Shown here in pieces: positions 1-64,000 of a stretch of DNA of 64,000 nt; positions within the stretch are counted from its first letter, which is position 1, and every line of letters starts with the position of its first letter. Location of the stretch: assembly GCA_018389105.1 (NCBI GenBank), contig JACATO010000333.1:248001-312000 (forward strand). The letters are read 5' to 3'. The stretch comes from Nautilus pompilius. Its lineage: Eukaryota; Mollusca; Cephalopoda; Nautilida; Nautilidae. A program made the position numbers and the translations under genes. The notes beneath the pieces are model-generated. The model ran no database searches. It saw only the letters and a list, made by a program, of their open reading frames with translations, and was not told where the DNA came from.

Positions 1-565
1 GAGAATTAATTTCCTTTGTAAGCAGTCCTTGTGAAATCACATGGATTATCAGTAGTTTGAATTGAAATTATGACTGCAACAACCAACACATTTAAATTGA
101 GGAAGCAAAGACGCATATCATTTTTGTCCATGCTGATGTTCTGGAGGTTCAAGTAGGCTAAATCATTGGTCAAATTCTAACGAAAACTTTGGCAGTCAAC
201 ATCATTTTAAAGTATTTGTAATACTGCAAATTAATACCATTACTTTCCAAGACAGTTACTCTCATCAGGGTTTTATTAATAAGAAAATCTTTTTTTTTTT
301 GGCACTCTGTTTTATTTATTCTCACATAGTCAGGAGAGTTCTTTTGTTGCCTGAAAGTCAAGTGATGTTCAGTCTGCTTGTATAACCCAAGACTCTTCAA
401 CCTGGATAGTGCATGCTTCTCTCTGCTGGTTGGTTCTGTACTAGAGAAAGTAAACACAATTATCTACCCTGCTGGCTCATCTCTTTCTGTTGGTGATTGG
501 CTTAGATGTGTAATGCCACCCTTTTAGTGGAACCAGATCAACTTTATTGGTTTTTTATTTTTCAG

Positions 566-685
566 AAATATGATAGTAAGACGAATGGGTTGTCAGAGCG
601 CACCAATGTTGAGCAAGGCAGCACAGATAACACCTCCTCAACTGATCTGATGTCTGATACAAATGAGAAACAAAAAAAGAAGTAA
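566..685 (+). CDS. Terminal coding exon of an unrecognised gene entering from the left
   Basis: A strong 3' splice site (TTTTTTATTTTTCAG, ending at 565) is followed by 39 sense codons and a TAA at 683-685. The peptide is polar and rich in Ser, Thr, Asn and Asp (for example EQGSTDNTSSTDLMSDTNEK) and ends in a lysine run, KQKKK. No domain is visible; it looks like a disordered C-terminal tail. Two AATAAA signals follow within 50 bases, so this is a real transcript end. It may end a separate upstream gene, or be an alternative last exon of the coiled-coil gene whose next exon starts at 3813. There is no internal GT that would join it to that exon in phase. Function unknown. Confidence 0.55.
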   Translation, partial: KYDSKTNGLSERTNVEQGSTDNTSSTDLMSDTNEKQKKK

Positions 686-718
686 ATGAATTCATATATT
701 TATTTGTTTGTGCACAAG

Positions 719-732
719 AATAAAAGAATAAA
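719..732 (+). terminator. Tandem polyadenylation signals
   Basis: Two overlapping-spaced AATAAA hexamers (719-724 and 727-732) lie 34 and 42 bases after the TAA of the exon ending at 685. They fit a short 3' UTR for that transcript. Confidence 0.5.
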
Positions 733-2024
733 CTGTACCAGTCTCCTTACTACAGAAGTCTTTAAAGAATTAAGCAAACCATTTTATTCTGAAGAAAAAT
801 TGCTTTCATGACTAATGTTCTTGGTCTGAGTCACTTTTGAATGTTAAAAAGGTTTAAGAAAAAAATATTAATATTATTATTATTATCAATATCTAAGCTG
901 TTGTAAGTTAGTTTTAAGTAAAGTGTGGATGGCACATGATCACACTCTGTAAAAGTAATACTTAGATAAAAAATTTAGTTTTTGTTAATATTGAGTAGAG
1001 CTGCTAACGGATTAGCTCATACTTAATCATTACTTTAATCATTTCATATCTTTTCAGATGGCCAAATACTATTTCTTTTACTTTAACTTGCTTTCTTCCT
1101 TTTTGTTTTATTAGTTACATAAAGGACTTGCTAGTCCATGGTTAGGAATATGAGAAAACTTCAGCTCAGTATGATTTGCTCAACATCATCCTTGCTCCAG
1201 AATCTCTTATTTTAAAAAAAAATTATAATATATTTTTTTAAGAACCAAAATATACTTTTATTTTATTTTTTTTTTTTCAAGTACTGTATATTTTAGCTGA
1301 CTAATGTTATGGGTGAACTGATCACACCATGGTGCACTATTCTTGAAATGTCACTGAAAGTTGTTCAGATTATTAAAAAAGGAAGAAGATGATATTATTT
1401 ATAACATTTAAAAAAAACCCAACAGTTTAAATCTATTAAACTATTTTATCTAATGACATGGTGAATAACATGGTAGATAAACTAAACTTCTGATGATCGA
1501 TATTTACATTCACGGATCACAACTGATTTAAAGTTCCCTTTACTCCTGCTCAGCAAAATGTTGCACATTCTATGAAAAGTGGCTACATCATTGTTTGGCA
1601 GTGCAAATAAAGATTCAATCCTTGTTCAAATCAAGATCAGCCAAGCAGAAATAATTGAGAAGTGTCCAGCAACCAAGAAGATGGACCACTACCACATTGC
1701 TTTATGTTTTCTGTGGTTGTTGGGTCACAGCTCCAGAATTAACTGCATGTTTTTATAGGAAAAGACTGCCTCCAAGTCAGGTGTGATGGCTGTTAGCAAA
1801 ATAACTTTGAGTAACTCTACCAAAAACTGGATAAATGAACAGTGGAAAAAGATACTTTGAATTAATGAGTCAATAAGATATTATTAATATATGGTTCTAT
1901 ACATGATTATGAGAAGGTGACAGGTATTATAATGGTCAGTTACAATACCCACCTATAGATGGCATGAACCAACATCTACAAGGTAGACAACCCTGATGAA
2001 GTAGTGTACTGCTGCATTTGTTTG
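733..2024. other. Non-coding stretch with no recognised feature
   Basis: AT-rich sequence with A and T runs. I see no exon with good splice sites and no recognisable transposon protein. Bases 1550-1760 are less AT-rich and may be an old repeat, but nothing identifiable remains. Confidence 0.4.
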
Positions 2025-2185
2025 CTAGGGAATGAATACTGCATGTGGGGTCTAGAACTTCTGACTTTTTAGATGCAGGAGGAAACCAATGGAAACTAGG
2101 AGGCTGGATGGGGAAGAAGAGTGAGAAGAAACCATGCCAGAAGGTATGCTATGCCAAGCTGTTCCTCACAGGAAGTGAACTTGGG
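2025..2185 (+). repeat. SINE-like dispersed repeat, copy 1
   Basis: It shares the motif TAGAACTTCTGACTTTTTAG followed by GGAGGAAACC and a GAAGAAGAGT segment with three other copies in the window (13.1, 38.9 and 59.9 kb). The order of blocks is the same in each. The GGAGGAAACC block resembles the conserved domain of some animal SINEs, but no tRNA-type head was identified. All four copies are on the + strand. Confidence 0.5.
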
Positions 2186-2753
2186 CCCTGGATCTCAGCA
2201 GAGCACACTACTAATACCAAAAGAGATATTTAAGAGGACCAGTATCACAACATATTTCAAATATCACCCATTATTGAGCTTGCTTAATTTTCGGCAGGAT
2301 ACTGACCCCAAACATTTCTATTGTGTGCAAGAACTATAAAAAAAGAGAACACAGGCATTGAATATCTGGACTGGTGAAGTAAGTCCTGGTTATCTTACCT
2401 GTCTTTACTTGAGGTGAAGTAGGTCAGGCATGGAAAAAAAAAAAAACATTTTACAGTTTGACAGTTAGAATATCGTATACTTGTATAGAATTGTTGTTTG
2501 TTTATTTTTTATTTCTTAAAAAAGGTGGGAACGCCATTTGGATGAGCCAAAATTTACACAGTAGCCATGTGCAAGAAAGTGAAACAAACTTTATCAAATT
2601 ATCTGGAGTGTTGTTGATTTTAGCTGCAATGAAATAATATCAGATAATAAATGTATTTAGTTTGTTAAAAGGTGTTGCTGACCTGTTTTATTTATATATG
2701 CTTTTACTTTCTTTTTAATCCATTCTCCCTGTTTTGATTAGTTTTGTAACACA

Positions 2754-3610
2754 GGTATCCCTCGATTTATGAAAGGGATGAGTTCCTGGAAACCATCTCA
2801 TAAAATAATAACCCATAAATCGAAATGTTTTATCCATTATATCTGTTGTAATGTGTGCGGAATGCATTCCTTACCCAAAATTCTTGGCACTCTATTATTT
2901 TCTTTTACTATAAAGTATGAAAAATACTGTTACAAGTAACACTAACAAAAACATAAAAACATTTGCATTAATAAATTTATTTTTCACTTTATTGGAAGGT
3001 TCTGTCATTTCCTTACTGGCTGCAGGTTGAGGTTTGAAGAGTGCTACAAGAGACATCTAGATGTCTGTCTGTCTTTTCTTTCTCTTGATATAGCTCCTTA
3101 TAACAGCATATAGCATCTTCCATTATGCAGCTACAATACTGTGCTATCATCCTTGAAGATGGTCATGGCTTGTTTGACATGGCTAAATATCTCTGCAGAC
3201 CCTTTCTTAGTCAACTGTTTTGGTGATAGTGGTGATGTGTCCTCCTCCTTCCATGGTAGCTCTTTCTTGATCAAGCTCTAGCTGTTGCTCAGTTGTAAGC
3301 TCCTTGGCATGAGATAATAACAATTCCACCACATATGAGCTTGAAGAGGATCTCTTTTAGACATCTTGAGGGATGAGATAAATTACGAAAGTTAAAAAAA
3401 AACAAAGAAACACTTCACAATATCAGCACAAAATAGTAAATTAAGGCAGACTGACGCTTGTGCATCCTGTTTGCATTTTAGTAAGACAGCCAGCTTTCTA
3501 GTTATTTTATTTTCTTAGTAGTGAAAAACTTTTATAACAGGCAAAATTTTTTTACTAATTTAGATAAGTCTTTTACGTTATAGCGAAAATTCATAAATTG
3601 AGGGAACTTG
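2754..3610 (-). mobile_element. Tigger-like element with transposase C-terminal remnant
   Basis: The ends are imperfect inverted repeats: CAGGTATCCCTCGATTTATG at the left, and at the right the reverse complement reads ACAAGTTCCCTCAATTTATG. Inside, on the minus strand (about 3370 down to 3020), a decayed frame reads HAKELTTEQQLELDQERATM and, further on, RSYIKRKEKTDRHL. Both fit the acidic linker and C-terminal tail of Tigger transposases. Several stops interrupt it and the catalytic domain is absent, so this is a dead internal-deletion derivative. Boundaries are good to about 5 bases. Confidence 0.65.
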
Positions 3611-3812
3611 TATCCATATATTTCAGAATGCTTTCTGCACATGCTTCATTACCCAAAATGCATTGTAAGGTTCGCTTGAACCTTATTTTGACAAGTAACT
3701 GTAGAGGGGCAGGCCTTCATTTCATTGTTGACATGACCAGCTGTGGTGTCCAACAGTTAGAAACTAATAAATATATCCAAGCCGGCTAAAAGGTGAATTG
3801 AATTATTTCCAG

Positions 3813-3965
3813 TAGTGGCACAGAAAAAAATGGCAGCTACTGTAATGAAAGTGCGACTCCAGGAGCCAAGGTTCACGTAGGCCAATCGAGGAATGTGACA
3901 AAGCAGAAGGCTGCTTCAAAACCAGCCCAGAAGCCTTTGTCAAGGTTACGGGCCCAGGGAAAAGG
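3813..3965 (+). CDS. Coiled-coil gene, first visible exon
   Basis: The 3' splice site ATTATTTCCAG ends at 3812; the donor is GTACTT at 3966. It encodes the basic Lys/Arg/Ala-rich segment ending LSRLRAQGKG. The first base completes a codon begun in an unseen upstream exon. The phase-2 end joins exactly to the exon at 6611. Confidence 0.65.
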
Positions 3966-6900
3966 GTACTTTTTTTATGTCTATATTTATTTTAAAGTCA
4001 ATGCTGTATTAAAAGGTTTTTCTCTGGTATTACTTGGATTTGAAAATGAAATTTATTAAAAATGTAATTGGTATTACATCAGATAGTGTATAAAAAGTTT
4101 ACAATCATTGAAAAAATATCCACCTACTAAAAGAACAAAAAACAGACAGGTAATTGAATTTTAAAGAAACTGCATAAAGCTGAATATATATTGATTTTTT
4201 TTTTTATTGTTATGAACTCTTGAACAGATTTGGGAGAGACAAATGTTTTTAAGAAATGTTTCTTTGTTTTTACTATACCATGCATCCAGTTATTTATATC
4301 ATTGTATTTTTCCACGTACATTTGTCTAAAAGACCACCACCACATCTTTGCCTAACAAGTTTGAAGTAAAACCATCCAAACAAAAATAAATCAAACTAAT
4401 CACTGATACTTTAGATGAATTGATAATCAAGTTAGTTATCCAGTCAGTTCCTAGCATTATCATCTATTCTGGGTGGTTATTTTAATTTGTATATTATTTT
4501 TCAAATGAACTCTTTAAACTTGTGTTGAGCAAACTAACATATATCTGTATCTATATCCAGGTAAATGCTAGGCTTCTGTTGAAAGTAATCGCTTCTAATT
4601 AATTACTTGAAAACCATTATTCATTCAGACTTGTTATTTTATTCACATAAAATATAACATCATCTATACTCGTAAACATTGGTCACATGCCTGCTTAAGT
4701 TGGGGCTGGGCCATTTTTCTTCAAATTATGGTCTTTTGTTTTATAAAATTTTCTCCATTTGAAAATGCAAATTTGAAACCATATTATTGGTCTAAATTTA
4801 TTGATAGTGATTAGTCAGTATCCAGAATTAAAGGCCCTGGACTTTCCCTTAATTTAAGTTCTCTGGTAGCATATACCTTTGTAATATCTCATTTAGATAG
4901 GTGGATAGGACAGATGTCCTTCACAGTATAATAGAAAATTTATAAGGAAGGTGGGCTAGAGCTTTTAATTACATGAAGAATGCAAAAATATGATGGAGGA
5001 TGGGGGGGCATGTCTCTCTATAAGAAGGCATTTTTCTATTTTGTGCCATGTTAGCTCACTCAACAGGGAAGGAGAACAGGTAGAAATATTAAGTGTTAGT
5101 AACCCCTTTGAGGGTACAGATTAGCTCTTCTGCTTCAAAAAATTACTTCTGTGAGCCTTAGTCATATTATGATTACTCCACAGGTGGAAGTGCAGTAGCA
5201 CTGCAGATGGAGTCTACCATGAATAGCTTACTGAAACAAAGATTTGTGATAGAGATTGTAAGCTGAAAACATCCATGTGCAACTGTAGAATGTGTACAGT
5301 AATACTGAAGATAGGCCATCAAGTGTTGACAACAAAATGGATGTGGACGAACTGATTTAAATTGTTTCTTTTGCATTCTGGTATTTCCATGATGTGTGAT
5401 ACCTTGTGAGAATAAATTCTGAGGTTTGTTTCAGTAGTGGTTTTCCTGTGATAAACTATGGCTCATAACTCTCACTATGACCCTTATGAAAATCTGCCAG
5501 TTAATGGAGTTGAATGTTTATTAGTAAATGAATGCACAATGTTAAATTGCATACTCTGACCAAATATCCCTAGATCTCAGTGTTCAGGGTGTTTGTTGGA
5601 TTCTCCCCACCTTGTATATATATATATGAGTCTACAATAAAAGTGGTCACAAAAGTTAGAAAATGCAAATAATAATAATTTTTTTCTGCTGTACATAAAT
5701 TCTTTCCTTTATTACATGATGCAGTGTACCATTTACTAGATCTATATCTCGTGCTTCTATACAGTTTAGTGGCTACACTGATTACCATAACTCTTTGAGG
5801 AACATGCTCTTAAATACATAGGCAGTGGGCATTGACCCTGACAATCAATCTGTGTATGTGCAGGAAACTTCTCAAAGGGTTAACATGTTGTTTTTTTTTT
5901 AAAGAGAGGTATCTCATGTATTTTTGTAGAAAAGCTCCACTAGACATCACAGCACTTGTTACAAGAGGTCCTTTTTCTTTCTTTATTGCCCTGGTGAAGG
6001 CGAGCCGTATGTTGTTTATCTCCTGAAACAGGTGGCGAGTCATTTAACATGGCTTGCACACTGTGGAGGGGGGGGACTAATAAGGATGCTGATTATATAT
6101 ATATATCAGAAATTCCAATATAGGTTTTTACTATGTTCAGTGGGTTAATGTTATACACGTTTTACAGTTTAATTTGTGTTTAGTCTGAACGTAAAAATTT
6201 ATACACACACCAAAAAAAAAAAAAGTAACCTGGGTTATGAATTATTGTCTTTTTGAATTTAGCTCATTTATTAAATGCATGTTGGCATTGTAAATCTGCA
6301 TTAGTGCAATCATTAATGCAGTAGAACCTCGATCTAACGGGATCCTCCAATCCAACGGATGCTTTCTGGTCTCCTGACAAAAGTCTGCATTGAGCTATGC
6401 GAAAAATGTTTGGCGTGATTGCCTTTTGCTCATGCATTTGTAAACAACCGGATTTAACGGACTGCCGGCAGTAATGGACACCTCCCCCCACTTATTAGAC
6501 TGTTAAATTGAAGTTTTACTGTAACTTAAATTTTGCAACTTCCATGATTTATCTATCTTGGGGTCAACAGGTAAAACCATTAAATACTGTGTTTTCTTTT
6601 TCTATCATAGGCAGCAAGGTAAATTTGACCATTTGGCCACAAGAGGTTATGTGTCCAGTGTGACATACCGTAAAAGAGAAGACACATTGTTGGTATGGTT
6701 ATATTTGTCATTTATTATTCATTTTAACTAATTTTAATTTAACTGAGCACTGAATTACTGTTAAATGTCCAAGACTGACAATTTGAATCTCTGATGGCAA
6801 TTTTTTGATTGATTTATACTTGGGAAATCCTAACTTTGCTTTTATTCTCAAAAATGTAATATAAATCTGTGCTCCATAGTAAGCTGATGCCAAATGTTTT

Positions 6901-9900
6901 GAAAATATCACCTGTTGTCATTCCATGAATAATACTGCTCATAATTATATTAGATGAAATGCTACAACTTTCCTCCTGGAGTATCTGTTTTGACAACAGA
7001 TAATAATATGAATAACTTGTTATTGAACTATAAAAGGAATGAATTAAATATTCCCATTCTAATCCTGCCTATGTTATGCTGTTCTTCAGAGTGAACTTCA
7101 ACATACAAAGGAAGAAAAAAATTACATTGAAAAAGAATTAAAAGTAATTAAGGAGCATCATGAACAAAGAGAGCAGAAACTTTTGGAAGAAGTGCAGAGA
7201 CAAACTTCTGTAAGCATTCTGTTGTTTCTTTTTTTCAAAAGACAATGAATTTATCATATTTCAAAAAAGATTACAACACAGATTTAAGAGATGATTAAAT
7301 AAAAAAAATAAGAAAAATAAACTATTTATACAACAAACTTTGGAAATTATTTAAAGCAAAGCAAAAATAAAAATTCTGATTTGTTTCACTTAATATAATC
7401 ATTAGTCTCTTCAGCATATGTAGAGCATTTGAAAAATGTTTAACTTCACTAATTTGCCTCTGCCTCTGAAAAGATAAAAGAAAATTTTACACTTTTGCTG
7501 GAGTATTATTTTGTAATAAAGGTCTCTCATTTTTAAATATTCTATTGTTTTAATCTACTGTTACTGTTTAAGTTTGTCTACATTTTGTTCTCAAGTGAAG
7601 TCACCTACATTATTTACTTTTGTTTTTGTTTCCAGGAGAAAGAGAGAGACCTCAGGAAAGAGCTAGAACAGCTTAAGAATGAATTACGGTCCAGAGATGA
7701 ATTGATTAACCAGTATAATAAAATGGTTCAGAACCTTCAGGTAAGCAAATTGTGTGATTGCATGGAAACAAATAATGATTGGTTTTGTATAAAGTATTTC
7801 TGTGCTTACAAAATGAAGATTTTCATATTAATGGTAGATTTTTATAGAATTTGATGAATTTGTAGATTGTAGCAAAAAAATTATTTGGAATACAAACAGA
7901 TCCTGTGATATTTCTGTTTACCCAAGGTCATGTTGTAGGACATTCAGTGTGTTGCTAGAGTCAACAACAGACTGCCAAAGGCGATAGATTTGAAGTCACT
8001 ACTATCTTGAAGTTCACTGAAGTGATTGCAAAGGCTGTTGGAAATTGACCTGGGGGGCCTTCATCAGGGACACTTTGACAAGAATGTGCAATTACCAACC
8101 ACATCTACATTCACTATCTACATAATCCATATTTTCTTACTGACATCACCCATGCAATAAAGCTGAAGAATGATATACATCTTTACTAACTTGGCTACAG
8201 AAAATTTTTTAGCAAACAAAAACTTCTGTCCAATAGGAATAAAACACTTCAAAAGGTCTGGAAATAGGACATGTTTGACAAGATCCTCAATTATTAGTGA
8301 TGAGTTTTCCTTCAGCCATTGGTCAAGTATGGGAGTAAGAGTGTCATGGTATGGATTGCAATCTAGCATGGTGGAAAGACAGAATTGTTATTTGTTGAAG
8401 TATGTCTAATTTCTTCCAGATACACTGCCATTTACAGAAACATCTACCATTGTACCAAGATATGTTGTGATTCAGTATCTATATTCTTTAGGAGATCAGT
8501 GCTACATGCCACACTTCTTGCATGACCAAACTCTGGAAGAAAAATCAAGGCATTAAACTTTTGCCATTGGCACCCCAAAGCCCTAACATGAATCTGATTG
8601 AGCTATTGTTGGAGCATCTGGATCAGCTGAAAGCAACCTGCTCACATCCTGCCATTATGATTGAATTAAAACAAGCTTTCATACAGATATAGAGGGACCA
8701 AGACCAGACCATAATATAAAATTTTGTTGATTCAATGCCAAACAAGATGGAAATTTTTCTCATTGCAAAAAGGGATCCAACCAAGCAATAATTTAAGAAT
8801 TTTGCTCTATTGTTTGTCTTTATTTCCTGTTTACAAATTAACCTATTGTAATAAATATCAGGTTTCCTAATTATTATGGCAGAGCACTATAGATAAGTTG
8901 TCAGTCACCTTGTTTTTATTAACAACAATGTTATTCATTAAAGAATTTGTTCACATGAGTAAGTAAATAGGAATTAATTTTTTTTGTTTAATGTCCATGT
9001 GTAATGATATAGGGTTTACATATGAAGAATTTCTTCCTTTATTCACTGATTTGACTTGGAATATGTCAGCAAATTCTCAGAATCAACCAGATGAAAATGT
9101 GTAAGTTCCTTTATTCACTGATTTGACTTGGAATGTGTCAGCAGATTCTCAGAATCAACCAGATGAAAATGTGTAAGCTTGTAAGCTGGATGCTATGCTG
9201 TTGACCATCAATATTGGTTTTGTTTAACTCTGACTTAAAATTAAATACTACTATAATAAAATCTGTATCTTTTAATTGTAGGAAAAATTAGTGCTGATGA
9301 ACCAAGACTCTGGTGCTGCAGTTCCAAGTCTGGGCAACACAGTGAGTTTTAAAAAAATTGTTCATTATAGAGAATATTTTATCCTTAGGTATTTAGTTTA
9401 ATAGTGAAATGGACCAAATATATATATATATATATTGGAAAACCCGAAGCACATTTTTTATGTAAGTAACAATAATTACAGTAGCTAGAAGAAAATGTAA
9501 GTTTAAAATTACAGGTCTCAACATATTCCAGACTTTTTCCTTTAACTATAACACTATCTCAACAAATGAGAAGTTGATTTTTTCAGTCTTGCATATTACT
9601 ACTGTAATCATTAAACAGAAATAAAACAATGATGGGTTATATTTCTGTTTGAATATCATATCAGTAGGATTTCAAGCATTATTGGGTATTTTTTTTTTAG
9701 ATTTATGTTTCCCACCACAATGTTTCAGTAGCTTTTAAGAAGCCACAAAAATTAACATTAAACCTGCTGCATCTTTTATTTCAGGTGATAATAAGACTAT
9801 TACAAAAGTTTAAGCTTTTCAGTCTAGCAAAGATGGATACAGTAAATGTCAGTTTGATGAATTATGAATTGTGGTTATTATTTTCATCTTCAATTTTTGA

Positions 9901-12900
9901 CATTTTAACAACTATACTTTTAAATTTAAAAAAAAATTTGACTGTTCATTTGATTCTTTTCTCTTGTGCAAGCCATTGAAAGTTATACAAGCAAGCCAAC
10001 AAAAAGTAGTAGATCCAGACAGAGGAGGAAACTTGCATTGATCTGTATAGGAAATTCAGATTTGTACATTTAACTAATAATCATGTACAATTATATATTT
10101 CTTTCACCTAGATAAATCTTGCATGGCAATATTTTGGGAAACAAACACCTGTATTTATTTTTATACTTTTTTAATACGAAGGACATCTCAAAGGTCTTAT
10201 TTATTTTCTTGAAATTCTGTAATAATTAACTTACAAAACTTAGCACAAACACCAAAAATTATTAAAAGAAGAAAATACATCAGTTATTTTCAGATTGTCA
10301 CAATCTAGGCCACTTGTGCCATTGTGGAACCAGTGGCACTATGGTAAAATCATGTCTTTGTTACACAGCTATTGATAAACAAATCTTTGTGGCATTGTCA
10401 TTTTTGAAGAGTTCTCTGTGCCATCACATCACTGATGAAGCTGTATTAGGGGTATGAAGAAGCATAGTTCATCCAATTTGTGGAATGGCCTCTTATATTC
10501 TGGAATTGTGCAAGGTTTGTAGAAGCCGCTGACGACAAACTTGAGAGTAACCAAGGTCATCAATAATCATACTTGGCATGATGACTAATACCAAGATTCA
10601 CTCAATTCACTGTGTGATGCATCAATCTTTGCATGTTGTTGACCACATATATCAGTGCTGGCTGCTATTTTGAACTTGTGGTGTACTTCCACCTGGTGGA
10701 AAAAAATTGAACTTTCACAGAAATGGCAGGATATATAAAATCTTTTGAATATGATTTTCATTACAATTTTCACAAAATACAGGGTGATCAAAAAGTAACT
10801 ATGCAGTGGAAAATGTTCACTTTATTTGGCTAAAAATGTAACTCCTTTAAACATTATGTACGCTCCCACATGAAACATTTGCTTGTTGAGAAAGTTGATG
10901 CAGTGATTTTGAATGGGTCTGAAGCATTGCGTCTGAAATTTTTGACAGCTTCTCCTCATCCAACACTTTTGGCCAACCTGATCATCGATAATCTTCAATT
11001 GAACCATTATCTTCAAACTTGCTAATCAATACCCTTACAGCATTTCTGCTTGGAAGCTCTGCATCAAGAATTTCTTGTAAGAAATCATTTTGAACTCTTG
11101 TGATGTATTTACCATTATTCGCATACACTTGATGAGAAAGATCCATTTGATGTTTGAAAGAACCATTACACAAAAATTACGTTTCACTTTTGAAAATTTA
11201 CTGCCAACATCTGTTGGTCATTTTTGGAACTACAGTATAACTCCTCACACACAACTATCATCTGTTGGTAATTTTTGGAACTATAATATAAAACAGCAAA
11301 GCACAAGGAGAGGAATCAAAAAAGATTACAAATATATTCCACTGCATAGTCACTTTATGATCACCCTGTACATAGGAAATATTACTTTTTGAGTGTCCCT
11401 TGCATATATAGAGTTTAAAATAATGCAGCAGTTGCTAATAAATGGAACTTAATTTTAACTTAAAATATTTCTAATACTAACTTATCCAAATCATTAACTT
11501 CAGGGGAATTTCAACATATTTAAACTTTAAATTATGGAAATAAGAGCACTCACCTATCATCGAGACGACAATTTTGTGAACTCAAATGTAGTGTTCACAT
11601 GGATTCTGATGTCACTAATTTTTCTTGAGAAGAGCTAAAAACAAGATCACAATCTCCAAATCAATGATACGAGAATATTTCTTCTGGTAATTTTAGTATT
11701 GAAAAATCATAAGTCATATCAGTGTATGCCAGTAGTGTGTAGACTTCAATAATGTTTAAATTAGGATGAGGTGGTGATTTGTTTTATGTCTTATTGACAC
11801 AGGAGCAGTCTTTGTCCAGCAGCCGACCAGCAGTGTGTAACCACACTTCCCGGGACAGAATGCTGATACAGAAAAAAGCCAGCAAAATCTGTCTCTTGCA
11901 GTAGACAGATCATGTGCCATGCCCTTTGGGTAGTGAGAAAAGAGACTCAGATGTATTTTTAAAAAAGTGTTTCCATATGTGGTATTTCTGGTTTTCTTTG
12001 CTACATAAATCATACATAATGACCATTCAAAAAATTAGAGAAAACTAGTAAAACTAAATGTTTTTTTGACCATGCTACTAAAATATACTAGAGAAATACT
12101 AACAAGTCATTGAAAAGTGCAAATAGAACATTTAATGACAATTCTTGTAAAGGTAATTTTTCCTTAATTTATTTTCAAAACATCGATTTGACTAATTACT
12201 CTTGTTTTTACCATGCTTTTTAAAAACTTTATACAGTATGTAGTAAAAGCACATTTGTGTATGCATGTTCTATAAGTAGTTTGAGAAATACCTCTCAAAA
12301 TTTGCATTAACTAAATTTGAAAAGTTTTAGATGATTTCAAATGAATATTCCAAAATTTTTCACTACTTTGTTTTACTCAAATTTCTTTCAGATTAGATTT
12401 TGAGATCAAATGTAACTCTCTTCCATCTCCAAAAGTCATCAACTTTTAACTGTTAAATAGAGAGGATGAATTTTAAAGTGCAATCTGAATGTTGAATAAT
12501 TAAATTGGTTGGTATTCAAACCATGATGATTCACAATAGTTCTGAAGTAAGTACAAATTATTATTTAGATCTTTTCTGGATTCAAGAGAGTGATCACTTT
12601 GCTGCAACTGATTTCATTCACTTACATATAATAGTGGAAGAAACAGCCAAGACCTGTGCTGCTATTTCCCTAACGTATCATTGACACCATATATTCTGAG
12701 TATAAACCCATTTCAGACATTTGTTGGACTAGTTGGCAAGAAATTGAAAGTTCTTTATTCAGTTAGATTTTCTTTTTTCAAACTACTAATAAATTGAAAT
12801 TTAATCTGCTTATTTTAAGTCTTAATCTACTGTAAATTAAAAAAAATTGCTGATCATAGTCTTTGCAATACTCTGTCCGGCAACATAGACATCTTACATT

Positions 12901-14673
12901 GCAGAGGCCATGTGGGATTGGAGATCTGCTGTGAAAGGTAGAAAATAGTTATAAATAACTAAGATCTACAAGAGATGAAAGATTCTTTAAAAGTAGACTT
13001 CCCTCTAAAAATATATATATATATTTAATATGTATACTGAAACTATTTTTAAACTATATCTGAATGACTGATTAAGAATTAGAAAATGCTATTTGCTCAA
13101 TTTAAAGAACCCCTGTCCTGAGCACAACTGGAAGGGATAGATGTGGAGCATCTCAGCCTTGGTGACCAAGCCATGTTGCAGATACCCACAAAACCACCCA
13201 ACCAAAAATCCCTACTAGAACTTTGGACTTTTCAGATGAGAGACAGTCCAACCAGGAATGAAACTCAAATTCCCTTAAAATAAATAAATTTGTGAATTAT
13301 TGTTTTTTCTTTAAATATGACTTGTGAAGTAGATGCATGATACAGTAAGAATTGGAAAAAATAGGAATGGCTCCAATGAAATAGATGAAAAAAATAACAA
13401 CTATGATGATAAATGATGATTTTGAGAATAGGTTGGTTGGTTGTCATCATTGAAATGTCATTTTCTTGCGCTTGGCATTTTGAGAAATGGTAATTTTTTG
13501 TCATCATCATGAAACATAACAGTTGATAGGTGCTGACAAGATGATGATTATCATATCATTGGAATAAACCTAAAATTTTAAGGATGGATGCAATAGAATC
13601 CCTGTTCCTTTCATATTTTTAAAACTTATTTAAATATCAAACACTGCATTAATTTAGAAAATGTAAATGTTTATGATACTTTGGCTTTGTTTCATTTTCT
13701 ATTGGATTATTTTTTGGAACATAAATTCTAGGGTATTATTTTTTGAAGTTAGCACCTGTTAATTAAAACATTGTTAAGGTGCTCTGAATGGGAGCTGTGA
13801 CTGTTTTTATAGGGCAAGGGTTTCTGGCATTAACCAATTTAAGTTTTATCTGAGTGGGCTGTTTTCCAAACAATAGGGTTAATACTTTCAAGTATAAAAT
13901 CTAACTCTTGGATGTTTTATTTGCAAATTTTCATTGACTTGGTAATTATTTTTTTAGCAATAGTTTGATGATGAAACCCAAAGTAGCCAAATGTTGAAAT
14001 TTGTGGAGACATTGGATCTGAAACATTAACATTCTAGATAAATCCATGTCATGTTGAAACAACTCCACTTGATCATTGGTAGTACTACCATATTATTAAA
14101 AGAATTGGCATGTAAAGTTGTATTCATATTAACTGTTCACAAGACAAATTAGCTAATATGATTTCTGACCTATTTGCAAACATGGGAGATAACTCATGAA
14201 GGATTCTGATTTTCCCCTTTCCATGTTAACCCTGTGAAACATTTACTGGTATGCATGGCAACAGGTACAAATCTTTAATTAATTGTTAAAAAAAAATTTA
14301 TTTAAGCTGTTAATTGTAGGGGGAGAGATGAATTATATGCTGTGATCATGAGAACAATCGGTATTTTTTAACAAATTTTAAATTGTATATAAATATGACT
14401 TTAGCAATATTTAATGTTTATATAAGTTTTTTGTGATAAAAAATAAGCTTTTGTTATACATTCCATTTAATTTATTGTTTTTGTGATGTCTGAACATATT
14501 TAAAAGTCAAATGGAAAAGATTTGTTTGTTCATTGTTACTATTTTTTCCAAAATGATTACTTTACAGTATAAAAAATATTTTGTTGTTGTGTTTATATTA
14601 ATAATTTTATTTTTTTTAGTATGCAACTCCGTCCATGTGGAAGATTTGTTCACCTTATGCCAGTCATAGATAA
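3813..14673 (+). CDS. Coiled-coil protein, six exons (3'-complete, 5' end not found)
   Basis: Exons: 3813-3965, 6611-6692, 7090-7209, 7636-7740, 9282-9341, 14620-14673. All junctions keep phase (2, 0, 0, 0, 0) and total 190 visible residues before TAA. Residues 1-50 are basic and low-complexity (NVTKQKAASKPAQKPLSRLR), residues about 75-160 form a long charged coiled coil (SELQHTKEEKNYIEKELKVI; ELEQLKNELRSRDELINQYN), and the protein ends in a short tail, MWKICSPYASHR. A basic stretch before a coil is common in cytoskeletal or centrosomal proteins, but I recognise no family. The gene begins upstream of 3813. Its introns hold a pogo MITE (6.3 kb), a Tc1 remnant (7.9 kb) and a mariner-like derivative (10.8 kb). 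Confidence 0.75.
6319..6521. mobile_element. Pogo-type MITE, 203 bp
   Basis: It begins CAGTAGAACCTCGATCTAAC and its far end, reverse complemented, reads CAGTAAAACTTCAATTTAAC. These are about 22-bp inverted repeats. A TA follows the right end; the left flank is TG, so one target copy has drifted. CAGT ends plus a TA target are typical of pogo/Tigger MITEs. The interior has no coding sense and carries a second related motif, CGGATTTAACGGAC. It lies in an intron of the coiled-coil gene. Confidence 0.75.
6611..6692 (+). CDS. Coiled-coil gene, second visible exon
   Basis: The 3' splice site TTTCTATCATAG is followed by QQGKFDHLATRGYVSSVTYR and then KREDTLL. The donor is GTATGG at 6693. It starts 89 bases after the 203-bp pogo MITE ending at 6521. 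Confidence 0.75.
7090..7209 (+). CDS. Coiled-coil gene, third visible exon
   Basis: Forty codons in phase 0 at both ends, between GTTCTTCAG and a GTAAGC donor. Entirely heptad-like and charged, with KEHHEQREQKLLEEVQRQTS at its end. Confidence 0.85.
7636..7740 (+). CDS. Coiled-coil gene, fourth visible exon
   Basis: Thirty-five codons, phase 0 at both ends, between TTTGTTTCCAG and a consensus GTAAGC donor. It continues the coil (EKERDLRKELEQLKNEL) and ends NKMVQNLQ. Confidence 0.85.
7940..8800 (+). pseudogene. Decayed Tc1-like transposase
   Basis: Frames broken by stops and shifts read, in order, RVNNRLPKAIDL-type sequence near 7960, a GSKSVMVWIAI segment near 8330 (Tc1: GGGSVMVWGAI), GGKTELLFVEV near 8370, and then TKLWKKNQGIKLLPLAPQSP followed by NMNLIELLLEHLDQ near 8530-8630. 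The last block matches the third catalytic region of Tc1 transposases (SPDLNPIEHLWD-like). The order is that of a nearly full-length copy. No intact ends were found. It is in the intron between 7740 and 9282. Confidence 0.75.
9034..9177 (+). repeat. 72-bp tandem duplication
   Basis: Two adjacent copies (9034-9105 and 9106-9177) differ at two positions. Each ends GAAAATGTGTAAG, which resembles a splice donor. The first copy lies in an open frame starting near 8997 that reads YEEFLPLFTDLTWNMSANSQ. It is 105 bases upstream of the coiled-coil exon at 9282, but its phase does not fit that gene. Confidence 0.85.
9282..9341 (+). CDS. Coiled-coil gene, fifth visible exon
   Basis: Twenty codons between TTTTAATTGTAG and a consensus GTGAGT donor. 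It encodes EKLVLMNQDSGAAVPSLGNT, where the coil ends and a flexible tail begins. Confidence 0.75.
10780..11368 (-). mobile_element. Mariner-like element retaining only the N-terminal DNA-binding region
   Basis: Both ends are flanked by TA. The left end, CAGGGTGATCAAAAAGTAAC, and the reverse complement of the right end, CAGGGTGATCATAAAGTGAC, are inverted repeats of about 30 bp. On the minus strand (about 11140 down to 10850) a frame reads RNAVRVLISKFEDNGSIEDY, then KVLDEEKLSKISDAMLQTHS. This is the helix-turn-helix region of mariner-type transposases. The DDE catalytic domain is missing. Near the right end an approximately 60-bp segment containing CATCTGTTGG and TTTTTGGAACTA occurs twice. Non-autonomous; in an intron of the coiled-coil gene. 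Confidence 0.8.
13105..13270 (+). repeat. SINE-like dispersed repeat, copy 2
   Basis: It contains GGAGCATCTCAGCCTTGGTG then ACCAAGCC and, further on, CCCTACTAGAACTTTGGACT. The same two blocks occur in the same order at 59.88-60.02 kb (GAAGCATCATCAGCCTTGGC and CCCTACTAAAACTCTTCTGT). Confidence 0.5.
14620..14673 (+). CDS. Coiled-coil gene, terminal exon
   Basis: A long T-rich tract ending TTTTTTTTAG is followed by 17 codons (YATPSMWKICSPYASHR) and TAA. It joins in phase 0 to the exon at 9282-9341 across a 5.3-kb intron. It is too short to be found as an open frame. An alternative last exon after the AG at 9784 is possible but its hydrophobic reading looks like noise. Confidence 0.6.
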   Translation, partial: YATPSMWKICSPYASHR

Positions 14674-14780
14674 GATATATCTTTATACAAACGTTGTTAT
14701 AGTAAACATATATATTACCAAAGTGTTTTGTAAATTTAGTTATTTACTGTGATGTTCATTGTTCAAGGTCAAACCCTGGA

Positions 14781-14786
14781 ATTAAA
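14781..14786 (+). terminator. Likely polyadenylation signal (ATTAAA) of the coiled-coil gene
   Basis: The common variant ATTAAA lies 108 bases after the TAA at 14671-14673, followed by a T/G-rich stretch. Confidence 0.4.
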
Positions 14787-14789
14787 AGT

Positions 14790-17480
14790 ATTGTATTGAA
14801 CTTACAATTGTACATCATATTTTCATTAGTTTTCATCAAGAAATTTAAATTCTTCTTCCTGATGACGTTTTCTCTCTTCTGAAAATCACAAATGCACAAT
14901 TCTTGCTTTAGCCAAACTCATGAAATTTGAAAAACATAAATATAGTAGAAATTTCTTTTATATGATTTGAAAACTCAAAAATACAGTTACCAAAGTAGGT
15001 ATTTCAGTGAGCATATAAATACAAAGATACAGAAAAATTTAATAGAAATAATGAAATGTGCTCACAAAAAATGCATTAAAATGTAAATATGGCAATACAG
15101 AGTCATCTAGATTCTCTGCCATTTTAACATTTTGTATGATTATTTAACTCTGGTGCCATGGGAATCTATCAGAATGACTTGTTTAAATTTTCAAATGGAA
15201 CTTTAAATTCCACTGCACATAAACTAATAATCAGTGAAACAATATTTATTTTGATTAGTATAAATTATAGGAAAACTACATATCAAAATATTCATAATAA
15301 AACAGGTAGGGTAAAATTTTTCTGGTGACTGCAGTCGTGTTATTAATTAATATGAAAAACCAATTAGTATGGTTATAATATGTGCAGGAAAATAATAACA
15401 TTCTAGCAATTATCTTTCATTAATGGAGAGAAACAAATGCAGTAATGATATACATATATATAGTGAAATTAGAGGAAACTATATTGTGATTGCAGTAGTT
15501 ATTAACATTTATTGGTAGAACCAAATATAGTGATGTTTATACATAATTAACAAATAAGTGAGGGAAAACGTCCCATTGATTATCATTTATAAAATTATGT
15601 ATGGAATGTCCATCATACATTATTTACAAACTTAAGTAGAAATTTTAACAAATACATATTGTTAAAATTAGTAAATTTTAAATTAGATATGCAGTGGCTT
15701 CATTTAATAAAGCTGCTAGTTAGAGAGACCAGATTCTCATATTCCTATGATGCTTTTACATTAATTTTTAACAAGACAATGCATTGTTTGAACTCACCTG
15801 AAATATGCTTTTTGCAGTTAACTTAAACAGCCAATGTCTGTAAATGTTCAAAGACCTGTGTTGTGCAATATATGCCTGTTGAAATTTCATTTGATTCTTT
15901 GTTTTTGGAATAAAGTTGGCTCTGGGAACCAGTATATACTACATCCCACACACTGAGCATGAGCTCAAGGAAAGCAAAACTGTAGACCACACTGGTGGTG
16001 CTGCTGATTAAAACTTTGAAATCAATAGTTCCTTATATCAGACTCTAAATAGAAATTGTGTGGTCTTGGCAATGGACAGTAGTACAATAATATGAAACTT
16101 TCACTCTTCTGATTTATTTAGTACTAACTGAATATAGTTTTGTGTCTATTTTATGTTCCCTAAATCACTGATTCATTACAAAATGATCTACAGTGTGCAT
16201 TATTCCCTAGTTTCACAACACCTGGAAAAAGATACTTTCATTACCTCTAGGTTACCAGTTAATGACTGAAATGATAGCTTTTAATCTTTCAAATGGTTTA
16301 GAAAAAATATAATTATGTTCTGTAATTATTCTTTAAAAAATAAGTTTTATCAAAAAAACAAACTAGAAGTGGATAAAATAGGTGAATTATCTGCAAGAAA
16401 AAATATTTTAATAACAATGATAACAGAGTGAAATTTACTTGACAAAACTATTCTACAGCCTCCAGTTTTTGTTTCATTATTTGCATTATCTTATAAATTA
16501 AAACTTAAAGAAAAACAAATTTTTTTTTAGGTTCCTGAATTTGCTAATAACAAATACAAACATACTGATATATAGAAACAGAAAATGATTTAATTCATTA
16601 AAAAAATAAATAAATTCTGTTTCTATCTAGTTATAATAGTTGTGCATTTAGCTTTTGTGCTTTCATGTCCATCCAAGCAATCAATGATCAGAAAGCATTT
16701 GACCTTTGTACCCCTATCGATAATAAAGGCTCTGGCAAAACAATACAAATGTAGCTTTAACATGCAATGTGATATACTTTTGCCACAGTGAAGACAGGAT
16801 GAGTGCACACAAATTGAATCAACAACAACAATGATATTGATAATCACAATGGTTATATGCACTACTGGTAGCTGTAATAACAAATCTGGTTACAGTGAAA
16901 AATACATTAAAATAGCAGCTTTTATTAATCATACAGATAAGCTGTTATTTAAAATTTAAAAAAAATTGCTATTTATTTAGGCCTTATGACATACAGCAAC
17001 TTCTTGTTGCTGCCACAAATGTACATTTAAATAGCCAAATTTTTAAAACTAGCAAACATTTTTTAAAAACTATTCTGTAGAATTCTGGTGTGTGAAAAAT
17101 GTGTCTTATGATCTATGGATTTAAGTACATACTATTTATTCTAGAATACTGAGTATTATAAAATGTTCTACATTAATGGCAGAATAAATTTGGCAAGTTT
17201 CAGGAATTTACAAACTATATAAGACTCTGTATCAAAGAATCTTGTATCTACCAGATTTTTAAAATGATTTAAACTTCTAACCCCAACAATTAAAGCATTC
17301 CATGAATTTACATCATGTTTCTAATAAGTGAAAAGTTAAAGTAAGAAAAAAACAAACTCAAACCTTTTATACCAAAACTAAGGCCATTTCAATATTTCAA
17401 GGCATTCTCTATAAATAAATTTATCCATGCCAGATGCCATTACTTGATAGAATTATCTAGTACTTCCACAATAAATGATT
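14790..17480. other. Non-coding stretch with no recognised feature
   Basis: AT-rich intergenic sequence downstream of the coiled-coil gene. No exon or transposon protein recognised. Bases 15900-16010 are less AT-rich and may be an old repeat. Confidence 0.35.
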
Positions 17481-18960
17481 TTGTTACCAACTAAATATCA
17501 TTATAGGTAATCCCCTGATAACTGAGTTAGTTTGTTTTGCAGCTATTAAAGGAAAGGGGAGGAAGGAAAGTAAAGTTTTAAGATTAGCATTTAAGTGGTT
17601 TTGTAGACCCATCCTAGAGAAAGATTTTATCACAAATGTGACATGAGAGATGACCACCTTCCTCTGTCTATATTTAACTTCTATGGCAGTCATAACTTGT
17701 TCAAAATTGTGAGCTCCCTGCTTACGTCTTTGGGGGGCATTGGAGTTAACGCTGTATTTCATCAGGTTGGATTTCAAAGTATCTTATATATAGTAGCTTT
17801 TGGAGCCTGGAGTCATGAATTTGGCATGTGACCAGTCTAACAAAGTTCAGCTTTGGTAATGATAGCTTCAATATTGGTAGATCCAGTTTTTGAAAGAATA
17901 CATACATCGGTTTATGATCATCCCAGGAAATTTGAAGAATTCTGCATAAAGAGAGCTAGTGGACATGCTCAAGAGTTTAAAGATGCCTTCTATAAGTAAC
18001 TCAGATCCCCTCAGAGCCATGGAGGTTTGAGAGAACTACAGAATTGTAAATAAATGGTACATGGAGTCCTTTTTCATTGAAGACATGGCCTCTCAGGTGG
18101 CCAAAAGTTGCTGAAACATCATTAATACAAAGTAGAATGTCTTTGATGACTGTTAATGGTGGAAAAGCTGGAGTACCTGGTATATGTTGATAAATCACTG
18201 TTTTGCAGAAACCACCTAGGATCATTTGAAGATTGCTTGCAGAATGAGCCATGACTGTGCAGCTGTCAGCATATTGAAGATCCATGATCATGGTGGTGAG
18301 GACTTGACTGCAGGTACCTTATGGTAAATTTTCCATTTGTATAGTACCTGATTTCTATGCCATAGGATAAATTGGCAGTAGCTTGGGATAGTAAAGCTGC
18401 AAGAAAAGAAGCAGATGGTTGATGCAATGACACTTTTTGCCATAGCCCAGTTTTGATGGGAAAGGATTCAAACTAGAGCCCACTGTAGAGTACCTATCTT
18501 CCTCTCATGTTGTCATAAAGCTTCTGGAGAGTTTTCCATAGTCTCATTGTTCACTGAATCCTGTTCCTTGGTAAGATCAATAAATACCATGTATAAATCA
18601 TGGTGCTGCTCTTGACACTTTTCCTGAAGTGATTCTGAAAATATGTTATTAGTTCCCCCTAGCAGGTCTGAAACCATTTAGGGTTTCAGGAAGTCTCTCT
18701 TCTGATAGTGGAAGCAGGCAATTGAGAACAATTCTAGATAGAATATTCCCTACTACTGAAAGCAGTATACCACCACAATATTTGCCTCTAATTTCTTGCT
18801 TTTTTTACTTGGTTATTTTGTTTGCAAGGTGGAGATTGTTGCTAAGGGCTTGTGCCCAGTTCTCATTTGGTCCAGCAGCCTTATTATTATGCATCTGTTA
18901 TACTTTCTTGAGTTGTCTAGTTGTGTTGAAGTATCTGGTCAATTGCTTTTTTAACTAAAA
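17480..18960 (-). pseudogene. LINE (non-LTR retrotransposon) reverse-transcriptase remnant
   Basis: On the minus strand, 18600 down to 18500 reads as a broken DLYMVFIDLTK-like motif followed by ETMENSPEALRQH-like sequence, and 18291-18200 reads MDLQYADSCTVMAHSASNLQ. These fit the RT fingers motif (FIDLTKAFDTV) and the catalytic box (QYADD) of Jockey/CR1-type LINEs. The second catalytic aspartate is replaced by serine (YADS). The 17777-17484 part has an HNFEQVMTAIEVKYRQRKV-like stretch at the C-terminal side. Stops and shifts throughout. No 5' or 3' end was located. Confidence 0.6.
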
Positions 18961-20204
18961 GTTTAGTGCCTGTTGAGAAGTTCATGGAAGTACTCCTTCC
19001 TTTGCTTTTAAACTCACTGATTATCCTTAATAATATAGCTACAATCTTTCAACTGTAGGGGTGCTGTTATGTAAATATCTTCGACAGCAATGAAAAAATC
19101 CTCTCATGATGATCAGCATAGACTTGGATTTCCTGGGCTTCCTTTATTTTTTATTGAATGTAGCTCAAAATCAGTGGTAATACTCTTTCATATAATCAAT
19201 ATAAGCTTTGGTGTAAACATTCTGAAATACACAACTTCTGATAACTACATATTTCATATTCTTGTATAATTGTTTTAACTGTAATCATTCTATAAACTAA
19301 AGTTAAAAAAATCAGTCTATCATTAAAATTGGATTCCATGAAATTTCTGAGTTTTTATCTATTGATAATTAGGAAACAATTCAATGCTATGAAAGATGAA
19401 AAACTGGTAGCATGAGTAGGGCTTTCAGTGATTGATTACATAACACAAAAGGGTATATCTTTTTCATGACAAATTAGAAGTGTATTTCAATAATTCTGTA
19501 GACATCTACTTTCTCTAAGCCAATATGTGATAGCTTAAAAAACAGTTTCTATCAAATCTGAATTCTACAAAGTTTAGTGTTTTTCTGTGTAGATAAGAGT
19601 ATGGTATCTACAAGAAAGTTAGTGAATGTGCATAATATATAAGTGAGCACGATGTAGTATATTTTAAAGTTGCCTTTTTATAGCTCTCTTTCTGACCAAA
19701 GAAAAACTTATTAGCAATGTCATATATAGGACCTGCCATAATTATTATATTAATTTCAATGCAAGTTTATTTAAAACCAGACTATTCTAGGTTTACTTTT
19801 CTTTTTAACCCACTCTTCTCAGTTATAGAACTCATTCATTTTTCAATGTTTCTCCATTATATATGTGGCATGTTATTCTACCAAATGTTGCATTCAATTA
19901 GTCTTAATAGATTAATATTAATAGTACAGATCAAAGGTATATTTTTAAGACAAATTAGAATTTTTCTTTTTAAATTTTAGTTAATGACCCCTTTATTTTC
20001 ATATTATTTTCGACAATATGAATTAATTTGGGCAGAAGTTTCCAAAGCTTAGATGGTAGCTCCCAAGAATTCCATGCCCAATTTCTATCTTAAAATATGT
20101 GATAGGAATGACACCAGATATGTATAAAATTAGAATTCTTTCTGACACCAATTAGCTTTTATATACAATCAAGCTTGAACATAGTGATGCTGTACTTATG
20201 AAAC
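18961..20204. other. Non-coding stretch; possible 3' UTR on the minus strand
   Basis: No coding sense seen on either strand. An AATAAA on the minus strand (19997-19992) lies about 210 bases beyond the TAA of the exon candidate at 20205-20257 and could be its polyadenylation signal. Confidence 0.3.
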
Positions 20205-20257
20205 TTATTCAAAGTCATCAAAGTCAGTTGATTCGTGTCCACGTATATCCCACCAGT
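20205..20257 (-). CDS. Candidate terminal exon of an unrecognised minus-strand gene
   Basis: A strong 3' splice site (TTTTTTGTTTGTTTCAG, minus strand) is followed by AC plus 16 codons and TAA: WWDIRGHESTDFDDFE. The acidic, aromatic tail looks like a real C-terminus, but I do not recognise the protein. It needs a donor leaving one base. A GTACTA at the end of the exon candidate at 24390-24536 would fit in phase but is a weak donor. Confidence 0.4.
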
Positions 20258-20639
20258 CTGAAACAAACAAAAAATAGTTTTGTAGAAGTCAACTCATTCT
20301 CTAAAGTTAGGTTTTTAAAATTTTTTAACTTTTATTTTGCTCAAAAAAGTAGCTGAGATTGAAAAATTCTTATATATTGTTTTTTTCAAATAAAGTGGAG
20401 CTGTCATTTATAATGAAGTCGTCATGATTTTCACCTATAAGTTGACTTCATTTTTAAGCTATAAGATTCCACCAGCATTTCTGAATGTTTGCTAAATTAA
20501 AAAAAAAATCAACAAAACAAAAAACATATACTGTGCACAAAAAGTTGAGAAAATAAATTAAATTAAGAAATTCCAAGTACACTGCTTTATTTCATTAAGT
20601 AGATTTGATGGACTCATTAGTGAGAAAATTGGTTGACAC

Positions 20640-21260
20640 CTGAAGTCTATTGCTAACTATCACAGTACTAAAAAGAAGAAAGGAAAGAAAAACCCACAGA
20701 GGGTCAAACACAAAAGTAGATAGTCACTAGTTTTCACACCTCAATTTTGGTGCATATCTCATTGTATTGTGTGTCATTCCCCCACCAGTGAGTTTCCCAA
20801 CTATCTATTGTTCTTAAAGTTTAGAATTATAGTAGTGATATTTTTATTGGCCTACATGAAATTCCTGATAATAATGGCCTGACAGGTATGTGTAGTATCA
20901 TCTTAATAAATTAATCCAGAGCCATTAGCTAAAGAATGTTATCAGTATATATCACCTGTTATGCATTACACATTCCTTGATAGCAACTAGCTCAGTTTTA
21001 AGTTACATTCACGATTCCTGTCTACACCACCATATCAATCAAGAACCACTTATATAGCAGGAGTTACCACTCTTTATTTCATCCTGCATGTATACTCTGC
21101 GGATCCCTGAAGTCAAGATTGTTCTTTGACTCATTAGTGAATATCACAGCAGCCCATTTGATCTATGACCACTAAATGCAAGCTAAGCGCTATCAGTCTA
21201 TGTGGGAAAAGTGATAGATGTCTTATAGCCACATATATTTAGCAGTTTTGCATAGTTTAG
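20640..21260 (-). pseudogene. Fragment of a Tc1/mariner-type transposase
   Basis: On the minus strand around 21150-21050 a frame reads WAAVIFTNESKNNLDFRD, which fits the second catalytic block of Tc1-like transposases (IFSDESRFNLDF). The surrounding 600 bases are less AT-rich than their flanks, as expected for an old insertion, but are too decayed to read through. No ends seen. Confidence 0.4.
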
Positions 21261-24200
21261 TAGGGAAATAATGTCTTGCCATCTTAATATATTGCTCTGA
21301 GTCTTTCTTGGATTTAATTTATTTTAAAACGATAAAGTTCCATTGCATAATCCCTAATGTATTCACAGTTGAACATATTTTCAAGGGAAATGTGGCATGA
21401 TGAACCTGTCATGCAGGTTACCAGTGATGTTGTATCCCATGGCAGAGCTTATTAAAGTATTTTAAATGGTGCAAGTGAAAAATTAAATAGCATACATATG
21501 TTAAAAGGAGATCAAAGCAAAACTTCATGTTATTTATTGGATATAGTATATCAGTTTTATATGATATGATAGTTATCACGTTTTTAAAACTGTAGTCATG
21601 AAAAAAGAACAATGTTTTCAGTAAAATAAATAAAATGACTTAGTTGTTAATCAATGCATATTTTACGTTTGTTGTTATTTTCAGATTAAATTTTAAAAAA
21701 ATGATTACTTTAGTTTTAGCATGTTATTATTTTGTTGGTTAATAATTGATTTAGTCTCTTAAAATGATAAGTTTGTTTTTGTTGCAACAAAGGTAGATGC
21801 ATATTGTTTGTTGTTTTTTTTCAAAGAATTTTCTAAATTAAAGAACTATTGCTTACTTGAATAGTTTTAATGCACTAAGAGCAAAATGCCCAAAGCTAAT
21901 AATAATACTACAAATGTGAGGTAATTATTCTTGAACATTGATATTAGAAAAAGGTAGAGAGAATAAATAAGGATTTTTATTTCACTTTATCAGGTAAACT
22001 AACAAACATGCCCCTATTTAAATGTGATAGGAACTTTGATGCTTAAAATATTCACTAGAATGGTTAAATGATATATTGAATCATTCAATGTTTTGCATGG
22101 AATAAGCTGCATCAATCTTAAACAGTGGACTGTTTGAAAGATCAGGGCCACTGACATTATTATTATTTTGTTCCATGAGAAAAAAAAAGTTAAGAAAATA
22201 TCAAGTTTATCAAGGTAGTGAATTAATACTTTTTCATGATTCATCAAACATGTGCATGTTTTTCAGATTGTTTATAAAATTAGAAATTTTTAAATGTAGG
22301 TATTCCCTTTTTAATCAACATCTGATTACTGCTTTCTAATCAATACACATAATGTAAAGGTATATGCTAACCTGGCCAGCAGCACCCATAGTCCTGATAG
22401 TTCTGGAAATAGAGAAGGGCTTCTAGATAAAATTTTCAGATTTTTCCATTTGCTAAAATCTTATCTTTTATTGAAAAAATACACCTCAGTTATTACAAAG
22501 AGTCTCAGTTTCTTAAATACTATTTCTAAGTTAAACTAAAAAAAAGGTGGTTTGGTAAAGCCTTAGCAGGCTTTTCCATTTCTTTAGTGGTAGCACTAGC
22601 ACATTTATTTTACATCTAAGTCACTTGTTTCGTTACATCATAAAGAATGCGATGTCACATGATTTTCTTGGGGATTTTTTTTGTTGTTGTTGCTGTTAAG
22701 GTGCAACATTTTCTTTGGAGACAGAAGAAATACTGAATTTACAAACATTTCATCTTCACTATCATAAAAAAAAAAATGGCTGGAGATTGGCAAAAAGAGA
22801 TGCAAATAAAATAAAGGATTATCTAAAATGAATGAGCGAAGAAAAATGAATGCCACAAATTTGCACATCTTGCTAAATATCACCGTTTACATGGTAATCA
22901 GGTGAATAAAAATTGGATGACCTACATTTGTTGGTATGTGTGTAGCAAACAGAATTTTTCTGTATTTAATGCAGAAGGCCCCTAAAACTATTACGTAAAT
23001 TATAATGCTAAAATAAAATTTGTTAATTATAATACAATATTTTAATTAATAGATACCTTTTGTAAAAAAAAATTAAAATCTCACATTAAGAAATTTTTTA
23101 CTATTCTAGGATTCCTATATAATTTTCCTGAATCCTAATTCATTACCAGTTTCTTTTTTCTTTTGTTAGTATAAGTGATTCTGTTACACAAATTGTAACA
23201 TAATTAGTTATAATGGGTGACCAGCAGACATCTTTTATTGGTATGTTTCCTCAAATATAGAGGTTTCGCTGAAGATAAGGTCATATTATTTCCAAGTTTT
23301 AAACCAATAGAAAGCAATTTAATTGATTAACGACTAATTCCTCCCTTTATAACTGCAGTCTACTAGAATTTTATAATGAATCAGGGTTTGCATATTGCGA
23401 GGTCCAGCCAGTTCAGTTGATCTCAAAAACTTTAAACATTTTACTAAAATTTCAGAGATATAGCTGGATTTACAACCATTCCTTATTTAAAGTACATACA
23501 AAGTTAATTCGGTTCTACTTAGTTTTCACGTTCTTGCATCGTTTAACACTCTGCTAGTCTATTGAGTTTCTGGGCCCAGCAATATCATTATATTGCTCAA
23601 TCCTCAGAATTGTCCCTCAAATTCAAAAAGGTGGGGAGAAATAGGTACAACTTGGATCATAATCTTGGCCATTCATAAATCTTGAAGCAAAAATTGTACA
23701 ATTATGATGTAAGTGAAACTAAAAACAGCTTTAATAAAGGTGTATATGTCAAAAAAAAAAAGAGAGAGAATATTTGGCTAAGAAATAACATCTGTAGCTT
23801 GGATATAATAAAAAGTTCTAATGAGTAAAAGGTTAAATGTTCGTAAATAAGATTATGTAAACAGACATTCAGCTAAATTTAAAAATACTTAATCTAATTC
23901 TGCTTAATTAGAAAACATTTCTTTAAAATTATTTTGTAGTAGTTTAACTTTAGATCTATTGTGCTACTGTTAGGCTTACAAATTCTATTTGATTGGAAAG
24001 AAGACACTCTGTGTTCAGATTTGTTAACTTTTTTTTTTGGTACAAATGTCAGCACCAGCTTCTCCCCAAAAATGCATCGAGTTGACAAAGCAGTGGCAGA
24101 CCTCACTCAACTTCCGGTTCCTTAATGCCAGCCATTCTCTCTCAGAGAAATTTCTTTGGCTTTGTGCAAATTTGTCCGATTGTAAATTGAAGAAAGCATA

Positions 24201-24389
24201 TAAGGTCACCAGTGTCAGACTAGAACTTTGCCTACAACTAGAGCAAACGGACTAATTTTGTAATTGATGATCCTTTTCAGTCAGATATCCACAACTATAC
24301 AAAATGATTCTGCCACAATAATAACTTTGTATTTACCCCATACTCTTATCAAGAAATTTAATATTAAATGATTTTACACTGTACCTCAC
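21261..24389. other. Non-coding stretch, mostly unassigned
   Basis: AT-rich, with no convincing exon. A 31-base candidate microexon on the minus strand (22372-22402) is listed under findings. Bases 24035-24255 are less AT-rich and give overlapping open frames on both strands, probably an old repeat of unknown type. Confidence 0.3.
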
Positions 24390-24536
24390 TCATTGTTTAG
24401 TACTAGTAACAGATTCCATTTTTTCCAGTTGACATCCATGTCCTATTAAGAGAGTATTATCATTAAAAATTGCTCGAAGTTTCTCTAGTTTACTACTATT
24501 CTCTTGATAAATCCCTGCTTTTGTTTCACAGAGTAT
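24390..24536 (-). CDS. Candidate exon of an unrecognised minus-strand gene
   Basis: A T-rich tract ending TTTTTAATCATTAG (minus strand) is followed by an open frame reading TKAGIYQENSSKLEKLRAIF, then DNTLLIGHGCQLEKMESV and a TGA at 24392-24390. The alternation of charged and hydrophobic residues looks like a helical protein segment. It could be a terminal exon ending at the TGA, or splice just before it (GTACTA) to the exon at 20257. Family unknown. Confidence 0.4.
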   Translation of the reverse strand: MLCETKAGIYQENSSKLEKLRAIFNDNTLLIGHGCQLEKMESVTSTKQ

Positions 24537-27500
24537 CTAATGATTAAAAATAAAACAACAACAACAACATCAAAAAAGTTGTAACTGTAAGGCTGACTGT
24601 TTTTGCTGTCTTTATATAAAGTAATTTTTACAAACCAATTCTACTTAGCACCCTAAATAAGTTCTAAACATTTCCATAGCAGATGTTTGGTGAGAAGTCT
24701 GGTTGGTGTTATGAAAATGTCCAAAAGTAAACATGATTTGTATGTTAACAAAAGAAATTTTTTTTAAAATAATGTTTCTGCACTTTGATTTCCTTATTTC
24801 TTTAAAAATATTCTCTTAAATTAGAAATCAATGTGAAATAAGGAATACCTAAAGTGAGAGATTCAGGGTGCTTCAGGTAAGAATTTTTCTTTTCTTAAAT
24901 TGAATAGAATTGTTATAGAAAAAACAAAGAAATTTAATATTCACTAAGCATTCCATTTTTAATGGAAAGGAAAAAGAGGTTAATAGTTATTTGAAACAAT
25001 TTTATAACTACAAAACATCAAATTAAGTATCTTAGCTGCACTGTTGACTGGATAAAAACATGATTTCTGACTGAGATACTTCCCTAACCCTGTATAAATG
25101 AGTTTTCAAGTACCATTTAAAATAAATTATTTTTGTAAAGAGGTTACTATTATTCTGTAATCTATTTATAATTGTGACTTCTGGTTAAACCTAGGTAAAC
25201 AAAAAAAAAAGAATTTGTGTACAGGAGCTGGAAACTACTAATTATTTTGAAAAATGTATCAAATTACCTTTTCTTTCAAACATAAAATTTAAATTAGGTA
25301 AATATAACAAATGTTTGTATATTCTTTTCATTAATTCTTTTTTGTAGATATGAAATACATGCTTACAGCATTATTTGGGATGCAGATTAAGAAAGTACGT
25401 AAATCATTTCACAGCAAAAGTATTTTTTTTTTGGAGGGTATTCCTTCCACTTTATTAGCTTGTTCACATTTCAATTTGATCAACATAGCACTTGTGCTGC
25501 TATGAATATAATAAAATCTCAAATGTGGATACTAACATTACTCAAAAACAGATTTAATTTACAGTCTTAAAACAGTATTCAAAAGGGCAGAGAATGTTTG
25601 ACATATATGCACCCCTCTGAATCCAAAATGCTTAAACAAATTTACAGAGGTAGATTATACAAATGATCAGGAAGATCATTTCATGTGTTAACTGTCTATT
25701 TCTGAAGATAAACTTACAAACATGTAATATACTCCAATATTAAAATTTTTCAAGCTCCTTAAAATATTTTTTATTCTACCTCACCAGTGAGTAAATACTC
25801 TTTTTAACCTTTTCCAGGCTATCTGTATCTTTCTGCAAATATGGGCACCAAGCCCACACTGTATATTCCAGATGTGGTCAAATGAAAGCCACATAAAGAA
25901 TCAAAATACCCAATAGTCTTGTTCAACATTTCTAAAATTTTGTCAGCTTTTTAGCAGCTGCATGGCATTCTCTCCAATTTTAAATCGGAAGAAACTATGC
26001 TCAGATCAATCTCATGTGTTTGAGAAATAATACTTTCCTAATATAAGTAACCTTTGTCAATTATATATCATGTTAATTCTTATGCAAAAGACATTAGATA
26101 TTAAAATAATAATTTATATCCTCTCTAATATTTAAATTTTACCTCCACCTATGTTAAATTGTTGGTAGTAATTTCCTGAAGAACTTTCCCTTAGATTAAT
26201 GGTAATAAATAAGCTACTCTTGGGTTGCATCCTAGAATTTTAAGCCTATCAAGATCTACTTTATTCAAGTGTAAATAGCAGTTTTTGAGTTTCTCTTTCT
26301 CTTGTAATATTATCTTACTCAGATCAACTAGATTTGATTATTGTGAATAAAGAGAACTTACATTTAATTATAGTCAGTAAATCTAAAGTCTGCATTACCT
26401 GTGCAGAACAACAATCATGGTATTAGGTGTTAGCTACACTGTTGATACAGCCAGGGTAAAATGCATATCTTTTAAAGCATATAAACTTTATTGCTTATAC
26501 CTATGTTATCAACTCTTGGTTCACATTTAAAAGAAAATATTATTGGAAATTTGTTATTCCATTATTTAAAAATGGCTCAGATTTAGTAAAGAAAAACTGT
26601 TCTCTAATTGTAGTAAAGAATTAAATATGTTTCCATAGGCAGAAATAATTACGATGATAGTTTTATGTAATGATGTTAACTTTCTATCATGACAAAGATC
26701 AACTTTAAAATTGCTGAAATGTAAAATTACAGCTGTTTGGTCTCTATCTTACAAAAATGTAAATTTGACTGGATCTGCACAAGTGACAAGAGTCCAAGTT
26801 TCTTTTAAACTCCAGTTTACAAAAAAAAACTAAAATGTGGATATTTCATTTTGTATTGTCTTTGTAGGACAGATATCAAAATTATTTATCTTGTTTTTAA
26901 ACACCATAAAGTGACTTAGTGTGTCCATGAAAACTCCTTGAAGTGATAGCTATACGATATAAGTTAGTTCAAAATACATAGATACTTCCTATAACATTTT
27001 TATCTCTCTTTTAAGATTGTTCTACAAATGGGAAATAAGTTGTGCAGATGATACAAACAAGATGAGAATCACTTAACAAAAAAATAATGGGTGGTGAAAG
27101 ACAGAAAACAATACAACTTTTAATTATTCTATTGTTCCATTTGACATGAAATTACCATTTATGAGAAAAACGACAAAAATACAATGTAGATACAAATAAT
27201 TAGTGTTGAAATCTGCACTGCACAAATTTTTATAAGATTAAGTTTGTTTTTCATTTGTCCATAGCAGCTTTCTTATACCTAAATAATTAATAATTCATAA
27301 TGTCACAGACACTAAAAAATCATTCATGTGACCAAAAAAAACTAAAGGCTTTATAAACATTAATTAATTAGGTTTGATCATGTAAAAAGACATTTGTCTT
27401 TCATTAACTCTGAAATATTGCAATTAGCAAGTTACAAAAACTAAATACTTAGCACCTTTTTTTTAAAGAATCACAAAACATCACTTACCTTTCATAAAAA

Positions 27501-27595
27501 CAGCTACTAAACAGCACCACATCCATTATATGAACTCTTACTGACCATCTGTCACATAATAAACCGTACACACATTGACTTATCCAACCTAATGT
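24537..27595. other. Non-coding stretch with no recognised feature
   Basis: AT-rich. No exon could be defended on either strand. Bases 25800-25990 are less AT-rich, suggesting an old repeat. Confidence 0.3.
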
Positions 27596-27601
27596 TTTAT
27601 T
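27596..27601 (-). terminator. Polyadenylation signal of the ARM-TIR-SAM gene
   Basis: AATAAA on the minus strand, 71 bases beyond the TAG at 27674-27672. It predicts a 3' UTR of about 90-100 bases. Confidence 0.5.
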
Positions 27602-27671
27602 TTCTTTCAATACATCAATGTCACTTCCAAAGGAAAAAAAATATATAAAACTGCATCTGGATGGAATAAAC

Positions 27672-27770
27672 CTACAGCCTCATATTGTCCAGAGCTGACG
27701 TAAACTTCAGAATATCAACAAGGGTCATATTCAGCTTCTTCTCCAAACAATGATAGAAAAATTCTGGTGC
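27672..27770 (-). CDS. ARM-TIR-SAM gene, exon 13 (SAM C-terminal helix and stop)
   Basis: After the AG at 27771-27772 it reads APEFFYHCLEKKLNMTLVDI, then LKFTSALDNMRL and TAG. This is the long last helix of the SAM domain. Confidence 0.85.
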   Translation of the reverse strand, partial: APEFFYHCLEKKLNMTLVDILKFTSALDNMRL

Positions 27771-30700
27771 CTATCAAAAGAAATAACATAACTATAATCC
27801 ATTACTTATACGCAAAGCAGTTGTCAAAATGTGTTATTTTTTATATGAAAAAATTTGGAAACTAAGTCAACTTACTTCTTTCCTCATCTCATTAAGCTGT
27901 AATAACATTCTTCCATCAAAGAGGGAAAATGCCTCAACACACCTTCAACAAATAAGATATTTTACACATGTAACAGGTTTTCATTCTGTTTTTCTTTTAA
28001 CACCGCTAACAGCAACATAACTAACAAACCATTCTGAAAAGTTTGCAGAAAATATCAAAATAAATATTTAATTATGTAGATTTAAATAAGAAACTTACTA
28101 ATACAGAATACACAATAAAATAAGCATTCATCTAAAAGGTAAAAAAAAAACAAAAACAAAACATTATATATGTATATTTTCATATATACCCATCTAAATG
28201 ATGAAAGTGGAGCCACCGAGAAACCTCCTCTTTTGACATAACAGGAACACTTGACATTCCCTGACCATCACCATTTAAATCTGCTTCATATGTTGAAGTC
28301 TGCACTCCATAAATAGCAGAATCATGGTTTTCACTTGATGGACCATCATATGTTACTTCCTCTGAAAAAAAAAGTGACTAGTTAGTTATGCTAAGTAATG
28401 TTTATCAAACAATCTTACTAAGCTAGGACAAATAATTTATTTCAAAAAATCACACTGCATACCTCCTATAATACATGCAATTCATAAGGATTTTAGTAAC
28501 TTTTCATCATATTTAACAAATCACCCTATATCCATCACTACTATTTAGCCAGTATTCTCATTTAAAGTAGCAAGTGCAAAGACCATAAAGTTTATTGATA
28601 GGCTCACCAGAGCTCTTTAAAAACTGCTGGGCAAAACCTTACCTCTATTTCTTACATTAATTGCAATTATCTGTCACAAATCTGATTCCTAGCATAAGAA
28701 TGACAAAGATGAACATAACAATCACTCACACTACCTTCACTTGTGATTGGTGAGTGCTGTCCCCTGCCTCGCAGCTCTTTGACAAGGCCAGTAAAACTTT
28801 TTTCAAAAGCAACTTTGCCGCTAAAATCAAAGTACAGTTTAGCACCCAACATTGTTGCAAGCCATCCATCAGGATTGTATTTTTTTTGCATCATTAGAGG
28901 AATATAATCTTTTCTTAATCGAAATATGTATTCTGCTTCTGAAATAATAAAAAAGAAAACATTTTTTGTGAAATTCCACACATACTAAATTGGCAAAGTC
29001 TTCATAATTATTTAGTGAAATGTGCTGTCTATCTTGCAAACATCAATGTTTTCCAGCAACTTAGTTGAGATTTTGATTTGATGTATGTCATTTTTTCCAA
29101 CTTTCTGTCAGAGACATTATTAGGCAAATTCAATTAACCTCATTGCATTCTGTCAGTTAAATATTTGACATAATAACACATTTTCTGGTGATTAAATGTA
29201 AAATAGTAATGTTTTTTAATAATTATATACAGTTTTCCCCCGGTATTTGGCGGGGTTACGTTCCTAGAGCACCCACGAAGAGTGAAAAACCGCGAATATT
29301 GGACGTGGTCCATAAAAATGCCTATAAATGTCAAAATATAATAAAAAAAATATAAGTAAATATATAATAATAATTTAATAAAAAACACTCAACGGAACAC
29401 TCGAGATAGCTACACTCAGTAAATTGGGATGATGCTGGGCTGCATCTGCCTGAGACAGCGCCTCGTGGGCAGCAGCCAATCAGCAGCGAGGAGAAATGAA
29501 TAACGCTCTCGGATTGGCTACTTTCAAACTTCCAGCCAATAGCATTTATTTTATATTGATATTTTGCTGAATTTATGTTAGTATTTATATTACAAAATTA
29601 GTAAATTATATTGTTATTAATAATTTAGCGTTAAAAAGCATGAAAAAATATATATTGCCACGGAAGAAGCCATAAAAAAATTGTGGAAGATATTTGCGAT
29701 TCTGCGAATATGCGGGGGGTTCCAAGAACAATTATTAGTTAGGTTCTAAGAAAAATTTCGCGAATAACCGGGGCCATGAATGCCAAACCGCGATTATGCA
29801 GGGGTAGACTGTATCACTAAAGTATCCTTAAGAAAGTCAATAAATACCAGTTCTACAATGTGGATTCTGCTTATATTTCTCAGACATGCATATTAAAACA
29901 ACAGCAGAATCATCAGCAGCTTCAGCCATTACAGGCAATGTACATCCACCTACATGTTCTACATCAATCCACACTTGATAACCTTCTACCTGAAAATAAA
30001 ATAAAATTCTTGTAGAAGGGGGAAATAAATAGTTATTTCCAATATTTAACTTTCACTTTATTTCACAGGTTTGAAAGCATTAAAATGTGAAAAGGAGGGG
30101 GAATGCTCCAGATAAATTTTGGTGCATTGAGACATTTTGGAGAGGCCTGAAACTTTTCAAAACAGCATTTATCTTGATGTACATTTAAAAACAACAATCA
30201 ACATCTAACTGATTAAAAATTTCACATGAATTGGTTCAGAACTTGCAAATATCATTCTTTTGGATTATATGATTGTAATTATTTACAACAAAGTTCTTCA
30301 CTAGTATACAATCCTAACTAATTAATAAACATGAATTAAAAAACTAGCTCCTGATAAATCATTGGGTTTTCATCAAATCCACTTCATGATAATGTGCACT
30401 GAATCAATATTTATACATTTACAGAAGGTTCATTGAAAAGTAGTTATATCATTAAACATTTTCTAAAAAAATTTGTAGTCCAATAAAATCTTGAATATTT
30501 TTATTACAAAATTTTCCAACCACAACATTCTTTCCTACAACAATAATATCTGAGATAAATATGCAATTCAAGCCAATACTATTGACACAGGCAAATGAAA
30601 ACGTCACCACAGTTTGTGCAAGATACTTGCTGGTGGACAAATGGACCTGATAAAAGACCACTAAATTACATTATACTTTTACTTTTTAAAACTCATTTAC

Positions 30701-33700
30701 ATAACTTAACTGATTTTGTCTGCTATCAATTCAATCAGAATTCTTTTAATTTAGTGTTTTCAAGCATACACTACTGTACAATTTTGAGGTCTTCAACTGA
30801 GGCTCACCAGACAACTGCATGCCAGCATTCACATAATTTTTGAGGTATCTTCTTTTTTTTTAAAAAGAAGTTTGAGGTAAGGTTTTTCATTACTTCTTTT
30901 ATTTGGATGCTTACTGTTTTTCCCTACTTTTAAATTTTAATTTCATCCAACCAGCAATTCACACAATATTTACATTGTCAGCTTGTTAAGACTAAGAACA
31001 AGCAACTCAAATGCATCTGTATTTACTATTAAAAAAATTAATATATAAAAGAACTAGCCACTGCCTAGTGTGATCTAATTCTCCACAGATTTACACTAAT
31101 CTAACAAATAATCTGAGAAGAAAAAAAATCTAATGGTAAATTCTCCTGCCTGTTAGGAAAGCTGCAGCGATCTGATATTTATGTCTATGGAAAGGACAAG
31201 AGTTTTCCATAACATAACATAAATATCATAAAAACAGTACTGGAGTTTAAAGTTTATATATAATTTCTCAGTTATGTGCACAAATGACATCAAATTTCTA
31301 GGCTAAACTAAAGTTAAAGTATCAATTAAAAAAATAATAAATACACTTTTCATGTGTAAACATCAATGTTGCAGGATAACTTTAAAAATTGCATTTTCTA
31401 CTTGGTATCTTAGTAATAAGTTGCTTTTAATAAAGTAAAAATGAGTATTAAGTAAATTATTTCTACATCTGGAAAGCCAAATTAACAAACCAAACACAAA
31501 AATACCAAAGATATACATGCCAAGAGTAGCAAATTTTTCATGATCATTTATTTGTTGATATGCTGTATGTCCTATGGTTAATTTTCCAATAATACTATAC
31601 AAAACAATTTTAAATTGAAATTAAGCTTGCAAGTTTGACCCTATAAACATCAATGGTTGTTAACCAAAGAGTATTTTCCTGGTTATATCAGATTAAACAT
31701 GCTAAATATTTTATGCATCGGTTTCCATTGAGTTCTCTGGTTTCCTCAAACATCTGAAAATGAAGAGTCCTAGTAGAGACTTTCACTTGTGGCCTTCAAT
31801 GCTGAGAAGTGGTTGTGCAGTATGTAGAGACACAATCCCTAATCTTGTAATAAAGGTAGGTTATTTATTGTTTTAATATACTCTTTCTTTATTACTAATC
31901 AACATGAATTATCAGGAAAGTACAATGATCATAACAAACTAAAAAAAAACCTTAAATCATAGTGTTTCACTTTCATATGCTAAGGATTCAATATAAGCAG
32001 ATGATATAATACCTTTAATCTTTCTCTAATTTTCATGATTGGCTCACTGTCACCCCAGGAGTAGCTGATTAAGATGTGACCCTTGTGTTTTGGTCCTAGT
32101 TTGTTTTCTGTCAAGTAATTAACACAATAATTTGTACATTCATTATATATATGTATATCAACATAAATACTGAATACAGTAACCTAAGCTTTGTTGATTT
32201 CCATATTATCATATGCTACTGTTTTGTTTTGTTTTTTCATCATCAAAAAGTGTTTTTAAACAAAAATTTACTTGCAGTATTACTTTTTTTTTTAAAATCT
32301 TCATGTCATATAAATTTGATGAAAAAACATTCATTTTTTGTTGGTATTCTTTACTCAAATTCTTAATATTACAAGCCAATTTAATTAGGACACATGTACC
32401 TGCTTTTACAATTTACATATAACTTTCATGTTTATTTGACTGAAAACTAAACATTTTCAACATTAACAAAAAAGTACAAACTGTTTCTTTAGTACCTTTA
32501 ACAATAATAATTGTTCTCACTGTAAATTTTAATTGCTCTAAGCATGCATGAATAATTAGCTTCATATACTTGCTTTCGAGCTTTGTTACATTGTTTCCTC
32601 CTCTCAGAATCCAAAGTGCTCCCTTAACATTTGCTTTCACTTTTTTCTCTTTACTTTCTTGAAGTTTCTCAAGAACCTCTGTAAAGCCTTCATATTCCAA
32701 AACCTTTTCAGTGACTGATTTATCAAAGCTCAGGGTCCACAGCATTCTAGCAGCAGAAATCTGTTCTCTTACATCATCGTGCTTCAACATCCTTAACAGT
32801 GATTGCAGAATTCCTCCATCAACTATCTGAAACATAATTTCAAACTAATTTAGTTCCTTTCAGTTTTGCCAGAACTCCTCCCTTCTTTACATACATCTAG
32901 ATGATTGGCTTCTTGCTCAACTACAAGCTTTTTTTTTTTCATCAATGTGCTACGTATCTCCTTGGTCATCTCAGTTTTATCCTTAAAACAGAAACTTAAT
33001 CCAAGCTAGCTAGCTTTCTGTCTCTCCAAAACAGGCCGAAAGTGCACTCAACATGGTATTTTAGACAATTTTAAAATGCTTATCTGGAAAGAGATTAAAC
33101 CTATCTGAAACCTTAAGGGCTTCAATGATCCCAATTTCTTAACAGTTAAAAATATAACTTTTGTTGCTATCATCAAAATAAAGTCAAAAAGTAATAATTA
33201 AGTATTTCACACTAATATTTAAAATTAAAAATAAAAACAACAAACAAATAAACTCACTTAATTCCAACCACTCAGGACCATCTCACAGATTGCAATAAAA
33301 CAGAAATTTCTATAAAGCAGGAAACAACAACAAAAAAAAATCAATGCTGGCACATTACAATCTAAGAAGAGAGTTACTTAAATTTCTACAGGATAGCATC
33401 CTAAAAATTAAAAAAAAAAGTTTGTTTCATGAGTATCATTTATGCAGTAAAAAGTCAATTTTTTGTTTTGTTTTGTGCATAAAACTCATCAAATGTTTTG
33501 CTACAGTTTGACTCTATCTTTGATATTTTTAATTTTCAGTTCTGGCTCATTTTTATTTACATACTCTTCAGCCTTTGTTACTAAGTCTTTTGAGAAGAAA
33601 TGATTTCTGCATCAGTTTTCTCTGCAAATGTCAAGATCATCCATCAAAACAAAAAGACCAAACTATGCCCCCCCCCCTCAAACTGCAGGGAATTCTTTCA

Positions 33701-36700
33701 TCAACTTCGGGTAATTTTTTTCTCTCTTGAAACCAAACCAGACTTTCTAAAGTGCTTTCTGATTACTACTGCCTTGAACAAGCTGTAGTTTTTCATTGGA
33801 ATATAAAACAAACCAACGTGTAGAAAGTGCTTATTGTAGCATTGCTTGATGCTATAAATGGAAACTTGGTCCAGGGGCTAGATAAGGAAATAGTGTTAGA
33901 TAGTAAAAATTCAATCCTCATGTTAGATTAAGAGTTACATCATAGAAAGTGGCATTATCCATTAAATTCAAACCTTACTCATTGAAAAATTGCAGCTACT
34001 TAGTGCCACTTTCATAAACAGTTGGGAAAATTTCAAATTTTTTAAACAACAAAGGTTCTTGCTTTTCCTGATTACAAGGTGTTTTTTACATTGTCTGACA
34101 ACCCACCTCTTTTTTTCTGTAGGCTTTATCAGGCAGGGCAGATAGAAAAGTAAAGTCTCGTTGCATTTGTAAATGCAGTCTGGTAGATACCCTGGTAACA
34201 AAACCTGCCAACACATTCTCAATCCATGCATCAGCAGTGGGTTTGGTGCTGTCATTTTTTTTTCACAAGTTTTTTTGTAATCAAGATTATGTCTTGCTTT
34301 CCATCAGCACAGGAAGTTGAGAGCTTCAAAGCTTTTGATACAAGGTTCTTTGGCAAGTTCATTAGCTTTAGCTTTCAACAGGCAGTCATCAATCAGGACT
34401 TAGTGAGCTCATCAACATCAGCCACTTTACTTTCACAGTTCCATTTCCTATGCCGATTCACATCGTTTTCCAAGTGCACTTTTCTTCTTAAAATTAGAGG
34501 GCTGAAATTCAGAAATGCCATGCTTCTGCACAACCTGCTTTCGATTTTCATTTTCTCCACATTGTTTAAAACATCCACTTGCTCAATGCAACAACAAGTC
34601 ATGATAACATTTTGCTATGCCTTCTTTGGAGAAATGCAATTAGACTTCCACACAACACAAACAAACAGTAGAAATTACTGAAAGCAAGCTCAAATATTTT
34701 TTGAAGGAAACTAGGTATCTAATCACAGCACATTGAGCACCAAACACAGTTAGATTGTGAAGGATCTCGGGTAACAAATTTTGTTTATGCATGATTTCTG
34801 CATACCATACTTGTATATAAGCCAGAATTCCAATAAATAAAATTGCAATGAAAGAAAGTTTTAACAATAGGAAGTATAGAGGCAAAAATAGGACTACAAA
34901 GATAATTGTTAAAAGGGAAAATACAAGTCAGCAAGTATGACTGCAGTTAATTAGATGAAAATGTATTTTAAGTGTCACTTCTGTATTTATTATTTTGAAA
35001 CAAAAAATAATAGGTTCTGGAGAAATAATGAAAAAATCTTTTCTTTTATTTAAGTTTGCTGAGAGATTGATGCTTAGACAAATATCACATTTTCAAAAAT
35101 AATGAAAAATGTTAAATGAATTAGAGAATTCAATAGCCCTATTAATTACTATAAAGATATTAATTTTCACAACAAAGCTTAAATTTCCAAATCCACAAAT
35201 AATTGTCACCACATTTAGGTTCACCATTTTCAGATCTCTGGAATTTACACAATTTTTTATATAAATTGTGATATCAGATATTTCTACATAGCAAAAAAAA
35301 AAAAAAGATCTTTTATGTTTAACAATAGTAAAATAGAAATGCATATTTACACAATGATAACTTTCTTAACAATATTTGGCTTTTGCTCCAATAAGTTAAT
35401 GTTCCTGATCAGCCAGTGTGCATGGAGTGACTTTATCAGGAAAGCTTTTAACATAATTTTTTAGCTATCTCCAACTGTTTCTGTAATTTAGTCTGAGTAC
35501 CAATCTATAAAATTATTTTTCATCATTACCTTAAACGATTTATTCATGGAGAGGTCAAGAGGCTGGAGCTCATTGGTGCAGCTAGCTGGGACAAACACAT
35601 AGAGAAAACAGTTATCTCTTAATTTATACAATAGTGATTCGATGTGCTTTATAAACATTGGACAGCCCAAGAGTTACTATTGCACTGTTAAAATAAGGAA
35701 TGATAACCTTATTTATGTACCTTTTTCGTGGTTTCATCATTGTTCCAATGTGATTCAGAGTAACATAAATCCCCAGCACAGAGGAAAAGAAACACCTTGT
35801 GGTATATATCACATTGTATTTCCCAAGTTATAATACTTGGGGAGAAAATATATTTCCATTAGGAGTTGCTACCATTAATATAGTGATTTACATCTTATTG
35901 TCAAGCCCAGTAACGTCAATCTGATTTGTTCCAGTTAGTTCCATAGTGAAGCTGAAATTGATTTGCATCCTGTTTGATTGAAGTTAATAAGCTTTGGTGG
36001 TACATCATGTGTCTGAACAAGGTATTTCACAGATTCAATAACTACCCTACTATATGAGAAAAATTTATCAGGAAGTTTACAGGTGCTTTTGAAACTCAGT
36101 TTAACAAAACTGTTTTATCTTAAAAATGACTTGAATCCTGACTGAGTTAGGAGAAACATTGCAGTTTGGATTGGTTTTAGCAAAACCACAAGCAGCAACA
36201 ATGAGTGGTTGATTTATGATTCTACCAGCTATACTGAGATCCTTTACATATTTTAAAACCATTTAATCAACATCTCAAAGTAATGGCCTTTGACCACATC
36301 CATCCTGCTTAAAAACTGATGATCTCTGCATCATCTTTTCTTTACATATGCATTTCTATTTGTATGACAAGTGCTTTCATTAATAGACCATTTTTGACTG
36401 AAAAATATTTTATTTCTTTTTGTGGGACAAAATTCTAGTGATATCTGATTGCTCTACATCATGATTTATACCATGTCTGACTTTTTCAGTATTTTTATTA
36501 GCTTCCATGCATGACTTCTGTTCCTGGATTTATCTACTACAAATGAGATCAGGAAATGCAATAATTGGACAAGACTTCTGTCTATCTTTAACTTTATAAA
36601 GAAATTTCCATGATGTAACTAATAATGGTCTACAATATTAAATAAATATCAATTGTTAATGACACTTAAATGTTAAGGGATTATCTGACACTGAGTCTCT

Positions 36701-39700
36701 CATGAACATAAAAGTTTAGTGGTCTTTATGTTCTATGTGGAAATAATTTTTCCTGCACATAACATGCAAAACATGCCAAGGCTTGCACCACAGTGACAAA
36801 GTATGCAGTAGCATATGTATGATAATGATGTCCTTTAGTAACATTTTATAATAAAACAACTTAATTTTAATTTGGAGATGAAAATCTGTAAATTATTGTC
36901 TCACAAAAGAATCTGCAATCTACAAAAACCTGTATACCATAAAATGCAGTGTATTATACATGGTTTTTTTAAAGAAAATTTACCCTTTAAATATCAGACA
37001 TCACAGACTCCCCCCCCCCCAGATTGCTGGGGCCATTGCTGGTGACAGATGAGCGAGCGATAATATGTGTGTGTACATTAGAAAATCCCATGTGGCAATC
37101 TGACTGAATATCAATAAAAGATAATTGTTCGTGTCTTATTTTGTGTGTTTTGGGGATCATTGATATTGACAATGAAATGGGTAGAAACAGAACAAGGAGT
37201 TCATACTGAAACTCCAGTAAAATTTAAGCACAAAACCAAAAACACAAGTAATATTTAAAAAAAAAATTAAATTGGAATTTGATGAAATTGATAAATATAA
37301 TACAGGATAAATGACATGCATTGATATGATGTACATCTTGATTAAAATGCATCAAATTCATTCCTGCTGTCTCCACTGCAAGAACTGTTCATCAGTCATG
37401 GTAGCAGTTATGTCACAGTAGATATGTTTCTGCAGCCTCATCATCCCTTGGCTCAGACCACAGGATGTCATCTTTGGTTCCGTTCATGGCATTGGACAGG
37501 CAGCACCCCAGCATGACTGTGAAGCAGATCTTCTCATGGACATTCGTCTTCATGGTGATGGTTTTCGACCCAATTGGGGCCACTGTGCTGTTGCAGGGAT
37601 GGTCAAACGTCATGAGAATCTGGTTGGCATTCCCTATGTGACTCAGGGGATAGTCATGTTGTTTTCTCAGTTTGATGACAAACTGTTGATACCTCAACAG
37701 CTGATTTTCATAATCATCAGGTAGCTTCTGGATGATGGTGGTTCACCAATGCATGCTCAGTTAGTTGTGGGGCATGAAGCATGCGCACTATTTCTGAGAT
37801 GCCTTAAAGTCAGGCATAGATTGAGTTTTGTAGACAGAAAGGTGTGCATGCATAGCTTTGTGGTGGAAACCCCGTCACTGTGCATGCGCTTTTCAGTGAT
37901 AAAGGAAAGTACTTCCTTCTCAAGCTTGGGATAGGCTGCACCCTAGCCCCTATCAGTACATTTTGAATACTGCATAGCTTCGATCTTCTCCTAAGAACAT
38001 CGCCAGGACCTAATGTTGGCCTTGTTCACTAAGAACCTTCAGGCTGCAGCTCTGTTGCCGTGTTCAACTGTATAGCTAATCATTTTGAGTTTATCTCTGA
38101 TAGTGTAGTTCATACATTGTGTAGGTTGCATGGTTGTGAAAGAGTATTTAGAAACATGGACTGAATGAAGATTATCCTTGTGCGGAGTTTATATACATGT
38201 TATCGTAATACTTTGGTCACTTCACCATGCCGTAGTAGGCGAGGTGGTGTAATAAGCGAGGGTGGCATAGTAATTGAAATGGAATTTTTTCATGAAGACC
38301 TTTGAATGCCATGGTGTAATATGCAAGATATTCATAAAACCTGATTTGTGCATTCTGGTCACTTGGTTTACCACATCACTACTGCAGCTGAGAGAGTAAA
38401 TTTTTCGGATTTTTGTGAAACTATTATGTATGTCCCATAAAATATCTCCACATTTAGTTTATTCTGGGTAGCCCCACTAAAGGAAAGATGTTTAATTTAT
38501 CAGTCAATTTTAAGTTGAAGATGGTCATTTGTCTGTTGTATAACACCCATTCTCCTTCAGGTTAGCTCAATCTGATGGCACTTGAAATACGAGCTGAGTA
38601 TGCCTGCATATTATAATGGGAATTATATGTTTTTGGGGGTTTTTACAGATCAAAATTGGAGTGTGTATTATATATGATAGCATATAATACATGGCATTTT
38701 ACGGTACATGAATTAATCTAATTTTACAGTATTATGTTTGTAGGATATTTAAGTTTACTTAAACTATTATGATAAATATTTGTTTGTATCTTTAAAAAAT
38801 ATATCATTAATATACAACATCTAAATTTTTTTATTACTAAAATTTTTTTCTAAAATTCAACTATTTGTTATCACTGCAGTCAGATATTCTACATCTGCTG
38901 GAGACAACCCTGGTGATGGAATGAAGTGTCATAGTTATTTTCTAGAAAGTGTTGCATATCCTGTACCACAAGGTAATCTGTACTTCTGACTTCAACAGGA
39001 AAAAACCTACTAGAACTCTTCACTTTTAGCTGTGGAAGGAAACCCCCACAACTGGCTGGTGAAGAAAAGTAAGAATAAACTATACCACGAGGTAGATAAA
39101 AGTGAGCAAACTCTTACTGGGAAACTAAGGCTCTTGGCCATGTAAATCCAGTAGTCTAACTACTCGGCCAATAGCAAATGATAATCAGTGTTTCTCTTAC
39201 TTTCATTTTGTTGTTGTCATTAACTCCAAGTTTGTTCAGTCCTTCTACAAGCTCCTGTGGTGTAAAGCCTTTGTACCTTTTCTTATTACTGTCAAGAGCC
39301 TTTTCCAACCATTGCAGTAAACACTGTATTGTTCCTGAAAACAGGAAATATATTCCCAATTAACATGCCAGCATTGTGGCCCAATGTTGGGCCAATATAG
39401 TTTGTGGAAAAACTCACATTGTAATGGTAGGCCGGTGCCAGTACAAAACGGTATATCACCAGCATTGGCCCAATACAGGTATGTTTGTTGGGTTACAAGA
39501 CAAAAACATTTATAGTGTCTGTAAGTAACTGTCAAATGTAACTCTTATAACAACAGATCCATATCTTGTATGTGAAATGATACACTAATATACAGTTGTA
39601 AATAAGATATTTTACTGCATCCTCTGATCAAAGTCTATTTACCAGTTTCTTCAATCAGTGCTGCATTATCTTCCTCTTCTACAATATAGGCCATAGTTAA

Positions 39701-42700
39701 CATGCTCAGAGCTTTGAACATCTCATCTTTGGAAGAAATGAATGGCTGAATCACCTACAAATATAAAAATTTGAAAAATAAGAATATTGCCTAAATTTAT
39801 GCCACTTTTAGTAAACAATATAACAGACATAAATCCAATGATTTGATTTTCCAGAAACTTACCTGAATTTTTAATAAATGATTTAATTTCCATTTAATAA
39901 TTAATTCAACAAAAGACTCAGAAATATATTTTGCAGCTATCAGTTGCAGAAAGGGATTCAAATCCAGTAAAATTATCTTAAATTTCCATATAAAAATGCC
40001 AATTGATAGTACTTTTTTCATAATCAATCCAGTAAATTAAAATCTTTAAATCAAAATTTCAAATTTGTACATTTATTTCAGTGCTAAGTTCTCCATTCTT
40101 AAAACACCAGCACATACATTTCATAGATCTATTCTTTAAAGATAAAGTTCAATCATGAGATTTTACCAGCACTGTTAATATAAAAATAATATACAATAAA
40201 GATGTCATAGATCGATATCTCAATTAACTCCTAAATACATAAAAGCTAAGTAAAAGAAAGAACCATTTTCTCACCTTCATAATAAACCATATTCTAACTT
40301 GTAAAAGAAACAAAACAAAACAAAAAACTTTTTTTTTTCACTTAAAAATGTTTCGTTGTTTTTAGGTTAAAAGGTTTTGGAAAAGATCTTTAGATTTCTA
40401 TCTGAGTAACAAAAATAAATGTACATAAAGATTCCATATAATATTTTTATTATTATTATTATTATTATATTACATATTATGTGCCCCCTTTTAATGTATT
40501 GTCTAACTTCTTGCACCAGATCAATTTTCTGAGAACAACTAAGTAATACCAAAAAGAAAGTGAGCAAATTCTTTGTCAAAGTTACCTGCTCATGAAATAG
40601 CTGAATTTATTATTTTTCAAAAATACTCTGAACAAAATATCTTAATGTAAAATAGTTTGCTTTTAGAATTTAAAAAAAAAAACTGGAACAAGTTATTAAG
40701 CAATTAACTTTTTCCTTTCTAAATTTGTTTCTGAAATAAAATTTTCATGAATTGAGAGGCTTACAAATAGTTTTTACTTGGGTATCATTTCAGTAATATG
40801 CTGCTGCAACTAAGAAATGATAGAACTTAATTTTTTTTATCTTTAATTACCATCAAAATCAAACTTAGTACTATTTTGTTGTATTCCTCTTAATTTTATT
40901 TCTCTTTAGCAGTTATGCCACAAGAACAAACAGCAGTGAGATTTTATATTTATTTAATGCTATTGTTACAAGAAGTATTAAACCCAATAATGTCAGTTTA
41001 TACATTTTGTAAAGGAAAAAAGTTTGATTATATATCAGAAAAAGGGCATTTTTTGTTTTGCTTTGTTACATAAATCCTTTTTTGGACCTGCTTAGTAAAT
41101 AAAAAAAACATTGAAAAACTAATGTTACTTACCTCGTATGTTTTTTGATCTTTAAAAAAATGCCTTATTGATGGATTCTTTGCAATATTGTGTAAAATGC
41201 TCAGAGATGCTTTGATTATATAATATACATTCTAAAACAAAAAAGAAATTATCAGTAGTAGTAAATATTCAAAGAATATTTTTTCTAATTTTGTTTCAGG
41301 TGCAAATAAAAGAGTCAACTTTTTAACAAAAAAAGTCACCACTTATGAACAGCTCCCAGAATCCATTGCAACCCCTCTTAGGCAAGAACGACCTAGTCAC
41401 AGAGGGTGGATGTCTCAGTAATGAAATTCACAGAAGGCTGTCAGTGGTGTTTGGCTATCGGTATTTATCCTGATCCAAAGCATTTGAAATAGTGTGCAAG
41501 ATTTTTGGACAAGCATAAATAATAATCTGTGCTAATAATATTGATGATAGTTCTATCAAAATACATGGAATTGCTGGTTTGAGCAAGAATGTCAGTTACA
41601 ACTAGCACCTGTTTTTTAGCTTGATGGATGCCAAAGCAGGTAAACTTTGATCAGAAGCTGGGACTGCATTCTTTAAAGCTAGAGAATGGAAGAAATCTAG
41701 TTTGCATGCTCAAAATGAAAAATAAAGTTTACAGCATAGTTAACCCTCCATTGGAAATGTTACGGTGTTTTAACATGGACTGCCTTGCATGGAAAGACTA
41801 TGAAAGTTTCTTAGTACTCCACATAGACTTTGCTGAATGGCATGCAATATAGAAACTGTCATAAGGACTGATAGTGTTTTATTTTAGCCTAACTAACATC
41901 TAGTGCTCATAAGTTCTTAATCAAAATAAGAAAGATCTAACAAAACTATACTGAAAAATAAACTACCAAGTTAAGAAATAAGTCAAAAAGAATAAAAATT
42001 GTCAATGAATGCCTTCTACACTCCTTGTACAGCAAAATAAATCATACTCAACACATCAAAGAAATCATTAAAGAAATTTAATTTAATTAAAAAAAAAAAA
42101 CAGAACACAGTCGCCCCCCGCATAATCGCGGTTTGGCATTTTTGGCCCCGGTTATTCGCAGAATTTTCCTTAGAACCTAACTAATAATTGTTCTTGGAAA
42201 CCCCCGCATATTCGCGGAATTGCAAATATCTTCCGTGATTTTTTATGGCTTTTTCCGTGGCAATATATATTTTTTCACGCTTTTTAACGCTAAATTATTA
42301 ATTGCAATATAATTTACTAATTTTGTAATATAAATACTAACGTAAAATTCAGCAAAATATTATATTAAAATAAACACTATTGGCTGGAGGTTGAAAGTAG
42401 CCAATCCGAGAGCATATTCATTTCTCCTTGCTGCTGATTGGCTGCTGCCTACGAGGTGCTGTCTCAGGCAGATGCAGCCCAGCAGCCCCACATCATCCCA
42501 GTTTACCGCATGTGCAAGGGAAGGCTAAAAAGGGATCCCTATATGGTTCGGTCTCTCCAATTTAAGAATGCCATCGATGCTGCCATGCAGACATATAAAA
42601 CCACCCTCACCACCATGAAGAAACAGTGACAGCAATTTCCCATCACAATGTTCCTCAAGCCCACCAAGAAAGCCTTGCACGAAGATACGACTCCGCCTGA

Positions 42701-45700
42701 AGAAGAGGCGCCACCTAAGGAGCTTTAAATCCTCTGCTTTGCTGTGCAGTCATTATCTTCATTGTACTGCAAAGCTTATTCATCATCATCTTCAATCAAT
42801 ATCATTCATTCATTATTGGTGAGTACCCGTACATTTTGCTGTATTTTTTATTAAATTATTATATTTACTTATATTTCTTTAATATATGTTACGTTATATT
42901 TTGATGTTTATAGGCATTTTTATGGACTACGTCCAATATTTGTGGTTTTTCACTCTTCGCGGGTGCTCTAGGAACGTAACCCCCGCGAATACCAGGGGAC
43001 AACTTTATAAACTAATCAGGTAGTGTTATATCTAAGTAATTCTTTGAATGAGTGAAATCTGTAAACATCCAATATAGAAAAAGGTGTACTAAAAAATTAA
43101 GTAAAACATTAAAAAGAATGTAATAGAGCAATGTATTTAGTAGTACAGATGCAGTTGCATACTTTAACTCAATTTACCGCTTGAGTGCTATCTTTGACAT
43201 TGTAAGGACCATTATAAACATGTTTAAATTAATAACTATTAAAAACATTGTTTAGCTGCAAGGGTCACACACACTGATGGCTTGCCTTTTCTTTTTGTAC
43301 ATATCACGAGTACTGATGGTTAATACTCTTTATTTCCAGAAGGCATTACAATAGGTAAGGAAGGAAAAGTCACCTAACTTGTTTCATCCTTTTCCATCCT
43401 AAAATATTTTAATAATTAGATGCAAATAATCTCATATTTATACTGACACATTCTATTAATAGAAAAAATTATCGGTTAATAAAGCTATCTTGTTTGCTCC
43501 AGGTATAGTAATACTTATTAAAAGAAAAAACTAAAAAAATCTTTTCTTGAAAAAATTAATTTTGCCAGCAGTAAAATAAATTTGTAAATATAACTCTAAT
43601 TCTGAAATAATGATATTTGTTTTTTGAACTTAAATATGGAGGATGTAAGGCAAAACCTGTTTCAACACTAAAAACTGACATATTTTAGTTACTGGGTTTT
43701 CTAGATGGTCCGAAAGAGATAGTGTAAACAAATGTACTGACAAATCAAGTTTCACATAGGAGTTTTATTTCCTATTGCACCACTTTAAAAAAAAAAGTTA
43801 AAATTGTTGACTACAGCATCAAAGAATCAGGTCACAATGTGTGCCAATTTTCAGTAAAAAAAAAAAACAGTTTATGCTGGTAGTCAGATGGTGATAGATA
43901 GAGCAAACACTCAGTACAGTGAACCATGATCCTCTTGTGATTCCAGCTGGACTGCAATTTTCAGGAATCACTGTCAAATAGGATATCCCATTGCAGTATT
44001 TCAGTAATGACAAAATAATGGTTGGAAAATTTTTGGTTAAATACAAATGGCTTTGAATCAGCATTCTCAGGTTTTTAGATTCAAATGCTCTCAGAGACAG
44101 GACTAGTATTTGGTATAACAGATGTCAATACCAGTATGCATTCTATTTGACAAAATTTTCAGGATGCTGGATTAAGTGTAAGGATGCCTGTCATGTAGCT
44201 ACTTAAGGATACTGGCATACAGTTCATATTTCCAAAACTAGAAAACTAAAGTTCTATACCTATGAATACCCATTTTGCTGTTTTGACAATGGCACACAAC
44301 ATGTTTACAATAAGGTGAGAAATTTGGCAATGGCACAGCTCATGAACAGAACTGCTGTAAAAGCAGCTCTGTGATGATATAGGGACTTGTCTCATTAACA
44401 AGTCCATTGCACATTTAATGAAGCAGTTTTGTAGGCACCCAATATCTGGATGAAATTCATTAGACCACTTCTTGCAAACATATGACTTGAAGCATCCCAC
44501 AGCAATTTAATGCCCACCCCAATTGAGTGGTGGTGGTAAAAAAACTTTCTATAAAGGGAAGGAGAGAAACTTTCCTGACTTAGCAAGAGCTGTCTACATC
44601 AACTACAAATTCCTGATGTAATAGGATAACAGTCAACAGGAAGAAATCCAGAGGATTGTCAACATCATAATTCAGCAATGTCTTGCCTATCTAAACATGC
44701 TAGAGAGTAATAGATTGACTAGAAATTTCCAGTTGTCATTATTGCACTTTTGAGCCAATCCCCTCCTTTGTCTTTCATCTAACTATACATGCATTTATTT
44801 TATCAACAACTTGTAGATTTACTTTAAGGAATAAACAAAAGTTTGCTTCTAAAGAATAAAATGGATTAAGAAATTCACACATTATAGAGTTAGTCTTGAT
44901 AGATTATTGTCAAATTGTTACCTGTAATGATTTCTAATAACTGTTTCAAACCTATTGCATTATTTCTCAGTAATTATCATGCTAGTTTTCAAATATTTGT
45001 TTTTTCCAAAAATATTTTTAATTTTCAAGGAACAGTAGTTAATTCTTGATACAGTAAATGCATGATACAAGCTTTTTATTAGCATGGCAAATATTGTTCA
45101 GAAGATATATTAAAAACATTTTATTTTAAAAAATTGTTACCACTTACCTTACTATGAAGTGCACTTATATAAGGTTTGTGTCCACAGTTTAAAGTTAGCA
45201 ATCTGACAGCATCACAATCTGCAAAACTCTTAATACAAAAATAACAAATCAATGACATATTTCTTTCATTTTTATTTTGCTAAACCATCGTTCCCAGAAA
45301 AAAAATTCATTTCACTAATGAGCTAAAGAATTAATTTATTCAAATGATTTTTGTGTGTATATGTGCAAACTTATATTGCAGAAAACAATATCTAACAGCA
45401 GCTGCAATGTTGACCTTGGTCTTTCTTTAAATTCAGTTTCTAAACCTATCTTGCTCCTTCCTGTACAATGTGAACCATATAACTATGGTCTTATAGAGGA
45501 AAAACCATAGAGAATCCTTTCTGATTAATGTGCAAAAGTACATTCATACCAGCAGGTGTGGTAAACAAGAAACAAACACAAACAGTTAGTGAACTACGAC
45601 TATGTGATAATCGTCACAATTTAAAGCATGTATTTCTGCCTTTAATTTACAAAAACATATTTTATTACCATGCCTTTTTGGCTCTAAAGAATAGTTGTCT

Positions 45701-48700
45701 GTTTTTTTTTCTATTTTTTATATATAATAAAATGCACAATTCACACGAGTATAAAGTACGTGTTTATCAAGTTGTTTCTAAGACTATAGTGGAAAAAAAT
45801 ATCAATATCCAAACAATTTATTTGGCTTATTTTAAAGGTTTTCTAAGTTCAAATTGGAGATCACTATTTTGTAAAATGGCTATTGAGTTAGCAGGATATA
45901 TGATACAGGTTCATGGTTAAGCTTATTCCCTTCAAATTTACCCAACTTGTTTAAAAGTGACTACCAGCTGGTTTTAACTAAAGACTGTTATGCTTGGTAA
46001 ATTAATAATGAGAATACTAGCAAATAGCAATTTGCTGGAAATATTAAAATGTACAAATTGGTTTCTAAAGTGGAATAGTTTAGACTAGTTTTCTAAAACT
46101 AAATACATTTTCACCATAAAAAGATATAATTTGAACCAAAAAAAAACAACTCATTGTTGGATATTATTATTTTAATTTTCACACCACATTCAGGTCAAAT
46201 GAATACATATATATATAATGAAACTTTAGTCCAGAACCAGACAGTCAGAAAACTCCTTGACCTGTATGATATCAATGGGGGAATACATTTTCTAAATGAT
46301 ATTTGGTTTCATTAATCTGGTTTCTGAATTTGAATGCATTCTATGAAACAGAATCACACTTTTCTTCTGATTTTTATCTAATAATCGAAACAGTGAAAGT
46401 AATCATTTAAAAGAAAATAGAAAAAAGAATTTTAAATGACTAATAATAATCTGAAATAATAAAAAAGTCTTCTATCATGGCAGGTATACAGTACTAGATA
46501 CAGCTGTATTGAATGTGTGCCTACCAGATGGATACTTAATATTATTAGCTATCAGACACTAATCTGATAGGTATTTTGTGTGTCTATAAATAAATAAAAC
46601 AAAAGAATCTAGACTTATAATAAAATCAGCACTATACAGCACAGTAATAAAAGTTGTCTATGATCTCAAATTTAGCCAGAGAGAATGACAGACATGGAGC
46701 AGGCAGCAAATAGAAGAACTGAACTCTCCACTATACAAGCAAGATATTTGTCAATAAGAAATCCAAAAGCACAATTCCATTGCAGATCACTGAGAAAGCA
46801 GATGGATGATGAAACAGATATATCTATAATCACTGACATATGAAAGGACAGGAAGTAAAAGTTTCCTCCTCCCTCACCAGGCTCAGATGTAGAAAACAAA
46901 AACCATAAACACTCCATACTATGGATCAATAACAAGACAGCAAAACAATCAGTCAGAAATGATGAAATACTCGTAAAAGTTACTGATTTGAAGATATGGA
47001 AGTGAAATTGCCTACTTGCATGCCCACCTAATTTTAAAGTCTAGGCATGTATATCAAAGAGCATACCACAGATAACAGCCAGTTGTGATATGAGTTATAG
47101 TGAAAGGAAAACAAGAATTGAAGAAAATGGTAGCTAACTATGAAATGGACAACATTCGCAACTTTGACTAAACTGCTAAAGCAGTCCATGGTGGAAAAAT
47201 ATTGAAAGGGAGGACAGCTATTGCTTTATGTAAAATGTAAAACTGCAGGATCTACCATTGACCACAACAATACACTTTCAGGAAATGGATGTTGGCATTA
47301 CTAGAAGCTCCAGACTCCACTCAGAAGACAGCTTTTTCAACACTACTTGGCCTGCCAAAAAATGGGTGAGAAGAAACTTTTAACCTCCAACAGTGATTCC
47401 ATTTGTGAAATAGGCATGGAACTTTCAGACCAGCAGCACTGTATTGTAAACTGTTATTGTGATTTGAACATCTTACCAACACCCAAGGGGGAAACCAAAA
47501 ATGAGAATACCTCGCTGGTCTAAATTCACAATATGCAAAAGCATTTTCCTAAAGCAGACAACATGATTGCAGAGATGTTAATTTTCATAAGTGTTTAAAC
47601 AGGAATTTGTCAGTAGCAGATATTCTGAGTAGCAGATATTCTGACAATAGTTGCTGAAATCAACAAAAGGAAAATGAGGAACAACCTTTGTTTTTTAATC
47701 TGAAGAAGCTAAACAACATGTAAAGCAGATTTTTTTAGGAACACCTTTTCTTGCTCTCTATTTTTCCTACTGTTTTCATCAAAATAAAAATAATAAATTT
47801 TAATTACCATTATAATATGTTTAATTTTCTAAAGTTTTTGTATCATTGTGACTCTGCATGTATATTTTGTTTACATCTGCTCAAAGGCAAAGTAACTCCT
47901 TGAATGAAGATTTATGTACTTGTGTTCCAACAATCTGGATTTTCATTTAACCAAACTGAAGTTTCAGAATTATATAAGATTCTTTTAAACGATTAAATCT
48001 ATCAACCAGATTTTAATTAAATTTAAATATCAAACCATTTCAAGGTAATTCATCTTTGAGTAAGACATTTTTATTGGTAAGCAATTACAAACTACAATTT
48101 TCTTATTTCTAACCTCTCTCTCTCTCTGTAACAAAGAATAACATACAAAATGAGTTATTAAGCAGCTAAGTTTCAGAATCAGTTCAGCTTTTTAGAATGA
48201 AAACTAGTTAAGAAACATAAAAGTCAATGATATATTTCTAGCCTTCATTTACAAACTGTAAAGTTTTCTGAGCTTAACATTATAGTTTCTATTAAAAATA
48301 TCTATTTAATATTTAAAAAAAAAAAAAAGAGTTTCCAAGTCTGCAGTGCATAAATTCACTTTCAAACATATTCATATTCTGGTTGAACAGGACCTGCATA
48401 TTGAGGAAAGAAACCCAAATATTACAGTAGATGCAATACACAATGTTAAAGTCATCTCTGGAACTAAATCTTGGAAACTCTCATGCATCACTTCTCCAGC
48501 TTAATCTGCATACATCTTTGCATTTCACCAGTTACTGTTTCTGCTATAAACTAGACATGCATGTAGTGTAAATCAGTTTAAGAATGCCTAGGCAACTTTA
48601 ATACCAAAGGTGGCGACTCAGGCCATTGGAATGGTTGAAAGAGGATGATACAGATTTCTGTTGTGTCTCAGTGCAATTTTTGTTGCAATGTCATTTCTAG

Positions 48701-51700
48701 GGCATTAAGGTACCATCAGACTGGCCACTTCCTGGAGAAACCTTGTTCAGGTCACATAAGAATTACAACCTCCATGAAGACTATCATCTTGTCACCCTTG
48801 TCAGAAGAAACAATTTTTTGACAGCATGATCTCCAAAATTACTCTCTAATGATTTACCAACCAACCAACCATCAATTTTGACCATAAACAATTTGTAACA
48901 GGTTTCATCAACAGATAAGCATGCAATGGATAAAACACCATCACAACTGGAAATTGAACAAGTAGCACCAAGTACTTTTTACAGGTGAGTCTAGATTCTG
49001 TCTAGACATCAATGATGGATGATAGGCTAGAACCAGTAGATAACTGGGGTATACTTTGTTAGCATTGTCATTACCACTTACGGCCATGATTGATTGATGG
49101 GGATAATCTGATTGTGTGTGTGCAGACATTCAAATTGGTTGAAGAACTGATCTTATCATTAGGAGTGATGCCATGCTTGGTTTCAGATACAGGAATAAGA
49201 TCATTATACCTGTAGTCATCCCTCTGGCCAAATGGCAAAATCCCAATCTTCATCTTTATGGATAACAATGCCAGTCTACACCATACACATCAATGCTGCA
49301 GTTTGGGTCCATGATATCATTTGTATGTTGTGCCCTGCAAGATCTCTAGATTTAAATTCCATTTAACATATTTTGGGATACTTAGGCTCACAGTCTCTTG
49401 ATCAACTGGAAGTAACTCTGGTCTGGTAAAATTATGGTGCAGCATTTCAGAACAACACCTGAATCATCTGGTTTAGTTGATACCAAGATACATACAAACT
49501 TGTGTTGGGGTTAGTGGTGATCACAAACATTATTAAAATTTTGTATGCCCTTCATTTTGTCTGATCATTTTTAGATTGCCATCATTGCATTTTGCCTGCT
49601 CATCTCAGACAACTACTTTTTTTTTCACCCAAAAATTTAACTTAGCTTCCACTGCCATTTTTTTTAAATGGAGAATTTCAATCAGTATGCAGGTCCCCTT
49701 CAACCACTTACGTACAAATGCTATGGGCTTGATTGTTTTTTTTTTGTTAGTACATTTACTTTAATTAAAATTATTACTTACCAAAGACAACTTTGTACTG
49801 GCATCAGAATAATTCCACATTGTGTTATATGCATAATATGTTGGGAACCACACATAGTCATTTTTAAAAATTCCAATTGTGTTTAGTGATTTCAACATTT
49901 TTACTGTAATACCTGTTAAGAAAATAAAAAGTGGTTAGAAAATACTTGTTCATTTATACAATTTTTCCTGATTAACCTTAACAGTATGGTGTCAGTGCTA
50001 CTAAAATTAAAAATTGAAAATGCAATTTTAAAATAAAGTTAAGATACAGTATATTAAATAAAAATGAATAATTTATCAAAACAAAATAAATTAGTTGCAG
50101 ATAAATATATACAGAACCTATGTGGGTGGTAATGGAAGAGGATTCTCATGATGAAAAGTAATTTTTCTCTTGCCCTTCCTCCAAAACTATTAAATTTAAA
50201 GATTTATCTGGCAGCATTTCCTGCAATAGATTCTTAAAACAAACATGGGAAATTCATGCCTTTGTTTTCAGGTATGAGCAATAAACAAACAAACCCAGAT
50301 AGATAGGTCCAATTTAATTTGTCTTCCCTAGCCAGATCTCATTTTTTTTTCTTTTAACTTGTCCATTTTATTCATCCAGGCCCATTTTCCATTTACTATT
50401 AACAGTACTTTCCAGTGATTTAGTACTGTGATTTTCATCCAAAAATGTTGAAATTTTGAAAAATAACATTATGACTAATAGTATGGTACCTATATAGGCC
50501 TTTCATTATGTTTGGACTGCTTTATGATTGTGACAGTCAACATGAATTTGAATTTTTGTTTTGTTTTTGGTGTCCAGAAATAAAAATTCTAAGAGAAAAA
50601 TTCACCTCCATTTAACCCGTGAACTATATCAGAGCTAATCCCTAAAAGGGGGGGGGGGAGAACTTGCATGTATATTTCTTTTCTGCATCCAACCAATTGA
50701 AAAACATTTGCTGCTTATCAAAAATTACTTGTGTACTTGTCATAATGCTTTTATGCAAACATCTGGAAAACTCTTTACTGATGAATTCAACAATTACTGC
50801 AGCTTACCCCACGTGAAGTCAGAAATCCTTAATTGTTTCTCAATGGTTGTACACAACTATTGTAGACATTTTATTGATTTCAAATAAATCTGCATGCATT
50901 CTCAAACTTTGAGATTAAATATTTATGATAAAACACTATTTTCTTATTCAATGCAATTTTAAAAAATGACAGCATTGGTCTATAATGCACATCAATACTG
51001 TCAAGTTTTAAGATACCACTAAAGAAAATCATTATTAAATTGTTAAAGGAATTACTAATAAGAAGCCATGAACCTGTGCTATAGTTACTAAAGATAAAAG
51101 TAGATTGGTTGAAAGATTTTTAAATGATTTATGTTTATACAAAGTACTTGATTTTATTATGGTATCTTTATTTTAACTTCCCCACCTTTTCCACTGACAG
51201 TATTTCTGTTAGGTTGGATTTATAAGTGCATAAGAACAATAAATTGAAAAAAAAAAAATCAATGAATAAAGCCAATTAGCTTTTTTAAAAAATTAATCAA
51301 CGAATAAAGCCGATTAGCTTTTTTTTTTGTTTTTTGGAGGGTTACAATACATAAAAAAATAGCATTCCAAGTCTCAATATAAATGAAACTCAAAATTGTA
51401 AATCTTTACTATACTTTAAAAAATTGATTTTAATGTTAGTTTTTTTTTTAACATTTCTGTTTTGGCAGCCATTATGACAAAGAAAAACAAATGGCATCTT
51501 CAAAGCCAAATCAAAATCCTATTTCATGATGTAATATATATTTTCAATTTTTTTAACCAAAGAAGAAAATAAATTTGACATAAGCACAATTAAATACTTT
51601 CAAATTTTAAAATCCTTTTCTTCAAACAATTAAGTGAAATTACTTAAAATGAGAATAAAACATAAACAACAATAATAATAATTTTTAGTTTAATTAATCA

Positions 51701-54700
51701 ATAATTCAAACCTTAAAAACTCAACAGTTAATAAATTAAGCCACCAGATTTTTATTTTTAAAAAAAAAAGATAAAGATGCATATAGCATTGCTAATTCTA
51801 AAGTTTTCAGGCTTTATTTGTCTATCATTTTGTAGTGGTTTGGAAATAAAAAAATATCTGCGATACAATGCTTTACACCTGGTGAATGTGATGCATGAAA
51901 TTATGAGTTCCGATTTACACACTAAGGTTGTTTATCAAAAAAACAAAACAAAAACATTTTTGCAAGTTATTCAAAAGAATTGTTTTTCCAAATTAAGATT
52001 TCTCACCAAATTTTTGCTGTTACTGTGCTAAAAATGAAAGGCATCACAAAGTTTTAAAAATAGAATACAACTATAAACCAACCAAGAAAACCTGTAAATA
52101 ATAGATATCCTTTAACAAATCATTCTTGCACAAAAACAGATTTGTTTATGACAACCTTAATTACCTTCTGCTTATGAATATTTTAGTACCTATTGTATTA
52201 TCTGCTTGTTCCAAACAGACTCTTCTTAATTATTTTTATTTTATTATGAAGACTGAATTCATCTGGTTCCACATACTCACTATACCAAAAAACAAAAAGC
52301 TGAGATTTGAACCCAAAAACATTTTTAAACAAACATCTAAAAGCTGTTTTTTCACAAATTACTAATAAGGCTTTCTAAGAAAAATACTATTTTTAAAGAA
52401 AAACAAATAAATAAACAGTTTTTATATCACTTAAATACTTATTTTTTAAAAAATATCTCAGCAGTGACTAATGCAGTGTCAGTTTATCAAAGAAAAATAC
52501 TTATCTGTTTCTTTTAACATCTACTATTATATAACTCTGCTAAATACCTTTAAAAGATTGGTTTCCTAGTTCAAAATTTAAGCATTAATAATTTAATAAT
52601 AAATTGAATAAAAGTCTAAAAATCAAAACTCACTAAAGATAAAAGGAAACCACTAATTCAAATTAGATAGAAAAAGAGACTGCTATTTACATTAAAAGCA
52701 GCAGAAAAATGTAATATAATGGCATCCCAGAGAGAGTTTGATAATTTTCAGATATCTCTTGTTATTCTGTTTTGTATTTAGCTACATAGACTTGTCAATC
52801 TACTACTTTGTACAATGAAGACAAAAATGCCAAAAAATCGGAACACTTTAAAAAATAAGGACATGGCATGGATGACAATTTCATTGAATGATTTTTTCTG
52901 CAGTCCAAATGTGCATGCTGCTGTTACTGTGATTAACATGAATTTTGTAAATTACATGTATATGTAATTTCCTTCTTTGTCTTGATCACAAGACTTTTTC
53001 ATTTCTTAGAACTGAGTATATCAAGTATTTAATACAGTTAAGGTGTGTACCTGTCACCGTGACCAACTTACATTTATAAATCAATTGGACTTAAGCAAAA
53101 ATTAAATAATGATGTAGAAAAAAATTTAGACAAATTATAATTCAGAACTGCTAGTATTTATACCAACTTAAATTAACATATCTCATTCATACTCCACTTC
53201 CAAAAACATAAAGCAAACTAAAATATATATATATTATGTGTAATAAATGTCACACATTACATAAGCTATGTATATCTGTACTTGTTTTAATTACAATTAC
53301 CATTTATTATTTTTATTCTTATTTCTAAACAGTTTTTATTTATTATTATTATATATTTTTCTAGCCATCTAATAATTTTAAGTATAACAATAATATCAAG
53401 TCATTAATTAAATAACATAAAAATTAAATTTTTTTATTATGATATTATTTACAAATATAAACAATTACCATTTGTTCATTTATTTCTATGCATAGATGTC
53501 AGTATTTTAAGTAATTCCCTGAAGGACTGAACAGTCACTGAAGAATCAATTTGTAAAAAAAAAAACATCCTCTAAATTGTAAGGGACAGCAAAAAGAAAC
53601 TGTTGTTAAAATTTTAAAAAATATACATTTATTATGTACAGTGAAATTATCAATTTATGATGGTGCTCATTTATTTTTGGCAGAAGAATCATTGGTTTTC
53701 AATGCATTACGTGAATTCAAACCGTTTTCCTTTCAGTCATAGTTTTTACAAGTAAGCTTATTGGAGTAATTGACCAATCAACTATTATGTTATGGTGATG
53801 CCTTCTGATCGACAAACAATAGGCTGTTAATTAACAAAAGGATTTGTTTTCCAAGTACTGACAGCACTACTGATATAGGTAAACATTATGCTGACATGCT
53901 TAGCACATGAACAGTGGGTGCAGTTGTAATCTTGCAAGAAATCAATAAAAGTAATAATAGTGGAAACAACTAAAAAAATAAAATCAGGACAAATGGGTGA
54001 TCATCAAGAAATCTTTGGATAAAACAATCAGATCACACAGATCTGACACATCTCTCAATATGAATGAATATTCGAGACAAGAGAAAAACTGTTCCTGCAT
54101 TCTGAATAGTAAACCAAATTAGTAAAATATAGTTTTTCAGCTTTCTGAGAAATTATGATACAATTATTATTTTTAAAAATATATTGTTTATTTATTCTTT
54201 TATATTGTAAAAAAATTTGTAACATGGTATATTAAGTAGGGTACACAGTACACAGTGTGTCCAGGCTACCAAAAGGCAGGTTTTTTAAGCAATAATTGAA
54301 TGTTCCTAGATTTTAGTAAACTGTATGACTAAATGATTCATCTGTAATACAAATCCAAAACCAGTTCACCAAAAGCTGTTTATAGTACTCATTTAGTTAA
54401 GTTTAGTTTTAATTTCTACATAAAAGCAGAAAGCCATTATGGCATATACAATGTCCTTAAAAAGTAAAATGCTTATTTAGCAATTTTGCATAAGCTGAAT
54501 AAAAAAAGATATCTCTTACAATTTCTAACTTTGACAGTCTGCAGTACAGCTATTCAGTGTACTCTCGTCTATGTGAATGAAAATGAAAATACAAGAGGGT
54601 GAATATTTTTTTGGAACTGGTTTTTATGAAAAAAATGTCAATAAATGAGAGGTACATCTCTGATATCTCTTTATAAGCCAATATCAGATTTCAAAAATTT

Positions 54701-57700
54701 GAAAGTTTATATATAAGTACTTTCTGGAGAGATATGAAGAGAAAATAAATAACAGCATGAAAGTTCATCAGAGGAATTCTTTCTAGCCCAACCTCAAGCT
54801 ATGGCATCAGTGGAAATATATATAACATTTTTATGTATATTAACAATGACAGGACATTTTTAAATATTATGGCGTTGTGTTGCAGAATAAGTTTAAAACT
54901 TACATTTTGCATTTTATATTTAACCATATTCACTTTGTAATAATATCACATTGGTTTCTATTTACAGAGTTAAAACTGGAAAATACTGGAGTGTCACAGA
55001 AAAATATTTCTTATCCCATTTACAGTTTACTACATTTGGGATCGACTGAAAAACAATAAAATGTTAACTGACTGGTTAGTTTCTTTGTATATTCAAAAAC
55101 CATGTAAACATCGCAGATAACTCTTTTGAAAAACGGAAGGTCCTCATCAGAAGTACATAGTTTAGTTGCATTGATTTTTTGGCTCAATTCTCACCATAAC
55201 CAAAGAAACCAGCTGACATGTGTACTTAATTTGGAAATAAGTCTATTCTCTTTAAAATCAGCTCATTTTAGGATAGGGCATGAATTACGAGACAAACCTC
55301 CATAAGAATTGACAACAAATACAATAACAAAAAAAAGTGTTAACAAAAAAAATTAAAGGATAGAAATATATATAAAAAATAAAAATACCATAATCCAGGT
55401 ATTAAATAAAATAAAAAGCAATAAAATATATTAGAAAAGACTTATTTCATCTTTTGACCAGTAAAGTACAATGGCAGGATATGACAGCATAAAAAAAAAA
55501 GTATAATGAAACAACAGCTATGAGAAAATAATGTATTCCATATGCATAATCTTTCAGTTTGGAACTATAGCTTCCATAATTTTAAATTGACTCATGCCAT
55601 CACATCCCTGCTGTATAAATATGCTTTTGCTTATTGTTTACATATTATTTACTAGCATTTTCTGGTGTTTAGCCAGTAAAAGAAACAATTTTGTTTTTCT
55701 CCACTAACTGTCATAAATACCAGCTATATCCAATATCTTTTATTCTATCATTTTTTTTTACTATCCATCACTTAGATTATGACCATTTTTCCTTTCTACA
55801 TATAAATGTAAGTTATGTAGAGTGTAATCATATCATATCAACCAATAACTTTGGGCATAAGGTCTGTTTTGAACGATGTTAAGATTCAAGCCACAGAAAT
55901 CAATTTAACTAACCTGTGAGGCTCAAAGTAAAAAAAAAGCAATAATGCACTATTTTGGATGTAAACTCATTATTTTGTAGTGTAAAAAAAAATATAATCA
56001 GTGAGTGATTTTTCCAATAATTATTCAGATGGTCATTTAGTTATTATCACTTTCCATACTACTAGGAAAGTGAATAGTCATTGGCACATTTCCAGCATCC
56101 TGCATACAATCTTTGAGCTGCCTACCGAAGTTGGATAGTATCTGCATATTTGGAAGGTCCAGGATATCATAGAATGGAATGGAAGCAAGTTATGCATAAC
56201 AACTCACAACAAGTGCAATAGCTCCATATTGACACTCCATCCTCTTAGAGAAAACATGGGCAAACATTTAATAATGTGAGCCACATCACAAGTTCTGAGT
56301 GCTTCAATGGGCCAGATAAGAGTTTACATATCAATGCAAAAATTTTAAAGTGAAAAATTCATTTTAAAACTCATTTATTCTTAAAACATAATCAAACAAG
56401 TATATCACAAAAGTCATATATTATCAATAATAATCAACATTAATCAAAAGATGGTGCTGCTTCCATTTGTTGACAAGTTTCTCAATGTTTGAAGTAAATT
56501 CAGGTGTGGCAACACGCAACACTGCAGCCAAATGGTTATCAGTCATCTGGATTCTTAACTCTCCCCCATTTCTCTTCATTAATGAAAAAGTTTGTTCACA
56601 GAAGTATATGGAACCAAATATTCCCAACACCTTCCTTCCAAACTCTTTCAAGTTGCAAAATTTTAAATCACTTAAAATTTAAAAAATTCAGCAAACTTCA
56701 AGAAATTAGACTTCTCTTTTAGTATACAGTCATCCCCCGGTATTCACGGGGGTTAAGTTCCTAGAGCACCCGTGAATATTGGACGTGGTCCATAAAAATG
56801 CCTATAAACGTCAAAATATAACGTAACATATAATAAAAAATATATAAGTAAATATATAATAATAATTTAATAAAAAATACAACACTCAGAGAAACATTCA
56901 GCAAAACACTTGAGATAGCAACACGCGGTAAACTGGGATGATGCGGGGCTGCTGGGCTGCATCTGCCTGAGACAGCGCCTTGTGGGCAGCAGCCAATCAG
57001 CAACAAGGAGAAATGAATAATGCTCTCTGATTGGCTACTTTCAAACCTCCAGCCAATAGTGTTTATTTTATATTAATATTTTGCTGAATTTACGTTAGTA
57101 TTTATGTTACAAAATTAGTAAATTATATTGTTATTAATAATTTAGCGTTAAAAAGCGTGAAAAAATATATATTGCCATGAAAAAAGCCATTAAAAAATCG
57201 CGGAAGATATTTGTGATTCCGCGAATACATGGGGGTTTCACAAACAATTATTAGTTAGGTTCTAAGGAAAATTCCGCAAATTCCAAACTGTGATTACGCG
57301 GGGGTCGACTGTATATCATACTGCAAGTCAGTGAGTTCTATTTGAAGGTTTTCGGAGCCTTTTTGATTTTATAACCAAAAGGACAAGTCAACAAGCGAAT
57401 TTAATTTTGAATGTTTTTCTTTCTAGTCTTTAAATGCCAACAACTCTTCACGTAAATTGCTAATAGATTTACTGTTCACAAACGTTTTTCCTTCATCTGT
57501 TTGAAAATAATAGTAGTTTTGCCTTAAAATAGTTACTAGAGAATACATCTCAAGAATAAGGATGTTTATTCTCTGAAGAATAACATTCTTATAACATTAT
57601 CTCTCCTCTCTTCCTATTTACAGTCTTATTTCTGTTTAGTTGACCAAAGTTTATCTTTATCTATCAGGTAAGAGCTTATTTAAAATGCTTGACTTTCCAA

Positions 57701-58934
57701 ATTTGAAGTCAGTAAGCCTAATTAACCCTTACAGCATTCCGTATTTTTAGTGCTTAGTGCCATATTCTACCAATTTAATCTGAAATGTTAAAATTTTCTG
57801 CCAAAAGCAACCCATATGGCTTTGCCAAACATTGCTTCCATCCAGCTGCATCTAAAATTAGCCCAGATACCAGCAAGCAATGTCAATGCATAGGTAACAA
57901 TGTACAATGTATGTTGCAGCTATTGGTTCAAATTTGTATGTAGTTTAAAGCAACCTCACTCGTTGACTGCTGTTAATAGACATATTGAATGGAAAAATTG
58001 CATTGTTGATAAAGGCATACTTAAACATTAATTTTATAGCCTCATTCTGACACATTTTTTTGTGGGCTATATAAATCTCTAGTCCATGGGCAATAGTGTT
58101 TCCATGCCTGTCTTAGAGGACAAGTATTACAGTATCTTTTCTGTGCATCCTGAACAGGTATTTGTTGGCTTCAAATAGTTCTTTCTAATCCAGTTTTAAT
58201 TCTTTCAAAACCTAACTCGTTCTTGAAAATGGTTCATTTCTACTAATTAATTCACTGATTTTCAAGCTCTACTAATCAGCAGACGTAAAGTTTTGGATAA
58301 TGCTAAAACCTGAAGTTATATCCAAATATGATGTTTTCCACAATTTCCCCAAACAAGTACATCTGAAGGTTTAATAAAAGTGAAAAGAATTAACCATAAA
58401 CAGAATCTATAAAACTTTTAAAAAATTCATTTTCAAGTTATTGCATAAAATAAAGTTTTTTAAAAATTATTCTAATGAACTGAATAATCATAATGATCAC
58501 AGACAAAAGAAAATATTGGTAATTTATTTTTTCCTAGCAGTATATATATGTGACAGATTAATAAGCACTAACAGAAATTTTAGCATAAAACAACTAAATA
58601 AATTTAAATAACTTACTTGCATATCCCTCAGAGCTCAATGTATCTCCAACAGCTGTTCGCCAAGATGTGTAATCCCAGTAAAAATCTCCCAATTTCTTCT
58701 GGATCTTCATTCCTTCTCCTTTATGGAATTCTTCTAACTTCTCTAGTTCATGAACAAGATCTGAGGCCATTTCTAACACTTGCTCCAAGGACAAACCTTT
58801 TTTACACATTATTTCATCCAATTTTCCATTTACCTGTAGGTTTTGATTAGGTGAGATATTTGAAGACTGAATTTCATTGTTAGTACAGTTCTCCATGGTT
58901 ACATCTAAAGTGTCTTGCACACTCAATGGCCCAT
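27672..58934 (-). CDS. ARM-TIR-SAM protein, probable NAD-consuming immune/cell-death enzyme (13 exons; 5' end not found)
   Basis: Exons, 5' to 3': 58934-58617, 49912-49782, 45228-45148, 41231-41133, 39754-39643, 39334-39201, 32826-32574, 32107-32013, 29989-29848, 28938-28735, 28361-28190, 27942-27876, 27770-27672. Every junction keeps phase; 634 residues are visible. Residues 1-106 are a helical lead-in ending DYTSWRTAVGDTLSSEGYA; 107-372 are alpha-helical ARM-type repeats (QISAARMLWTLSFDK; ANVKGALWIL); 385-506 are a TIR domain (GHILISYSWGD; YQVWIDVEHVGG; CRTEAEY); 568-634 are a SAM domain (VSRWLHFHHLDG; EAPEFFYHCLEKKL). Glu455 in C-x-x-E is where NADase TIRs such as SARM1 carry their catalytic Glu. 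ARM-TIR proteins are common in marine invertebrates. SARM1 has ARM-SAM-SAM-TIR; here SAM is last. NADase activity and ARM/SAM roles in inhibition and oligomerisation are inferred. Confidence 0.85.
27876..27942 (-). CDS. ARM-TIR-SAM gene, exon 12 (central SAM helices)
   Basis: A 67-base exon between TATTTGTTGAAG and GTAAGT. It reads CVEAFSLFDGRMLLQLNEMR, the middle helices of a SAM domain with the usual D-G-x-x-L-L core. It restores phase between exons 11 and 13. Confidence 0.85.
28190..28361 (-). CDS. ARM-TIR-SAM gene, exon 11 (linker and SAM start)
   Basis: Between TTTTTTTTTCAG and GTATAT. An acidic, Ser-rich linker (VTYDGPSSENHDSAIYGVQT) leads into the first SAM helix, MSKEEVSRWLHFHHLDG. 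Confidence 0.85.
28735..28938 (-). CDS. ARM-TIR-SAM gene, exon 10 (TIR C-terminal half)
   Basis: It begins after TTTATTATTTCAG with AA, completing Glu455, and reads AEYIFRLRKDYIPLMMQKKY, NPDGWLATMLGAKLYFDFSG and LVKELRGRG. Phase selects a GTAGTG donor at 28734; a stronger GTGAGT six bases downstream of the exon end would shift the frame. Confidence 0.9.
29230..29811 (+). mobile_element. Pogo-family MITE, short copy 1 (582 bp)
   Basis: Flanked by TA on both sides. The left end is CAGTTTTCCCCCGGTATTTG; the right end reverse complemented is CAGTCTACCCCTGCATAATC. It is colinear along its length with the copy at 56.7 kb and is the inverted, shortened form of the one at 42.1 kb. It contains inverted CCAAT motifs (AGCCAATCAGC, GGATTGGCTAC, CAGCCAATAGC) and no coding capacity. 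It fills most of the 909-base intron between exons 9 and 10 of the ARM-TIR-SAM gene. Confidence 0.85.
29848..29989 (-). CDS. ARM-TIR-SAM gene, exon 9 (TIR core)
   Basis: Between TTATTTTCAG and a GTATTT donor. It reads VEGYQVWIDVEHVGGCTLPV, then SAVVLICMSEKYKQNPHCRT. The phase-1 end leaves the first base of the catalytic-position Glu codon on this exon. Confidence 0.9.
32013..32107 (-). CDS. ARM-TIR-SAM gene, exon 8 (TIR strand A, box 1)
   Basis: Between TTAATTACTTGACAG and a GTATTA donor, 31 codons. It reads KHKGHILISYSWGDSEPIMK, the first beta strand and BB-loop approach of a TIR domain. Too short to show as an open frame. Confidence 0.85.
32574..32826 (-). CDS. ARM-TIR-SAM gene, exon 7 (last ARM repeats)
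   Basis: It begins after ATTATGTTTCAG and encodes two clear ARM units (GGILQSLLRMLKHDDVREQI; ARMLWTLSFDKSV; GFTEVLEKLQESK). Phase requires it to end at 32574 with a GCAAGT donor. The alternative GT two bases downstream breaks the frame into exon 8, and a GTACTA further on would add 25 poorly supported residues. Confidence 0.85.
32827..33967. other. Intron sequence with no recognised feature
   Basis: Part of the 6.4-kb intron between exons 6 and 7 of the ARM-TIR-SAM gene. AT-rich, with no coding sense seen; a run of nine C residues lies near 33668. Confidence 0.35.
33968..34620 (-). pseudogene. Tigger-type transposase remnant (CENP-B-like HTH end and start of DDE domain)
   Basis: On the minus strand, frames with several stops and shifts read QKHGISEFQPSNFKK, KANELAKEPCIKSFEALNF, RHNLDYKK, then YLPDCIYKCNETLLFYLPCL (Tigger: IYNADETGLFYKLLP) and VIRKSKNLCCLKNLK (Tigger: VIGKSKNPRCFKNV). 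This is the second HTH half and the first catalytic block. The first catalytic Asp of the ADETGL motif is changed (CNETLL). Nothing after that block is recognised here. It lies in an intron of the ARM-TIR-SAM gene, same strand. Confidence 0.7.
35480..36170 (-). pseudogene. Second Tigger-type transposase remnant (DDE domain)
   Basis: Minus strand, broken frames in order: LINFNQTGCKSIS near 36000 (Tigger-like family: NFDQTPLK), NQIDVTGLDNKM near 35920, HWNNDETTKK near 35740 (HWSNEETM), YINKVIIPYF, then VFVPASCTNELQPLDLSMNK near 35600 (VPANCTDRLQPLDLSVNK) and FIDWYSD. This is most of a DDE domain of a different subfamily from the neighbour at 34 kb. The order on the strand shows it is a separate insertion, not the end of that copy. 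Confidence 0.75.
36935..38706 (-). mobile_element. Pogo-family transposon with internally deleted transposase
   Basis: The ends are about 30-bp inverted repeats: TACCATAAAATGCAGTGTAT at the left, and TACCGTAAAATGCCATGTAT from the right end reverse complemented. On the minus strand, 38110-37930 reads YTIRDKLKMISYTVEHGNRA (pogo HTH), 37930-37830 reads YPKLEKEVLSFITEKRMHSD (CENP-B-type HTH), and 37697-37413 reads RYQQFVIKLRKQHDYPLSHI, STVAPIGSKTITMKT, FTVMLGCC and then abruptly AMNGTKDDILWSE. The last two blocks are far apart in complete pogo transposases, so the DDE core has been deleted. Several stops are present. Dead element inside an intron of the ARM-TIR-SAM gene. Confidence 0.8.
38895..39170 (+). 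repeat. SINE-like dispersed repeat, copy 3 (longest)
   Basis: It contains CCTACTAGAACTCTTCACTT, TTAGCTGTGGAAGGAAACCC, ACTGGCTGGTGAAGAAAAGT and AAGAATAAACTATACCACGA. A 3' part, AGTCTAACTACTCGGCCA, resembles the tail seen in several SINE families. It shares its block order with the other copies. Confidence 0.55.
39201..39334 (-). CDS. ARM-TIR-SAM gene, exon 6
   Basis: Between TTCCTGTTTTCAG and a GTAAGA donor. It reads TIQCLLQWLEKALDSNKKRY then GFTPQELVEGLNKLGVND, continuing the solenoid. The preceding 308-base intron is largely a palindromic repeat. Confidence 0.9.
39361..39490. repeat. Imperfect inverted repeat with GGCCCAAT motifs
   Basis: GTGGCCCAATGTTGGGCCAA at the left is itself a palindrome, and CAGCATTGGCCCAATACAGG at the right repeats it. 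The unit lies within the short intron between exons 5 and 6 of the ARM-TIR-SAM gene, starting 27 bases from the exon 6 boundary. It resembles a small MITE; the family was not identified. Confidence 0.55.
39643..39754 (-). CDS. ARM-TIR-SAM gene, exon 5
   Basis: Between TTATATTTGTAG and a GTAAAT donor; phase-1 end. It reads MFKALSMLTMAYIVEEEDNA, an ARM-type helix pair. Confidence 0.9.
40447..40469. repeat. (ATT)n microsatellite
   Basis: Seven or so TAT/ATT triplets in a row. Confidence 0.8.
41133..41231 (-). CDS. ARM-TIR-SAM gene, exon 4
   Basis: Thirty-three codons, phase 0 on both sides, between TTTTTTGTTTTAG and GTAAGT. It reads YIIKASLSILHNIAKNPSIR, a typical ARM helix with the H-N-I-A core. 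Confidence 0.9.
42108..43006 (+). mobile_element. Pogo-family element, long copy of the 29.2/56.7-kb MITE family
   Basis: It begins CAGTCGCCCCCCGCATAATC and ends, reverse complemented, AAGTTGTCCCCTGGTATTCG. It is in the opposite orientation to the two short copies. About 330 bases (42515-42830) are absent from the short copies, which join directly across this point; the extra segment carries the tail of a transposase. CCAAT-type motifs are retained. It lies in the intron between exons 3 and 4 of the ARM-TIR-SAM gene. Confidence 0.8.
42540..42727 (+). pseudogene. C-terminal tail of a pogo-type transposase
   Basis: The frame QFKNAIDAAMQTYKTTLTTM is followed by KKQ, an in-frame TGA, then QQFPITMFLKPTKKALHEDT, an acidic PPEEEAPPKEL end and TAA. 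A basic helix, then a Q-rich short motif and acidic tail fits the C-terminus of pogo/Tigger transposases. The TGA could come from a CpG-type C to T change in a CGA codon. The catalytic part is missing. Confidence 0.6.
43007..45147. other. Intron sequence, unassigned
   Basis: Part of the 3.9-kb intron between exons 3 and 4. Bases 43850-44800 are less AT-rich and give several open frames on the minus strand, probably an old transposon, but no motif is recognisable. Confidence 0.35.
45148..45228 (-). CDS. ARM-TIR-SAM gene, exon 3
   Basis: Twenty-seven codons, phase 0 on both sides, between TTTTTGTATTAAG and GTAAGT. It reads DAVRLLTLNCGHKPYISALH, one ARM-type helical unit. Confidence 0.8.
45229..48559. 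other. Intron sequence, unassigned
   Basis: Part of the 4.6-kb intron between exons 2 and 3. A 130-codon open frame (45528-45920, +) has low-complexity Phe/Leu content and no recognisable motif. Bases 46640-47700 are less AT-rich and are probably an old repeat with no readable protein. Confidence 0.35.
47613..47644. repeat. 16-bp tandem repeat, two copies
   Basis: GTAGCAGATATTCTGA occurs twice in direct succession without mismatch. Confidence 0.9.
48560..49560 (+). pseudogene. Decayed Tc1-like transposase, nearly full length
   Basis: Broken frames on the plus strand read, in order: HPCQKKQFFDS-type sequence near 48800, STDKHAMDKTPSQLEIEQVA-type sequence near 48920, a remnant of the ESRFCLDIND block near 48990 (Tc1: SDESRFCLDINDGR), and PARSLDLNSI then HILGYLGSQSLDQLEVTLVW near 49340-49430 (Tc1: PARSPDLNPIEHLWDILG). 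The order and span of about 1 kb match a whole Tc1 transposase. The third catalytic Glu position is lost at a stop codon. Confidence 0.65.
49782..49912 (-). CDS. ARM-TIR-SAM gene, exon 2
   Basis: Between TTTTCTTAACAG and a consensus GTAAGT donor. It reads ITVKMLKSLNTIGIFKNDYV then WFPTYYAYNTMWNYSDAS, the start of the ARM-type helical solenoid. Confidence 0.85.
49913..56283. other. Large intron with little recognisable content
   Basis: Most of the 8.7-kb intron between exons 1 and 2. Very AT-rich. I found no exon, RNA gene or transposon protein. Features seen are a 38-bp period duplication at 51257, a run of ten G at 50649, and poly-A and TA tracts. Confidence 0.4.
51257..51330. repeat. Imperfect tandem duplication, period 38
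   Basis: AATCAATGAATAAAGCCAAT then TAGCTTTTTT recurs 38 bases later as AATCAACGAATAAAGCCGAT then TAGCTTTTTT. Confidence 0.8.
56424..57360 (-). pseudogene. hAT-type transposase C-terminus, split by a pogo MITE
   Basis: On the minus strand, 57360-57312 reads GSENLQIELTDLQYDI, then a 585-bp MITE intervenes. The frame resumes at 56726 with LKEKSNFLKFAEFFKF, has stops, and continues LKEFGRKVLGIFGSIYFCEQ, TFSLMKRNGGELRIQMTDNH and LAAVLRVATPEFTSNIEKLV. This is the C-terminal dimerisation region of hAT transposases of the ZBED/GTF2IRD2-like type (FGSTYVCEQTFSLMK; LTDEHLQAVLRI). Upstream parts beyond 57360 are too decayed to read. It is in intron 1 of the ARM-TIR-SAM gene. Confidence 0.75.
56727..57311 (+). 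mobile_element. Pogo-family MITE, short copy 2 (585 bp)
   Basis: TA on both flanks. The left end is CAGTCATCCCCCGGTATTCA; the right end reverse complemented is CAGTCGACCCCCGCGTAATC. Same orientation and structure as the copy at 29230, with the same CCAAT-type motifs. It sits inside the hAT transposase remnant; removing it with one TA rejoins the hAT reading frame. Confidence 0.9.
57361..58616. other. Intron sequence, unassigned
   Basis: It may contain the decayed upstream part of the hAT element, judging by its position, but no motif could be read. Confidence 0.3.
58617..58934 (-). CDS. ARM-TIR-SAM gene, exon 1 of those visible
   Basis: The 3' splice site is TTACTCTTTTACAG and the donor is GTAAGT; 105 codons plus partial codons at both ends. 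A Ser/Asn-rich linker is followed by a helical segment (LSLEQVLEMASDLVHELEKL) and DYTSWRTAVGDTL. It begins inside a codon, so at least one upstream exon is missing; I could not find it in 58935-64000. The following intron is 8.7 kb. Confidence 0.8.
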
Positions 58935-59747
58935 CTGTAAAAGAGTAAATATTCCAGTTTTATTTTGCTTTTCATTAGAATAATTGAAAAAAAAAATTGT
59001 GTAAAAATTTTAACACTGTAATGTTCTTAGAAGAATCTGATTTTAAGAACTTAACCATGGATTTAACAGATTTCTCCAGCAGCTTCAAATTTGCAGGAAA
59101 AAAAAAAACAGCTTTTTGAATAATCAGAATAAGCAAACATATTGACTTTAGTATTAAACTAGTGTTAAAATATCATATCTGATCTATCATAATTCTAGCT
59201 TCAGAACTCAGTTCTCTGAAAATCTTATCAATTAGCTTACCCAATTTCAGTATTTTATCCATTCCACTTTTTATTACTACAAATTAATAATTTATTATCC
59301 TTTTCTGGAAAAACAGCACATGGACCAATCTGATGATCCTTATCCAAACAGTCAAACAAGTAGACACAGTACTGCACATTTATTATTTTATACATTAAAT
59401 GTAATTTGCTTCCATGTTTACATCAATTTATTATATGATTTTAGTAAAATGGTTATATTTTGAGAATTTAAAACATTCAAACATTTCATTGCAAATTACA
59501 TATTATGTCTCTGCTATATCTGCATAGTAATTTAATGTTTCTTTGTCAAGCTCTATAATTATCGATTTTGTATCATTTTTAGAATGGGTGAAAATTCAAA
59601 TGAATGTTGAAATGGCAGTAAGTATAAAGAGTGATGTAGAAATATGGAATCACAGTTGATGATCCAGATAACCATTATGTGTATATTTTTCATTTCTTTA
59701 CTGTATAAAACCTTTTTTGAGTTAATAAAATCATGTAATCAGGTGTA

Positions 59748-59766
59748 TCTGTCTGTCTGTCTGTCT
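59748..59766. repeat. (TCTG)n microsatellite
   Basis: Four to five TCTG units in a row. Confidence 0.8.
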
Positions 59767-59859
59767 TAATAGAGAGAAATCCTATAATTAGGATTGCTTG
59801 TTTCATTCTTTCTTTGAAAAACCCTGTCCGGACTTCAAAATTTTGCGAACATCTTACAA

Positions 59860-60085
59860 AAGTGAGCTTGAAGAGGTAGGTGTGAAGCATCATCAGCCTT
59901 GGCAACCAAGCAAGTTACCTGGATATGGTTTGGGGTTCTTGAGCAGTGGTCAAAGTGAAAGTCAGTCAAAAGTTAACCACAGAACCTCCACCAAAGTACT
60001 CAGAACATCCCTACTAAAACTCTTCTGTTTAGCTGTGGGAGGAAACTCATACAAATAATGACTAAGAATAAACCAGATTACTTGT
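59860..60085 (+). repeat. SINE-like dispersed repeat, copy 4
   Basis: It contains GAAGCATCATCAGCCTTGGC, CCTACTAAAACTCTTCTGTT, TAGCTGTGGGAGGAAACTCA and GACTAAGAATAAACCAGATT, in the same order as in the other copies. It carries the most complete 5' half of the four. Confidence 0.55.
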
Positions 60086-63040
60086 TTCAAAATGTTTTAG
60101 TAGTGACTTATGTAATCATTGTTTACTATTAAGTTCTAAAAATAGTAATAACCAATAGTAAAACTATGTATATATATATATATAAATTTTGCTAAATACT
60201 TTTAATTAATGGTCTTATACTTCTAGTGAATACTAACTATACATTATCATGCAAGCAGTGCCACATCCCCTCTCACCAGATAAAATGCAAATTACTTTTA
60301 AGTTATATAATCAAACCTTATTGTAAGTACCATTGAAAAGCAACAACAAAAATTAGGTAACCAAAACAAATTAGAAATTGTTTAAAATTTGAAATGAATG
60401 CTCAAGGAAAAGAAAATAAACAATGAAATTGCAAAGCATTATTTTATATTGGTTTTTAGCAGATGGTGAAATTACTTCAAGATCAGTTTTCTAAAGTTGT
60501 TCATCATGTTAAAGAGAAATTCTCTTTTATAGACTGTCCAAAAGTGTGCAGATTACTTAAAAAGAAATTACAACTATCCACTTACAACACAAATGTGGCA
60601 TATACTTGGTAAAATGCAACACCATGCATTAATTTATGAATAATTTAGGAAAAAGGCAGACTAAATGACTACTTGCTAACCTCTTATCTTCAATATGTTG
60701 CAAAACTGACTTTTATATTGTCGCTATGGAGAAAAGTAAGAAGTTTTATTTAAAAATCAAATAGATATACACACATAAAAATACTTGTTGTAGGGTGGAA
60801 TAAGTAGTCTAAAGCTGTGATTGAATTTTACATGTTAACATATTTCTTGGTGTATTTAATGCTATCTTGATGCCCATTCAATTTCTTTTTTTTTTTAGAA
60901 ATTAACTTTATATACCCTTAAATATGATCACATAGCATAGAATACATGCTATATTTTTATTTCAATATAATTGGTGACATCTATGATCAGGAAAAAGAGA
61001 AGTTTTTTAAATCTAATAAATGCACAGTTTATTCCTATTCTAACTGATGGATGCACTGGTCCAGAAATCCTTGTAAGTGGATTTATTTATGCCATATTTG
61101 TTGATCAAGCTGGGAGACCCATGATAACATCTTCCAATTCAGAAAATAAAGCAAGCTTATGCTAATAGCATTACTAATCACTCTATTAATACTTGTAATT
61201 ATATTGTTATACTAATTAAGACTAAGAATGGCACTGAAATGTTATAATGATTAACCTGGATATAAAAAAATTTGTTCTAATTGTTATTTGATTTTTTTTT
61301 TAATATTTGTTTTGCATTTCAGTGATGTAGCTATTGCTAACTGGATAGAAAAGCTTGTCAGATTTTTTTTCTGATGGCACCTTGGGGGAAGAGAGGTAGG
61401 ATCGCAGCAAAACTGAAGCATGGTATCCCTATCCTGGGCACATTTACAAAAAGCAGGCATGATTGTTACCATTATACAGAAGAAACTGCAGTAGTAGTAG
61501 TACAATTTACCAAAAAACTTGTAAGAAATTTTCTAGGCCACACAAGATAAAGTATTGAAGCCATGTAATCTGGTAGGACTGCTGGATCTCATGAATTTAT
61601 AACTGTTGAAATGAAATTTATCAAAAAATTTGGAAATTGTTTTTTTTTTTTAAGCATAAAGAACTTTAAAATAAATACTGTATCTATATTTTATTTTTAT
61701 TCTATTTAATTGTTCAATATAATTGAAATTCTGAATATTTTATCTTTATACATCTTTAAAGATACCTGCTCAGAACAATAACCCATTCCTTCAACTTAAC
61801 CCCAATGCCAGGCTATCAGGATGTTAGACTTCAAGAATTATCAGTACTTGATTTTTATGCATTTTATGCTTCATGTATTGGAGTATTTCAGTATGCTGTT
61901 TTCTCAACCTTCAAAAGCCTTGCTAACAATGAGAGAGAAATCAGGCAAGCGATTCTATCAATTGTCCAGCATAATAGAGTCATTGTAGTATCAAACCAGT
62001 GAATCTTGAAGCCACAACAATAAAACAAAAATTAAATGTTGTGACTGGCATATGATGAAGTTCATAAAATCTGAAAATACAATCAACAAAAATTCAATTT
62101 TAAAGATACTGATTTAATTATAAGTAATAATTTAATTTAAAATAGTTTACTCAAATTTCTTTTACAAGTTGGCATATTATATGATTGTGCTATATATTTT
62201 TAAATACATTTAATTTCTCATCTGGGTGACCATTTAAAAGACCTGGAAAAGAACAGTTTTGTTGCCAGCTTTTAAGCTTTTGGTTCTTCTACCTAGCCAA
62301 AAGACAGAGACCCACTTGCTTTTCATGGAATTAAGCAAACTGCTATTGGAGAAACTATTCAAGACTGTTCTGCTTAAAAATAAACACAATACACTGGAAG
62401 AAGACTGTAGACCATATGTTACTAATACAGGACATCAGAAAATGAGTAATATATTCAGCAAGATCAACAGATCCAATAAAACAAAAAGTTTCCTAGGTAG
62501 TGCATGTTGTTTATATATATATATCAATAAATAGTTCAGTTTGTGAGTGTTTCTCATGTATAAAAAGAATTAAATGTAAAGAGCAGTTTTAAATAAAGCC
62601 AAACTATAGCATTCTCTTGACCCAAGTATAGAAAACCTTGATCCAGATTAATTTGCTTTAGAAAGAGCTGTTGCTCACTAAAATGGACCATGAAACAGAA
62701 CATCATCTGGTTTACACCCCCTGGAATTATTCAGAGAGAAATTCTTATGGAAAATAAAATATTAAATCTTTTTCTTTAAAAAATAAATCTGAAAATTAAA
62801 GAAATTAAAATAAAAATCAGTTCCTTTAAGTCATCTTTATACATTTAATGAGAACAAATAGTTTATGAATGAAAATAATTTGGGCTGATACAAATTTTCA
62901 TTAGGCCAGTAAATCTGAAAAGTAGCTTAAAACTGCCCCAAAACAGCCAGGCACTGATGAGTCATTTACTGACCACTTCTATCTCTACTATAAATAATAG
63001 GTATGGAAGAATGCTGGTCCTCATTATCACTCAATCTGGC
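60086..63040. other. Stretch upstream of the visible ARM-TIR-SAM exons, unassigned
   Basis: The missing first exon(s) and promoter of the ARM-TIR-SAM gene could be here or beyond the window. I found no exon with a matching phase. Several open frames of 60-90 codons (60971, 61805 and 62259, all +) have no recognisable motif. Confidence 0.3.
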
Positions 63041-63049
63041 TATTTACTT

Positions 63050-64000
63050 TATTTTTTGGGTTATAAGTCGATATGGAGTATAAGTTGAATAGGTCAATTT
63101 TCCCGTTTTCCAAGCCTTCATTCACGTATAAGTCAAAGTGGTGTATAAGTCAATAGTATGATCATACTTTTGTACAGTAATAACAGCATAAAATTTCTGT
63201 CAAGGTTATAAAACAGCAGTGTATATTGAATGTTAAAGGAATTTTGTCCATATTTATTATATTGGCTATGTTAATGGCACTCCCTTCAATCTCATTCATA
63301 TGAACTTATGAAAATGTTCAAGCTTTTCCTGAAAATCTGCTGGTAGTTTTTGTGCTATGGTTGTGTCATCGAATGCTAAGTCCTTTTCTTTTCATAAAAC
63401 GAAAACACCATGACAGATCCCCTTTAAAATTTGGTATTCCAATTTCTTCAGCAATGTGTTGGCCTTTTATTCATAATTGGATTGTATTTAGTCCACAACA
63501 CATAGCACGCTGAGTCAAAACAAAGTTTTCAAGCTGATCTTCGACAATGGTCCATCTAGCTTTGCAACCATGGTTTGCTGTTTTGCTTTCTTCTGTCTGT
63601 CGTAATGAATCCTTCACTTTTCGCCAATCGCAAACACATTTCTCACTAACACCATACTGCCGTTATGCTACCATATTTCCACCAATGTTTGCAGTAAAAT
63701 TCAACACTTCCAGTCTAAAAGCTGCAGTATATGCTTTCCTTTTCTTTATAGCAGGCATTTTCAAGTAAGGGTTGATATTTTTTTCAACTTTGGCAAATTG
63801 AAGCTCCCTTAACACAATGATATCTGTGCCCCCTAAGCACTAAATAAAAGGGAGGTAACTGAATCTGAGTTAGCATGCGCACAAACAAGCACGTACAACC
63901 ATACATAAATTCCCCCATTATACTTAAGGGTCCAATGTTCCTGGTATCATAATTTCATCCATATATAAGTTGGAGTGGAGTAAAAGTCAATGGTCAGGCC
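63050..64000 (-). mobile_element. Pogo-family transposon running off the right edge
   Basis: On the minus strand an ATG at 63758 opens a frame reading KRKAYTAAFRLEVLNFTANI, GGNMVA, a stop, RQYGVSEKCVCDWRKVKDSL, KARWTIVEDQLENFV, a stop, KGQHIAEEIGIPNFKG and FMKRKGLSIR; after a shift it reads TTIAQKLPADFQEKLEHFHK. This is the double HTH DNA-binding region of a pogo/Tigger transposase. At least two stops and one frameshift kill it, and the DDE domain is not seen before 63240. GTATAAGTCRA-like motifs recur near 63060-63155 and 63955-63995. Confidence 0.75.

Follow-up and report, generated by a model that had tools for sequence, protein, structure and literature searches.

SARM1 is an ARM-SAM-SAM-TIR NAD hydrolase, in which tandem SAM domains precede a C-terminal TIR domain (mechanism: PMC8635717). 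Its ARM region senses NMN/NAD. TIR NADases occur in bacteria, archaea and plants as well as in SARM1 (PMC7075850, PMC8635717), and the SARM1 TIR carries a BB-loop motif, E(R/K)LEAG, and an EE-loop motif, H(D/E)YQ. In addition, W71 contacts the ligand, whereas the Glu at position 75 (E75) is present in more than 70% of TIRs and need not go together with activity (PMC7075850).

Invertebrates possess further TIR proteins with ARM repeats. ARM-TIR is treated as a class in the oyster (PMC4346834), a table gives 11 ARM-TIR proteins for Aplysia where the accompanying text has 10 (PMC9334734), and the ecTIR-DC proteins, hypothesised to be adaptors or regulators, are widespread (PMC6321704). A lucinid clam ARM-Death-TIR-TIR protein is assigned to ecTIR-DC family 6 (PMC6836662), an amphioxus TIR-SAM hybrid, Brafl1_131196, is supported by cDNA (PMC2575513), and 362 unique TIR_2 architectures have been counted in a domain database (PMC5094078). 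The exact order ARM-TIR-SAM was not found in the literature searched, that is, in the available text of these and similar papers.

The window considered here is the whole 64-kb stretch of Nautilus pompilius DNA that was analysed (contig C324:248001-312000). It appears to encode a protein with an ARM fold and a TIR domain, without an LRR ectodomain and without a predicted membrane span, features that define the ARM-TIR and ecTIR-DC classes, and the best reading is that the gene belongs to the invertebrate ARM-TIR class, its product ending in a probable SAM tail. ARM, TIR and the lack of an LRR ectodomain are shared with the oyster and Aplysia proteins and with ecTIR-DC, whereas a SAM tail is unmentioned in the available parts of their descriptions. 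The lucinid protein, as far as its partial description goes, likewise has an ARM-like N-terminus and a C-terminal TIR, but it has a Death domain and two TIRs, with SAM unmentioned, whereas the window protein has one TIR and a probable SAM tail. Brafl1_131196 shares a TIR joined to a SAM, and ARM is unmentioned in the accessible account of it; the two proteins are set side by side by description.

The gene and its exon chain

The gene runs on the minus strand from 58934 to 27672. Its 13 exons, obtained by a search based on splice sites and coding scores together with a reading of the doubtful junctions, join in frame into a predicted protein of 622 residues:

58617..58934, minus strand: exon 1, coding from the ATG at 58896, a helical-looking N-terminal region ahead of the ARM repeats (acceptor 9.3, donor 9.2 bits)
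49782..49912, minus strand: exon 2, helices of ARM type by eye, without profile support (acceptor 10.4, donor 8.9 bits)
45148..45228, minus strand: exon 3, a short putative ARM exon (acceptor 2.9, weak; donor 12.3 bits)
41133..41231, minus strand: exon 4, ARM repeat inside the ARM profile matches (acceptor 9.6, donor 12.5 bits)
39643..39754, minus strand: exon 5, ARM repeat by profile (acceptor 7.8, donor 6.6 bits)
39201..39334, minus strand: exon 6, ARM repeat by profile (acceptor 12.0, donor 6.3 bits)
32574..32826, minus strand: exon 7, ARM repeats, with the top PDB armadillo matches at residues 272-356 (acceptor 3.4, donor 2.2 bits)
32013..32107, minus strand: exon 8, start of the TIR with an ILISYSWGD box (acceptor 4.0, donor 3.3 bits)
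29848..29989, minus strand: exon 9, middle of the TIR with the BB loop VEHVGGC and the HCRT of C-x-x-E (acceptor 11.1, donor 4.2 bits)
28735..28938, minus strand: exon 10, end of the TIR, with the Glu of C-x-x-E at the exon start (acceptor 9.2, donor 5.5 bits)
28190..28361, minus strand: exon 11, acidic linker and putative first SAM helix (acceptor 11.3, donor 2.0 bits)
27876..27942, minus strand: exon 12, putative SAM core, FDGRMLLQL (acceptor 6.2, donor 8.2 bits)
27672..27770, minus strand: exon 13, end of the SAM-like region and stop TAG, in the half of the tail that lacks profile support (acceptor 8.4 bits)
27596..27601, minus strand: poly(A) signal AATAAA, some 70 bases past the stop

The gene looks real, with an exon chain that is predicted. 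Thirteen phase-matched exons had been claimed in the initial annotation, and they were recovered independently: phase is kept across all 12 junctions of the joined chain, without an internal stop. The start codon lies in a strong context (ACCATGG) and the stop TAG occupies 27674-27672. Eleven introns are GT-AG and one is GC-AG, the GC being the donor of exon 7 (GAAA followed by GCAAGT across the boundary), and two of the introns measure 8.7 and 6.4 kb. G+C is 0.369 in the coding sequence (0.457 at first codon positions), 0.22-0.36 in the introns and 27-35% along the window in 4-kb steps.

Exons 1, 2, 4, 5, 6, 10, 12 and 13 have strong splice sites; weak acceptors precede exons 3, 7 and 8, and weak donors follow exons 7 (GC), 8, 9 and 11. 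Because the donor of exon 7 and the acceptor of exon 8 are both weak, intron 7, which joins ARM to TIR, is among the least certain. Exons 2, 3, 4 and 8 were placed on the basis of phase, splice sites and continuation of the ARM and TIR domains. A peptide at 44973-44893 was also considered as exon 3 and rejected, having no usable acceptor and being out of phase. Since the acceptor at 58934 is strong, another exon should lie 5' of it, and none was found upstream of that position. Introns 7 and 10, which border the TIR exons 8-10, are both of phase 1, an arrangement that would fit insertion of the TIR module by exon shuffling.

The coding signal on the minus strand is strong and well above the controls. 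The best phase-consistent exon chain reached 110 bits with 16 exons on this strand vs. 31.8 bits on the opposite strand, and the best chains in 100 Markov-1 resamples of 300-base tiles had a median of 10.8 and a maximum of 34.8 bits. The 110-bit chain holds six of the 13 exons exactly (1, 5, 6, 9, 10 and 12), overlaps exons 7 and 11 and includes eight other candidates; it lacks exons 2, 3, 4, 8 and 13, the last being a terminal exon, which the model cannot represent. Since the agreement extends to six of 13 exons, this control is evidence for the gene and not for each exon.

Elsewhere in the window, the minus-strand stretches 29334-29731 (within intron 9) and 56764-57254 (within intron 1) look like copies of a dispersed repeat, sharing INxIGWxFESSQSESxIHFSxLLIGCCPxGAVSGRCSPA by eye. 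Three stop-free minus-strand pieces (56424-56678, 35491-35673 and 18001-18318) resemble, also by eye, transposase or reverse-transcriptase fragments; Pfam gave DDE_1 at E 0.096 for 35491-35673 alone and nothing for the other two. On the plus strand, 7537-7854 holds an exon-like coiled-coil frame, QEKERDLRKELEQLKNELRSRDELINQYNKM, with weak Pfam matches (best E 0.0031), which is reminiscent of the N-terminus of a cGMP-dependent kinase. A tandem repeat with a 72-base unit in two copies (97% matches) lies at 9034-9177, far from the gene, and Rfam and tRNA scans of the 64-kb window were empty.

Domains of the predicted protein and their copies in the genome

At the level of sequence, the identity of the TIR domain is certain. 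The family PF13676 (TIR_2) is matched at E 9.1e-19 with 68.6 bits against a cut-off of 28, and the match runs unbroken across exons 8-10 and their two junctions, over residues 375-492 and positions 1-119 of the 122 in the profile. The ARM repeats are well supported by sequence searches: comparison of the whole protein with the PDB returned 55 sequences with E <= 1, almost all of them armadillo, with designed armadillo proteins at the top (E 3.9e-14) and yeast Vac8 at 2.2e-6. In Pfam, ARM_PUB (E 4.6e-7, 30 bits) and ARM_ARMC5 (E 1.3e-7, 31.8 bits) fall under their cut-offs of 33 and 79.9, respectively, and V-ATPase_H_N reaches 26.9 bits with the ARM part alone, above its cut-off of 25.7, and 25.3 bits with the whole protein.

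The SAM tail is probable. At E <= 5, the C-terminal tail matches SAM families alone in Pfam, namely SAM_3 (E 0.0014), SAM_1 (0.0042) and SAM_2 (0.11), all of them below the cut-off (18.9, 17.8 and 13.2 bits against 22.6, 23 and 20.5, respectively). The SAM-like stretch is single, lies downstream of the TIR at residues 553-586 and crosses the exon 11/12 junction; the matches are confined to the first half of the tail, and the second half is unsupported. None of nine control tails (one reversed and eight shuffled) matched a SAM family, and they gave one unrelated match (Ty3_capsid, 0.086). No SAM chain was found when the tail was compared with the PDB, which returned one unrelated chain at E 0.082. 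A membrane segment is unlikely (the highest 19-residue hydropathy is 1.33), and there is no basic N-terminal leader, the net charge being -3 in the first 30 residues. The initial annotation had proposed the order ARM, TIR with C-x-x-E and C-terminal SAM, to be checked by a Pfam run on the spliced protein. In that run, the TIR exceeds its cut-off and the SAM families are matched below theirs; the ARM region, the TIR and its motif (H-C-R-T-E) were found as proposed, and the SAM stands as probable.

The gene is apparently single-copy in the assembly (727.6 Mb, 2558 contigs). When the whole protein was searched against this genome at E <= 0.01, with only the best candidates scored, the 15 matches listed consisted of 13 at its own locus and two TIR exons on contig C308, at 28-30% identity. 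The SAM part gave four matches at E <= 10, its own locus and one on C1456 at E 0.85; the latter was rejected as a copy of the tail, since it looked like chance, and no other copy was found at E < 0.8. A genome-wide TIR_2 search returned at least 28 matches, and the window gene was not among them because its TIR is divided over three exons, in line with the earlier remark that ordinary ORF scans miss the gene.

Eight TIR loci were inspected: six are Toll-like receptors by eye, and the other two (L003 and L006) form the C308 gene, in which a Death domain (E 8.9e-13) is followed by two TIR exons. This gene resembles the lucinid ecTIR-DC family 6 protein as partially described, a likeness that rests on Death and two TIRs. 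Among the Toll-like receptor genes, L007, L008 and L009 are very similar and lie on small contigs (C1964 and C1587), with some 10 kb between the two that share C1964; they may be either recent copies or assembly duplicates. Outside this genome, distant TIRs at 24-30% identity occur in two plasmid records and four phage records, and no viral contig matched the window TIR. In NCBIfam nothing was matched at E <= 1, and the PDB gave TRAF3IP2 (0.035) and Cat1 (1.3) for the TIR. Two Butyrivibrio loci were considered as bacterial relatives of the TIR and rejected; judged by eye, their frames look like those of long signalling proteins in which EGYQVWID is shared by an EAL-like stretch.

Relation to SARM1 and the NADase question

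The likeness to SARM1 consists of ARM, SAM-like and TIR regions in one protein and of a Glu at the TIR active-site position. However, the animal has a separate SARM1. The human SARM1 TIR, used as a query and identical letter for letter to a PDB chain, matches two exons on contig C363 (C363:276438-279849) with identities of 50 and 43%. Around them, phase-matched exon candidates give the order of SARM1, with an ARM-like end by eye, two SAM domains (SAM_2 8.6e-24 and SAM_1 1e-17, two stretches each) and then the TIR. An ortholog of SARM1 reshuffled in place was therefore rejected as an account of the window gene, which, judged from these comparisons, is not a SARM1 ortholog. The C363 gene is not among the matches listed for the window protein in its own genome at E <= 0.01, and no SARM1 chain appears among the PDB matches of the whole protein (E <= 1) or of the TIR (E <= 10). 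Aligned directly, the window TIR and the C363 TIR score 43 over about 35 residues, a score reached by four of 500 shuffles (mean 26.5, maximum 57), which suggests a weak similarity at the domain level, as expected of two TIRs. The term "SARM1-like" applied by the initial annotation rested on the part list, and it does not hold as a statement of relationship.

The two proteins also differ in construction. The TIR of SARM1 is C-terminal and its SAM is tandem, whereas the window protein has its SAM after the TIR and a single SAM-clan stretch. In place of the BB-loop motif, which is E-R-L-R-A-G in the C363 SARM1, the window TIR has E-H-V-G-G-C; the EE-loop motif, H-D-Y-Q in the C363 SARM1, is missing from it. 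At positions 71-75, where SARM1 has W71-x-H73-x-E75 and the C363 protein W-V-H-K-E, the window TIR reads H-C-R-T-E, so that W71 is replaced by His and H73 by Arg and E75 alone is kept. The same site is N-C-N-R-E and N-C-R-R-E in the two C308 TIRs, which have Asn there; thus, related TIRs of this genome also lack the Trp. The Toll-like receptors of this genome carry W-C-x-x-E, and such receptors are not known as NADases; W71 is therefore no proof of activity. Likewise, C-x-x-E is weak evidence for an NADase, since that Glu is so common among TIRs. The suggestion that this protein consumes NAD is thus weak: of the pocket features compared with SARM1 (W71, H73, E75, BB loop and EE loop), the active-site Glu alone is kept. 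NADase activity of the window TIR is a possibility that these comparisons leave unsupported.

A proposed role and its alternatives

The explanation that we favour, at a probability of roughly one half, is that this gene, single-copy in the present assembly, encodes a soluble protein with the order ARM-TIR-SAM that belongs to the invertebrate ARM-TIR class, differs from the animal's own SARM1 and would act above all as a scaffold for signalling, NAD cleavage being optional. From what is known of such domains, the ARM superhelix would bind a partner or ligand and restrain the TIR, and the C-terminal SAM would join several copies of the protein. The clustered TIRs might then recruit other TIR proteins, such as Toll receptors, MyD88-like adaptors or the C308 Death-TIR-TIR protein, and the whole would serve in the cytosol mainly as a scaffold for signalling, with or without cleavage of NAD. 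Candidate TIR partners do exist in the genome, namely the Toll-like receptors and the C308 gene, in which a Death domain adjoins two TIRs. Counting against a scaffold is the conserved active-site Glu, which makes an enzyme possible; the explanation as a whole is weakened by a SAM that falls under every Pfam cut-off and by the weak splice sites of intron 7.

It is doubtful, although worth weighing, that the protein is instead an enzyme of immunity or cell death that cleaves NAD in the manner of SARM1, with autoinhibition by ARM, oligomerisation by SAM and cleavage by TIR, in which the position of SAM beyond the TIR would impose another assembly geometry. All three kinds of SARM1 domain are present or probable, the Glu of C-x-x-E is in place, the weak alignment to the SARM1 TIR includes a D-V-E stretch ahead of the BB loop, and TIR NADases are spread over bacteria, archaea, plants and SARM1 (PMC7075850, PMC8635717). 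However, a Glu found in more than 70% of TIRs (PMC7075850) says little where W71 and H73 are substituted and both loop motifs are missing, the C363 SARM1 has W-V-H-K-E, E-R-L-R-A-G and H-D-Y-Q, and SARM1 chains are missing from the PDB matches of both the protein and its TIR. A related idea is that of an animal NAD-consuming TIR enzyme outside SARM1, with ARM gate, SAM oligomeriser and TIR convergently assembled in another order alongside SARM1 and with SAM clustering the TIRs from the opposite end; this we regard as unlikely.

Unlikely, too, is a non-immune regulator, for example of cell adhesion or development, in which ARM and SAM would be binding modules and the TIR an interaction surface only, or a decoy that would damp TIR signalling. 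An apparently single copy, compared with several Toll-like genes in the genome, would agree with such a role, but nothing specific favours it, and a role as immune adaptors is discussed for the ARM-TIR and ecTIR-DC proteins of other invertebrates (PMC9334734, PMC6321704). That exons of two separate genes have been mixed in the chain, or that it contains wrong exons or belongs to a decayed gene, seems improbable. The long introns (8.7 and 6.4 kb), the weak sites at exons 3, 7, 8 and 11, including those of the ARM-TIR intron, and an automatic best chain with only six exact exons in common would all be expected of such an artefact; against it stand the stop-free chain with phase kept at 12 of 12 junctions, the poly(A) signal just past the last exon, and TIR and SAM matches that run across two junctions and the exon 11/12 junction, respectively.

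As an apparently single-copy ARM-TIR protein with a probable SAM tail, in an animal that has SARM1 as well, the product of this gene lends itself naturally to testing whether ARM and SAM suffice to make a TIR a gated switch. The same protein could show whether NAD is cleaved by animal TIRs that do not belong to the SARM1 family.
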